Origin: Sclerodactyla briareus
Lineage: Eukaryota > Echinodermata > Holothuroidea > Dendrochirotida > Sclerodactylidae
Direction of reading: 5' to 3'
Assembly (NCBI GenBank): GCA_026419785.1
Contig: JAODTK010005799.1
Location: 62,001 to 126,000 of the forward strand
DNA length: 64,000 bases
A program made the position numbers and the translations under genes. Shown one piece after another: positions 1 through 64,000 of this stretch (positions within the stretch are counted from its first letter, which is position 1; each line of letters begins with the position of its first letter). The notes under the pieces were generated by a model. That model worked only from the letters and a program-made list of their open reading frames with translations. It was not told the DNA's origin and did no database searches.

Positions 1-179
1 ACAAACCAACAAGTCAATTCACCGACGTACTAAAACACTTCTTACCACACGCTGTCTCAAGTTATGTCCTCTGTTAAAGAGTGAAACAGCTTTGACAAAG
101 TGAGGAAGTTCAATGTTCGACATTGGCTTCTCGGCACGGGAACATTTTGGAGGATTGGTGTTTGTCCCTACAAACACAA

Positions 180-620
180 AAAACGTTTTAATTTTAACAT
201 TTTTTTTTTTTTGAAACATTTTCGCTAATTGTTTCGGAAACATTTTTGTTGAGTAACACAAAGGTAGGAGAATGTTTCAAAAGCGTTCCACAAAACGTTG
301 AAAGAAGAAACGTTTGAAAACATTTCCAAACATTTCTGAAGTGTGCTAAAGGGGTTGGGTGGCAGAAGATTTGCGCCAAAACGGGTTAAAGTTATGTTAG
401 TGTTGGCAAAGTATATATCTTATGTTTGTTCCTAGGTTTGCCCATGTAAATCCTAAATTTGAAGGAAACCTGAAATGAAATGTTTCTAAAAATTTTCCCA
501 AAACATTTCTGAAATGGTATGGAAACGTTTCGTAACATCATGATACTCACATAAAATATACAAAAAAAACATGAGGAAACAGTTTCGAAAACGTTTCATG
601 TTTGCTGGGTGAGGGAAGTT
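180..620. repeat. A/T-rich low-complexity block with AAACATTT / GAAACGTTTC motifs
   Basis: The stretch repeats short variants of AAACATTT, AAACGTTT and GAAACGTTTC on both strands, with a run of T near 200-212. The spacing is irregular, so this is not a clean tandem repeat. It gives several short overlapping reading frames rich in Phe, Lys and Asn, which I read as a by-product of composition. No gene is recognised. Confidence 0.5.
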
Positions 621-814
621 TTGTTTGTCTGTTGGCTGACAATAGACCCAAACTTTTTCAAGACACAATTATATAGATTCAGAATTGGACAATGCAGTAA
701 TTAAGTCCAGTAAACGAGTCATGTTAAATCAGTTGTCTCTATAGCAACCGTTACTATGTTGTTGTTTTGGGTTTTTTGGTATCGCAGATCAGTCAAGGCA
801 AAATATACTTGGAG

Positions 815-1400
815 CTCAAGGGGGGGGGGGACGGGACACAAACTTTGAATACTATCTAAGAAGAGCGCCACCACAGGTTGGCGGGAGCGAAGCGAATAAG
901 GAAAAAATCTTTTGACAGACCCCCCAAATCGACGGAACCGGCACTTCCCGTGCTTTATGGAACAGTAAGCAGCCAGCATCCTAATTGATGAAAACAAAAA
1001 AATTTCTTTTGGGAAAGGGTCTTCCAAAAACCTACGCCTCAGGGATCAATTTCAAGGTTTTACGTTGGGTGCATGCTGTGAAATTCTAAAATGCGATGCA
1101 AGTAAGGTTACGGTGATGAAAGGAGCAATGGAATTGGGCAATGGCAACAACCAATACGGTCGCGCGAAGCGCGGGATTTTGCAGAATCTAATTTGGCCAA
1201 CGACATTGCAATGACTCCTCTCTGACCTATTCACTAGATAGGCCTTGAGTTTTTTACTCACAGGACTACGGCCCCATGTTTGATCTTAATTTCGGACTAC
1301 AGGCGCATGGGAAGGACACTTCCAGACAGGGGGCCAAAAGAGTATAAAACAGAAGTAAAACCGAAAAAACTGACGCGAAGCGCTCGCGAAAATGTTACAT
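815..1400 (-). mobile_element. Family X short interspersed element, reverse copy
   Basis: Read on the minus strand, this segment matches 10815-11345 block by block and in the same order: a GAGCGCTTCGCG-type motif, a TTTTACTTCTGTTTATACTC block, the CATGCGCCTG block, a CGCGCTTCGCGCGA palindrome, an AAATTGATCCCTRAGGC block, a CACGGGAAGTG block, GGGTCTGTCAAA, then the core hairpin GCGCCA-N-TGGTGGCGCTC with CTTAGATAGT (core at 850-895). It ends in a C-rich run (a G run at about 820-830 on the plus strand). No coding capacity is seen. The co-linearity of two copies in opposite orientation supports a dispersed mobile element of at least about 550 bp, non-autonomous by inference. Confidence 0.75.
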
Positions 1401-3670
1401 TCCCATCGAAACGTCAGACAATCTTTGTGATATGAACTTATCTTCACTTGAATTTCGAGTCATGTCTTTGCACGAATTTGTGGCGGTTCCCCTGCCCGAA
1501 TCTTCGATGGGCTATTTTAAAGGATATCCACCCGCACCGGTGCCTTTCCCCTTAACACTTTTTGAGCATTCCATCGGAAATTCAGGAAATATTTGTACTT
1601 GCCTTTTCTTTACTTGAAATTTTGAATCAGTCTTTTTGACAAACGCACTTTGTGGCGTTCTGGCGAATTTTTCGATTGCCGCACCATGTGCCCTCATACG
1701 TCATAGTGATAGTCAGGTGCGCCGTGCACTCGCCACTCAACTTTCAACAAGTTCGTCTCCCACTCTTTTTTTTTTTGTAACTCACAGATCCCGCCAGGTG
1801 GGTGGGTTGTGGGTTAGTTTGTTTGTTCATTTAAACAAATGGTCATCGACAACGTCCAATGAAGAGCACACACCAAGATGTATAATGCTAGTCTTATGCA
1901 ACGATTAGGGATGGGAGGAGACCCTATTTCTATGATTTAAGAACAACCTGGGGACATTTTCAGGCATTTAGTGGTTCAGGAACAATTCATAGTCTGCACA
2001 CGGCACATCAATGTCCGACCACTACTGTGGTACATAAAACAGAAAACTGTCTATTTGTTCACCCGGCAAAAAACCTTCTGGTACAAATTCGTGTTGCTAA
2101 AGGAGAGGGTTGGGCCACGAGCCTAGTCGTCTAGACGGAAGGGGGGGGGGGCGGGAATCAATGGAACGTAAGCAAAACGTCCCTCCCCCATCACCGACAT
2201 GTTTTTGGTTGATTGGTTGAGAGCCCTATCGGGTATGCTAACATGTAAAATATTCGAGGAACTTCTCAAATAAAAATCACGGAAGGCGAAATGAGAAGAT
2301 TAGATCCGCGTGTCGAGCACCTAGCCCACCCCTCCCACCTCAAACAAGTCCTGGAGCCCCCCCCCCCCCCCTGTTGGTATGTGATACGCTCACGCCTTCA
2401 TTGAGAAGGAGGTTGCCGAGGCTTGCCAAAATTCCGTCAACATATGCCAGAAAAGTTGGCAACTGTATATTCACTTAGTTTTTTTCAAAGGTCTTGGCGT
2501 GCGTTGGTGTACAGGTATCATTTACCCGCATGCATCCTAAGTGTTTGAACTCCCAACGTCCCAATTCAGCAGCCGGTTTTCAGGTAGGTGTACGTTTAAT
2601 GCTACTTTGGAGAATCCTTCCCCTATTGTCAGTCGGTCGGTAGGAATAACCCCCTTCATACAAAACGATAGCATGATTGATCAGTGCCCACACTTCTTGA
2701 ATTAGTGGGTGGGGTTGTAGGAATTGCCCATGGTATTACCCAGCTGTCACGTAGGGTGACTGAAGGGCGAGCCAAATGGGCTTTAGAACATCATTAAACT
2801 GAGCAAGCATACTATAGGCCCTACTATACCACACAAAGGTTAATGTTCTGTTGAACCTGCCATCTCGGCCACAGTTGTATTGCTCAATTTCTATTGTTCT
2901 ACTTGAGTTACTTTGTCAACTAGTTTGGAAGACAGAAATAATCCACAGAGATCTGTTGATTTCTTTTTATGGATGGGAATATTTGTAGAATAATACAATG
3001 GTGGTTATTCAGCACTATGCAATGCATTGTAAAAAGGGTATAGGCCTACACTAACTATAAATCAATTTCAGATGAATAGCATTAGGGATGTATATAATGA
3101 ATAGAATTACATGGTGCATATAAAAGAATAACTCGAATGAGTTGATAGTGGACTTTCGGACGACCGTTCGAATTGAGTCCTGTTGGCCATGTTTCGTGAC
3201 TTTTCTTCCGTATATGTTACATTCCTTGTAAATCCTCATAAATTGATTTTCAGCGAGCGTAAATTAAGAAGAGTAAGGTAAAAGTTTGGCGCTCACTAAG
3301 GATAAGTTTTTTCAATTTTACATTGACAGTCGTTTACTTTGTCAATATTGTTTTCAATACTGGAGTAATTCTTCTCATGATACATATAATATCCAATAGT
3401 GTTTGTGATTGCTCATTAGTCATTACCAGCCTAAGAGATAGAAGCCTACTATCGGGAAAGTAGAGATTATGGCACAAAGAAGATTGCATTGGTTAAGGAT
3501 AATGACCAAAGAAGGGCGTGTCACTGAAAACTCAATTGAAAGAAACAATCGGGCGTTGTTGGGGTTTGGTGAGTTGATATTTTGCTTGTATGAATCAGAA
3601 AAAATATTCAGATTTTAATTCTGTTACAAAAGATTGGGATATTACTCAAATAAAGGGCAAGGGACTTCAA
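1401..3670. other. No recognised feature
   Basis: Both strands contain only short open frames with no recognisable domains. Short homopolymer runs occur: T about 1767-1776, G about 2141-2150 and C about 2358-2371. Nothing here could be assigned to a gene, RNA or named repeat by reading. Confidence 0.4.
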
Positions 3671-4300
3671 TACGCATAGTTGCGTTACTGTTTAATAAAT
3701 GGGACATATGTGGTGGAGAATGGCCAAAGTGATAAACATTGCGCTTCGCAGGCAAACCATTCCGGGTTCAAAATTCCAGCAGTGACCCGACGTTTTATTG
3801 CCTTGGGTTTAACTGTACTTGCCATGCAGTTGGCGATGGGCGGTCTTAGGAGTTTCATAGGGAAGGGACAGAAAAAGTGGGGGCATAATAGAGCGCGGAG
3901 AGACTGGGGGGGGGGGCCACGAGGGCTTTACCCCGCACTTTTTTGCAATAGGGCATTTTCGCCGCCTGGAATGCGGGAGGAAGTGGGCCCGCCTAAAAAC
4001 TGAAGAAATCATATGAAACCTACCAATTTTAAGTTTCAAAAATTTGGGTGTGCTCAAATTTATTCCGTTTCATCAAGCGCAACGTGGCGATGTGCCTGTC
4101 CGCGTTCATAAACTTTATGTCCCATTCTTCGCAATAGAAGTGACTACTAACCCGCGCGGTCGGTTTAACGCTTACTGTTCACAGTAGAGGAACCGTCGGT
4201 TACTCATTCTACCTAGTACCCCCGGCGCGAATGCATCATACGTTTCGGTTGGTGCGCACTTATATGGCAGGCCATGTGGACAAATAGGGTCTTTTATTAC
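3671..4300. other. No recognised feature; G run at 3907-3916
   Basis: A 107-residue open frame covers 3680-4003, but it spans the G run, has no recognisable motif and shares the interval with open frames on the other strand. The segment is therefore not called as coding. No repeat relationship to the rest of the window was seen. Confidence 0.35.
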
Positions 4301-4309
4301 CTGCATGTA

Positions 4310-4720
4310 ATCGAATTTATGGCTACATTAATTACTAGCCAATCAGGAGACAGAAATTATGTCTACATTAATTCGTAATATATGCAGACTTAATTCGATA
4401 TATGCAGACAATTAATTCGAATATATGCAGAGATTAATTCCGGATTATGCAGACATAATTAGAATATATTCAGACATTAATTCGAATTTATGCAGACACT
4501 AATACGAATATCTGCAGACATTAATTCGAAATGTAGGACTTAATTTAATTGATGCAGACATAAAATTCAAAAAACCAATACAACCCCAGAATAGATGCAG
4601 ACCATAAACGATTGTATTCTGCCAATTGAATTTGATTTTCTGATTTGATTAGTCGAATTAATGTATACATAAAATCGAATAATGCCGGACATAAAATCGA
4701 ATTTATGTCTGCATAATTCC
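4310..4720. repeat. Minisatellite of about 22 bp (ATTAATTCGAATATATGCAG type)
   Basis: At least nine diverged direct copies of a roughly 22-bp unit, with the core ATTAATTCGAATATATGCAG followed by AC, run from about 4310 to 4570. Between about 4640 and 4720 related words appear partly inverted (for example AATTTATGTCTGCATAATT), so the array is flanked by an inverted echo of its own unit. There are no conserved repeat/spacer boundaries, so it is not a CRISPR array. Confidence 0.8.
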
Positions 4721-4750
4721 TGGTGGTATGATTGATATGCATTTTCATCC

Positions 4751-4790
4751 ACGCTCCGCGCCAACAGATGGTAGCGCCTCCTCTTAGATG
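4751..4790 (+). repeat. Family X core hairpin, solo copy
   Basis: CGCTCCGCGCCAACAGATGG is followed by TAGCGCC and TCTTAGATG. This is the family X core (GCGCCAACC / GGTGGCGC arms and a CTTAGAT tail). The neighbouring family X blocks are not evident here, so only the core is annotated. Confidence 0.5.
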
Positions 4791-5480
4791 TGGCGGCATC
4801 AAGATTAGCCGCCCCAATTTATATAATGCCTCCGCAGTCCCTGATTGGGGGCACACCGCAGTGACAGGGCCTAGCTGCGAGGGGCTTTGATCCCGACACC
4901 TCGGCCCCCTAGCCTATCGCTTTCAATATCCAGGCCGACCGGTGGCCAGTGCTACCTGCCCAGTAGTTCCCTTCCTCATGCCCAGTGCGAACCCAGCTGA
5001 GTGGACCGGGAAGCACCAAACAAACGACAGTAACTGCGCGATGGAGCGGTAGTTAGTATTCGCGGCTTTGCGCCTCAAAACCGAACTTTCCCGATTACTC
5101 GAGCTATTGGCAGCCGACGATGCGATTTGGTTCATCTTGCCTAGAGGAGAGACCAACATGCCTGAACTCACACACATCCTTTGCGGTTCCCAAGCATTGT
5201 ATAACTTAGGCCACGTTGGACTCCTTGGGAATGGTGTACACTCTGCCTCGATATCTCTGAGCACTAGTCGAGATCAGAGGGCGCCTTACCGCCGGTGCTC
5301 ATCACGGTTCAACATGGCCAGGGGTCCTAAATTAGCCTTACTTGGTCTCTTGAACCCGTAGAAATCAAATAAAATCAAATTCTCTAATGATTGATTGAGT
5401 ATCGGTACGGCAGTGATCCTTTCCCAAAACTGAATATTCAAGAACTTCATTCAAGTTGCAATACGATTTCAACTCAACAA
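4791..5480. other. Unrecognised sequence with overlapping open frames
   Basis: Open frames occur on both strands at 4923-5264 (-) and 5068-5361 (+). Neither protein shows a motif I recognise, and each is the antisense of the other. The stretch is more GC-rich than its neighbours and could be a decayed exon or transposon piece, but no function can be supported. Confidence 0.25.
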
Positions 5481-6290
5481 CTAGACATGTGTAGGCGGGT
5501 AAACCGCCCACGTGAATATCCCCGCTTTCGAGCAATCATAGGGAAGAAGATCTAGCACCCAAAAAAAAGACCCCATTTTGCTGCAGAAACCAAGATAAAC
5601 TTCATCCACCATTTTGGTTGCAATCCATGGAAGTTAAGGGCACATGAATTATGCAAATTTGACAACGGATGGCTTGAAATGACTTCACTCGTGAGGAAAA
5701 ACAAATGTAGCCCCCATACACAAGTTTTGTTCCAATCGGACAAAGTTTGGGGAAAATCGCCATATGTTTCAAGTGAATCGGAAAAAGCGCTAGTTCTGCG
5801 AAAAAAATCAAAATGACGCACCGTGGTGGTTCCATTGAGGCCCGGAACGGAAACCATTAAGTGGTCCAAAACGATCGCCATGTTCCGAAAAACGTGCATA
5901 TCTGCGAAAAAATCAGTTTGTCAAAAAATCCAAGATGGCCGCCGTTGGAGGGGTGTGGCCACGCCCACTTCGCAACTCGCTAAGATGTCTAAAAAAACAC
6001 ATGACGAAAAATGGGTGCCAAGTTTCGAGTAAATCGGACAATGCGTTGGAGAGCTAGAGCGTTAGCGAGAATAAAATACGTTCAGTCGAAATCCAAGATG
6101 GCCGCCGTTGGAGGGGTGTGGCCACGCCCACTTTCGAACTTTCCGAGATTCATTCAAGACAAACATGGGTGCCAAGTTTCGAGTAAATCGGCCAATGCGT
6201 TGAGACTAGAGCGCTAACGAGAAACGCGGCGGCGGGCGTGGCGGCGGCGGCGGCGGCGGAGACGTAGCATCCATGGACCCGGTGGCAGCC
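5481..6290 (-). mobile_element. Family H element, copy 1 (Helitron-like, non-autonomous)
   Basis: The left edge reads CTAG (5481-5484), nine bases, then the hairpin GGCGGGTAAACCGCC (5494-5508) followed by CACGTG and ATATCCCC. On the minus strand this is hairpin, nine bases, CTAG, T, the layout expected at a Helitron 3' end. The body contains two direct copies of a module of about 145 bp (about 5930 and about 6095) that include CAAGATGGCCGCCGTTGGAG and GTGTGGCCACGCCCAC. The other end is a GCG/GGC trinucleotide tract (about 6223-6263). It carries no open frame with similarity to Rep or helicase proteins. The Helitron assignment is inference; the family relationship to 28299-28845 and 38486-39092 is seen directly. 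Confidence 0.6.
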
Positions 6291-9149
6291 AAACTAACCC
6301 AGTGTACATACGCAACCCCTTGACCTACATTGGTCCCGGGGATATAATGAGGATTATTTTGGCCCGCGGAATACGCCATGAGCGTGCATGGGCCTGTTCA
6401 TATTCATTTCAATCTATGGTTCGCAAGAAGGTCGTCAAGAACGCCCCGGAAGTGCCAACAAACAACCTCATCCTAAACCCTCGCCTATACAGTGGATATA
6501 TAACGGGACAAATGGAACTCGGTACCACCGGTCTTTTTTCGTGGAGGGGGGGGGGGGGGCTGGTGTGGACGGTTGAATGATAGCCTCAACGCTCAACAAG
6601 GTTGTGACCTGGCTCCTGCCAACCTACTATTCACCAAAAACTGCGGGGGTCGATGCACATGTGCACTGTCTCGTTTGAATTTCTGTGGTTGGCTATACCT
6701 ACCCTAATCCCTGATCCTAGTCCCCAATCGAACAGAACGAACAGTACCCTAACCAATCAGAAAATACCTTCCGAAACGGTTGCCGTCAGCTAATTTTTTG
6801 TCCCACTCAGCGGATTTTTTTTCGATATGTTGCCGGTAAATTATAGTAGCAAGGGTTTAGGAAGAGGTTATACCCGGCTTGTCCTTCCCTAATCCGCCTT
6901 CGGAATTATTGGAAAACTGGAACATGATCATTTCGACAAAGGGGAATTCTCATGGATTTGGTTGGTATAGTGGTGTGATTCGACTATTAGGTGGGACAAA
7001 AAATGTTGCAGGCGGTATGAGTGGCAGGCTACAAAATTTTCTCAATTGAAATTCGGGCTAGAAAAAATCGGCCTAACATCGGCAACATTTAACCAGGGTT
7101 TGGAAGCCTTTTTTCCAAAATTTCAGATGATGATATTTCTTTATCTTCCCGTTACAATGGTCATGAAGGAGTACGACCTTTTGCTTATCTAGTTTTCATT
7201 TAGTAGAAACCGGATTCCTCGAGTGCGAATTCCAGCCAGTACGTAGGCCTATGCAACAAGTAGGACACACTCAATCTGCCACTTACTATATGATGTCATT
7301 ACAAAGTCAATGCAAAACGTGTGAACGAACATGGTCACCTGTAGACTAACAAAATTATTAGAAATAAAAAACGGTTCACATGATATGTTGTCGGGAAAGC
7401 CAGTATACATTTGGTCTTTTCATACTAAGGTACAGTGGCTATTGCGAAACGAAAAATAATTGTGACGTCACGGGTTGGGCTAGGAAATCTTTGATCGTCC
7501 CGCTGGTCCCGGTCGAGGATGTGACCCCGCCTCGTCGGAGCATACCATATCGCCACCACCTGATATTATCTTAGGAATGCAATAGGTAATTATCATATAC
7601 AGTCCATATACCGGTTATACATATTTGGTATAATTGTGTGGAGTTGGTGAGGTTGCGAAGGAGGGTGATTTTTCTTCTCTCTAATTACATGCTATACTCA
7701 ACAGGTCTAATTCCTCGCGCTTTGTTTTAATGAATATGTTTCTCCGCTATCTCGGCAATATGTGTTGTATTACTACTGTATATATGTATCGTGTGTAATT
7801 ATGCAATTAGTGAAATACGGGGTCGTACGTAACTCACGGTGAAATTAATTCCTATTTTGGGGGGCGTACAACTCGCGAAATTGACATTTTTTTCTGGCGG
7901 AACCCAACCCCTCTTGAGGTAATTCCCTAATATAAATGAAATTGTCTCACCTATTATGAGGATCTGTAATCTATAGGCTGTGGAGCAGGTATGGATGATG
8001 TTCACGCGGTGAGGCGACGACGTTGATGAAGAAACTTGTTTACGAAAGAAAGTACTCGTTTATTTTCTTATCAATGTTCTAAGCCGGTTTGCCTAGCTTC
8101 AGTGATTCGGTCGGAAAACCTTATATAGGTCCAGGTAAAGCCCAAAATAGTTAACTAAAGATTGATGGAAAACACCGGTAGTGCAATGGTTTGTTTTTGT
8201 ACGAGAATTATTTTTTTGTAACACACAGCTAATTAAACTTTTGAATTCCTAACGCCACTGCGCAATTTGTCCTCTGTTTGGTATTTCCAGCACTCTATAT
8301 CCAATGCGGGTGCTCCAAGACCCGATTGAACGCGAGACCAGAACAATGCAGTTTACGCGACCCACCTCAATCACGCATCTGGGTGAGGGGGGGGGGGGTT
8401 AAGGGTTCGCTCTAACTACCAACCTACCTAGATACCATCATAGCCAGGGTATATAGCCTAACGTATGCTATACCACTAACAAAACAACCAAGCGGAAAAG
8501 TGCACAACTGTAGCACTTGGTTCTGCTGTGATAACAAGTGCACGTGACCTACGCGGAGCAGACAGCCTTTGAACCGGCGTTTGATGTCTACCCCGCTCGT
8601 ATCAACCTCTTCATTCCATACTCATGAATACGCGTTCGGCTGTTTGCCAATACAAATGTTGATAGAATGATGAATAGCCCTTGGCTCTCGCATATCGTCT
8701 GTTACAGCAAGTTTCTGAGGCAGCGGACAAAGGTTTGCCTAAAGTTTGTCAGACCCCAGTCAGGTTGACCTTGAACTGAGATGAACATCCCATGTATGGC
8801 CATCCTTTTTTTCAAGCCTCTTTGGACACTGGCTTTTTTTGACTGAGGATTGTAGAGTCGGTTTCCCATTATTTTTTCGAGGCAGGGGGGACTGGGTGTC
8901 CATAAACTTCCAGGGGTCACAAATTTCTCTAGCAAAAAGGTCCGCGAACAGTGGTCATCCCTCTTCGGCAGTGAGACAAGAGTGCCAATGGCACATAAGT
9001 GATAGATATCGATAGTATGCTATTACAAGTACATGTGTGTTTTTGATTGGGTCATTCCATGTGCATCAGAACTGATTTTGTATTGACAATGCCATACTCC
9101 ATTGAATCATAATAGTTAAAATCAATTAATAACTGTTCTTTGGTCCCCA
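6291..9149. other. No recognised feature; G runs at about 6546 and 8388
   Basis: I found no protein similarity, RNA gene or repeat shared with the rest of the window. Open frames here are short and unconvincing. G runs occur near 6546-6558 and 8388-8398. Confidence 0.4.
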
Positions 9150-10000
9150 CACCTTGTTTCATCAACCACACCTAGTGAATAATGGACGATCCGTTGCATA
9201 AAGGCCTTTCGCCAGAATGACCCCTAGATGACTCTTTGACCTCAAACTCCTGAACACCCCAAACCTTTCAAATTGGAACACTGTACTGCAAGGTCGGCGA
9301 TCATGGGGGGGGGGGGACGGGGGACGGCGTCCCCCCCCCCCAATATTTTGGTTGAGGGACTCAATGTCATTTTGTCGCCCCCCAATATTTTGAGCTCGAC
9401 ACCTATTTCGCTGACACTGTATCCGACATATTCCATTAGCAATCGTGTTTAAACAATGCATAATGACCTAATGATCAGTTGAGTGAATTCTGCTTTTCAT
9501 ATCCGATTTTTTTTGCGCGCTATGCGCGCGGTATCTTATTTACCGGTAGTGTTCAGACATATGAACGTGCCTTGTGCATGAAAACACGTTCCTAACAAAA
9601 AAAAATGACTAAATTTATCGGGTTGGTCTTTATATCAATGAGACTTGTTTCTCCTTCATCCATATCGTTTGCATAAGTATCGGCGGGAGCTGTGATTTTT
9701 AAAATTTTCATTCATGGTTGTCCGACCACTCGTTGAAGTTTGGTGCACGGTCACAAACATATCACTATGAGGGCACACGGTGGACATCGAAAAATGTTCC
9801 AGGAACGCCCACAAAATTGCGTTTGGGGGGGTGGTGTCCCCCCCCCCCAAAAAGAAATGATTCCAAATTCAAGTGGCGAAAGGCTAAGTCCAAATATTGC
9901 CTTAAATTTTCGATGGCTCATGCCGCAAGGTGACAAAAAAGGGACAATTCGCCTCGAATTACCAACAAAGTGAACAACTTTTGTGTTTCGCCCCTAAGTT
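9150..10000 (+). mobile_element. Family Y repeat, copy 1
   Basis: The segment is co-linear with 47430-48100. Shared blocks in order are a G-run region, TTTTGGTTGAGGGACTCA, CCCAATATTTTGAG, ACAATGCATAATGACCT, GTTGAGTGAATTCTG, a TTTCTCCTTC block, GAACGCCCACAAAATTGCG, and CAAATTCAAGTGGCG with AAATATTG. The two copies differ by indels, chiefly around G and C runs (about 9305-9317 and 9333-9345). No coding capacity is visible. It is a dispersed repeat of at least about 700 bp of unknown class. Confidence 0.65.
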
Positions 10001-10440
10001 ATACTATTTGTGGGGTGGAATCATACAACAAACATCTCATTAACCTTGAAAACTTCAATCAAAACCCCTTTTTTTATTATAAACCCTTTAGCCTCCGGTC
10101 CTTTCCCTCCTCCCTCGACCACGCTTGATTTGGAACTGCAGTAGCCTAGCTATCAGACTGCGTGGATTTTCAACGCAATGTTTCTCCAATATGCTACTCG
10201 GAAGTTCCCTGCTCTTTCGGGCATGAGGTCATATCATGGTTGGGACATTAGAGCTTAAGGTATCGAATGTCCCAAATTTTTGGGTGCGATCCTGTTTTCC
10301 CTATATGGCGCACAATGGTTGGATTATTCTGGCCACAAGTTGAGTCAGTGGCAGCGATAAGAACCGAGGTCTGACAAAAAATTGTCCACCGTTACGAATT
10401 TTGATCACAAAATGCAAAGATTTGAAGCTTGGTAATGCAG
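10001..10440. other. No recognised feature
   Basis: Short open frames only, with no motif recognised. The right part (about 10300-10440) may be the flank of the family X copy that follows, but no second copy of this portion was found in the window to confirm it. Confidence 0.3.
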
Positions 10441-10600
10441 CCTGAACCCGGGAGAAGTCATTTCCATCCATCTGTGGGCTGCGCAAAAATTTCCTTATGC
10501 GCTCGGCGCCAACCTATGGTGGCGCTCCGCTTAGATAGTGTTTCTCGCGCCCCCGAAAATGTCTTGCCCCCCCGTATGAAAAGTCTTGTGACGCCATTGC
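10440..10600 (+). mobile_element. Family X, partial copy with a hAT-like terminus
   Basis: This copy retains the GGAGAAGTCATTTCC block, the core hairpin with CTTAGATAGT (10499-10540), a C run, and ATGAAAAGTCTTGTGACGCC followed by ATTGC. Read in reverse, the end begins CAATGGCGTCACAAGACTTT. The copy at 56090-56276 ends in the same way (CAGTGGCGTACCAGACTTTT reversed). A CAGTGGCGTA-type terminus is reminiscent of hAT inverted repeats, so the family may be a hAT-mobilised non-autonomous element. Confidence 0.6.
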
Positions 10601-10814
10601 TATTTGCAAATTTGAAATTAGAGTATTAAGCAGCACTTTATAGGGCGACCCCTTTTGAAAAGTTGGTGGCATGCGCGGTGCACATACGAACCAATAAAAT
10701 AGCCATCGAATATTCGGGCAGCGACTGCCACACATCGTGTCAAGACAGAATTCGATCATGTTCTGAATAGTTTATTCCAAAGATTGCCTACTTTCTGATG
10801 GGTGTCCCAAAGGA

Positions 10815-11345
10815 AAAAATCGAGCGCTTCGCGCAGTTGTCGGCTTTACTTCTGTTTATACTCATTTGGCCACAAACCCCTGTCTTGTCCTGATTGGAAG
10901 TGTCCCGCCCATGCGCCTGAGCTCCGCAATAGATAAAAATGTGGGCCGTAATCGTTGAGTAAAAGCTCAGGCCTATCTTAGTGATGGGTCAGAGAGGGTT
11001 CAGTGTGCAATGTCGTTGGTCAAATTGGATCTGCAAAAATCTCGCGCTTCGCGCGAACGTACTGTTGTTGCCTCACTTGCATGGTATTGAGAATGTCACA
11101 GCACCCCAACGCAACACCTTAGAAATTGATCCCTAAGGCCTATAAGTTTGGAGAACCTTCCTGAAATAAACATTTTTTAATCAATTTTAGGAATGGCCTG
11201 TTTTTTTTCTATTTCCCATATGGTACGGGAAGTGGCCGTTTCCTGCAATCTAGGGGTCTGTCAAACGTACAATTTCTGTGCGCTGCGCGCCACCTGGTGG
11301 CGCTCCGCTTAGATAATATTCCATCTGGGCCGTCCCTCCCATCGC
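10815..11345 (+). mobile_element. Family X, most complete forward copy
   Basis: This copy is the reference for the family. In order it has GAGCGCTTCGCGC (about 10822), the CATGCGCCTGAGC block, GAGTAAAAGCTCAGGCCTAT, CAATGTCGTTGGTCAAATT, the palindrome TCGCGCTTCGCGCGA (11042-11056), AAATTGATCCCTAAGGCC, TACGGGAAGTGGCC, GGGGTCTGTCAAAC, and the core hairpin GCGCGCCACCTGGTGGCGCTC with CGCTTAGATA (11281-11318). The reverse copy at 815-1400 matches throughout. The right end abuts the broken 3' part of the minus-strand LINE, so this element or its core probably landed in or next to that LINE. Confidence 0.75.
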
Positions 11346-11369
11346 CACACAAATCGCCTCCCTTGCTGT

Positions 11370-11932
11370 ACTGGATGAAACAACAAGACTCTGGTTCACT
11401 GTTCGAGAGAACAACAACACGACAACAAAAACCTGTATTTCCTGACGTTAGGTTTCATCTACAGGACTTCTTTAATAACTTTTTACTACATGGCTTCGAG
11501 TATAAGAAATGGGACTTAACTCAAATTACCCCACTTGCATGACATCCTCATCAATACACCAGAATAACTTGAAGACTTCGTCATCTGATTAGTCACCTCT
11601 CAACAGTCAGTATTTCAGAGTAGGCAGATTTCGCTTCCGTATCTTCTGATATTCCCAACTCTTCAACGTCGGGTCATCTTTTTAGCTCGTCTTCGAACAT
11701 TTTCGATCGTATTTACATCACCCCGATTGTGGGGTGCCCAGACTGGCCCAGCATCTTCCAAACGTCGTCTAACTAGAACCTGAAAAAGACACCAGACTGT
11801 CTCTCGTTTAAGAGGGGTGTAGGGGTGTGACACCCCCCCCTTCCGCCACAGGCCGTCGGCAAAATTATGCCCCAGTTGGCAAAATGAAGAAAATTGCAAC
11901 TTAAAAGAGGGTAACAATTGATAGTACAACAC
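11370..11932 (-). pseudogene. LINE-A C-terminal domain fragment
   Basis: The frame at 11663-11932 includes LVRRRLEDAGPVWAPHNRGD followed by an IENVRRRAKK stretch. This is the jockey/CR1 signature in which a conserved arginine, LEY, VW and P are followed by an 'IE-VQRRAT' motif. Continuing on the same strand through frameshifts are NLPTLKY, LLRGD, a YDED-like stretch, SPISYTRSH and a degenerate RVV--NS-PES (about 11690-11375), all typical of the same domain up to its 'WNSLP' end. The first third of the open frame (11800-11932) does not match and may belong to the adjoining insertion. It is a broken part of an ORF2-type polyprotein. Confidence 0.8.
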
Positions 11933-11934
11933 AG

Positions 11935-13090
11935 TTTAAAAGGAAAAAGCAAACTTTTATATATTCAACCCTTCCAACCCCAGAAATCTATGGTAGTATA
12001 GAACCAAACTTTGGTGCCCCAGTCCGGCAATGAAGACAAATGAAACGAGAAGGGTTAATACATGACCCTGGAGGTGGTAATGCTCAAAGGAAGGATGGAA
12101 GGTTTTGAAAGAAGAAAATAAAAAAAAAAAAAAAAAAATAATTTGTACATTTCAACCCTTACAAAGTCCTATATTTCTGGCTCAAAATGGCCTGGGTGCC
12201 ATCTCCGGCAATGCATAGTGTTTAGACTAACTTTAATTTCTCTCCCAGTCCGGCACTTGAAACGGAAGAGGAAGGGTTCTGAAGAAGAGAGACTGTAAAA
12301 CTTTTACATTCCACTCTTCAGAATATCTCGGTTCAAAATGGTCTGGGAGGCCATGTCCGGCAATCTGTTGCAGTACAAACGAACATTTTATGTGCCCCAG
12401 TCCCGGCCAATTGAAGGAACCTCTTGAATGATGGACGGAATTTCATCTAATAGAATGAAATTTCAGTGAGGCATGGATCAAACCTTCTCAGATTGAACGT
12501 CAGTCAATCGAGACAAAACGTTTCAGTCACTGAATCGCAGTGGAAAATCGACTGACTTCTAGTCCCGCTAGAGTATTCTTCAACATAAATTTTTTGGTCT
12601 AACAGACTGATAAAAATGTTGGGGCTGAAAAATTCAGCTGCCCATTTTAAAAGTGAAAATTGAAAGCCCCGGTAGAGAGAGGTTAAAATGTTTGGCAATC
12701 TATGGCAGTATAGAAATTCCACTTCACTGCCTGCAGCTTGAAACACTTGGGAAGGGCATTTCCTGCATCGGGGGCTACAAAACCAACAATCCTAGAAAAC
12801 GCTTGCGCGCCACAATGGTGGCGCTCCGCTGCGATAGTTACTACTCCCACCCTACTCGGATGTGTCCATCCCCCACCTCCAGGCCACAGATAAGAAGACG
12901 ACGGTACCACTTTAGATGCAGCCTAAAGCTAAAAACATTGTTAGTACCAGCTTTGTAGATCCAAGGGTACCTTGATCAAATTTCTAGTCTCTGCTCGCGC
13001 CGGATCTGCTGGTGGCACGGCCTCGTTAATCAAGCACCCAGCCTGCTACCGGGGTGCCCCGGCTGCAGACACACGTTTGGGGGCGGAAGA
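11935..13090. repeat. Block of diverged tandem repeats with a family X core, inserted in LINE-A
   Basis: Three or more diverged units, each with a TTCAACCCTTC-like start, an ATCTATGG/CAAAATGG stretch and CCCCAGTCCGGCAATGAAG or a variant, lie at about 11945-12060, 12140-12290 and 12297-12420. A related piece at about 12690-12760 runs into a family X copy with GGGAAGGGCATTTCC and the core hairpin GCGCGCCACAATGGTGGCGC (12803-12830). The block separates the LINE-A reverse transcriptase from its C-terminal domain, so it was inserted after the LINE. A run of A occurs at about 12119-12138. Confidence 0.6.
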
Positions 13091-14110
13091 TTTTATGACG
13101 ATTTTTCTCTATATATGAAGGCTGGGGTTAGTCGGCAAACACAGCATGGTAGTCGCAAAAAAAAGGGTACACGCCAAAGGAATGGTCTATCGACTCCCCT
13201 GCAAGTTACGAAAACTCTAATATCTTCCTCGCACTCTGAATTCTCTAAAATAACTCTATCACCCTTCTGATCGTAAATAATACTTTCTAGCAGGAAGCTT
13301 TGCTGCTTCAAAGTGTGAACTGCCAGCACCTTACCCATCAGGATGAACTTAAGAGCCAAGTATCTGACCAGACTTGGAGTTTTATCAACAAGACTATGAC
13401 TGTAAACGCCTAGTATCTTCAACAGTTTTAATTTACTGTAATAACTTAGTATCATCTGCAACCAAATGAACTTGCGGGCAACACATCAGGCACATCTTGA
13501 TATAATTACAAAACATAGAGGCCCACACCTTCCCGGAGAAGCCACTATGTAACCCCTCATGCTGGAAGATGAAACAACCATTCACTATACTCTTTGATTT
13601 CGTAGGCACCTAAAAATCCTGGATAAATTTTACAATTTGGCATAAAAATACCATGAGAAACCAACTTGCCGATCAACCTACGATGCGGCACTTCATCGAA
13701 AGCTTTCATAAAATCCACATCAATAAATAACCTATATTAACTACTTTCTTCATCTAAAAGTATGGGATCTCCCATAAGAAAACTAAAATTGTTTTTTTTA
13801 CTTAATAAATTACTTACTCTCATATTAATCATGCTGAGACCTGATAAGCTTTTCAAGGCAACTCATTAGCACATCAGTTAAGCTAACAGGTCTGTAGTTT
13901 CCTGGGTGTGATTTATCTCCTTTCTTAAAATAACAATGATTTATCAAAAACTATGGTTAGTGGCTATAACTAGCACATGAGCTAGTTCTTAAGTGCCTTT
14001 GGATGGAGCCCCCAAAACATCAGAATGGTCTATGACCAAGTTTATAAGTTATTGGGAAAGGCCCAACAATTGGGATCTCCCCTGCAGGCTGTAAACATAG
14101 GATTAACTAG
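13090..14110 (-). pseudogene. LINE-A reverse transcriptase fragment
   Basis: Reading down the minus strand, the landmarks are a GPDGVHP-like stretch near 14010, KKGDKSHPGNYRPVSLTDVL (about 13925-13865), LFIDVDFMKAFDEVPHR (about 13735-13683; the FID/AFD block carries the first catalytic aspartate) and ADDTKLLQ (about 13460-13437; the catalytic Asp pair). After these come a WSDTWLL-like stretch, a LKFHPD-like stretch and LENSECEEDIRVFV (about 13245-13205). These are in the order found in CR1/jockey reverse transcriptases. Several frames must be joined to follow it, so no functional enzyme is encoded. The open frame at 13093-13461 covers the portion after the Asp pair. Confidence 0.85.
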
Positions 14111-15700
14111 TAAGAAGTTTGCTAATGCCTCTGTCTTTTACCTATCCCCATCGTTGTCTTGACCTCACCGTTATTAGATACTATCTAAACATCTATGACG
14201 TCAAGGCATGTAGCATTAACCTCGGTAGTCATGAAAGTATGCGAGCGATTGGTACTTAAGACTGAAGCTTCTCTGATTGATCATCTGGACCGATCAGTTT
14301 GCGTACAGATCGAAACGCGCACCGAGTACGCCGTACTTGTCAGCCTCGAATCTCTATTCCCCACTGAACTCACGACTAATGGGAATTAGCCAGGATCATG
14401 TTCTTCGAGATTTCCTCCTCATGCTTTTAACAACATACAACCACATATTCTGCCAATTGAACCTCCTGAATATGAATGTCTGCCATGATTTTGTTCTATG
14501 CTCCGGATTTATCGTTATCTCACTGGAAGGTCACAGTATGTCAAGATTCCAAACGCTAACAGTGTCGCATATCGAATGCATTAAACGTCCCAACACTGGG
14601 TTCCACAGGGTAGGTTTTTAGCCCCCATTTTTTTTACTCTTTATTCGTCAGATGCGATATCCAGTAGCGAGAATTGTACATTAGTAAAATTGCCGAGACA
14701 CTGCTTGTTGGATCTGATACCAAGATGACAAACTGCTTACTTGAATCAATCAATGATTTTGTGGAATACTGCAAATCTAACTTTCTAGAACTGAATGCCA
14801 GTAAGACGAAAAAAAGGGGTATTGATTTCGTAGCGGAAAGGGTACATAGGGAGGTTGTAATAGGTGGCAGTGTTGTTGAAATGGTGACTTAAAGTATCTT
14901 GGGGTGGTGATCGACAATAACGCTCTCTTGGCATGATCATCTAGATGAATTATTGAATAGAATTAAATACTATGATGCATTGCTTTCGTATGTTGAACAA
15001 TTTCATGTGAATAATGAATACTTCTAGTTTATAATTCGTTTATTACTGGAGTGTGAGCTATAACTAGTTTCATGGGTGGGAAGCGAAAAGAGATATTCAC
15101 GTATTGATACCTAAACTCGGCAAGCGAGCCGTCTGCTCGTGCCAGTCAATCGACTTTGGCCACGTCTTATCTTCAACTACTGAGAGTGAATTGGAAAAAA
15201 TCATGAGCGAAGACAGCCACCCTCTTCAACATTATTTCAATACTGCTGTTATTTCCAGAAGTGGGAGGATGCGGCCTCCTCCCGCCACGATGAATCAACA
15301 TTCTTCCTCTTCGTTCCACAGTGTATCAAACTTCGTAATAGTGACTTCCATCGTTAGAGCTCAGCTGTCCTGGTCCCCCGTCTTTTTCCTCTTGTCATTG
15401 TCTTGTCGACTGTTTTCCCGTGTTTTGAGATTGTTCAATGCTTTCATTCTTATAACTGTTTGATACTGTGAATATTTATTTGGATACTACTTCATGTCCT
15501 TTGTGCATTGCTTTGGGGCTTGTTTTTCTATATGTTTGAAATTATCTTATGGTCATATTGTTGCAACTGTTTGACACTGTTTTTATCATTGTTTGACTGT
15601 TTTTATTGTTTTTCATATTTTTTAATGTTTGTAACTGTTTTATACTAGCATGCAATTACCCTCGTGGTTTAATACAGTTGATCGATCTAATCTAATCTAC
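14110..15700 (+). mobile_element. Rex1/L2-type LINE (LINE-B), 5'-truncated, nested in LINE-A
   Basis: The element begins within its reverse-transcriptase gene (boundary uncertain, about 14060-14190) and ends at GATCTAATCTAATCTAC (about 15684-15700), short ATCTA repeats of the kind seen at CR1/L2 3' ends. Minus-strand LINE-A sequence lies on both sides, which fixes the order of events: LINE-A first, then LINE-B. The 5' truncation is normal for target-primed reverse transcription. The 3' untranslated part (about 15460-15700) is T-rich with repeated GTTTGACTGTTTTTAT-like words. Confidence 0.8.
14170..15400 (+). pseudogene. LINE-B reverse transcriptase and C-terminal region, decayed
   Basis: Landmarks in order: RHVALTSVVMKVCERLVLK (about 14206-14262); QFAYRSKR in a second frame near 14290; VPQGRFLAPIFFTLY in a third frame near 14600; KIAETLLVG near 14686; FVEYCKSNFLELNASKTK (about 14760-14808); GGSVVEMV; YLGVVIDN (about 14893); and a late LEKIMSEDSHPL block near 15190 followed by RSGRMRPPPA. 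This is the layout of Rex1/L2-group LINEs. The catalytic ADD is replaced by AET (14692-14700), consistent with a 3-bp loss, so the enzyme is dead even apart from the frameshifts. Confidence 0.8.
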
Positions 15701-15704
15701 TATT

Positions 15705-16180
15705 GGAGCTGGAAGCCACATTGCATTTTCCGCTTAGAAATTGGACCTACTGCCAGAAATCCTAGGTCATTCTTACAGTTTCCTAGCAAATTTTTCTCCA
15801 TTGTCTTTTAGGCTTTTCTACCCAACATTTGGCTTGGTTCCTTATTTCTGTGTGAGTGTAATCACTATACCTAGAAGCACTACGTAATCCATATTATCTC
15901 TGCTAACATCGAGTTTTTTTTCTCCTATTTCTACCGAATTTCATCATTTCATGGCAACTCATTATGCTGTTTGCCTGCGACCGATCGTTTTTTACTATAT
16001 GGAATAAACTTAGTTTACCTTGTTCATTTTCTCCATAAAAACATTAACTTAATTATCAACAATCCATTTCTCTCTTGGAGAAACTGTCCCAGTCACAATC
16101 CAACTCCTTTGCCATTTCCTACAAATTCCCATTAGAAAAAAATGCCATCTGATATAAGATGCTATCTAGTTCAAGTTACA
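15705..16180 (-). pseudogene. LINE-A linker between endonuclease and reverse transcriptase
   Basis: On the minus strand, broken frames give a MAKELDCDWDSF-like stretch, then WRKI and NCKNDP-like pieces near 15760-15780. In jockey/CR1 elements the last resembles the conserved 'KNDPKSFWKY' segment just before the reverse transcriptase. The block ends abruptly at the LINE-B 3' end. Confidence 0.6.
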
Positions 16181-16830
16181 ATTTATTTTAAACTTGATAA
16201 CACAATGATCACTATGTCCCAGAGGACTCACATACTGCCCTCCACAACCATCTCTTTCCTGTTTAGTAAAAACAAGTCTAAAGTATACTAGGCTAATTCA
16301 CCCCTCTTATCATGTTATTCTAGTCAAACCACTTTCCTGTTGTATGCAAGCAACTATCCCTGACACTCCTCCAAGAATATTCCACCGCACTCAACCCTAC
16401 ACTAGTCAGTACTCTAATCGACGTGGGTAAATTGAAATCTCCCTAATTAAAATGTGAGAAAAAAGTCTGATTTAAATAATTAGACATCAAACGATCGAGT
16501 TCATCGAGATTATTAGCAATCTCTACTGGGACTATTATCAATACGCCGATTTATACTGCATCATTCCCACATAGTTTAATTGTACCCCAAACCTCTCCCT
16601 GAAATTTGAAGACATATGAATATCCTCTGCTAAAATTCCTTTCTAAACATACACAGCCCACCTCTTGGTTGTACTTCGTGATCACCTGAGCTAAGAAAAA
16701 TATTGTATCCCTCTATTTTCAGCCCAGGCTGCACCCACTTTCGAGAATTGAACTTGCTGACAGGGACGTCAGCGCAAAATAGTACGTTGGCGAACTGGAG
16801 CTTCATCTCGTGGCGTTTGTAATAGACGTT
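16180..16830 (-). pseudogene. LINE-A endonuclease domain remnant
   Basis: Minus-strand pieces in order: YYKRHEMKLQFANV (about 16822-16780), EGYNIFLSSGDHEVQPRGGL (about 16715-16655), GDFNLPTS (about 16445-16420), a VRDSCL stretch near 16360, QPSILD near 16290 and SPLGHSDHCVIK (about 16235-16200). The GDFN and SDH motifs are the catalytic and metal-binding landmarks of APE-type LINE endonucleases, and both are preserved. Stops and shifts between blocks show that the gene is dead. The 5' boundary is unclear; nothing recognisable precedes about 16830. Confidence 0.8.
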
Positions 16831-17980
16831 TACTGAGGGCAGTTCCTGCAGTAGGCAGTGGCAGCGCTTCGCCTCAGGAACACTTGGGGGACCTCAGGAG
16901 AAAAGGTGAAATTTTGAGGGAGGGGGAAAGGGAAAGATTAAAGAGGACGATACGAGCAGATACCATACCCACATCGGCGCGATTCGCCGAGTGTCGAAGG
17001 GCCCGCCTTATGGAGTCCAGAGGCAAGCGCCGGGGGGGTGGAGTGGGGAAGAACCGAAGATCAGCGATCTGGGGCTTCTGTAGGCCTGGAATACAGGTTA
17101 GTTGGAATTGGTGGCATTTTGGTGGCCAGTAGTATAGGAAATTCACAATAAACGAGACCTCAGCTGGGCGGACCTCAATGGGTTCCAATTCATTCTTTGT
17201 TAAACTCTTCTTTCTCTGGTAATTCTTGGGAACACTGGAGGAGGGGGGATGAAAACAAATGAAGTAGGGAGTCTTCACCCAACCCCTAGGCGGCGCAAGC
17301 GGGGGGGGGGGGAGGGGGGACGGGGGGTGGGGGACGCGTCCCCAAATTCAGAGTGGGGGGTTCCGTCCTCCCTAAAATTTTGACCAAATGAAATTTGGAA
17401 TATTAACCCCAACATCGAAATTTAAAACAAACAAAAACTATCATGTCGATCTGCGGAACATAATTTGGAATATTAGACACTAGATTATAACAGCCTATTT
17501 TTTTTGATATGTGAAAACTAGTTTCATTCTAAGTCCAACCAAATGTTGCCGTACCCGAACCGTTGCCGCCTGTCCGCGATATTCGCAGCTGTAGCGAAAT
17601 CTGTGTGTATAATCTGCCCAGTTGTACTCAAGTCAGTTCAGATCGACTAGATACTCTTCCGCTGTGCGCTAACTTCGTAAACAAGAAGGACACACGAGCT
17701 AGCTAACATATTGGCCAATACAAGTGATACGATGACTGTAATGCCTAGTCTCCTGACTAGCCTAATAGATTATTCAAGATACATAAGCACCGCTGTATGT
17801 ACAGGCCACATAATCGGTAAACAAAAGTGGGCATTGAAAAAATTTAGTCTTTAGAAGAAACATAGGACGTTGATGCTGCATTTTTGGTTTTTCTAGCGTA
17901 TGATTATGGAACATGAAGATAAACCCCAAATGACATGTCGGTGAATGACGTTATCATTTACGATCTTGCAGTAATTGGCT
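16831..17980. other. No recognised feature; G-rich tract at 17300-17345
   Basis: Open frames at 16874-17278 (-) and 16884-17132 (+) overlap each other and have no recognisable domain. The latter is Arg-rich because of a purine-rich strand (about 16890-17080). A long G tract with a short inverted GGGGACGCGTCCCC element lies at 17300-17345. Confidence 0.35.
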
Positions 17981-17984
17981 TTAG

Positions 17985-18245
17985 GTGTTACGTATCTGTT
18001 TCACATAAAAAAGACCCAAACAGCATGATTTATGTATTCAAACTGTATACTGTAAAATTGCTATACATTGGCTTACAGATATGTTGCGATACACACAACA
18101 TATTTTGAAACCTGATTCCTTGTTTGGTACAAACCACTTCATCACCACTTGGTGATGAAGTGAATATAAACTTCGTGAAGGGAAAAGGTGTTACGTAACT
18201 GTTCAAAGACACAAATTTGTCCCACTTTTGGTGTCTTTTAAACGT
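17985..18245. mobile_element. Possible MITE with central hairpin and GGTGTTACGTA repeats
   Basis: GGTGTTACGTATCTGTTTC (about 17985) recurs as GGTGTTACGTAACTGTTC (about 18187), flanking about 180 bp. Between them is a perfect 12-bp inverted repeat, CACTTCATCACC (18135-18146) and GGTGATGAAGTG (18151-18162), with a 4-base loop. The outer words are direct rather than inverted repeats. No coding potential is seen. The mobile-element reading is a guess from structure. Confidence 0.3.
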
Positions 18246-18639
18246 ACGTAATAATTTTCCTTAGCTGTCAATATTGTAAAATGAGAGGAAACAAAAGTGT
18301 GGAAAATGTTAATCTTTCCAGTGTTTGGGTCGTCTCACTACGGGCGCGACTAAACACCTAACCAGACTCAGATACGCCTAACACGTGACCACAGTGGCAT
18401 GGCAACTGGGGCGGGAAAGGGGTACCTTGGTGAGCAGAATAATACTCAGTATCGACATGGCATGTAAATTAACCATAAGGATGGGGGGGGGGGGTTCGAA
18501 GGTGTGACAGCCCGTTCCCCGGGCTCTCCCTCAGCGAGGAATTGCTGTCTTCAAACAATATGATGGCCATACACTTCATACATACATTTTATTATAATTA
18601 CGATTTTGCAGAATGACCCAGTGTATGACTGGGTCATAG

Positions 18640-18815
18640 CTACAACGCTCAAGAAGTGCCGTTTCGGCCATATGGGAGGTTTGTGAAACCAAATTTTATT
18701 GTACGCTCCGCGCCAACCAATTGGGCCGCTCCGCTTAGATAGTAACAACATCAATTCATCGAAAGGTTGGTCTGCACCCCCCCCCCAAAATTTGTGGGCT
18801 TACCGCCGCCACTGC
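18640..18815 (+). mobile_element. Family X, partial copy
   Basis: The copy has AAGAAGTGCCGTTTCGGCCA, GAGGTTTGTGAAAC, the core CGCTCCGCGCCAACCAATTG with CGCTCCGCTTAGATAGT (18702-18743), a C run (about 18777-18787), and a TTACCGCCGCCACTGC end. The block order is that of the full family X copies. The end again resembles a reversed CAGTGGCGTA terminus. Confidence 0.65.
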
Positions 18816-18839
18816 CCAACACCCCATGCCCCTGCCAGG

Positions 18840-18905
18840 GTTGGAGGACTCGAGGCGTCGAGGCCATTTTTTCTGCCCTCGGTCTCGGACTCGGACCTCG
18901 TCACA
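18840..18905. repeat. CTCGG-rich short-unit repeat
   Basis: Diverged tandem copies of TCGGACTCGG/CTCGAGGCG occupy this stretch. A related CCTCGG-rich array lies at 19629-19714. Confidence 0.45.
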
Positions 18906-19084
18906 GCCCGTTTGCCCAAGCTTTCTCATGAGCTCTCAAACAAAAGGGTTAGCCATTCCCAGGTCGTGTTGGATACTGTGTGTTCAGGTGCTCGGTGTTT
19001 CTAAGCAATGGCTGCAATTAAGGACACACATACAAACCTACATTTCCAAATGGTCAGTCTGGATGGGTTTTAATGGGATGAACG

Positions 19085-19400
19085 AATTGCGAGTTGCCCT
19101 ATGCGTGAAATCTCCGTGAATGAAATTCATGAACTTATAGGGCCCATGGGGGACTAACCAGGAAGATATGAGAGATATGAGAAAGGTTACGAAATTCTTC
19201 GCACTTTGCGTCAATATGGCTGTCAGCAAGATGATGTATCAATCATTCTAAGATCAGTTAACTGCCTCTCTAACGGTCTCTCTGTTAATGAGTCTGTTCG
19301 ACTTTTCTTCATGATCAGGGGTGAACTTGGCGGATGGCTGCCCCCTAGAGATAAGGCCGGGTCAGGACAGTTGTGTGTTTTTCCGTGGAGTGATTGAATT
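19085..19400 (+). other. Possible coding remnant (unidentified)
   Basis: The plus frame reads MREISVNEIHELIGPMGD, a stop, then YEKGYEILRTLRQYGCQQDD and a Ser/Val-rich stretch to 19397. Composition and charge pattern look more protein-like than neighbouring frames. I do not recognise the family. A decayed exon or a transposon accessory frame are both possible; chance is not excluded. Confidence 0.2.
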
Positions 19401-19628
19401 TCGAATTAAATCAAAAATTAATAGTCTATCAAAGAAAAAAAAAATAACAAGCCTCCTTATTGAGTTCATTTGTGAGGAGATGTGTTCATCTCAATTCCAG
19501 TTAAGGATGAGACAGTTGTGGCGGTTTACAATTCACAAATTTGTATTTATAGGTGCTGTACAAGATGTTACAGGTTTGTATGGTAAGTTTTGATAGTGAA
19601 TTTTACATTGTTTTAATACGTTCAACCG

Positions 19629-19714
19629 ACCTCGGTCTCGGCCTCGATGGTGCGGCCTTGGCCTCGAGCGCGGAAGCCTCGGCTCGGCCTCGAAGGTAGT
19701 GGCTCGGCCTTTCG
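19629..19714. repeat. GGCCTCG minisatellite
   Basis: Repeated GGCCTCG / GCTCGGCCTCG words run through the stretch, with two- to four-base variation. It is GC-rich relative to its flanks and gives a spurious frame on the minus strand. Confidence 0.6.
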
Positions 19715-19719
19715 GAAGG

Positions 19720-22700
19720 TGCGCAGCCTAGACTACAACACGGGCACATTCGTAGCACGGCAACTAGCACTGGGCCTTCTCTGTGCATCGTAGGCTGTGC
19801 CGGTCGATCTTACTTGGTTTCCTATTCAAAAAGAAAAGTGGTCTCCGGGGCCGGGGATGGAATGAAGGAAAAGGAAGCAATGTATTGGGCCGACATGCAA
19901 TCTGTGTTGAAAAGCTGATCATCTCGATAATGATGTGATCCTATAAAGATACACAAATTCACGTGGAATCGATCGTAATATCTCAGTGCTCAAGCTGCAC
20001 GGCCGTCTGGTTACTAATAACAAGAAGTTTCCCAAATATCTTTCAAAATTAATGCCGCTGTGGCAGATAAGCACCTAGGAACACGTTTTTTTTCTTACCC
20101 CCTTCGGGTAAATTGAATAGATAACACACTTGCTCGGGATAAGGGCTGCCGAAGGATTGTGAAGGTGCTAGTTACACACCTTTTCAAGGAGGGCAAATCG
20201 GAATGGGAAAGCCAACTGGGGTAATTATTTTTGGATAGTCTATCATTCCGGATAAGCTTTCATTTCTCGACCCCTTTTTGGCAGTGGATTGAAAATGCTC
20301 ATAGATAATACGGAAACGTTATCTGAAAACTGTGTTAAGGTAAATTAAAATGCTGAGCGGACACTCGATGTCTAGAAACCCCCCCCCCCCACATTTAGTT
20401 TTTTCTTTTTTTTCAAATAATTTACCTTTGAGCCTCAGAACTAATGACTAATAATCGATCGAACATAAGAACAATAAAGCCATCAGCTCTGGACGATCAC
20501 CACCGATGAGAGATTATATGAGAAAACAAATAATATCCCTCCTCCCCTTCTAGACCAGGGGCGCAATCACAGGCGGACGAGTTCAACACCCCCCCCCCCC
20601 CCCTCGTTATCGCGACAAGTCAGATAAGCATATGAAGACATAGTGTAACGTATCAAAGGTAGGCATTTACGATTAAAGGATCCGAACAAAAACAGACTGT
20701 AGATAACCTTGACCAATAACAACATGTGGCGCAATATGGGGCGATAGTTCGGGGTAGTTCCGTTACTATACATTGATCTGACGCAACTCGCAAACCCACA
20801 TGGGTAAAGGCGGTACTGGTACCGTACATAACCAATCTGAATTGAGATCAAAAAATGTATGAATTTTCAAAATGTGGGGCACAAATTTGAGCTAGGATCC
20901 ACTTTGTTACTAACGCCTAATTGCCGCCATAGGAGTGGCAAGAAGGTGACCTATACTACAGGAATTGAACACGGCGCCTAATAAATAGGCAGTATGATAG
21001 GAGTCAGGCCGTCTACGCTTTATAGAACACTTAAGCAGAGTTGGGGTCGCCTGTGGATTGCCTGACTTTGCATAGTTTACCAAATTTCAATACGACGACG
21101 ACAAAACGACGAGTGACTATCGTGGCAAAATAACAGAATAAGAGGGTAATCCCCGGAGTTGCAGGATTCATCGGCAACTGTGAACTATTCAGTCGTTTCA
21201 ACTTGATACTATTTTGCGAGTTGCAAATTAATAGACAGAATTTATCAAAATATGTTCTGGAGACACCATTTTCCCAAAAAATATTCATATTAATGGAAAA
21301 GGCATGGGATTTCAGCGGGAAATGCTGGGGAACTATTCGTTTTTGCTTCTTCGTTACCTGTCTGGTTCGGTCCTTACAGTCACTAGCGATTAAAGGGGCG
21401 GGGCAACAGGGGCACATTTCCCGGGTATCTCCAATTGGGGGCCCCCACAGGGCACCCCCACATTGAAGAGTACAAAAGTGTTATAAATAGTGAGCCACAA
21501 CCAAAAAGTACGTGTTCCGAATTAATTATTACTGCATTGGTTTAACGTTGAGTGACGACTTTGCTATTCTATTCCGTTAACTATTATGATCCCCGAATTC
21601 CCGATGATAGATCCTCCGTCGCGCGATTTTGCTTTTGGAGGGATAGGGCAATGCGCACAGAGGCGTAAATACACAATTTTCCAAGGGGGTGTGAACTTTT
21701 GTGGGACAAGATGTTCTGTCTGAGGACCGACTTTTTTTTGATTGACTATTTTGTCATTTTCCCAGGTTTTTTTTTTTCGGCGTACCGTGGGTTACGTTCA
21801 CACGAGGGGAGGGGGAGGGGTGGGGTAGGTAGGTGGCCAATCTTTCCGTGGGTGCCTTCCGTACAACTGTGCCATTTGTTCCGTTTTTATATGGCATTCT
21901 TCGTGCACGAACACAGTCCTTTGGGGGTCTATTCACGGTTACTCTAAAATCGGCTTTGGCCGCTCAGAGCCGACTTTCGCCGCTACGGGACGTCCGACTT
22001 CTCAATATCTCAGGGGGTGATCTCGGGGGTGTCACACCCCCACAACCTCCCGAATGCCCGCGAATGCCGCATCAGGGTCAGGGAGGCAAGGGACTAGGCT
22101 ACACGGCAGCTCCAACCGCGAAAGTTTTTAACAACAAGAAATTCAGGCAGAGAATTTAGACAAAATTGGGCTGAGTTACCCGATTCTTTATCAGGTTTAT
22201 TGATTGCCCGAATTTTTCACATTATGCCCGGAAAATACACCAAAATTTATCGATCTTCGCGCGCGTTGATACTTTCTGTATTAGTTAATGTTGTGTTTTC
22301 GTATGGTACTGAAATTCGGGCAGGTCCTGTATATTGCCTCAAGCCGCAACACCATAAGTTGCCGAAACGCCTTGACAGCCAACTCTGAAGTGAATTAGGT
22401 TCGAGTACGTGGCACGCCATTGCTTATACAGGCAATGCATCCGACGAGATAACGGCATGTTGCCGTCGCATGCATTGTCAGGCTCACTCCCCCAGCTGGA
22501 TGTAAGGTTTGCGGTGGTCACTGATTTAATCTCATTTAATTATTATCGGCTAAAGTTTCCTCATTTTCTCGTAGTCTTTGTTTAACGAGTAGGTTATTCC
22601 TCCAGTCTATGGGTCGCATCCATGTGGTTTTGTGCAATGTCGATGCATAAGTAAAAATATAACTTTCAAGAATTCAAGTTCAAAGGTTCAATATTCCTGC

Positions 22701-22980
22701 TTTTATTGTTTTTCAATCTCTACTGCGGTTGTTTTGCCCTGAGAGTTGAACATAAATTAGCCTACAATACAACCCATCCGGAAAAAAGTGGGTTCGTGTT
22801 CAATTTCATCTGTTAATGCAACAATGGAGGAGACATGTTGAACAAACTCCAGTGAGTTTTGCACCGGCATAAATGTCTGTTTAAACAGATGTCTTTTTCG
22901 GATGGAATATTAGGCTATAATTTGAGTGTCCCGGGTACTGACTGTACAGTCTATAGTGTGTTCCGTAAGCGTATTATGCG
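19720..22980. other. No recognised feature; several C/G runs
   Basis: No protein family, RNA gene or window-internal repeat was identified. Homopolymer runs occur at about 20380-20390 (C), 20588-20602 (C) and 21769-21779 (T). A purine-rich GGGAGGGGGAGGGGTGGGG segment lies at about 21804-21826. At about 22014-22046 a GGGGGTG / CACACCCCC inverted pair flanks a short loop. CAGGGGCGCAATCACAGG at about 20558 resembles the hAT-like ends seen elsewhere. Confidence 0.35.
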
Positions 22981-23165
22981 CCACCCCCCCCCACATGCTC
23001 GGACCCGCCCCCCGACGCTGAATCCGCGCCCCCCCCCCCATGCTTACGGCAATATTTATTCGGGCGGCGCCAGGGATTTTACGATAGGGGGGAAGATTTA
23101 GCATGGATGTCTGCCATGAGAGAGGGGGTCTGAAGGGGGAGGGGGGTCCCCCTCCCTTCTTTTTT
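22980..23165. repeat. C/G-rich tracts with inverted pairing
   Basis: C runs at about 22983-22992 and 23030-23038 are followed by GGGGGAGGGGGGTCCCCCTCCC at about 23136-23157, which can fold on itself. GGCGCCAGGGATTTTACG (about 23067) looks like a degenerate transposon end. No gene. Confidence 0.4.
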
Positions 23166-23574
23166 GATTTTTTTTGAGTCAAAATACTGCTTAGAGCAAA
23201 GTGGTTCAATTTGATACACTTTGTAAGGTAATCAGCGTTCAATAGGAGTTTTGACAAAAATCCATTATCTGGAAAAAAGTGAAATGCATGACAATTTTTC
23301 AAGGTAGGTCATATTTTCATTCGATACACCTGACAAAAAGAAACCCGATGAAACCGTACCTACGTTCTGTACTTGTAACATACAATTAACATTGAATTCT
23401 TTCACCTCATATTAACAAACGGTGGCTCATAAGGACCACCGTGTTCTCAAACAGAAACATACGCTGACATTTGCGAACGCTATATTACAGCAAAGTGGAG
23501 TCTCGATTTGATCTCGATGAGAACGAAAGGAAAATAACCAATAAGTCCAATAAGTTGGATAAACGGATTTGACA

Positions 23575-23890
23575 CTCAACATGGCGTAGCCAGGGGGGGA
23601 CACGGGGGGCATGCCCCCCCCAATCGAATTCCCCCCAAAAAAAATTCTCCATTTTTTCACTTAAATGAAACAACATTGGGAACTTATGCGACTCTTTTTC
23701 CTCATGTGATAGTCAGATTGTCCATGAATTCTCCTCTGGACAGCCCAATTTGTGGGTCAATATCCAAACAGTGTGCAAAAAATTTGCGCGCTTCGCGCGC
23801 AGTAGTACCGTTATATAACACGATTTTTGTTACCCATTTGAAGTTGTTCTTGGTCATAGAAGGACAGTCGGACTCGAGGAGCGGTGCGTA
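23575..23890 (+). mobile_element. Short element with GGCGTAGCCAGG end and GCGCGC palindrome
   Basis: It opens with ATGGCGTAGCCAGGGGGGGA, a form common at hAT-like MITE ends, followed by GGGGGGCATGCCCCCCCC. Further in is the 17-bp near-perfect palindrome TGCGCGCTTCGCGCGCA (23785-23801) with AGTAGTACCG after it. The segment at 23985-24240 has matching words around its own palindrome, so the two are related. Confidence 0.5.
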
Positions 23891-23984
23891 GAAACCCCAC
23901 CAACAAATTTGTCATTATGTGTCCCGCTCTCTCATTCAAGTCAGATTGTTGACTAGTTCAATTGTGTGGTCAAGATCAACCAAC

Positions 23985-24240
23985 ATAGGCGGGGGGCAAG
24001 GGGGTAGGGCACTAGCTAGCCCGTGCCCCTAGCGATCTCTCTAGTTCGGGCAAAAACAGTGGCAAAATGATTAAAAACCCCCCCAGACCTATGACTCCGT
24101 ACCCTATAGGGGGATATAGAGATGATTCCAAGCAATGCGCAGAAAAAAATTGCGTGCTTCCTGCGCAGTAATAGCCGTGGTGTTGTTGTCTGCAAACCGA
24201 TAATAAATAGTTGAGATTCGGGCAACTTAGGTTAGGTGTT
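23985..24240 (+). mobile_element. Diverged relative of 23575-23890
   Basis: GGCGGGGGGCAAGGGGGTAG at the left is followed, after an internal C run (about 24078), by AAAATTGCGTGCTTCCTGCG with CAGTAATAGCCGTGG. This parallels AAATTTGCGCGCTTCGCGCG with CAGTAGTACCG at 23782. Degenerate copy; no coding capacity. Confidence 0.4.
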
Positions 24241-24539
24241 TAGATAGTGCAATGTTGATCCTGTGGCTATAGCATCCTGGGTACATCTGGCCAGCTGAAG
24301 GCATGGCAATAAGAGGAGGGAGCGTAGACACCCTCAAATTCATCCAAAACAGTTGGATTCATTCGTCAAAAATGAGGGAGCCGAAAAGGATAAAAAATTG
24401 AGACCGAATCTACAGGCAGAAAAATGGCGAAAGGCGAAATTCGGAGAAATTCAGGAGGAATTTTCAATCAAAACCAAACAATTTTTTTCGCGCGTTCCGC
24501 TTGCGGTAGGACTTTTCTATCAGCGGCTTTCACGATTCG

Positions 24540-24725
24540 TGGATTGTTTTCTGCACCTCCCCCCCCCCCCTCCCATGGTGCAAATGTTGAACCAGAGTTC
24601 ATCCGAGGGCTCCTAAAAATGCAAAAATTTCCCAAAGGGGAGGGGGGACAACCACCTCCCCTGAGACCCCTCCCCATGGACCAAATCCAAAATTCTGGCT
24701 ACGCCAGTGACTTCACCCCACCCCC
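24540..24725 (-). mobile_element. hAT-like MITE end (CACTGGCGTAGCCAG, reversed)
   Basis: Reading leftward from 24711, the minus strand begins CACTGGCGTAGCCAGAATTT and continues through CATGGGGAGGGG and GGAGGTGGTTGTCCCCCC to a G run (complement of C 24559-24570). The terminus matches those at 23578 and 56276 in wording but not in downstream sequence, so several families may share this kind of end. Confidence 0.45.
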
Positions 24726-24779
24726 GACGGAAACGGGGGATTAAAACATCACTCTGTCGATTTATTTGTTCGCTCAAAC

Positions 24780-26210
24780 CAATGGGGGGGGGGCAGCAGC
24801 CTCTCCCCCCCCCCCCCCCGTGGCGACGCCTGATATAACCTAAAAAAGTACAGAAATTTCAATTTGGCAAACAATCAAGGTTTCCACCTGAATTCAATTT
24901 TTGGTAATTTTGGCTTCGGCATGGGAAATGTTTAAAAGTGGGAATCATTCAACCATTGGAATCAGCGAATTTCTGAAAAGTAGTGAAAAAATTATAATAG
25001 CCCTAAATGCGTTTCCGCAAAATTTCACAATTTCGTTTCCACAAACAATCGTTGCTATGGCAAGCAAGCAACAGTAGATCTAGGTGACATGACAATATGG
25101 ACTACGTTATCTCATGCGGCCCCTCAGAAAGACTAACCCGATGGGCTAATAATTCCAACAGTGCATTAATTACGCAAGGGATTCCGTTCGCGCTGCAGGT
25201 ACACGTGACGTTTCCTCCCAATCCACACCGTTAAGTAGCGATTTATATTGCAGTTTGTCGGGCAGTTATGTCGCTTACCATACATACACATGAGTTTGAG
25301 TTTATTTGTGAAGAGTGTTGTTGACGTTCGGTTCGTGTGGAGACCAGGACTCAACGGCAAGCAAACGTAAGCTCTGTAGCATAGATGGGCCTAAATAGGC
25401 GTCTAGGTCACTTGAAATTATTTTGTTATTTTGTCACGAAAGTCCACAGATTTGACAGCATCAACAGCACGTACTCCATTATACTGTGTGCAACTATCCA
25501 CATGTCTCAGTACTAGCCAACCAGTAGATCTAGCTATCGCGCCAGTACCTGCATTACAGACTAGCTCGTCATACTTTTATCAGGCACATCATAATGTTGC
25601 CTACGTCAATGGCCATTTATAGGTAGGTTAATTCATTCACACCACACACAGGGCCCCCCTCAACGCCCACGTTTCACTAGCATAACACTTAGGCTAGCTG
25701 AGGCTAAATAGGCTTTATGGTACTACGAAGTGTAGTACTACATAAATCGTTGAGGGGGCCTGTGGGTAGTATACCAGCTAGGATGTCCCCCGAAGCTGGG
25801 CATCAGCTGCTGAGGTACGTAGAAGGCGCGTGGTTAATTAGAGGTACGGGCTTCCCACAGGGAAGTCGTACTCTCTAGAGTGGGGTACGGCGTGTCTCAC
25901 TACCCTAAAAGAAAGGCAGTTACCATCTTGAGCAGTGTGGAGTCGAGTACAAGCAAAGCCGTGTCGAGTTAAGACTGAGGTCTTCAACATCGATCGCATG
26001 CAAACTCATTCGACCTTGACAGTGATACGATTCCGCGATTCCTAGCAGAATACTGTTATCGCTAACCGAGACTACATTCCGGGGTCTGGTGTCCACGAGT
26101 GGATTCCTATATGAGTATGGATTTTTGAGTATATCATTTCGCAAACCCGTATCGCTTTATACCAGGGGAGTATGGATATTTGTCAACTCGGGGGGGTGGG
26201 GGGGGGGGTC
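24780..26210. other. No recognised feature; G/C runs at 24785-24820
   Basis: Facing G and C runs (24785-24793 and 24806-24819) could pair. GGTACTACGAAGTGTAGTACTA (about 25719-25740) is an imperfect hairpin. Open frames are short and unrecognised. Confidence 0.35.
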
Positions 26211-26214
26211 CATT

Positions 26215-26252
26215 ATCGAGCGGAGCGCTACCATGGGTTGGGCGGAGCACCA
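26215..26252 (-). repeat. Family X core hairpin, reverse copy
   Basis: CGAGCGGAGCGCTACCATGG followed by GTTGGGCGGAGC is the reversed family X core. A G run (about 26191-26208) sits just to the left, as in the reverse copy at 815-895. Confidence 0.55.
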
Positions 26253-26799
26253 CGTTGAAATTCTGGGGTTGACCCCCCCTTCTCAGGAAAGCAAAAATGG
26301 ACTCCTCTGGGGCCCGAGGAGGGGACGTTCATACTCACACTATGGGTTGCAAACGAAGTGCCTGCTCGAATAACACCAAAACCAAAAAAATCTATGCACT
26401 CTGGAATATGTTGAACTTGAAGGGAAGGCTGGGTGTACCATCTTAAATAATACTCACCATACATAAGCAACGCCTACGCGTGACAACGCATTGATCCTCG
26501 AGGCCCATAAGTATATGCTCGCCCTAAACAACCTCTAATTGTAGTCACTGGATATGATTATCAGTGGTATTTTTTTCGCCAAACGATCCTCTCCCCCTTG
26601 CTGCGAGTTTTGTGCAGGAAGTTTGGAGTATTGTAGTCACCCCCTCTACTCCACTCTCTCCGCCCCCTACACCCCCCCTACTCTTCTCACCACACACACG
26701 ATCAGGAGCGTACTGCGAAATGTGGGCTTTTTCTACTTCCAGAAGCGCACGACGGTACTTTCGGGCTTGATGTAAACATCTTCTAAAACGTTGGTCTCA

Positions 26800-27260
26800 A
26801 AACAATGCCTCGAAACGGGCAAATCGGCGGGAAACTCGGTTGTAGAAATTTCGCAATGGCCGCCGGGTGGGGTCGTTATGGGGCAACAAAACAAAAGTTG
26901 GTATGAAAATTAGCGCCATGCCTTCAAAATGCTCAAAAAAGCGAAAAAAACTAAGTCGCAAGGAAAATAATGGCACTGTCACCCATTCAAGATTTCATAA
27001 GACGATCATGGGTGCAAAGTTTAAAAAAAAAAGACTTCCGAGCGGCTATGAAATCTAAGATGGTGCGTGGTGCCGCGGACGCCCACATGGATTCGTAGGG
27101 CGAAGATGTGTGCAAAGTTTCGTGCAAATCGGACACATGCGTTAGAGCGTTTTTGCGTTAACACGAAAGTCTTCCGGCGGACACGGCGGCATGGGCGGCG
27201 GGGCGGGAACGGACGAGCCAAAGCCATAGTATTCCCCGAAGTGGGGGAATATGAAGTGTT
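26800..27260 (-). mobile_element. Family H element, decayed copy
   Basis: Shared words with copy 1 include GCAAAGTTTCGTGCAAATCG with GACACATGCGTTAGAGCG (about 27111-27148), against GCCAAGTTTCGAGTAAATCG and GACAATGCGTTGGAGAGC at about 6013. A GGCGG-rich tract (about 27176-27200) leads into an ATTCCCCGAAGTGGGGGAAT hairpin (27231-27250). The 3' hairpin end is not clearly preserved on the left. Confidence 0.5.
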
Positions 27261-27279
27261 TCCGGTTTTTCCATAGAAA

Positions 27280-27770
27280 GCTGTATACCGATTTCACCTG
27301 ACCGGACAGGCACTTTGGCTTTATCATGTAACACGCTTTTTCAGACTTTGACGTCTCTTGACATCAGAGGGACCTTTGCCTTGATCCAAACCAATAGGGA
27401 TCATGTATCATTATGGGGAATCAAAAAACCAAGTATGAAACTGATCATCCACGTGGGGTCGGAGTATCGTGTTAACGAGCTAAATTTGCCAAATTTTAAT
27501 TTTTCAACATTTTGCCATTTTTACCTCAAATCTGATCCGCGATCACACAAAAAAACATAGGGTTCCTGTACCCTTATAGAAAGCTGCATACACAATTCCA
27601 AGTGATCGGACCGATCAGGGACTTATGGGTAACAACATTTTCAGACTTTGACCTCTTCTTGACCTCAGATGAGCTCCGACTTGACCCCCAAACAATTGGG
27701 ATCACGTACTTCATTACTTGACCATTCAAGTGGGATCGAGGTATCGTGTTACAAGGCAAACACTCACGTA
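27280..27770. repeat. Tandem pair of about 300-350-bp units
   Basis: Matching words recur in order: TTCAGACTTTGACGTCTCTTGACATCAGAGG / TTCAGACTTTGACCTCTTCTTGACCTCAGATG, AACCAATAGGGATCATGTA / AACAATTGGGATCACGTA, and GGAGTATCGTGTTA / GAGGTATCGTGTTA. It lies between two family H copies and may be part of such an element, since Helitron-like elements often hold tandem modules. Confidence 0.6.
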
Positions 27771-27845
27771 CAAACACAAACACCCCCCACACACAAACGC
27801 ACAGACGCACACAAATACACGCACAAACATATACACACACAGAAG
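27765..27845 (+). repeat. CA-rich microsatellite
   Basis: Imperfect ACACAAA/CACACA repeats over about 80 bp. Reading frames through it are low-complexity. Confidence 0.8.
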
Positions 27846-28298
27846 CGTAGATTCCTTTAAATTCGTAAAGGAATCGAAAACTAACAATTTTGCGGCACTC
27901 GGTGAATATTTTGGGTAAAAAATTCACTTTTGCTTCACCCTGACCGGTATTTCTCCCGTCCTTCGCCCGAATCGCGCTATTGAGTCTTCATCTCAACATT
28001 AGGCACAGTATCGGATACTGTGATCTTTGGGTTGGCCCATTCCTTGGGTCGTACTCAGATGGCTGTACGGTTTGACTATACGAGAGGGACTTTGGGTCAA
28101 TTAGGAACTCTTTACCGGTTCGAATGAGTTTCTCCAAGGTTTAAGGAAAAAGCGGTATGCGGTGTACAGCTGAGGGTTAAATATCAAAGCATGTCTAATG
28201 CCACAGCCAGACAGGAAACTCGTGGTAGTTAAGCACAACGTCAACGATTATAAAAGCCTCATACAATCATCGGTGTCCACGCCGTCGAAAACAAGGAA

Positions 28299-28845
28299 CT
28301 GACATGGTGCATGGCGGTTAAACCGCCGACGTGCATACCCCACAAAGGCGTTTTTCAGGTCCAACTGAGGTCCACATCCACCAGGTGTTTAATTATGACA
28401 AACCCCGAGAAAACACAAATTGACTCTGGTGACCTGAAATCACCTTATGTTATTCGGACCAACTTTGTTCCACCCATAAAGTTTTGTGTGAATTAGACCA
28501 AGATGTATTTTCGCCGAAAAAAACAAGTTCAATCTCGGTGACCTTGAAATCAACGTCAGGTTTTTAGGGTTCCAACTTTTGTCCCCACACCAGTTTCGTG
28601 TAAAGCGGATAATCTCAGTATTTTCGAGTAAAAAACCGGCAAATAGAGGGAGAGCAGAAATGCAGTGATGCACACTTACGAACTCATCCGAGAATTCACT
28701 GGGGCGGACAAGTGTGACCCGTTTCAGTTCAATCGGATAACGTTACAAGAGTTATGCGCCAACGACTAGAGTTTCCGGCGGCGGAGACGCGGCGGCTAAC
28801 CCCTAAAACCACAATACCCGGGGACACTTATAGTGTCGCGTAGAT
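28299..28845 (-). mobile_element. Family H element, copy 2
   Basis: The left end has CTGACATGGTGCAT, then the palindromic hairpin GGCGGTTAAACCGCC (28313-28327) and GACGTGCATACCCC. The body repeats a module of about 110 bp twice (GACTCTGGTGACCTGAAATC at about 28421, then AATCTCGGTGACCTTGAAATC at about 28530). The right end is GGCGGCGGAGACGCGGCGG, then CCCCTAAAACCACAATACCC and a short ACACTTATAGTGT hairpin (about 28826-28838). This matches the reversed left end of copy 3. No open frame of note. Confidence 0.65.
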
Positions 28846-28849
28846 ATAA

Positions 28850-31800
28850 TTAAAGAGACAGAACTGTTGATGTTCTTTCGGACATAGAACGCTTCACGGC
28901 AGGCGCGTCCCTGTAAAGGCAGCACTTCTTTTCTCGGGGGGGGGGGTATTTATAAACGGAACAATCATCGGCTGATGCGGATCGATAGAGATTTGCGTTT
29001 GGCGGGGCTGCGTGTAATCGGCCGGAATTCGAGTTGAGGAACGGGTATATTGTTCCAAAGAGAAGCGAATTCTTGTAGTCAAGCGCAAGAAAACCAAAAG
29101 CCTAAATGATCGAACAGCTTCCCCCCCTCCACCATTTTCCCTAATATGAAAAACATGAAGATGACATAACTCTATTTTGGGTACGCATTGTCAAGTGTTA
29201 TCAAGATGACTCCGAGATCGCATGCAGTGGGGACAGTGCAATGCGAAGACTATTTTGCCGAATCTTGTGTCGGTGCAGTTTAGGCAATACAGAATGAGCC
29301 ATTGCTTAGTATCGGTCACACAGCCTCAGATCGTTGTCGAGGCAGCCATTCGGCACCAGAGGAGTAGTTTAGACGAAAGAGAGATACACTGTGTTATCGT
29401 CGCCGTGCTTGTATAGGCAATGTCAGCAACAGGACTCGTGTATGTGAGAAAAACAAGGGCCTAGGCACAGTACCCCGAGGAACACAGATATTCAATTCAA
29501 TGCAAATTCGACATGTCCCACCGAAACTGGACTTCTGCATTCTCTCTCCAATTGAATTGATGATATGAAAGGATCCAGTCGATGACATCCCCTCTGGGCA
29601 CCAATTGATTAAAACGAGGAATGTATGTCGTGAGCCAGAGTGCAAGGCGGTGACTGCTCTATATAACAGAGCATACACCACCCCACTTCATAATCTAAAG
29701 CTGGTAGGATGGCTATATGGACCCGACGAGGCTTTCAGGTAATCAATTTTCTGTAGGCCGATTAAAATGGTCGAATGAACTCGTTAGCTGACACGATTCA
29801 GTGATTTGAGGACACTATTACTTTTTCGTTATAAATTCCATTCATTCTATTTAATTCTCACAAAACTTGTGAGAATACATAATGGGATAGCATAAACCTA
29901 ATATTGTGGAGGAGGGGCAGTACTGTCGCGAGTTCAGCGGGGCGAGTCCCCCTTCCACCGAATCCAGAGGCAGGAGTCCGGTCAGTGTCGAATGTGAGTC
30001 CGAATCCCACGAAGGATGAGTTCCGAGTCATGAGGTCCATGTGTGATTTTGAGCAACGATGTTAATAGCAGCACCGTAATGAGAAATCCTGGGAGACAGT
30101 AATCTATTTCTAATGAGGGAGCGGTACTATATTATCTTATTTTTGGAGGCGAAAAAGTTCTCGAGTCCAATCAAGTAGACGCACCATTTGCAGGAATATA
30201 CACAATATGGTGTGACTCGTGCACTGTAGGCACACCGCACATTCGCATCTATGTGTATGCATACAGTTTCAAGGACAGCTGCAGGATGATTTATACAGGG
30301 CTAATTTAATAGCTGGCGATAATAACTGAATGCATCAGTCCAAACCGAAGTGTCACAATGGACTGTGTTACGAAGTTATAGTCATTCGAAGTTGTGTAAT
30401 GGAAAAAGAATGTGTATGCGCAAGATTGAAATGATCCATCTGCAATATAAATTGATGTCATACTGCACAACCCTGCAAAAATGCTTTGTTTTCGTTTGAA
30501 ATTCAAACATTAATGTCACTTCGAAAAGCATTTATCTATGGAGCGGATTGCTGTAGTGGCCTTGGTAGGTGTGATGGTTACTTTGGTGAGAGAAGACAAC
30601 TAACTTATGCTAAATGTGGAATATCAACAAATGGAAACACTGAATCATTTGCTGTGTTGGCCATGTGGAGTCATGCGGTATTGCGCAATTGGATCTCCCC
30701 AATTTCTCTGCTTAATGGAACAATTTTTGAAGGCCAATAATCACATAGGAACATCGTATTGAAACGGGGTTCGCACTATAGATACAGTTTTCCATCTCCA
30801 CAATCTAAACTCCGTTGTGTCCAATATGAGTTGTTCCTTTAAACCCTGGCCGAACAACCCCCATTCTGCATCAGTGAATGGAGTGATACACGCTTGGATC
30901 TAACCACCATCCCTCAGGGTCCTTTGACAAGTTGACACACTATACAAGCTAGGACAGTAGGACTGGATTACAGTTGTGGGATTACTTTCTAGATCATTCT
31001 ACAGTAATGAGAAAATACGCAAACCCGCTGATTAGCCTTACTGTCTGATCATGTTGAATCACATTCCATCTTGATCTCAAGTGTTGCCTAAATTTTAGTT
31101 TATATAAACAGCACCCATATGCCCTCAGATATCATGATGTTCACTTTTCAATTTATAGCATGAGGCTCATAGGCTGGCTCCGAATATCCAGCAAATTACA
31201 TGCATATAGGCAGCAGTTTGCACACAACACATGCAGCCACACATTGACAGTACAGGTCAAATGTTAAAATACATGCAGGTATACATATTATACATATGTC
31301 AACTTGGTGGTCTTGGTTTTATACTGAACAATTACAATTTTCGAACTGAAATCGCCTTAATGCTAGTTTGAGCAATTTGATTGCTGATTTTCCGTCTTAT
31401 TATGAGAAAATTCAAGTTGACAGTAGTGGTTCAGGGACTCATAAGACAAAGTTCCACATTTTGAAATCAACGAGGGAAAATACAAAAATCTATTGATAGA
31501 ATTATTGTTATTTACCCATTTCTACCGAATGATTAATACGCCCGGGACTGTGGGAACTAAGGCAGGGATTATGCTGCCCCCCCCCCCCCCCCATTGAAGG
31601 AATTTGACGATTCCTACAGTTTTATTTCCTTTGCACCTGAGAAATTTATTAGATATTCATTGTCCCTAGTTCTGCAAATCCTTCTGCAAAAAGTAGAGTG
31701 GCATTTGGTGAGGGACTCACAATCAAACGTTTCACATTTCACAAAACAATCGTCGAAATTTCCACTGAAATCTCGAAACCCATGGGTCATATCCGATTCC

Positions 31801-32030
31801 TCAGACCTGGATAACTAGCTGAGAGCTTGTTAAAACTCAATGATGAAAGGTGCATTTGAAGAAAAAAAAATTACCATTGGATTTTACCTCAAACCAGCTA
31901 GCTGGTTGAGCTTTGTGATCGGGCCAGTCAGTTATTTATCTATATGTCTATCCATCAAATTCCTGTGTGTCAACAATTGAATTTTGGCGGCAACAAGTGC
32001 TTTTGGCTGCCAAATTATAAAAGCTTGCTG
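28850..32030. other. No recognised feature; perfect hairpin at 29854-29876
   Basis: A 10-bp perfect inverted repeat, ATTCTCACAA / TTGTGAGAAT, lies at 29854-29876 with a 3-base loop. G and C runs occur at 28937-28946 and 31577-31592. Open frames at 29394-29681 (-) and 30486-30740 (+) show no family I recognise. Confidence 0.35.
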
Positions 32031-32039
32031 TGTTGACAA

Positions 32040-32660
32040 AAAAGTGGACATAAGATCATTGACCACGAGGACATTTATGGCCCTGGTGGAGGTCAAGGTC
32101 AAAGGTCATAAAAAGGGCATCATAGGCCATTGTGTGAAAATGACAAATGTATAATTCTCTCACAAAAAGCTTTAGATTTTCTTGAAACTCTGTCATAATG
32201 TCCTGGAGTGTGCTTCGTTAAGATTGTACAAAGATTTTGATGAACGTCATTAATTATTAGAGTGAACAGTAACATCTTTTTTTTTTTATTTATTTTTTTT
32301 TTTTTATGGTGGAAGTCGCTGATTTAGGCACTAAACGGTCATACTTTGATGGATCTGGACCAACTTGGAAACATGTTCATTGACCATGGGACTCTCTGAC
32401 CTTGTGAAAGTTAAGGTCAAAGGTCAATAACTAGAAATGAGGGACTATTTTGTTCAATCGACAAAATGGATTTTCTGCTATGAAGAGGATTGGATTGTTC
32501 TCAAATTCATTATCGAAAATGTTCTTCGAAAGTGCTGCTTATAGCATGTTCACAAAAAGGTACATGTAAAAAATTTGGGGTATCTGGAGGTAGTTTAAGA
32601 GTGATTTTATGCGAAAGTTGACATTTTTCCCATGACCTTTGTCATTTCTCCATAATTCAG
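32040..32660 (+). repeat. AGGTCA-rich repeat, two units of about 320 bp
   Basis: ATTGACCACGAGGACATTTATGG with GTCAAGGTCAAAGGTCA (about 32058-32108) recurs as ATTGACCATGGGACTCTCTGACC with GTTAAGGTCAAAGGTCA (about 32380-32426). The copies are separated by T-rich sequence, including a T run (about 32277-32304). Each unit ends in AGGTCA half-sites spaced by one base, as noted among the findings. Such 'GGTCAAGGTCAAAGGTCA' repeats are familiar from invertebrate genomes. Confidence 0.55.
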
Positions 32661-34270
32661 TCGAGCTCTGACCTCGTAATCTAGCTACTTGGGGATATTT
32701 ATTGTCAACATGACCCCAACGAAGTGCCAATTCAGACACATGTACTGTACCGAGCCCGATTCGCGCAGGCATCCGAACGTGGCACTCCTATTTCTCAGTG
32801 TATTGTCCATAGAAACTCTTCTTAAATGTGTACATGTGTATACAGAAATAAATCTATTAAAAAGATTCGGGAATTTTACGAAGATCGCGATCAATTAGAC
32901 CCTTGAAAGAATTTGGAGCATACTTTGCAGCGAGGGTGTGAAGCACAGGAGACTCGTACGTTGACCGCTATACCCTAAGTAGCTAGGCCTAGGCTATAGC
33001 ACTATCGTAAGTAGGTCAAACTACGACACGACCGCCGTGGTGAAGAGGGTGAGTATCGAACGGTCCGATATTTTTTGCGCATGTATGTATACTCTACACT
33101 GTAACACTAGCCCGTTTGACAGAATCATGACTTTGCAGAACCGGTGCAAGTACACATTTTATGTTACCCATGTGGATGGAGTCCACAGTCACTGTAATAA
33201 ACGTTAAAAGCTGCCATCTCTAAAACCATTTGAAAATCATCAAATAAATGAAACAGGCATGTAAATGGGGTATACAAACACAAGTTCACATAAAGAATTG
33301 AATTCATGTTATTTGCAAGGTGTATTCAGAAAGTGACCACGTGTGGTCCCTGTAACACAATCACAGCAAGTGCAGTTAGCTAATAGCCTTAGGCAGGGGC
33401 TACCTTGGGGAATTAATATAGCCATTGAAATTATAATTTTCGTTTTCTTATTCACACAAAATACAAGTTGCATGGAAAGAACATCCACTATGGGCAAGGA
33501 AAAATGTTGCCGTTGGAGGTTTGCTCTCCGGCGACAGTCATATAGCCATGGGATGGAAGTAGAAACGGTATGGCATGGGTAGCATTATCCCATGTACCAC
33601 TGTCTACAGTGTAATCTGTGTAGGAGTAGTTTGCCATGCACTCCAGGAGAGTCCGGGGAAAAATTTGGGGCAAGAGGGAGGCTGTAACGTAACCCTTTAG
33701 CAAAAACAACTTCTATGTTGAAAACGGAATGTTCGGCAGTATGCATGGTACTGTACCAAAAGGATTCGCTGATCTATTTTTGAGACTCCCCCCCCCCACC
33801 CGATTTCAGCCAACCTGTATCCAGGGACGTTTCGGCCAACCACCTGGATGTTTTGGCGATGCCTTAATTATAACCAACATACCCCTATTATTCATCCATA
33901 ATACCAGCGCTATGCAATACTGTGTGGACCTGTTCTTGCATAGAAACGTTCAAAGATACATAGGACTTCCCGATACAACACATCAATAAGAAGGGTAAGC
34001 AGTGAATTGGGCCCCAAAGAACTTGGGTGTGACAGGCTTGTAGAGTACTTAGTTATTAACATTTTTTTTTCATAAACTTAGGTGTGTAGAGGTGCAGAAA
34101 TAACAATCATTGACCACATCGAGGATAGGTCAAAAAAACTAAAGGAAACACCAAAAACATCAACGAAGTTCTCGAAGTCATAAGGCTCCTTGGTGATCAT
34201 TCTGACGTGAAATAGTATGAGCATTTTTGGTTTGAGATACAGCACCATTGGTGAGCTTGTCAACCAATGA
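32661..34270. other. No recognised feature
   Basis: Short, mutually antisense open frames only (for example 32689-32898 on plus against 32685-32894 on minus). A C run lies at about 33788-33796. Confidence 0.35.
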
Positions 34271-34274
34271 TAGC

Positions 34275-34440
34275 GAAGAAAGCGTGACTAGCGATCATGA
34301 ACCCACCTTGTTTCTTTTTCGGAGTGACATTCTCTTTTGTTTCCCTGAATAAATTCAGGAAAAGACTTAGTTGTCACTTTGGCGCGCGCGTGTGTGTGTG
34401 TGTATGTGTGTGTGTGTAGTAATTAGCTGAAATTCACTAA
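34275..34440 (+). mobile_element. Family Z start module, copy 1
   Basis: GCGTGACTAGCGATCATGAA leads into TCTCTTTTGTTTCCCTGAAT, a short CTGAAT/ATTCAG hairpin (about 34344-34358), GACTTAGTTGTCACTTTGGC and a GT microsatellite (34387-34419). The same order is found at 35461, 41291 and 54631. Confidence 0.55.
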
Positions 34441-35455
34441 GAATCTCTGGCAAACCTTCTGGGTAATATCCCGATCCTCCAAACTGATCAATTCTGCTGG
34501 AGAGCCTGTAAAATCAATGATGAATAGGCTGCATTTGAAGAGTTTTTACCATTCCTTACATTGCTAGTGCGTTTGGATTGACAAGGATGAAGAAAAATCT
34601 GAGGGACTCATCTTGGATCCTGTCATAGTTGGACTAACTAACAAAACTAACTCAAACTCCCGCCAAACCAACCTACTATCATGCGAGCTACTATATTAAA
34701 ATGGAGAGGCCAGAACCAAATTTTTTTAGATGCGGGATCGTGTGCACTGTTCAAAGTTCCGTCGGAGACCACAAACTGCAAAGGAGGAGGCGTCCTATGT
34801 GTGTGTAACATCGGGGAAAACATTCAGTTTGTTTACTATTATCTGCGGATTTCTCTTATCATATGCCCTGACCGTACCTGTGTTACTTCATAGTTACATA
34901 GTGTACCATAATGCAAGTTCTGGACATCTTCAGTGAGTTTACCCGATTAGAATACGCTGATAATAATTCGGGGTGAATTAAACTGTCATGGAGCGAATCA
35001 GAACTATTGAAGTTTAAGCTCGAACTAGAGGAGGCTGTCAACGGATCATATTTTAATATTCAGACCAAATGCAATCATCTCGCCCGAATCACATGTCACG
35101 ATAAACTACTACAGGGCGCTGTCGGTGCATAGGCTCCACACTGACTTCTGCTCTGCATAGGGGCTTCTGTACAGCATTTGGTTTTTTTTCCCCCGGGGCG
35201 TGATCTTTATCAAGCACTCGTATTCGGATGCTCCATTTTACAGAGTAATACTTCACTCTATTAGTAGCCTAGGTACATACGGAATAACAGATAAAAAATG
35301 AATAGCTGAGTGGACTCGGATGCCTTCCCTGTTTGTCGAAGTCCCCCCAGTCGTGCATTGCCCTGTAGATAAACCAGGGCTCGATGTTGATTACTAACCA
35401 TAATTTGCAAACTATCTAGGACGAAAATATTCCCTCGTTCAATAATTGTACTTTC
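34441..35455. other. No recognised feature
   Basis: No repeat or protein similarity was recognised. The open frames at 34681-34936 overlap in two frames and lack motifs. Confidence 0.3.
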
Positions 35456-35460
35456 ATTCG

Positions 35461-36480
35461 ATCTTTTTGTCTCGCCTGAAACAACGTTTTTTTTTGCCGG
35501 AAGAGACTTAGCAATCACTTTCTCGTGGTTGTGTGTGTGTGTTGTGTGATTTTTTTATGTGCGGGTGTGTGGATGTGTGTTGTGTGTTGTGTGTGTATGT
35601 GGATCCGCTTTCCTAGATAATTTGCAGGATTTTCCCCGAACGATAATATCGATTTCGTAATAAGTTTGGTACGTATTATACGTGGTTAGGGAACCGATCG
35701 ATTGATTTTGGGCACATAAGGTCATTGAATAATTAAGGTAAACCGTCATTAGCCCGAATTTATTCATTCATTGTTTGAGGCTCGTTAGTTAAGATGCAGG
35801 ACGACCGTAGGTGCTGTGGTTATTTAGTTTGGCACAGGGAGGTACTGATTATAAGGTAGATGGACTGGTTAGCTTTTCCTTCAACGTGAAAATGCTAATT
35901 AGAAAAACTTGTCTATTAGCATAATTTGCGAAATTTCAAGGCTTGTCGGATTTTTACGAAACTCAGTGATTGGTCCTACTCTCGGTCTCGAAACATTTGA
36001 CAAAGATTCAGGGTAACTAGAATCATTCAATGTGTCTAATTTGCATAATTTAGCGGAACCTTAAGATTGTTGGTTTTCATATGACACCTGGTGGTGTGGT
36101 TGACCTTCAGTTCCGATTTTTTTAACATAGATTCGGGGTCATTGGTGGTCATTTAATGTGTCTAATTTGCTAGCCGCTCATATTTTTTAACATAGTTTTA
36201 GGTCACTGGAGTCATTGATTATGTCAAGTTTTGCCCCTAGTTGTTCGATTTTTCATGAACTTGATGGGTGTGGGCTCCTATTTTTAGCCCTCCAAATTTT
36301 TGACATAGATTCGAGTCGCTGGGGTTATTCATGTGTCCAGTTTGGCTTAATTTAAATGCGTTTGTGTTGATTTTCAGCTTCTGTTGGGTTTTCCATGGAC
36401 GTATCAAGTGCGGTCCACCTGAATGGGCCCTGAGATATTTGAAATCAGAAAACGGGTCATTGGAAATCAAGTTATGTGTC
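35461..36480 (+). mobile_element. Family Z element, most complete copy
   Basis: It starts with ATCTTTTTGTCTCGCCTGAA, a short spacer, GAGACTTAGCAATCACTTTC and a TG-rich microsatellite (35527-35600). After a GGTCATTGAATAATTAAGG-like segment come four or five direct modules of about 110-130 bp between about 35910 and 36360. Each has a TAATTTGCATAATTT-like start, a TTGTCGGATTTT stretch and an ACATAGATTCGGGGTCA-type end. The copy at 41291-41960 has the same architecture. No protein is encoded; the class is unknown. Confidence 0.6.
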
Positions 36481-36754
36481 CTTCCCCCCTTATTTGCAGA
36501 ATGTAGACAGTACTAGTCACATTTCCCCTTGATACCCTTAGATGGACTGGTCACTACTCATTTTGATTGGGTTACTGATTAGTGGCATTGTATAGGTAGC
36601 TTAGAGGCTGGCAAACTGTAGTATATCCATCTCTATATCATTTAATTTATTTTGTTATTACCTGCTGACTGTTCATTTGCTCTCTTACGCGACCTCTAAA
36701 GATGTGGTTGTTTGAAACAGATGAGGCAAAATATAACAACCCTGTAGCGACGAA

Positions 36755-36835
36755 ATGCGTGACTAGCGGTTCATGAACTTGTTTCTCTTTCCGGATGAGT
36801 ATTCCCTTTTTCCCTGATAATTATCTCTTTGTGGT
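36755..36835 (+). mobile_element. Family Z fragment
   Basis: ATGCGTGACTAGCGGTTCATGAACTTG and TTTCCCTGATAATTATCTC match the lead-in and start of the family Z copy at 34275. The microsatellite and later modules are missing. Confidence 0.4.
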
Positions 36836-37142
36836 AGGGATATGGTTCTACATGTGACATACGTTGCATCTGAGGTCAGCATCTACATCAGTGGCGAACT
36901 GAAGATTTGTCACGATGATGGGGTGGGCAGCGGTGAGGTCGGGACCCCAAGAAGTGCGCCTCCATATGGCCTCCACTCCTCATCGGTAAATAAATGCGCA
37001 ATTTATGGGCTTCTAGACACGTACTGTTGCAAAATTTCGACAAACATCCGCTGTAAAACGTCCTACTGAACAGTAAAACTAGTAACTAAACTAGAGTTTT
37101 TGTGTCGAAATGTACGCCCACATGGGTCCAAGAAGGGTGCCC

Positions 37143-37185
37143 GGCCCCCCCCCCGGCCCCCCCCCACCCCCCCCCCCCCCCGTCT
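37143..37185. repeat. C-rich tract
   Basis: CCCCCCCCGG followed by two longer C runs. Surrounding sequence to 37600 shows no recognisable gene or repeat. Confidence 0.7.
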
Positions 37186-37599
37186 GCTCGCTACGGCCCT
37201 GCTTCTACATGCTTGTTGTGGGGGGATGCTGTCTTCCGATATATTTTGACCCATGAATTACCACGTAGTTATCTAAAAATCACAGATGTATTAATCGAAT
37301 TTTACATATTTCTGCCGGTCCATATAGTACTACGTGATTCTGCCTACTTTTAGTGGGCAAGCAATATTTTTGCCAATAGCAGAGATATTACCTTCTCTCT
37401 TGATATTTTTCCACAGCAAGTGGCACCATTTGTACATACTATGTTCGATAGGAAGAGAATCAGACCATGTTGAATTTGTTTTAAATGTTACACATCTATA
37501 CCCCTTTCACTGAATCTAAGAAAAATGATATTTTTTTCCTTTTTTTATGGTATACTTGCCGAGCACTCGAACCTATTCAAAGCCTAGCAGGCGATGCAG

Positions 37600-37970
37600 A
37601 CCTGGAATACTATCCTCTTGTCAGCTTGCGAATCCCACTATCTGCCACGGAATAAGGCAATGCCTTCGGCGGTACCTCAATGGTTTAGGTCTTGCTGGAA
37701 AGAGTCCAAATGTAAGGCACTATATTCAAGCCGTATAAGTTGGGGTGGGATAATCACACGGCAAACAAAAAAAACAAAAAGACTGCAACTTTCAAATTGC
37801 CTACCTCTCGCTTGTCCCTGCTCCCATCCCCTGTGCTGAGCGAGCGTCCAGCGAGAATGGAACAGGTTGCCATTAAAGTCTTTGGTATGGAGGCGAACCT
37901 GTAATCGCGCACCCCCGTCAACCGGATAAAAGGGCCGACGCTCTACCAACTGTGCCAACCACTGGTAGAT
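37600..37970 (-). mobile_element. tRNA-derived SINE
   Basis: On the minus strand the head reads GGTTGGCACAGTTGGTAGAG (about 37955-37936), matching an RNA polymerase III A box, and 35-40 bases later AGGTTCGCCTCC (37900-37889) matches a B box. The spacing and the intervening stem-like sequence resemble a tRNA body, but it does not fold as a full tRNA by eye and continues into a non-tRNA body with a TTTTTGTTTTTTTTGTTTGC tract (about 37785-37766). This is the standard layout of a tRNA-derived SINE. The 93-residue minus frame over it is not a gene. Confidence 0.65.
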
Positions 37971-38485
37971 ATTAAGAGCCTATACACCTGTGACTTACAG
38001 GCAGTGTCCGATTCGAGATACCGTCGACCCAGGCAACATTCGCCTATTCAGTAAGCTATGTGTACTCTCTTCTTAGAAACCATAGCGCCATGAGCAACTC
38101 TTGATCCATCAATGAGAGATGCGGAGATTGGAGGCGTTTCTACGTGAAGAATTCACCATCACAACTGAAAGGTATATTTTTCCGCGGAATTTGGCCTACA
38201 AATGTGGCTGATTTCTGTGGGGTATATGAATTATCACTTTTCTTCCAACACTATTCCGTACTTCCTGTTTAATTGCTAAAAATGTTTATGATAATACGGT
38301 TTTACAAGGGATGATGAATAGTTGTTTGAAAAGTGCTCAATTGCCACACACTGCCTAAGGGTGGTTTTAATGAGCAGCCTATTGCGACAGCTGTTTTTAT
38401 CTCAAAGTGATAGAGACCCGATATGTATGCTTCCTTCGCGCGGGCTAGCTAAAGAGAACAGTCTATAATGTGGTACATAATTAAT
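37971..38485. other. No recognised feature
   Basis: Neither strand shows a convincing open frame or a repeat shared elsewhere in the window. Confidence 0.35.
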
Positions 38486-39092
38486 TCCCGCAACACTTTT
38501 GAGTGTTCGGGGAATATTGGTTTTGGGGGCTGTTAGCGCCGTCGCCGCCGCCGCCGTCGAACGTTAGCGTAAGACGCAATAAATCTTCAACGCTATCAGA
38601 TGAGCTGAACTTGGTACACATGCCGTCCTAGCAAAATCTCGGATGAGTTCGAAAGTGGGCGTCACTGCATGTCAGCTGCCTCTATTTTGCAGGTTCAAAA
38701 GGGAAAACAGGTTGGTCGATTACAGGAAACATGACGGTATTCAGGTTACCGGAGGTCAAATTTGTCGTTTTGGCGAAAAACAGAGTCAGTTCGATCACAT
38801 GAAACTTGTGAGTGGGGACAAACAAGTTGAGGCCCGAAAACATTGACGGTAATTTCAAAAAAGGTCACCAGAGGTCAAGGGCGTTTAATTGCGAATTTTC
38901 TAACTTCGTTGGATGTGAACGAAACTTGGAGAATGTGAATACAGTTGGTCCTGAACAACAGGTAGGCCGCATATCCAAAGCCCCAGAGGTTCAAATGGAC
39001 ATAAACTTCCGGTGCTTTCTTCAACGAGGTCAACAAAGGCATTCCTGCGAGGATATCTATACAGTGGCGGTTACCCGCCTGCACATGCTTAG
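38486..39092 (+). mobile_element. Family H element, copy 3
   Basis: The left end is TCCCGCAACACTTTTGAGTG with TTCGGGGAATATTGG (a hairpin at about 38487-38511), then GGGGGCTGTTAGCGCCGTCG and a GCC tract (38536-38556). The body has AACTTG..ACA modules, and a GTTGGTCCTGAACAACAG block (about 38945) shared with 51461. The right end is CAGTGGCGGTTACCCGCCTG with CACATG, CTTAG (39088-39092) and T. In this orientation both ends fit a Helitron-like element: 5' TC, and a 3' hairpin close to CT(T)AG. Confidence 0.65.
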
Positions 39093-39289
39093 TTTATGAA
39101 GACGATGTGCCGCTGACTGGAGGCCATCGTTACTGTAAGCTTACTGTGAGAAACTGTATTACTGGTCTTGAGGATTGAGTGATTGCGGATAGATGAAAAT
39201 GGAGGGGCAGCTACCCGAATTTCCAGGGGATTGAGGCTGAGGATTCCATGAAATTCCAGATATCAACAGGACTGTTGTAGTGCAAGTCT

Positions 39290-39600
39290 ATAGGAGGACG
39301 ATATACCGAAAGTAGGAGTGAGCCATAGGATGGAGTTCAATTTAACGGGGGACGGTTGTTCGACTATCGAAAATCGTCTCAGTGCAATATAGAAGACGAT
39401 ATACCGTGTTATGATATTCATGATATAGTTCAATACCCGGGGGACGGTTCTTCTCCACGGACAAAAATGTTCAGGGCAAGTATATCATCGAAGGTTAGAT
39501 ATATACGAGAGACGGTTGTTCGCATGCGGTGAAATTCCCCCAGGAAAATTCTATCGATGACGGATACGCCTGTGATATACCGTATTACCGTAGTAGTCGG
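39290..39600 (+). repeat. Tandem repeat of about 95-105 bp
   Basis: GACGATATACCG followed some 55 bases later by GGGGACGGTTGTTC occurs at about 39296, 39401 and, more diverged, 39493, with a last GATATACCGTATTA at 39576. No coding function. Confidence 0.6.
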
Positions 39601-41280
39601 ACGCCTACGAGACCAAGCGTCTAGTTTTAGTCAGGTGTTGACCACAGTGACCTTTTTTAAAATATGGTACATCGCGAAAAAAGCTCACAATTACGAACTT
39701 CCAGGTGAATGATAGGAACATACATGAATGCTGACAAGGAATAACTGAGTTGGCGTTTCGTTTTTGTCGGCAAGTACAAAGTATTCTTTCGTACCATGTG
39801 TAATAATCGCTCATACGCAATTTTTATTACCGAAAAATGTCTGACTATCACATACCAAAAACTAATTATCGGTTCATTATACAAGCCGCTTAAGGCATCA
39901 TGGCCGCTGATTTGTTTCCATCTATCCCCACCCAACCACTATTCATCGTCCACCCGCCCAAAAAACACCAATCCATGGACCCACAATCGACAGCAATGTA
40001 CATTTTTATAGTATTCAATAGCGTGATGGAGTTCATTGGGTCAGGTGCGAAGCCCTCCCAGGAGTCGATCATCCGGACCATACGCCTGGTACCGCCTGGA
40101 AAACTCTGCAGAAATCTGGGACGCACATCAACCACGAGGCCGCATTGACCTAGCGAAAAGATACGGATACACATCGGGGAAAGTGGTTATGCTACTACTC
40201 AGACACGGAGGTTGATGAGATGTGTATGGACCTGCCCGGCTGGGTCGCCGGGCAGTGCGGACACGCAGCGAAGGTCAGCAACCAGGAATAACTGACGCGC
40301 AAAGGGCGCCCTCGCAAACATTCATAGTGTCTACAACAGCTGGGGGGGGGGGGGGGGGGTGGGGGTGACTTCACGGACGAGGGCGCTGTTCGCGAGCTGG
40401 AAGCTTCGATCAGGAGGACTGGGGCATCGATACAGAATGACGTACAAGCCGATGTGTTCACTCCTTGACATAACAGGGTATAAGTGGAAGCTAAGGCCAG
40501 TCATCTATCAGAGCGTATATGACCACTCGTAGCAGGTCGAATGTCACTGCTGTGAGGGCATAGCCCCCCTCCCCCCGCTCGAACAGCCCATAAAGTGCAA
40601 GAAGGAACGCCACCATCGCCCTCATCCTTAAAGGACCCACTAATAACCCTGACTGAAACAATGCCAAAATTGTGTCTGACCAACTAATTAGGTTCAGTTC
40701 TTGACTGATCATTTAGTCAATCGGAATAAATGGATGAGATGAGGGCACTTGGGCCCCGTCGAGGGCCGGGAATCAGTGTAGCCATCTTCAGCCATATAGG
40801 CAATGTGCAAGTTGTCGTCACCTTATAAGTCCATTCCACGAGATATCGCCATATTCCGTGTAACATGTGAGGGATGCGCAGCTGACAAAAACGCGCAATT
40901 GTCCAGGGTTTGCACCCTTGCGGGCCTTGAAGATAGTTCGATCCTCTGCGCGGGCAATAATTTGTTTAGCTGTGCCGTGAGGTGAAGCATGGCGATAAAA
41001 CATCAGTACGACCCCGGATGAATATAGTGCTTCCATTTTGCGATCACTTCAGCATAGGGGAGCTTGACCCTGACTGACGAGGAATGACTGAAGTACAATA
41101 ATTAATCGCAAGTGACAGATCTACGCAGTCAGAGGTGGCTCTACCAGAGTCATGCCTCTCTCTTAAGTGAAGCTATAAACCCATGGAAATTAAAAAACAC
41201 TGGCAAAACTAGGTTAGTGGTGCTTCCACAGCGAGTGCTCCAAGTCGGGACAGTGAATTAAATGAGCCTTGAAAATATTT
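39601..41280. other. No recognised feature; G run at 40343-40360
   Basis: Open frames overlap on both strands (for example 39900-40148 on plus and 39890-40174 on minus) without recognisable motifs. A G run lies at about 40343-40360. Confidence 0.35.
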
Positions 41281-41290
41281 CTAGTAGAGT

Positions 41291-41960
41291 CCATTTTGTT
41301 CTCGCCTGCATGAAATTCAGGAAGAAAAACTTAGTGGTCACTGGCGTGTTGGGTGAATGGGTGCGTGTGTATGTGTGTGGCGTGCGCGTGGGTGTTAGTG
41401 TGTATGTCACCACTTCTTGTCGGCAGTGAGGCGATTATGACGCCCTTTTGGGGTAGCACCGTGGGTTGGGTGTACACGATCGATTAGATTTTGGGCAGCG
41501 AAGGCATTGATTAGGTGGGAGGTAATAATAATTATATAATTTATGTTGAGCTCGTTGGAAGATTACACAAGAACCGTATGTGCTCAGTGATGTAGTTCAG
41601 ACATGTAGAACCTGGATGACAATTAAATGAACCGATTATTAGAATCAAGCCGAAACTGCTAATTAAGTGGTATAATTGCATATTTATGCGAAGTTGTCGG
41701 ATTTTCACGACACTTGGTGGATGTGGTCTACCATGGTCCCGAGAAATTTAAAAGTCAAGTTCGGGGTCACTGGAGGTCATGAAATGTGTCTAAAGGTCAT
41801 AATGTATGCATTTTTGGAAGTCTGTTGGATTCCACAACTAGGTTAGATGAGATTCCGATCAATTTAAAGGTACGGCTGGGGTCAGTAGAGGTCATTGTAG
41901 CAGGCCTAATTGCCTAATGTATCCAGTTCCAACTTGGTAAAATTCGCCAAACTCAGTAGG
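41291..41960 (+). mobile_element. Family Z element, second long copy
   Basis: CATTTTGTTCTCGCCTGCAT, ACTTAGTGGTCACTGGCGTG and a GT-rich tract (41360-41405) are followed by at least two modules with TTGTCGGATTTTCACGACAC / CTGTTGGATTCCACAAC and GTTCGGGGTCACTGGAGGTC / GGCTGGGGTCAGTAGAGGTC. The order is the same as at 35461-36480. Confidence 0.55.
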
Positions 41961-43190
41961 TTAACATTTTCTGAATTGATGGTGGATGTTCATGAATTTG
42001 ATTGACTTCATCATATATAGTTTCTGTTAGAAGAAAGCACTGAGACGAACAAACCATAGCTCCTGTGACAAAATTTTACGCTGTATAAGCTGCCGACGAG
42101 CAAACCCTCCTGATCCAACAAATTTGATTAGGTGATAGTGACTACGAAAAAACTGTAAATTTTATTTCCTCCTTTACCTCTTTGATTTGAGGCAAAGAAG
42201 CTCAGGCTGCTAAGGGAGTTGGAACATTTTAAGTTGGATTTCGGGTCAAAAAAAGCTGAGTTGAATGAGCATGAACTAGTTGGTGTTATAGAAACCAACG
42301 ATCGCGCAACCAGGCGAGACACTTTTGGCGATCGACCTTGTAGTGGTTAGTATGCCTCGCGCCTGCGCGGTAATCTTTTTATGGAGTTTATGCAGTAACT
42401 CACCTTACTAGAACCATGAGTGGTTTGTCGATGTATGGAAAGATTTTGCGCGAAGAATCGAACGCAACGAGTGCACGTCATCAGTAATCATGTGTGTCAG
42501 GGGGACGTAATTCGTATACAAAATCAGTGTAGCAGGGGGCGTGGCCTAACTATAAGTTTGGGGACTGTTAGCCACTGTTAGATGATGTAATGTGTCACAT
42601 GACTCGTCATCAGCCCCATCAGGTCACTTAATTGATGGCTAATGACGTAATTATCTAACAGTAACGTAAACTTAAAACGCAGCCTCGTATCATCACGAGC
42701 ATGTTTCAGTGCGCCCTATGATTTTTCAGCTGTGCAGAGAAACTCAAACGGCAATACTCCCCATGCATTCCATGGTTGATCAAAAATCTTCTGGTGGCCG
42801 GGATTGGGCCCCGCCTCCTGCATTTTGTTTGAGGAGTGGGAGTATATTTAATGAGGGGAATCTACCTGCTACCAGGTATGATGTAATCGGATTATTACAC
42901 TAGTAATAGTCTAATGCCAACAATTCGTGGGACCGGTATACTGGTTTGCCTTATTTGACACCCACCGACAAAATATAAGTTATAAAAAGACCACGAATGA
43001 CCTTGAACGTCGATAGTGATGTAATCATCAGGGGCCCGATGGGACGGATGAGATATTGTAGGCAGTTTGCCTGGGCACCTATAGTCATGGTGTGGCTTAG
43101 CCATAGAACCAGTTGCTAGGTTAACCAGAATGGGGGGGTGCCGTTGGTGGAGTACGGTGTCGGGTGATCCAGCATGTGGTGCACTCGCGA
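41961..43190. other. No recognised feature
   Basis: TTAGATGATGTAATGTGTCACATGACTC near 42579 and AATGACGTAATTATCTAACAG near 42641 form a loose inverted relation. No gene or named repeat was found. Confidence 0.3.
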
Positions 43191-43215
43191 AATTGTAGTA
43201 GTGTGCGTTGCCGTG

Positions 43216-43248
43216 GTGTTGTGTGTGTGTGTGTGGTGTGCGTGCCGA
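43216..43248 (+). repeat. GT microsatellite
   Basis: GTTGTGTGTGTGTGTGTGGT and following GTG units. The long minus-strand frame across it (42895-43299) reads His/Thr repeats and is not a gene. Confidence 0.75.
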
Positions 43249-43440
43249 TGTGTAGGTTTTTGGGAATATTTCCCCTTTGGAGTGGTCGACATTGTACAAA
43301 TTTTACGCATGCCTGATCGTCACAAAATTAGCGAAACGATCGCAAACTCGTGAAATTGATGGAAGACATTTGGGGATATGTTTCATTTTGGAGTGTGGCC
43401 AATTTTTTTTTCATATTTTTCAAGTTATGCTGCTTCCAAT

Positions 43441-43515
43441 GGCTGAATGATTGAAAATTTCGTAGCAGTGTGCAAAGGCACATATAACAGCTTTTTCCCA
43501 TGCAATCATTCAGCC
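43441..43515. repeat. Inverted repeat (13-bp perfect arms)
   Basis: GGCTGAATGATTG (43441-43453) and CAATCATTCAGCC (43503-43515) are perfect reverse complements with 49 bases between. This could be a MITE terminus pair or a chance fold in A/T-rich sequence. Confidence 0.45.
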
Positions 43516-45230
43516 GTAAATTACCAAAATGGGGGATTTTAGGGGAAAAAATTTTTTTTGGACCAAATTTTTAAATCGTTTCTTTTTCTCAGTATATTCA
43601 AGGTTTGACTACTGAATGGATGCAAATTTGCACCGAGATACAAAGTATCAAAACCACGGGTTTCCCACTAGCCGCTGAAAAATTTCCTGGAAGTTTCTAT
43701 GTCGCTATGTAAATACTTTTTTGGGGAAAATGGCTGTTTCCTTACATATTTTGATAAATTTTTTGTCTGTTTTGACAACTAGCAAAATAGGGCATAGAAA
43801 GACTGAATAGTTCCGACATTTGCTGATGGAGCCTGCAACTCCAGGTTTGCACTCTTGTTTATGATTGTAATTTCCTGATAACTTGGTGGTCACAAGCTCA
43901 TTCGGTTTCACTTCCTTTAAACCTGAAAACCATTGCCACTGTTAACCAAAAAAAAAACCATTCAGTCAGACTGTTTCAACGTATAGCCCGTTACGCCAGA
44001 TTGGTCGGATCAGAGGTTGTCCACGATGCACAACGGATTCTTCTCGAGCGGGCTCGTTAACTACTTGTAATTCGGTCTTTGACCCAGATGTTAAAGACAT
44101 CTGTTCTCTTGTCTAATTACCATTGATTTTTTTTTTTTTTTTTAAACAGGAACAGGTTTTAGAAATATCTAAAATGTTAAATTTACTGACCTTTAGAAAT
44201 GTTTTCATCTACTGTGTCATCCACTCAGCTCAAACTGACTCGATGTTTGCAATTGGGTGCGGCGACCTTCAGTGCTGAAGGTGTGGGGGGTGTAGTGGTA
44301 ACTGTTCCCGGTTATGGCGGGGGGTTAGATCTTGTGTTTTGGGTCACCCGTGGTGAGGGTCTGACAGTACCACTATTGTTGGAAACCGTGTATCAAACAG
44401 GATGTTCTGTCTGTCACCTAACCCCCCGTATTTCACTGTTTTTCTTCTTCCCCAGTTAAACCTTTCAAAGGGGGGGCACTCCACCCCACCCTCTTCCATA
44501 TACACTACTGGGCGTACGTTTTAAATTACCTTTAGATTGGCCTACTTGTTGAGAATGCCCATAAATCAATCCTTAGAGGTTTTGTCATAGGCCCTGGGAT
44601 TAGGGTATACTGGCTCACGGAGAGCTTAATAAACAGGTAAACATTGCAAGTTTATAGGCTGCGTCCTTGGGACTTGACCCAGTGATGAACAAACCACTGT
44701 TGACTATATGGCAGCAACGACAAGACAATATCAGTCTGTCCAGGGAAATCGTGTGATAATGAAAAGGTGGACAATCGGGAGTCATTCATGTGGTGATTTA
44801 CAGTAATATCTACACACTTTCACTTGGGTGGCCTCTAAAGTGCAGGGTCCACAACTACCCCTGCCTGAGGGCTATATATTCAGCCGACACTGGCACCCTT
44901 AGGTCAAATATTTTTCTATCCTGACACAAGCATCTTAAATTTTACTGAGTGGGCGGTGGCCACGCAAAGCTCTAATAATTCAAACGACATGTATTAGGCT
45001 CCCGAATGCATAGCGAAACTACATCTTTCACCCAGACGAACAAACTCCATTACTGCAACATCCCTCTAAAATGTTTTGTTGCCAAGATTTCAATGTCAGC
45101 GGTCAAATTAACAACATTCCAGTGTTTTAAGGCCGTCTTGATCTTTCAAACATGTGCGTTCCTTGAGATCTCGTGATAGGAACTTGTCGTACATTAGTCT
45201 ATTCACTTTAAGTTTTGTCTCAACAGAACG
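43516..45230. other. No recognised feature
   Basis: T run at about 44126-44142. The plus frame 44199-44459 (86 residues) has no recognised motif. Nothing else was assigned. Confidence 0.35.
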
Positions 45231-45440
45231 AATCTGGTCATCACAATTCACCCATGTCACAAGGTCGAGGTCAAACGAATCAAGAGGTCCAAGAGGTCGG
45301 TCACCAAGGGGTTCCTTCTCTCCATAGATATGCTTTATTTATGCCCTCTGCTTGTAATCCTCTCGTTATCGTACTCACATGCCTTTGAGTTCATTACCTC
45401 TGACCTTGACCTTCTATTGCACAAGAACAAATAAAAAATA
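45231..45440. repeat. GGTCA-rich segment
   Basis: CACAAGGTCGAGGTCAAACG is followed by AAGAGGTCCAAGAGGTCGGTCACC, and further on by TGACCTTGACC (about 45401). The wording is akin to the AGGTCA-rich repeat at 32040-32660 but too diverged to call a copy. Confidence 0.35.
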
Positions 45441-47429
45441 GGGGTCTTTCCTATAACGCGCGTTGCCCTATCTGCAACCTTAGCAATGCCATAGCCTGAT
45501 TCGTGCTCACAATAATTGTTACCTCTCATTACCTCGGATGACTTTTGGACTGGTAACAAGAACGATAAGTAAACCACATGTCGATTTGAACTCCATTGAC
45601 ATTTTGTGTGTTTGGAGATATCTGCTCAAAGAGGTAGCGCACACTACGAACACGCACATATGCATATGTCACGTAACTACATATAGATTCTGCTTTCTTA
45701 GCGTGGAATAAACAGAGACTCAGTGAGTTATTAATTAATTTCTGATAACCAGACTGACAGATCAAGAACAACGGAATCATTTACCCCGTCTTTTAGTAAG
45801 GGTAACGGTATATTTCAATGTCCCGTCCCCTTAAACAAAACGGTCACAATCTCGTCACAAACATTCAGCGGTGGCCTGTACTTGCGAAGAAACACTTGTC
45901 AAAATCCTTGTATATAGGGTTTTAAGACTGCCTCTTTTGCCTCTGATGGGCACTGGTCTTATACCAGAAATTCACTAGATATATACGATTCACACCCAGT
46001 GAAGAGTGTGGCGTAAAGAGGTGGTACTAACTTGGTAAAAAGACGCAAATTTTCTGTGCGTTGTTGTCGTCCTCTACCAACTTATTACGCCTAGTCCCAT
46101 GAGAAAACTCGGGCTAGCAGTGGACCTACCATTAGCAAAGGTAACTGAACCTGATGGCATTTTGTTCATCTATTTTGGAAGATAGGGGTGGAGTCTGGCA
46201 CGCGACAACGTCGTGTGGGTGCGGTTTTTGAATGAATGACAGATGGTGGTAGTAGTAGTGCTGCTAGCAGCGACGTCACAAGCCGCTGGGGACAACCAGT
46301 GGATATCTATTGGCTGTGTCCCCATTGAGTCTATCGGAATTGTGGAATGTCATTAGCGTATTACAGGGTTCTCGTAGTTCTCTAGAGCTCTACAATCCCA
46401 ATAAGACGTGGGTAGTTTTTACTGTAGGGTTCTTTCAGTATACTAGGAACTGCCGGCTTTGGCTCCACGATTTCAAGAGTCGGAACTAGTGTGTGTCGAG
46501 TAATGTCTGTTTTTTCTTTCTAGCACAGATGGGGCTAGGAGAACGTGGTGTAAAATGCACCTGTACGTTCACAATATCCTCCCCCCAACATTGCGGCTGT
46601 GATCCGAGAAAAACCGATGGATTGAGAATAGCATGGGCGGTTTTGAGAAAATGTGTTAATTTAGCATGCCCGTCGGAATGAAGAATAGGCCTATCTGAAA
46701 TCAAGTGACGGGGGGGCTGTTTTCAGTAGTTGCAGGTGCATGACTGCACGGACTAGTATTGAACTTTTTTCCCTTCAATGACCGGAATGCATTGAAATTT
46801 CCGTTTGTGGTTCTCAGGGGGGGGGGGGTGACTTTCGTTTCACCCCTGAGTCGCCCAACCGATATTTCCTATGTGGCACTAAATCTGTCTTAATTATTTA
46901 ATGTGTCCACATTTTCCAGGCCTACAATGAATCCATCGCTCATGTAAACTTGAGCCTGGGACTGATCGAAAGGCGCTGATAAACGGACTTTGAAGTAACA
47001 TTTTCGCAGGTCCGTGACGGTCTTCAGTGTAGTAACTCAGCTCGCGATTTTCAGTGTTGAGCTCAATCCCACACCACACCTCAACCTTACACCCCCTAAC
47101 TACACTCACCACACATCCTCGTGTAAACAACTCATAGTATTTCGCTCACAATGTCCTGTATTTGGACAGATCCACCCAGCAGACTGCTTGCAATAATGGA
47201 CTTTAGTTGTTTGCAGCTGCATTCAAAGATTCCTTCTTTCCTGACCGCCCACACAAATAGCGAAAAAAGTGCGTTCAGACACCCATGCAATGAACCCGTG
47301 CCCCCTCTTCCCGACCATCGTCCCTTGTTTCGCCACGGCACGAATTATGGAGAAATACGTCAACCAGGGATTGCGTGAATAATGCTTGGAGATAACCAAA
47401 AAAATTCATAAACATTACTCTGAAATACC
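45441..47429. other. No recognised feature; G run at 46818-46828
   Basis: Open frames on both strands are short, overlapping and without motifs. No window-internal repeat was recognised. Confidence 0.35.
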
Positions 47430-48100
47430 TGGTAAGACGCGACGGGCACAGGGCGGCGATTTTCCATGGGGGTGGGGGGGGGGTGGGGGGGGGGGGGGGG
47501 GGGGGGGGGGGGCTGGCGGGCGTCCCGTCAATAAGTTTTGGTTGAGGGAACTCATTGCATTTTGCCTCCCCTCCCCCAATATTTGAGCCCGACTGCTATT
47601 TTTTCTAACACTGTAATCCGACGTATGCAAAGCACCATGTTCAACCAATGCATAATGACCTTGATGTCATGTTGAGTGAATTCTGGCTTGAATTTTGCCT
47701 TCAGAAAATGCCTGCAATTTCCTCTGGGTTGTTTCTATCAACGAAAACGGGTTCTCCTTCAGCTTTATATCGGTCGCTCGAAGACTGGCTTTACACTTGG
47801 TGTTGCTCCTTCATTGGACGTTGTCGATTTCCTGGGTGACCAGTTACTTGAATAAATGAACAAACTAATATACGAATTATTTATTTATGGGTTTGACCAT
47901 AGGAAACTTTGACGTGCCGGTACCATACTACACTACATGATGGCCCGGTGCGGCATCGGAAAGGGGTCAGGGAACCGCCCACAAATTGCGTTGTCAAAAG
48001 ACTGATTCAAATTCAAGTGAAGAAAAGGACAAGTACAAATATTGATTGACTTTCCGATGAATGCCCAAAGTGGGCAATTTGCCCTGTTGGCAAATTTTGG
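47430..48100 (+). mobile_element. Family Y repeat, copy 2
   Basis: Co-linear with 9150-10000: a long G run (about 47469-47512), TTTTGGTTGAGGGAACTCAT, CCCAATATTTGAGCCCGAC, CCAATGCATAATGACCTTG, GTTGAGTGAATTCTGG, CGGGTTCTCCTTC, GAACCGCCCACAAATTGCG, and CAAATTCAAGTGAAGAAAAG with CAAATATTG. The G run is longer than in copy 1. No coding capacity. Confidence 0.65.
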
Positions 48101-48336
48101 GTCTGTCGGTAAAAGAAGGCAGGGTCGTCTGTTGAGAAAGCTTGAGAGAGCGGATTGGGGAGATAAGGGTTATTCTGTTTTCCAGTTCTCCATTTGTATA
48201 AACTCATTAACGAATCCAATCACCCGACGCCTATTAGTTGAAACCGATCGTCAAATACTGATAACATCACAGCGCCGTGCACGCCAGTATAGCTAACATC
48301 AGCTTGAAGACAGGCCAGAATCGCCAGCAACTTTTC

Positions 48337-48585
48337 AGTCGTTAGTGAAGTAATGGAATTGAAGGGCCTCCATAAAGACGCCGCAGGCCCACGAGTCGAG
48401 GGTGTCCTGCGCGGGCCAGCTAATGCCAGCTGGTCTTAGCCAATCACTATATCCAACCAGTCAGTTAGTTGAAAAAGTATGGAATTGAGGGCCTTCCATT
48501 AAAGACCGCAGCCCACTGAGTCGGAGGGTTGCCGCGCGGGCAGGCTAATGCCCAGCTGGTCTTAGCCATCAATATATCCATTATG
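48337..48585 (+). repeat. Tandem duplication, about 122-bp unit
   Basis: Unit 1 (about 48337-48458) and unit 2 (about 48459-48580) share ATGGAATTGAAGGGCC-type starts, a CCATAAAGACGCCGCAGGCC-like stretch, a GTCGAGGGTGTCC/GTCGGAGGGTTGCC stretch and CAGCTGGTCTTAGCCA near the end. GC-rich hairpins are possible within each unit. Function unknown. Confidence 0.7.
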
Positions 48586-48589
48586 ACAT

Positions 48590-49430
48590 ATTTCTGGCTA
48601 AATTGACTCAAGCTCAGTGTGAGTTTCAAGCCCATGACAAATGGAATAGAAAGGTGTGACAGTAATAAGTCACTGACGCTCTAGCTAATATAACACGGAC
48701 TGTGAACTGACGTACCATGCACAGTAGCCGAAACGTGTCATCAGTATCCATGAAAAAATACAGGGTGGACAATGGCGCTTTAAGATGTAAACCGAAGTCC
48801 TTATAAAGAGCTGTTGTTAACCTGAAAGGTATGGATTCATCAGTAGGAATCACACCTCAGAAGTTCCCCCATGTGGCACCAATTGCACATTGAGGAGCCG
48901 AATTCTCAATCCCCCTCCTCCCCCATATAAAGGATCGATCCAGTGCAGCGGTGTGACGTATACTGCTCCAATGAATATACTGCTTCTCTTTTCGACGTCT
49001 TATTCACATGAATGTCTTTAGAAAGATCATATACCAGATATACTAGCCTAATATTCGACACATTTCTACGCACCGTATAAGCACTGTGTTTTGTACCCGT
49101 ATAACTAGTCTGGAGTTGGTTTTAAAATTTGTGGAACCCCCCACCCCCCCGCCCCGCACCCCACCCACCCCCGCACCCCATCCCCCTCCCCCCTCAGGAG
49201 AAATGCTCGATCCTACTGCTGCGCTCCGGCCAGTTAGCATGTCTTAATAAACAGATAAAAGGGCAATCAGTCAGTCAGTGCTCGTTTATGAAGTCAATAC
49301 TAACAAACGGTAACAGGATCGAAGTCGCAGTGTTCTCAATCACTCAGCAGTTGAAAAACTTGCGGGCGGACCGTTGCGTTGGTGGGGCCTTATATCGCGA
49401 TAAGTTAGTCTCGACGTCACTGCTGGTAAA
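48590..49430. other. No recognised feature; C-rich tract at 49137-49195
   Basis: A C-rich, CACCCC-type tract produces the Pro-rich frame starting at 49129. No gene was recognised. Confidence 0.4.
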
Positions 49431-50639
49431 TGTATTGCTCATGGCGGGTAACAATTTTCATAAAAACCGCCAAGTCATTGAAGGTCATTTAAAAAGCACT
49501 TAGGGGTCAAAAAACTGATTTTAGTACTTTTTATGCAATAGCACTGGTGTGTTCACAGAATGCAAAATGCTGTCGGAGTGGATGTCTCACATGGAGAGTA
49601 AACAATTTCATAGCAACAGTCATATCATTCAAGGTCATTAGAGGTCACTTGAGGGGTCAAAAACTGTTTTTGGCTATAATCGGGAAAAAATTGAATATCT
49701 GCGCAGGCGGATGGGTCACATTTTGAATAATTGTTAGACTGCATGTGTGTGACTGGATCATGAAATTTGTCTCTGTCGGGTGGTCAGGTGGGTGAAGGTC
49801 GAATCTTGAATAAAGTGCTATTTAAGAGTTACGGGCAAAAAAAAACTAGAAACTGTGATTTTTGATATTGATTGAGCTTTGGGCTTTATGGAGAGCAAAC
49901 AACTCCCGCTTCGATCGGTTACTTTGGTAGTTACCAGGGGTCAAAGTTCAATTTTTATACCTTTTTTGCAATAACATTGGGCATGGTCATTGGAATGCAA
50001 TGCTTCTAGGAGTGGACCCATCACATGGAGTGTTGTGTAAACCAATTGTCATAAAAACCCGCCAGGTCATTGAAGGTCTTTAAAGTTAATTAGGGGGACA
50101 AAAACTGATTTCAGTACTTTTTCGGCAATAATAGAACTGTGTGTGTTCTTCAGAAGCAAAAGGCTCCAGGAGTGGATGATCCACATGGAGGAGTAAACAT
50201 TCGCATAAAAAAACTCTCATATCATTAAAGATCATTCGGGGTCAATTAGGGCGTCAAAACTGTTTTTTGGCTAATAATCGGAGAATTGAATATCTGCGAG
50301 GCTTGGATGGTTCACTATTGTGATATAATGGTTGACCTGCATGTTTGTGACCCTGAGATGAATTTGACCTCTGTCGGGTGGCCGTTGTGGTTAAAGGTCG
50401 CATCTTGAATAAATGTGTTATTTAAGGAGCACCTTGTGCGGGGGTGTAGGGGTGCCTCATACCAATTAACAGTGCATTATGGAATGGACCCATTACCTGT
50501 ACACGTTGTCGCTTCACAAGTCTTCTATAATGACTTCTTTCCACGAATATTGTCGGTTTAATGCTTCACCAAATGTTCTTGAATAAGGAGATACGGGGAT
50601 ATATACGTTGGCGGTTTACCCGCCCGACACTTTTTATAG
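49430..50639 (+). mobile_element. Family H element, copy 4, with a tandem pair of about 595 bp
   Basis: Two long units repeat in order: AACTGATTTTAGTACTTTTT (about 49512) / AACTGATTTCAGTACTTTTT (about 50104); GAGTGGATGTCTCACATGGA / GAGTGGATGATCCACATGGA; TTGAATATCTGCGCAGGCGG / TTGAATATCTGCGAGGCTTGG; CTCTGTCGGGTGGTCAGGTG / CTCTGTCGGGTGGCCGTTGT. The right end is ACGGGGATATATACGTTGGC, the hairpin GGCGGTTTACCCGCC (50610-50624), 11 bases and ATAG (50636-50639) followed by T. The GC-rich 5' end is not recognisable, so the copy is probably truncated or rearranged there. Confidence 0.5.
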
Positions 50640-51080
50640 TTGTAGTTTGTAGTTCAGTGGGGTTGTCACAGGGTTGTAATGGGCATAGGCCTATATGATA
50701 TCATCATATGCGAGCCCTGCCAAATGTATCAATCAACAGCGCACAAGGTTGCATGAAATACCATCACAAGTAAAACAACTGGGGGAGGGTGAGCGGTGCA
50801 CTGAAATGGAAGCACATGTGGTAACAAGGCATTCGATTATCATTGAATTTTATTCCTTATACTCTAAACGCGTTTGAGGTTTGTTTCGACAGATTTCAAA
50901 CTGACAAAGCGTGGCCTCGAATTTGTATAGACATGACGGACCAGTTAAATGTACATTCGAAGTGTTCTGAGAATTATGGGATGGGTTGTGTCGGGTCGCC
51001 CGCGCCCCGCCTTTCTCTGCCGGAAACTTAGGTGTTAGGGCAATAACTCTTCGGGTTCATCCGAATCGTTTGATCGGAAT
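50640..51080. other. No recognised feature
   Basis: Between two family H ends. Short frames only. A C run at 51091-51106 marks the start of the next element region. Confidence 0.3.
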
Positions 51081-51106
51081 TCGTACGTATCCCCCCCCCC
51101 CCCCCC

Positions 51107-51667
51107 GTATAGTGAAATATCGGATGGGTCGGATGCCTAGTGCCTATTCTTTGGCACCGCTTTCACGGGAAATACAGAGTAGTCCGATTTACACGAAAAC
51201 TTGTGGGTGGAGATTTGAAAGTTGGTCCCTGGAACGTTACGGGTATAACAAGGTCACAATAGATCAAAATTGTGCAATTTTTTTTTTTTTCGGTTTTCCG
51301 AACTTGGCGGATTTGAACGAAAATTGGTGGGTGGGACAAAAGTTAGCCCCGCAAGATGACGGTGATATCAAGTTCACCGAACTCGAATGTGTTTTTATGC
51401 GCTTCCTCAACTTCGTCGAAGATGAACGAAAACCTAAAGAATGTGCACTGCATGCAGTTGGTCCTGACCTGAACAACAGATACAGGCCGGGTAAGGGATT
51501 CCAAAAATACTGGAACTGAGGAGGAGGTCAGGTAACGGACAAACGTGAAAACAGGATCAGGTATTGTGCTTCCTATAATTGTCACATGTTCGGAGGAAAC
51601 TTGGTGGAATAGACAGATACCCTGAAAGTCGAGGTAGAAAATTAATGAGGATCACATAGCGGTATTT

Positions 51668-51709
<42 letters not shown>

Positions 51710-51810
51710 CCTTTTTTTTTTTTTTTTTTTTGTTTTTTTTTTTTTTTTTTTTTTTTTTGATTGCGGAGAGATTACACGTTGGCAGTTCACCCGCCTGTCT
51801 TGATCTGCGC
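51107..51810 (+). mobile_element. Family H element, copy 5, with poly-T
   Basis: The body has GGTGGGTGGGACAAAAGTTA-type modules and a CAGTTGGTCCTGACCTGAAC block (about 51459) matching copy 3. It ends with AGATTACACGTTGGCAGTTC and CACCCGCC (imperfect hairpin 51781-51795). A T tract of about 90 bases with three interruptions lies at 51667-51758. The 177-residue plus frame at 50986-51519 runs through this repeat and is not called as a gene. No CTAG-like end is seen in this copy. Confidence 0.5.
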
Positions 51811-52022
51811 ATGCAAACGTTGATTGGAATAGAATTCGAGTAGCGGCGCTCATACTATCCTAAACAGGAGAAGATAGTGTCTTCCCGAAGCGAAGAATAT
51901 CTCAGACGTTAGGCAGACAAGCATTGAAAGTTGTGCTATCGTCAGACCGACGAACCGGTGATACAACAGGGAACCCAAGCCAGTACCCCTATAGATTCCT
52001 TGCTGTCAGGAGCCGTCATGTC

Positions 52023-52026
52023 ATAT

Positions 52027-52060
<34 letters not shown>

Positions 52061-52112
52061 ATATATATATTAGATATAATATAAATATCATATATATATA
52101 TAGTATATATAG
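52023..52112. repeat. TA microsatellite
   Basis: Alternating TA over about 90 bases with a few interruptions (TTA, TAGATATAATA, ATATCATA). Confidence 0.9.
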
Positions 52113-52234
52113 ATATTATGTAACCACTGGCAACGGGTATAAGTTTCTGGTGGTCCTGTGAAGAAACGGATTCAACCTGTTATAGTAATGTGTTTATTTT
52201 ATGCTGCGGGAGAGCAGCTCTACACGTGATCATG

Positions 52235-52300
52235 TCTCTCCGTCCGTCCGTTAGTTCGTTAGTTCGTTCGTTCGTAAGTTCGTTTGTCCCTATGTTCGTC
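52235..52300 (+). repeat. Degenerate GTTC/GTCC tetranucleotide repeat
   Basis: CCGTCCGTCCGTTAGTTCGT with further GTTCGTTCGT units. A similar GTCCGTCTGTC tract follows the family Z start at 54718. Confidence 0.6.
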
Positions 52301-52399
52301 ACGTTCATTCATAACTTCTAACCATACATGCGATAGGTTGAAAACTTGGTGGGTGGAGCTTGCTACTTGGCTAGCCTTTAGATTACATTGATGTTAGCA

Positions 52400-52930
52400 T
52401 AGTGTTATGAGATTTTAATTAAATCAATTAATTACCCCATTTCCAACTTTATTTTGAGCTCTCATGCTGCCCCCACCCCCAAGACAAGTTTGTTTACATT
52501 ACTCCCATCCTCTGCCCTGAGCAGTGTTTACCTTATCTATCAGAAGTTCCAGTTATGAAGATAGTTGACAATAAAACCTATTGTCAGGGGGTGTGATTTG
52601 TCTTTCATCGCATCTCGCACTAGTTTACATTAGACCCTGCCCTACACAGGATTTGTTACATTACATCTCGGTCAATTCCTCAGTGGTGACCTAGAAATGG
52701 GGGATTGCGCCCCCCCCCCCCCACCTAAATGCTGTTTGATGGTGAACTTGTGAGTGGGCAACTATAACTATGAGTGCAACAATGGTTAGATCATTCATTT
52801 CTGTGGGAAGTGTGTTTCACTGTTCACTGCCACAGGCGTAGGAATGGCACTGATAGCAAAATTGAGGACTCAGTGGTAGACAGCGGTCCAAGGCATTCTG
52901 GTAGACAGATGTCAAGTAGGTCAGTCGAAG
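52400..52930. other. No recognised feature; C run at 52710-52722
   Basis: No repeat or gene recognised; the C run is followed by a short frame start at 52774. Confidence 0.3.
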
Positions 52931-53070
52931 TGAACACAAACCTAAATGTGACATGGCGAAAAAATGCAGTGTATGTGCCACGAGAGTTTTGCTGTACCGC
53001 AGCTACCAAGGACTTGCACTTGTCTTCGAACCATTTACTCCATTTTATTCGTTCGTACATGACGCGTGAA
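52930..53070 (+). repeat. Repeat shared with 63370-63440
   Basis: TGCAGTGTATGTGCCACGAG with AGTTTTGCTGTACCGCAGCT and ACCAAGGACTTG parallels TGCAGTGTATATTAGCCACA, GGAATTTTGCCGTCCGCAGC and TATCAAGACGTCG near 63376. The resemblance covers about 60 bases. The 119-residue plus frame at 52774-53133 spans it and shows no domain, so it is not called coding. Confidence 0.35.
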
Positions 53071-54190
53071 GTGGCAGCGAAAATCAGATTACGGGGGGCC
53101 CAGCGGAATTTTGAGGGATTTGAGGGGTTTTGAGCGGAGCAGTTATTGGGCTACTTACTATCGACAATGCGGAACCACTGTGCGTGGCTGCGATGCCCAC
53201 ATTTTGATGGGACTGATTAACGCCAACGGTCAGTCACTTCGAAAAAAATGTATATTGTAGCCAATGGTCAAATTTGCATGTTCGTCAGTATATAGTTTTC
53301 TCTGTATATTGTTGTTTATGCATGGGCGTTCTGTTTGGAGAGAGCTTTATGGACGTTAGTATTATGTTTATTGCTATTATTATATTGTATTATTGCTAGA
53401 TGTTATTATTCTTATTTTTTAATTTGCTTGGCATCGCGGTCGTTGAAGATGTGTGCATTTCTCGGGCACTTAATTAAAACAATAGAGCCAGTCAGCAGAT
53501 AGTTCGTCATTTTTCCAGGTTTGGTTCCCTTCAAAACAATTGTCCCCAAATGTCCAATATTTTTTTTCCCCGCATCTGCCGCCAATATATAGTGTCATAC
53601 GTCAAACTTACGTAAACCGCCATACTGATGTGAAATCAATGTGCACGATGCCCTGCCCTGTTTTTTTCGTTGCATGTCTACATCTTTATAAAGACGCAGT
53701 GCACCAGGCTGACAAAGCCAGTCTGTTAAACATTGAGGATTAGAAGTTGAATAAACTCCAAGCATGGTTATGTTCACCCACAGTGAATATTAAGCCTTAT
53801 TGAGTACTGCGAGTCTGAGAGCACACCGAGCTGAGACGGGGGAGATCAGTTTCTTCCGCCCAGAAAGCCACAACAAGTGACCTCAGGACTCCACACGCCA
53901 GTTCGATAATGGTACGCGAGGTAGGGTATACAATTGTGTACTTGCACGATCTCAGCAACACAACACCACTTCAACAGTGGGCCAGCCGATCAATATATCA
54001 CCAAACGGACTGTCAAAGGAATGGCTTTGGTCTGCTCAATGACATATGGAGTCCCGACGATTAGATTCCCGACTCAGGCACGAAAGAATCCTCATGAAAG
54101 TTATGATGAAACCCCGCAGTATCCTGTGGTACCGAAGCCCTTTGTGATTCAGCCCGTGTGAAAATAGAGGGTAGAAACTAGTGGCCATAC
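53071..54190. other. No recognised feature
   Basis: Short frames only, with T-rich ATTATT words around 53350-53420. Nothing assigned. Confidence 0.35.
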
Positions 54191-54202
54191 GAAAATCGTT
54201 TC

Positions 54203-54356
54203 GCAGGTGGTAGGACAAATGAATCAGTTTGATCCTACCACCTGCATCAATCATACAATCATGACAATTGCCTGCTGAATGACACAGACAGAAAAAACAA
54301 AAAAAAAAAACTTTGCCTCCAATCATGTACATCCTTCGTTAACATAGTTAACGAAG
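54203..54356. repeat. Two adjacent perfect hairpins
   Basis: GCAGGTGGTAGGA (54203-54215) pairs perfectly with TCCTACCACCTGC (54233-54245) across a 17-base loop. About 90 bases on, CTTCGTTAAC (54334-54343) pairs with GTTAACGAAG (54347-54356) across a 3-base loop. An A run (about 54298-54310) lies between. Neither has a terminator-like or tRNA-like context; they may be transposon ends or cruciform-forming sites. Confidence 0.6.
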
Positions 54357-54630
54357 CCCCAGTCCATGTATGGAATTCAGTGCATTGTTACTACCTGTCT
54401 GCCGCAGGGTGTCGATCCGTTTTGAAAAGTAGGGGGGGGGGGGAAACATCGAATACAATTAATCATCACGGAAAAGAAAGTTTTAGCTATTAGTTTTCCA
54501 CCCTCAGATCGCCGGAAACGGCATTGCCAAGCCGCTGCCCTTCTACATACGAGTTGAGTATAAGACAAACGAAAAAGTTGTAGTTGTGCATACTATAAGA
54601 TGAATTTACCAAATACCAAGGACACAAGGG

Positions 54631-54765
54631 ATCTTTTTGTCTCGCCTGAACTTTGTTAAGGGAGAGACATAGTGGTCACTTTGTTGTGTGTGGGTCTACT
54701 GCGTCTATCCGTCGTCTGTTGGTCTGTCCGTCTGTCTGTCCGTATGTGCGGTTGATATCTCCTGA
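54631..54765 (+). mobile_element. Family Z start module, copy 4
   Basis: ATCTTTTTGTCTCGCCTGAA is identical to the start at 35461. It is followed by GAGAGACATAGTGGTCACTT, a GTCCGTCTGTCTGTCC tract and GGTTGATATCTCCTGAACCG. The later modules of family Z are not recognised after it. Confidence 0.6.
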
Positions 54766-55069
54766 ACCGTGGAAGCCATCATGCTGGGACCTTTTTGTGG
54801 ACGTGCGCCGTGAAGAGTTGCGATGTGCATTCCACTTTACTGTCTCAAAAGACCATACTCATTGCATAAATTGCTATTATGAAAATTGGCCCCGAAAAGC
54901 TGGTACAGATCTATCTTGAGCGAGATGCAGTGGTGATGCTGTTCGGAGTTTATAACAATTATGAAGAGTACAAGAACTGATTAGATTCCTGGCATGATAT
55001 ATGCCTATTAAGTAATTACGGATAAGACCCAAATATCCTTGCTTGAGCCTGATAAGAAAGAAAGCTTGC

Positions 55070-56276
55070 CAGAGAACATAGAACGCAAGCCACCATGGTT
55101 AAAACTTCGGTCTTGGGCCATTTTTTGGACCCCCAAGAAAAGTGCCAGTTGCCGTTTCCGATGAGTGCAAAAAAAAAATGTTGTACTAGGGACGCTCCAG
55201 TCATTTATAGGGCGCGGATCGTATAAATCTATAGATTAGTCGCCAGGTTACGAAGTATTTTTTTTTTAAACATGGTGAGTGGAGCAGCAAGTTAACTGGA
55301 ATGTCACAAAAGGATGCAGCAGCATTCCTGGGACATTGAGTATTTGTGATGGCCTATATGCTCTAGTGTTTTCAAAATATTGTTACCAGAACTAGGACCA
55401 GTAGGTTTCCTGCAAAGATAAAACTTCAATCTTGGGCCAGTGTATTCGCTGGTCCTGTTATGCCGAGGAAGTGCTAGTTCCAGTGATCTAAAGGGGTGCA
55501 AAAACCAAAATTATCTTGGGCGCTACGCGCATCCTATATAGGCGCTCCGACTCAGTGTTCTCGTCCGCTCAATTGGGAAGATACATCCAGTCGGAATTTC
55601 AGACATTGACACCCCACCCCCCACAACATTGACCTTAGCTACGGCAGCAGGTGGGCAAAAAAATAAAGAGTATACACGAATCATCAAGTTTTTTGTATTA
55701 TGTCGTCCCTTCTGATATGTGTTACAACAGGGTGTTCGCTGGTCCTTTTTAAGGCCTAGGAAGTCCATTTCCAAGTGATCTAAGATAGAGGTGCCCAAAA
55801 CCAAAAATGTTCTTGGTCAATTACGCGCCATATAGTGGCGATCCACTTAGCTATTTCCACCGCTCGCACAGGTAAAAAATACATCCAGTCGGAATTTTAA
55901 ACATGACCAGCCCTCTAACATAGATCCTAGCTATACGGCCAGGGTGGGCGAAACAAAAAAAAAGAGGATACACGAATCTTCAAGATTTGGATTAATGTCG
56001 TATGAATATATATTACAGGTGTTTTAAGGGGGAATATTTCTCCACCCAATTGGGACATTAGGGACACGAGATCACATTACCGGAATTGGTTATGTAGCCA
56101 AACACCTAAAAAGGGGCCATTCCCGGCCACCTGGGGGGTTTGTAAATCTACAAAAAATTCCCTTGTCCACTAGCGCCAACCCATGGTAGCACTCGCTAGA
56201 TAGTACACCAGGCGGATTGTGCCCCCCTACAACCTCGGTGTTCCCCCCAGATGAAAAGTCTGGTACGCCACTGTCA
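55070..56276 (+). repeat. Tandem array of family X-related units (about 310 bp)
   Basis: Successive units carry GGAAGTGCTAGTTCCAGTGA / GGAAGTCCATTTCCAAGTGA, a GGTGCAAAAACCAAAA block, a core hairpin of the family X kind (about 55525-55550, 55823-55856, 56168-56204), ATACATCCAGTCGGAATTT (55584 and 55881) and a TACACGAATC stretch. A partial unit precedes at about 55090-55210. The last unit ends with CTAGATAGT, a C run, and GATGAAAAGTCTGGTACGCC with ACTG (56254-56275), the same terminus as the family X copy at 10440-10600. The array therefore seems to be an internally expanded family X element. Confidence 0.65.
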
Positions 56277-57050
56277 AGGTCAAACGAAGTTAACAGAGGT
56301 CAAAAGTATGAAGAGTATGTGAGCAAACAACTGCTGCAACGAAAGGAACAAGACACTAAACTGTATTGCGATCCTTGCCATAGCTGAACAGGCTAGGGCT
56401 AATGAGGCCCAAACCAGAAAACTTGTATTACCCCCTATAGATATTGTCAGTTTAACTTAAAATTCCCTGTCCTATAATTCGCCCACTTGGAATTCAAATG
56501 TAATACTTTCTCTTCCTCTCTGTTCTTCCATTCCTTTCTTACTACTTTTGTGGAGAACAACTGACCTCCCCATTCACCAAATATTGAATTCTGACAAAGT
56601 TTGGAAAATCACAGAAGAGCACGTTGGACCTCCGGTGACCTAAAAATGCCTGATTTTTCAGGAACAAATGAAGTGCCCATTGGCAAATTTGTTCACCCAT
56701 GGACAAAATTAAATTTCGCGTGAATTATGCAAATAAGTGGCTGTAGCAAAGTACATAAAAATGTCATATGGGGTCAACCAATGGATATTATCAAATGAAT
56801 ACAAATAGGAATCACAGTAGAAAACCCATTAGTACAGAAGACTTTCTAACAGTCTGGGGTCAGCCCCCCTCTTCTGACACGCCAGTGTTGGGGGCATGAC
56901 CCCTTTACCGGTGGGCCTTCACTCGTTGACCTTTAGATGACCTGACTGCAACAGGGGAAAAATAGGGATCATTCTACACCAAGACGAAACTACAAGTGAA
57001 TAGGAACTTGATAAATGCTTGCGTTCTTAAATATCCTCGGCAAAATGTGC
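56277..57050. other. No recognised feature
   Basis: Starts with GTCAAGGTCAAACG and AGAGGTCAAAAG (GGTCA words as at 32040 and 45258). No gene recognised. Confidence 0.3.
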
Positions 57051-57053
57051 CAT

Positions 57054-57096
57054 ACACACACGCACACACACACACACACAAACACACAACACACGC
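57054..57096 (+). repeat. CA microsatellite
   Basis: CACACACGCACACACACACA with AACACACAACACACG continuation. Confidence 0.8.
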
Positions 57097-57511
57097 CACG
57101 CAAAAACAGGATACATGCCATACTTGCGTGACCGCCAATTAACAAGGATTAGCTTGGACCTTGAGCCAAGTCATTTTCGCTTGCCCCACTTGTATATATT
57201 TATAGTCGCCCTTGAGGACGTTGGTCCAGATGAGCTACATACAGATGTTACAGATGTTACAGACCGCACGGAGCGTGATAGCACTTCAGAAAACTCCTAT
57301 CAACGTGCTAGCAAATCGGCCGCAACAGAAATTTGCTGATAGTGAAGTTCCTCTCCGTGGGATCGTCTATCAGTTTAGAAGACCGCACAGAAATATGATA
57401 GTGTGGAACAGAGTAGGATAAGGGATATCATTATCCTACCAGGCTAGGGCGCGGTAGTGTAATGATAGCAGTAGGCCCGCGGGTTGCGTTTTGGCGGCAA
57501 GCTTTTAACAT

Positions 57512-59672
57512 GTGGCGAAAGTTGCAGCAGATGTAGATTTCGGCAATGGGCGTGGGGGAACTAGGAGACAGCGATATAATACTTGTGAAGATGAAAATGA
57601 AAGCGATTTTTTTCGCAAGTATCGTGTCTCCAGCCCGTGTTCGAGGGATCTCTTCGAAATTGTAGGCCCTTCTCTAGAGAGAAACAGCAAGGTATGTGTA
57701 TCACAGCACCAGTGTGCAGTGTGGGTTTCGGCCTTGCACCACATTGGTCTGGGGTTGTCATAGGATTGGCAAGTTGGGTGTTTTGGTGCTCTCAGGGGAG
57801 TCGAATATAGCTTATCGTGACAGGGGGATATTGCAGCGGGGTCGGGTGGAGATGTGTTCGGACTGTCAGTGGTGAGTACTTCACGTTTGTAAGTGAGGGA
57901 CTTGTGCATGGCTGTTGAACTATTTCACCCTATTCACACTGACCACCCCAATGTCGACCTGAGACAAAAATATTAGGCAGCAACAAAAAACTTCCTTTTT
58001 ATAAGGGAAGACACTACTCCATGCGCAGGAGGGGAGGGAGGGGGGAGTTCCAAGACAGTCTCGAGAAGTTTTGTGTGTGGGAAAATATTATGTATGGAGG
58101 GGCCACCTCCCCCACAGTGCTGCGCCCTTGCTTGCTCCAGGCTCTCAGTTGCTACTGCTCAGTGGTGGTTATCTGCTCCTTTGTCGATCTGAAAAAAATC
58201 GCAAATCCAGGCGTCAATCCAATGTGATCATGGGGTCGTCTTACTCAGTTGAAAAAAACATGTTAGGGGGGCAGAAAACGATGGTGATGAGAAGGAAAGA
58301 CCATACTTTAACGGCGGTACTGACCAAATCTATCATTCGTACTGTGGGGTTTCCTAAACGTGGTTCTCAGCCTGACAGTACATCGTATAGGCTACAGGGC
58401 AATGTGGATCTGAGATATCTATCAATGGAAAATCTATTGGCGCTAGATTCGCGATTTTTCCGCCAACACGAACTTAACAATTACTTAAAAACAAACGTAA
58501 AAATTGAGCAATGACATCTATGCTCCTGTCACTGATCAGTTAGTTTGTGTCGCATTAATTGGTTTTCCAGACTGACCTCATTGCGATTAATGAGGATACA
58601 GTCAGTGGCGATTATTAATACAACGCCCGACCCTAACTATGGCAGCTGTATATGGTGAAATATGTAGCTATGTTTATAAAAAGGACTTCCGAGGGGAAGA
58701 AGCGTGCATGCGAACACGTGGGATACCCCCCCCCCTCCCAAATTTCTAAATGAAAAATGAGGACAACGACAATAAGTTTGTGTCAATATGTCAGTAAACA
58801 CTATCTACCCACAGGAATTATGCTATTGACCCCACCCTCCAGCTGCACCGGACTCCGCTACATTCGCAAGGGGAGTATTTGCCAATAGTGAGGGAGCACA
58901 TGGATATCACCTCGTGACGAACAGCAACTGGTTCACGCAGTGGCAAACGCGATATGTGACAATATGCACCATTTTCTACACTGCCTGACGAACAAGAGAT
59001 AAGAGCAACAAAACTCGACTTTATCAAGAAGAAGGGTGGCCATCCATCATAGGACTCATAGAGGGACGCATGTGCAACTTCATACACCGTTTTCGACCTG
59101 CCGAAAAGAAAGCAGCGTATGTAAATAGAAAAGGTTTCACTCAATAAATGTACAAATTGTACGTGGACAGAAAGCTTAAAAATTTTCCAACATTGACGCA
59201 CGATACCAGGCTCCCCCACGACGATACAACGCGGAATTCACACATATGGGAAAACGGTTCTAGGAAACGAAGGCCCAATAGCTGGCTACTGAGATTCGGA
59301 ACCCCTGAAGCGATGGATGCTTTACTCATCATCCGCCCAGCTAACGAGGCAGAGGAGACCTACACCAGGAAACAACAAGCAGATCCGACTGCCTGGAAAA
59401 GATGGCAACGGGTCTTGAGATGCGTGGAGGTGCTTAACCAACCAATGAAGTTCCAACCACCCCGGTCATCGCGTATCATTGCGGCATGCGGGGCACTCCA
59501 TAATTTTGCTTTGGCAAATGGCATTAGTCTCCCGGATGAATTTGATGACTTCATCGACAGAATCTATGGTAAATGCCAACTTCTCGTTGAAGGGCAAACA
59601 GACGGTAGAGGGGACGCTGCAGGATTTTCTGCTCGTCCAAATGTAGTGGACACACTTTTCCGTCGTCAATGA
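57512..59672 (+). pseudogene. PIF/Harbinger transposase (HARBI1-like nuclease), broken
   Basis: The N-terminal part (57512-57763) has a basic RRQRYN stretch, FFRKYRVS and LFEIVGPSLERNS, matching the helical N-terminal region of Harbinger transposases. After about 1.08 kb without similarity (intron or insertion; a CCACCCTCCAG acceptor-like site precedes 58839) the match resumes: LRYIRKGSICQ (58853), HAVANAICDNM, LPDEQEIRATKLDFIKKK (58981, shifted frame), WPSIIGLIEGR (59037, shifted again), YVNRKGF, then an in-frame TAA (59145-59147), a SPHDD-like PHDDTTRNSHIWENGS block, and SSRIIAACGALHNFALANGI near the C-terminus. The family's first catalytic Asp (in 'GAIDG') is Glu here, and the third acidic residue could not be placed. 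Dead, though the C-terminal half is well preserved. Confidence 0.85.
57764..58836. other. Spacer inside the Harbinger transposase gene
   Basis: No Harbinger similarity is seen. A plus frame at 58071-58514 (147 residues) has no recognised motif, and its first half crosses GGCCACCTCCCCCACAGTGC-like sequence. The spacer may be an intron with decayed ends or a later insertion. A C run lies at about 58726-58734. Confidence 0.4.
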
Positions 59673-60618
59673 ACAAATAGTGTGCAAATGGGCAGGGGAC
59701 AAATCGGAGATGTGGGGGGCAAACGAATGGGCGGTTTTAACATTGCTTTTTATATGAAATACTCTCGATATTGTACATTCGACTTCCTAATAGCGGAGTC
59801 TTTTCTGGCATGTAATCATTTCGAGAATAATTGTCATACACGTTGCAATTTTTTTCAACAATAACATCTAATACACTGGCAATAAGTAAAAAAAAATTAA
59901 AGTGTAATATAAAAAGTCAAAAATGATTGCTAATGGGGTGTGATACATATCAGCAACTTCAGCCTAAACTAGGTACCATAGAACCGCAATCTTTCAGTAC
60001 CGTTCCAAGTGGACTTATGTTATTCAGCGCAAGCAATTACAAAGACAATACGGCACAAAACCCGTATAGCAGATCAGGAGGTAACTGGCAAATTACGACC
60101 AACCTGTGGTCTGTGCGATGATGTCATAGTGCGGGGCAGTCCTCAAAACACATTACATCGTCCCAATCACGAAAAAGGAAAATTAAAATAAATAAGTTCA
60201 ATCAAGGGACACCTTCACGGGGCATAAATGGAATAGAGCTGAATTGAAATGAACAGTAGTCGGTTGTTGTCACATTTGGGGGGAAATGGGCAGTGAATCA
60301 CGGGGTCTAAACCACAGGAACTACAAATGAATAATCATAAATGTCTGCTTCATGTAATCATCAGGCACCAGCAGGGATCAGAAACAGATTATGACAATGT
60401 TGTTTATGAGCTAGTACAGTGGGATGCCTATCATGGTCGATTAGTGTGATGTGAATTTATGTATAATGTTTTATGAGACACGACATAAGAATTAACAAAT
60501 ATTAACGTTAAGAAAACCATCATTTTATGTCTTTTCTACAAACTACGAACTCTCGTTCTTGCAATCTATAGTGTGGGATTGACGCTGGGAAGTTGGCCTA
60601 GTGTGGGGGCACACCAGG

Positions 60619-61032
60619 CTATGGTTGCAATGCTGGCTGGAGATTGGCCAGGCGCGACTCAGATGGAGATGACGGGGATCGAGAGCGGGTCTGCTGTTTC
60701 TGGAGAATTGCGATCTTCTGTTCCATATACCATCTTTTCAGCATTTTACGTTTCTGTATATTATTTCCACGCTTATGAGTCTCGAGTCCATCACGATTGT
60801 AATAGTCGGAATGCGGGACATCATGTTTGGTTGGTGTTCTTGCATCTGAACTGAGAGGTCCGGCATTGGGGTACCACGAGAAGCGTTTCCTCGATGTAGT
60901 GTACTTGTACTTAGTGAAAATGCTCGGTGACGTAACATCGTCATCGGGCGCTACTGCCGTTCGCGGGTTACTTGTTCTACCTCGTCCGAAGCGAAGCCGA
61001 CGCTCTACATGCAGAGAGAGCAACAAGGTCAA
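60619..61032 (-). CDS. Possible Harbinger accessory DNA-binding protein (C-terminal part)
   Basis: This is a 137-residue minus frame. It has basic N-terminal and middle regions (for example SRKRF), then KRKMLKRWYMEQKIAILQKQ, a basic amphipathic helix-like stretch, and a Ser/Pro/Arg tail. Myb/SANT-like proteins of Harbinger elements usually end in such a basic coiled segment after an N-terminal trihelix domain. That domain is not visible here or upstream to about 61500, so the call rests mainly on context: convergent orientation with the transposase at 57512-59672. The start at 61032 is simply the first Met. A plus-strand frame over the same bases (60573-60854) shows no similarity. Confidence 0.3.
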   Translation of the reverse strand: MTLLLSLHVERRLRFGRGRTSNPRTAVAPDDDVTSPSIFTKYKYTTSRKRFSWYPNAGPLSSDARTPTKHDVPHSDYYNRDGLETHKRGNNIQKRKMLKRWYMEQKIAILQKQQTRSRSPSSPSESRLANLQPALQP

Positions 61033-61050
61033 TCAATATGACTAAAATAC

Positions 61051-62840
61051 ATATACGTGCCACGCTGTCATTATCGACAACGAGCGTGACGAGATATTTG
61101 CCTGAGGGGGGGGGGGGGGGGGGATTCGGGATCCAATGGAATTTCGCCCTCATAAATAGCCTCACCCTGCCTATTGGCAAATGGATGCGGAGGCAATAGG
61201 TGTTCATAACAACTGCAAACTTCTAATAGCAAGTAAAACGGTGTGTGTGTTACATATCGTTGTTCACGTGGCTCAAACCCTCACCGTGCGTACGTCACTA
61301 CATTCAAACTAAACGCATATTTCTTGTTAGATAGTAAGCCATGCGGCCAGCACAACACGGCATGCTTTGCCCATACATTCATTTGTACTCAAACAAACGG
61401 CCATCCAACACCTCTTCCCCTTCAAAATGGTGGCAAAAGAAGCAGTGTCTGACATGCTGTAATTAAGTTCTACCTTTCCTCCTCACCCACCGCCCAATAT
61501 AAACCATGGACGAAACTCAATAACAGCAAAAACTACCATTATTTGCTCGGGAGGGATAACCTGCAGTACGTCTTTTCGTCGTCAGTAAGACCAAGTAACG
61601 AAATCAGGGTCATCCAAACGTGGGTCTCTCCTCCGCCGTTGTTTGTTCTCTGTCGTTTTTTGCACAGATGCTTCTCGTGTTTTCTCTTTTACGGTTTTTT
61701 TGCATAGTCTGCCATTATCTTTTATGCTTTGTAGGCTGCGTTGGGCCCACCAAGGCGTTCACGTTCGTCACTATACCCTGAAGGATGGTATTCCTTGTTC
61801 CGGTGGGTGACATCGTGGAGCTTGGTTTTGCGATAGGAGTTTGTTATGATAACGAAACTATCCCGTTATTAAGTAATTCTCGTCGTGAAGTCCGGACCCT
61901 GGCTCTTTTGGATTTGGTGGATGTCAGTGTTATAAAGTTAAAATGAATTCGACAATGAAGTATAGATTCGAATTAAATCACATGGGACTCGAAATCATGC
62001 ATGTGCATATTTAACTACAATACCATCCGTGATACTATGCGTTCAGTACTCATGGTCGTTAGTTGTGTCATCTGTAGTAATCGAGGTCTCACGTACCCAG
62101 ATACGATACGTTACCTGTTGCACTTACATAACGCGGATATTCAACAGGACCCTACAGCAGTGAAGCTAGTGGCTATAACGATGGGCGCGGCTACCACTTC
62201 GTGGTCATAGTGCAGACTGCTATATTAGTACGCGACTATTATCAAAAAATATGACACACACACAATGTCTACCTGTAGCTTAAGCTCGGGTAGCGCGAAG
62301 CATACGGTTCATCAGGTACACGATGGCTTATGTCAAGCTCTGCGGGTCGTTTTGGCCATGATTGAAACAAACTTGTCCAGCCCCGGCCCCAGGAAAGAAA
62401 GAACCCCTTTTGGTTCCTTTCCCAAGTTCCCTGTGGCGGTGACTACGTGTAGCGGCCCCAGCCTGTGGCGGCGTACACTACTTTGTACTACTTCACGAAT
62501 GTGATGGGATAATAGGCATATATGTTTATCTTTATTTGGATGATGGGATCCATTTTCATGGCCAATTGGTCAACAGCTTCGCAGTTTTCGCTCAGCATTT
62601 GCCGCTATGCAATTAAAACAATCTACATACTAATATTACACTGCCGTAAATAAAATTACTGAGTAAGTACGTACTAATATATTCTTTTCACAATTTCCCT
62701 ACGGGTACCGTACGCCTATCACTATCAGAGTCGTATCAGCAGACGTCACTAATCAACGGCCTTGGTGCGGTCCATTTTCAAAGGTTGATAGCAGACCTGT
62801 TGATAGACCGCTGATAGCACTATTCAGGACGCTCACTATC
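61051..62840. other. No recognised feature; G run at 61107-61122
   Basis: Around 61738-61920 a plus frame reads HVRHYTLKDGIPC and, in another frame, VELGFAIGVCYDNETIPLLS, which look protein-like but match nothing I recognise. Other frames are short. No repeat shared with the window was found. Confidence 0.3.
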
Positions 62841-62889
62841 AGCGCTTTCGTGCGGCCGCTACTGATCATTACCCGTGACTCATCAAACC

Positions 62890-63130
62890 AACACTATACA
62901 GACGCATTTTGTCGGTTTTCCCTGCTCACCAAGCCGGTGTGTCATTCTTGTGTCCTTCTGGGAGGACTTCTCAAACGAAGCCACCGCATGCGGCCCCACC
63001 TACCTCCCACTCACGAGGTACCCACTTTTATCAATTGTCATCCCAGACGTTCGTTACTTCGCAGTGGGAAGGCCTCTGGCCCCGATGGGTTGTATCACGT
63101 GACTTGCCTGGTCATTGGCGAACTGTGAAA
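62890..63130 (+). pseudogene. LINE reverse transcriptase fragment (N-terminal part)
   Basis: Plus-strand frames give FWEDFSNEA (about 62965-62990) and, after frame changes, SLLRSGKASGPDGLYHVT (about 63050-63105). KA-GPDG is the hallmark at the start of non-LTR reverse transcriptases, preceded in intact elements by a 'W..YF..L' segment about 40 residues earlier, as here. The match stops at about 63130, so this is a short scrap; clade undetermined. Confidence 0.55.
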
Positions 63131-63202
63131 GACATGTACCTGTGGTCGAATATAGATAGCACTATGGAAAAAGTGTTCGCGTGATGAGCTGTCTGGCTTC
63201 CA

Positions 63203-63350
63203 GGACCAGGGGCGTAGCGAAGGGTGATGATTGGGGGGGGGGGGGGTGTAGAGGTTATGTTTTGCCGAGGATCTGGCAATGGTGATGTATGGGGGTGAGG
63301 GGGTTATAAGGGGAGGGGGTGTCCCCCTCCCCTTAGGGGAGGGGGGACAC
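63203..63350 (+). mobile_element. hAT-like MITE end with GC palindromes
   Basis: CAGGGGCGTAGCGAAGGGTG (63208-63227) starts the segment, resembling hAT-type termini. A G run (63233-63246) and GGGGAGGGGGTGTCCCCCTC with CCC (63317-63339) follow, the latter able to fold on itself, then AGGGGAGGGGGGACACCCC. No coding capacity. Confidence 0.5.
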
Positions 63351-64000
63351 CCCTGTGGTTGGGTGAGAACATATGCAGTGTATATTAGCCACAGGAATTT
63401 TGCCGTCCGCAGCTATCAAGACGTCGAATTGAACTGTTAATAGAAGATGAAAGCTATAGGCCTATTGTAACGAAACACAACAGGGCAGGGGATCATTCAC
63501 ATTAGTATGGAGTTACGTGAGTGACGTATGGAAACTATACAGGCGCGGAGCGGGGGCGCGAAACCAAATCTGATACATGAGAAATTTGTGGACGAAAAAT
63601 TTGAGCGGGGAAAAATCTGAAAAATGACCAAATTGTCTGATGACTGGCTCAATTCCTCCAATCAAATGTCCGAAAAATGCACACATTTGCCATGACAGCG
63701 AATGTTTTCAAGCAAATTTCAATCTGCAGCAGCCCCAACCCATTGGAAGGGTCCTTGGTGGAATATCTCTAAGAAATGGCTAGGGTAGGAATGGAGACCC
63801 CGACTGAAGATGTAAGGATAACATCGATCAGTTTTTTCGGAAAGTACTGTCAATTTCAGTGATTGGATCTGCCATAAGTCGGCGGGACGTGCCGCTCCCT
63901 GCAATCCAGGGGGGGGGGGGGGGGGGGGGAGGGGTGGTCGTAAGACTATTTTCGTGTACGGTAGGCGTCAACTGAGGTTGGCGCGAATTGTAAGAAATAA
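63351..64000. other. Short repeat match, then no recognised feature; G run at 63909-63929
   Basis: 63376-63436 resembles 52968-53020. The remainder shows no gene. A G run of about 20 bases with one A interruption follows at 63909-63935. Confidence 0.4.

Follow-up and report, generated by a model that had tools for sequence, protein, structure and literature searches.

Five short hairpins of one form, in both orientations, lie in the window analyzed here, a 64,000-nucleotide stretch of the Sclerodactyla briareus genome, and an earlier note on this DNA had taken them for ends of a candidate non-autonomous Helitron-like family (family H). Do they mark a single transposon family and, if so, of which kind? 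All five (beginning at 5494, 28313, 39066, 50610 and 51781) are present, two as exact copies of a 15-mer and three as variants, and each marks the 3' end of a copy of a single dispersed repeat family. Across the 319-Mb genome to which the window belongs, the exact 15-mer was counted 674 times (340 and 334 by strand), whereas the reversed control gave 0 on each strand. Since this count covers the exact 15-mer only, which just two of the five window copies carry, we infer a genome copy number in the low thousands. The family is real and belongs to a known kind of element: very probably, it is a non-coding (non-autonomous) family of rolling-circle transposons of the Helitron2/Helentron type (HLE2). 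The Helitron-like, non-autonomous class proposed earlier therefore holds in outline, but the subclass is the Helitron2/Helentron branch rather than the canonical Helitron.

Allowing up to 3 mismatches, the 15-mer gave 8 strand-wise matches in the window, against 0.79 expected and a maximum of 4 across 100 shuffles. These represent four of the five hairpin sites (three scored on both strands) plus a match at position 1482 that is not a family site; the site at 39066 escaped the pattern because it is one base shorter. A 3'-end profile trained on a set that included w1 to w4 and excluded w5 recovered all five sites, w5 with an E value of 0.0071 in 64 kb. Five more family ends were found when the surroundings of two relic loci and of 20 selected copies, 181 kb in all, were scanned. 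Three of them fall within L013, a tandem array with a unit of roughly 1.98 kb that includes family copies, so that its four ends do not represent four insertions. When 26 copies were compared beyond the 3' end, similarity to other copies ceased at or before the end in 21 and continued past it in 5 (L011, which is nested, L019, L025, w1 and w4).

Copy w1 (class B, minus strand, 5481 to 6346) is complete; it begins with T-TATATCCCC at 6346 and ends in CTAG at 5481, followed by TT. Its 3' hairpin (5494 to 5508) is an exact GGCGGTTTACCCGCC, GCGGGGATATT at 5515 to 5525 and TATATCCCC at 6338 to 6346 form its 3' and 5' inverted repeats, respectively, and tandem modules occupy 5926 to 6223 (5926 to 6071 is 83% identical to 6089 to 6223). 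Both class A copies have both ends. On the minus strand, w2 (28299 to 28848) ends in GTCAG before TT, with the hairpin GGCGGTTTAACCGCC (one change) at 28313 to 28327; on the plus strand, w3 (38482 to 39092) ends in CTTAG before TTT, with a 3' repeat region at 39046 to 39061 (TGCGAGGATATCTATA) and the one-base-shorter hairpin GGCGGTTACCCGCC at 39066 to 39079. Also on the plus strand, w4 (49440 to 50639), which resembles L016 and L026 and was placed in class D on that ground, terminates in ATAG, followed by TT, and carries an exact GGCGGTTTACCCGCC at 50610 to 50624 and two modules (49452 to 49826 and 50043 to 50426) that lie ~590 bp apart and are 78% identical; it has no recognizable 5' end, and its homology starts at about 49440. 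The fifth copy, w5 (plus strand, 50945 to 51810, 5' end placed by eye), is degenerate and class A-like, being 75% like w2 over 79 bp; it has the hairpin GGCAGTTCACCCGCC (two changes) at 51781 to 51795 and a poly-T within the element, and its CTAG end is lost. The end words CTTAG, ATAG and CAG-T noted earlier belong to w3, w4 and w2, respectively. The GGC/GCC tracts had been taken for the opposite ends; read from the sequence, the 5' ends of w1 to w3 lie beyond the tracts, at about 6346, 28848 and 38482.

The anatomy of the element was derived from sixty loci fetched elsewhere in the genome and chosen for the 3' hairpin. In these loci, the 5' terminus reads T-TATATCCCCGC and can fold with CGGGGATAT immediately downstream; then come a GCC tract, often tandem modules, GCGGGGATATA and the 3' hairpin, followed by CTAG(T)|T. 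The GCGGGGATATA near the 3' end is an inverted repeat of the 5' end, so the elements have asymmetric terminal inverted repeats (ATIRs), the 5' one at the very end and the 3' one upstream of the 3' hairpin. Terminal inverted repeats, which the earlier note would have counted against a Helitron-like reading, do not tell against it, because Helitron2 elements are expected to have them, asymmetrically placed (PMC3627910). A TAG lies within 20 nt of the hairpin in 49 of 65 copies (w5 excluded) and is missing in the other 16; it is part of CTAG in 40 copies, TTAG in 4, ATAG in 4 and GTAG in 1, which supports the hairpin followed by CTAG before T that had been suggested. We found 5' ends in 38 of 66 copies, a fraction held down in part by the restriction of 40 loci to 1.2 kb, and 19 of the 38 have an intact ATCCCC.

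The 5' hairpin is visible both in the alignment and, in one window copy, in the predicted fold. Among all column pairs examined, a single 5' hairpin pair passed the filter, reading A-T in 12 copies, G-C in 8, A-C in 2, C-T in 1 and a gap in 7 (30 copies). When seven window end stretches were folded singly as DNA, only the 5' end of w3 (hairpin at 38484 to 38515) clearly beat its shuffles, at -13.4 kcal/mol for a 66-nt stretch (z = -3.67). The 5' ends of w1 and w2 folded no better than shuffles, the weak w2 hairpin (28815 to 28842) giving z = -0.63.

Within an element, the two ATIRs tend to vary in step. Local ATIR match scores ranged from 14 (L027), 13 (L020 and L025) and 12 (L018 and L046) down to 3 (L022), and across 38 elements the match within an element exceeded that with shuffled partners (p = 0.00025). 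With partners shuffled inside each 3'-end class, p was 0.041, and by class it was 0.30 for A, 0.0018 for B and 1.0 for both C and D (3 elements each); the first 20 elements gave p = 0.010, or 0.11 without L025 and L027. Common descent of a CCCCAC/GTGGGG subfamily contributes to this matching. It has been proposed that pairing of the 5' and 3' ATIRs fixes the end point of Helitron2 replication (PMC3627910), and the occurrence of several end classes in one genome, with repeats that tend to covary, bears on that proposal.

Insertion occurs within T|T, without target-site duplication. The base after TAG was T in 49 of 49 copies and the second base was T in 45 of 49, with no preference at the third. 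Comparison by eye of 12-base flanks on both sides of 16 copies revealed no direct repeat beyond the Ts. A nested insertion agrees: the L011 element lies in another family copy of which L024 is an uninterrupted homologue, and L024 reads GGACATAATTTAATG where L011 reads GGACATAAT-element-TTAATG, again without duplication beyond the Ts. This is the one clean empty site; the homologues L028 and L051 have one T fewer, and others, such as L017 and L018, read ATAAACTTCAATG. At a second candidate, L055 compared with window positions 18965 to 19199, the join aligned uncleanly.

Asymmetric terminal inverted repeats, two hairpins and T|T insertion without duplication are the hallmarks of Helitron2/Helentron elements according to PMC3627910 and PMC4067079. 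Family H shares with the Helitron2 group (described in 2013) a 5' ATIR at or near the 5' end that forms the 5' hairpin, a 3' ATIR shortly before the 3' hairpin, a 5' T and insertion by Ts, mostly without duplication (PMC3627910); it differs in its own termini (TATATCCCCGC, GCGGGGATATA and GGCGGTTTACCCGCC) and in that no RepHel gene was found with both of its ends. With the non-coding Helentron-associated HINE/DINE-1 elements (2014), it shares a TT target with variable Ts, tandem repeats in some copies, and inverted repeats placed close to the 5' end and ahead of the 3' palindrome (PMC4067079), but its modules reach about 590 bp and its helpers are found as relics only. The 3' repeat of w1 lies about 34 bp from the end, compared with 20 to 30 bp in Helitron2 (PMC3627910) and 38 to 60 bp in mite families (PMC4067079). 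In Pacific oyster Helitron/Helentron elements with satellite-like central repeats (2021), conserved end boxes likewise flank short tandem arrays and many arrays are linked to a box on a single side; compared by description, monomers of 160 to 180 bp predominate there, whereas the repeat offsets in family H are about 107 to 123, 152, 250 and 590 bp (PMC8268682).

What mobilizes these non-coding copies? The helper is likely a Helentron with a Rep/Helicase/Endonuclease gene, under whose action a strand would be joined into the T|T target; only broken remains of such helpers were found. A full-length Rep/Helicase relative had been proposed as a check, and the genome did yield Helentron-type relics, but no complete autonomous partner with both family ends was found among the best candidates of three genome searches (4, 3 and 4 candidates, at a sensitivity that had no positive control). 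The relics are a Rep piece with IEFQQRGSPHAH (contig C2413) and, on both contigs C3088 and C2120, a helicase followed by an endonuclease-like piece; a Rep motif with S and an endonuclease after the helicase are likewise features of Helentrons (PMC4067079). The endonuclease piece had no endonuclease match in Protein Data Bank sequences or, untrimmed, in Pfam, and a match was obtained solely from trimmed pieces joined together. Family ends near the C3088 and C2413 relics look like separate copies; the family copy beside the C3088 helicase (178719 to 179743, plus strand) is bounded by 5' and 3' ends of its own and was therefore taken as a separate insertion. Pattern search revealed no family ends within the 3.1 kb of L031 around the C2926 match to Helitron_like_N.

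The C2120 locus might itself be the autonomous partner, a Helentron with its Rep/Helicase/Endonuclease gene antisense to the family ends. This would refine the Helitron2/Helentron reading, and we put it forward tentatively, as possible but not the likelier outcome. On the minus strand, a family 5' end (514827 to 514549, E = 4e-47; 5' profile, E = 3e-17) is followed by antisense endonuclease and helicase pieces at about 513.8 to 512.7 kb and, between 510842 and 508859, by family module pieces oriented as the 5' end is; reversed RepHel genes have been described in some Helitron2 elements (PMC3627910) and in Helentron-Da-40 (PMC4067079). Against this, the minus strand yielded no family 3' end down to position 497500 (best E = 1.1), a search with the C2413 Rep recovered no Rep piece at the locus, the stretch also holds three family-like plus-strand matches, and the pieces may each be a separate truncated copy.

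The Helitron2/Helentron assignment was weighed against other classes. A canonical Helitron1 family, with a 5' TC, one 3' hairpin, CTRR and A|T insertion, would account for a 3' hairpin that is followed by CTAG and then T, but the 5' TC of Helitrons cited in the earlier note is absent: the elements begin with T-TATATCCCC, they have a 5' hairpin and ATIRs, and in the 19 copies with an intact ATCCCC the 5' junction reads mostly TNATT-ATATCCCC, so that the two bases before ATATCCCC are mostly TT. We consider this reading very unlikely. Even less probable is a cut-and-paste element, such as a MITE, that has terminal inverted repeats and makes a target-site duplication; short inverted repeats do lie near both ends, and some similar families were formerly annotated as MITEs (PMC4067079), but here the repeats lie at unequal distances from the two ends, and neither the flanks nor the nested empty site has a duplication beyond the Ts. 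Both readings were rejected because of the 5' ends and the absent duplication. Least probable of all is that the hairpins arose by chance within GC-rich simple repeats or through an artifact of assembly, for although there are GCC tracts within the elements and many small indels in the sequence, the exact hairpin far outnumbers its control and the fetched loci share their ends while their flanks differ by eye.

Family H does not overturn the known picture. It offers a case of many non-coding copies alongside, so far found, solely broken helpers and a case of tandem-module growth within a rolling-circle element. The internal tandem modules reported earlier were seen in many copies but went undetected in 5 of 20 elements (L017, L022, L024, w2 and w3). 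Such modules may expand by slippage during replication, by unequal exchange or through rolling-circle concatemers.

The modules are also rich in AGGTCA half-sites, with 129 on the element strand and 11 on the opposite strand (shuffles: mean, 7; maximum, 14). Two half-sites spaced by four bases (AGGTCA-N4-AGGTCA, or DR4) constitute a nuclear-receptor site, and exact DR4s occur 24 times in 31 kb (shuffle mean, 0.005), in 18 of the 38 elements and in all but one of the four end classes. Half-sites were not conserved beyond the rest of the modules (percentile ranks, 0.30 to 0.71 in class A and 0.49 to 0.74 in class B). The elements might act as carriers of ready-made nuclear-receptor-type sites, though this seems unlikely; if receptors did bind them, the family would disperse such sites genome-wide in module-sized steps.

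All five hairpins that the earlier note had assigned to family H are in the window at the positions it gave, and at up to three mismatches the exact 3'-hairpin sequence of the family (the 15-mer) had eight strand-wise matches there against 0.79 expected. A search of the window's own genome (319 Mb, 3171 contigs) with this hairpin end gave 340 + 334 exact copies of the 15-mer and 0 + 0 of the reversed control. Around such matches we read 20 loci of up to 8 kb and 40 of 1.2 kb, plus locus L003; complete family copies were about 0.4 to 4.2 kb long. The window copies are called w1 (5481-6346, minus), w2 (28299-28848, minus), w3 (38482-39092, plus), w4 (49440-50639, plus) and w5 (50945-51810, plus, degenerate); L-numbers denote loci elsewhere in the genome.

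The family has the sequence-level hallmarks, each looked for and found, of non-autonomous Helitron2/Helentron elements, a type named HLE2. Aligned on the hairpin, the copies typically run GCGGGGATATACACGT[C/G/T]-GGCGGTTTACCCGCC, about 9 bases and CTAG-TT, beyond which the flanking DNA differs from copy to copy. With w5 left out, a TAG lay within 20 nt of the hairpin in 49 of 65 copies (CTAG in 40, TTAG in 4, ATAG in 4 and GTAG in 1) and was absent from that interval in 16. The base after TAG was T in all 49 and the second base T in 45, the third showing no preference (0.08 bit). Similarity between copies ended at or before the 3' end in 21 of the first 26 and ran on past it in L011, L019, L025, w1 and w4. 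Four 3'-end classes, lettered here A (TGCACATGTCTAG), B (TACACATGTCTAG), C (AGGCGATGTCTAG) and D (CGACATTTTCTAG), could be told apart and comprised 18, 14, 3 and 3 of 38 elements.

The GCC tract, which the earlier note had taken for the element end, proved to be internal: the true 5' end lies further out, past the tract, and is typically T-TATATCCCCGCAACACTGTAAGTGTTCGGGGATATTATGGTTTTGGGGGTGTAGCCGCC. Of 66 copies, 38 had a 5' end that we could locate, 20 among the first 26 and 18 among the next 40; L039 and L059 were retained despite low profile scores, the latter placed by eye. At the 19 of these ends with an unbroken ATCCCC, the bases preceding ATATCCCC were T (15), any, A (14), T (16) and T (18), a pattern from which the insertion target looks like TNAT|T. 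By eye, the 12-base flanks of 16 copies shared no direct repeat longer than Ts. Element L011 is nested in another class A copy, which accounts for its similarity beyond the 3' end; comparison with L024 gives the empty site as GGACATAAT|TTAATG, with no duplication, if each end of the element is given a T. In L028 and L051 the homologous site is one T shorter, and in further copies of class A it reads ATAAACTTCAATG. A second empty-site candidate, L055 against window 18965-19199, did not compare cleanly. Reading the family as canonical Helitrons, with 5'-TC and a single 3' hairpin, fails on the family's 5' end.

The 5'-terminal TATATCCCCGC has its reverse complement, GCGGGGATATA, immediately before the 3' hairpin; a second possible partner, CGGGGATAT, lies slightly further inside the element, and pairing with it can give a 5' hairpin. 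Variants were matched within elements, 5' CCCCAC by 3' GTGGGG in L020, L025 and L027, CCTGC by GCAGG in L024 and CCCGC by GCGGG in L019; some elements (L022, L023) showed no match between the two repeats. Such matching gave p = 0.010 in the first 20 elements (p = 0.11 without L025 and L027) and p = 0.00025 in all 38 (score 303; mean of the shuffles 273.5), or p = 0.041 with shuffling restricted to within end classes. Taken alone, class B gave p = 0.0018, class A p = 0.30, and classes C and D, with three elements each, p = 1.0. One pair of the 5'-hairpin stem was A-T in 12, G-C in 8, A-C in 2, C-T in 1 and a gap in 7 of 30 aligned copies, eight short-loop copies being left out. Folded singly with DNA parameters, only one of seven window stretches clearly beat its shuffles, the 5' end of w3 (z -3.67); the 3' end of w1 reached z -1.89 and the rest -0.5 to -1.0.

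In the copies examined, by way of the window ORFs, neither a long open reading frame nor a match to a protein was seen. Self-comparison of 20 elements found internal repeats in 15, at offsets of ~107-123 bp in classes A and B, ~151-157 bp in w1, L020, L025, L026 and L015, 250 bp in L015 and 590 bp in L016, and none in L017, L022, L024, w2 and w3; the 590-bp units are common to w4, L016 and L026. At locus L013 (G000:C94:3600-11600) a transposon has become part of a satellite-like array: units of ~1.98 kb, each a family copy plus other DNA, run head to tail. Family H closely resembles in build the oyster Helitron/Helentron elements that have satellite-like cores (PMC8268682). In the literature surveyed, at the level of abstract openings, no description of family H was seen, but the family may already be catalogued.

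The modules are rich in AGGTCA: across 38 elements (31,038 bp) the element strand has 129 occurrences and the opposite strand 11, against a mean of 7.05 and a maximum of 14 in 200 rounds of our own approximate dinucleotide shuffle. Exact AGGTCA-N4-AGGTCA, the arrangement named DR4, occurred 24 times in 18 of the 38 elements (shuffle mean 0.005), in 8/18 of class A, 7/14 of B, 3/3 of D and 0/3 of C; in the window, such sites lie in internal modules at 38862 and 49632, each within a family copy. Conservation was no higher at the half-sites than elsewhere in the modules, and common descent of the module is therefore the simplest account of their abundance.

Searches for a helper gene found only frameshifted or stop-interrupted pieces. 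Helitron_like_N matched contig C2413, where a single Rep region is split between two frames, and, weakly, C2926; PIF1 matched C3088 alone, whose helicase piece used as query matched C2120 too. The C2413 Rep piece carries IEFQQRGSPHAH, with S at the residue that is reported as S in Helentrons and L in Helitrons (PMC4067079). On both C3088 and C2120 an endonuclease-like piece comes after the helicase pieces on the strand that carries them, the order given for Helentrons in PMC4067079. The C3088 piece, its two frames joined, matched Exo_endo_phos at E = 6.3e-5 (23.3 bits; curated threshold 24.5); the frames taken separately gave E 0.16 and no match, and the untrimmed pieces no endonuclease match. 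C2120 matched this endonuclease-like piece at E = 2.9e-19.

The broken helicase-endonuclease gene of C2120 is flanked by a family 5' end and family modules that run antisense to it (G000:C2120:508859-514827, L078-L081). The 5' end (514827-514549, minus) is just beyond the gene and the modules, also on the minus strand, are on its opposite side. This is how the parts would be ordered with the gene antisense inside a family element, an arrangement reported for some Helitron2 elements (PMC3627910, PMC4067079). No family 3' end was found as far as 497500, nor a Rep piece with the C2413 Rep as query, and the stretch has three family-like matches on the other strand. We regard C2120 as a tentative, somewhat doubtful candidate for the autonomous partner of the family.

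Elsewhere in the window, 59148-59672 holds a 174-aa open frame, a stretch of which is reminiscent of HARBI1-type transposases; it had no Pfam match at E 0.001. Repeated stretches pair 847-1519 with 11321-10695, 1561-1655 with 48069-47979 and 9305-9492 with 47494-47685. A 125-bp unit is present 1.8 times upstream of w4 (48348-48580), and at 4365-4716 a 22-bp unit is repeated in tandem and then again in a run of inverted orientation.
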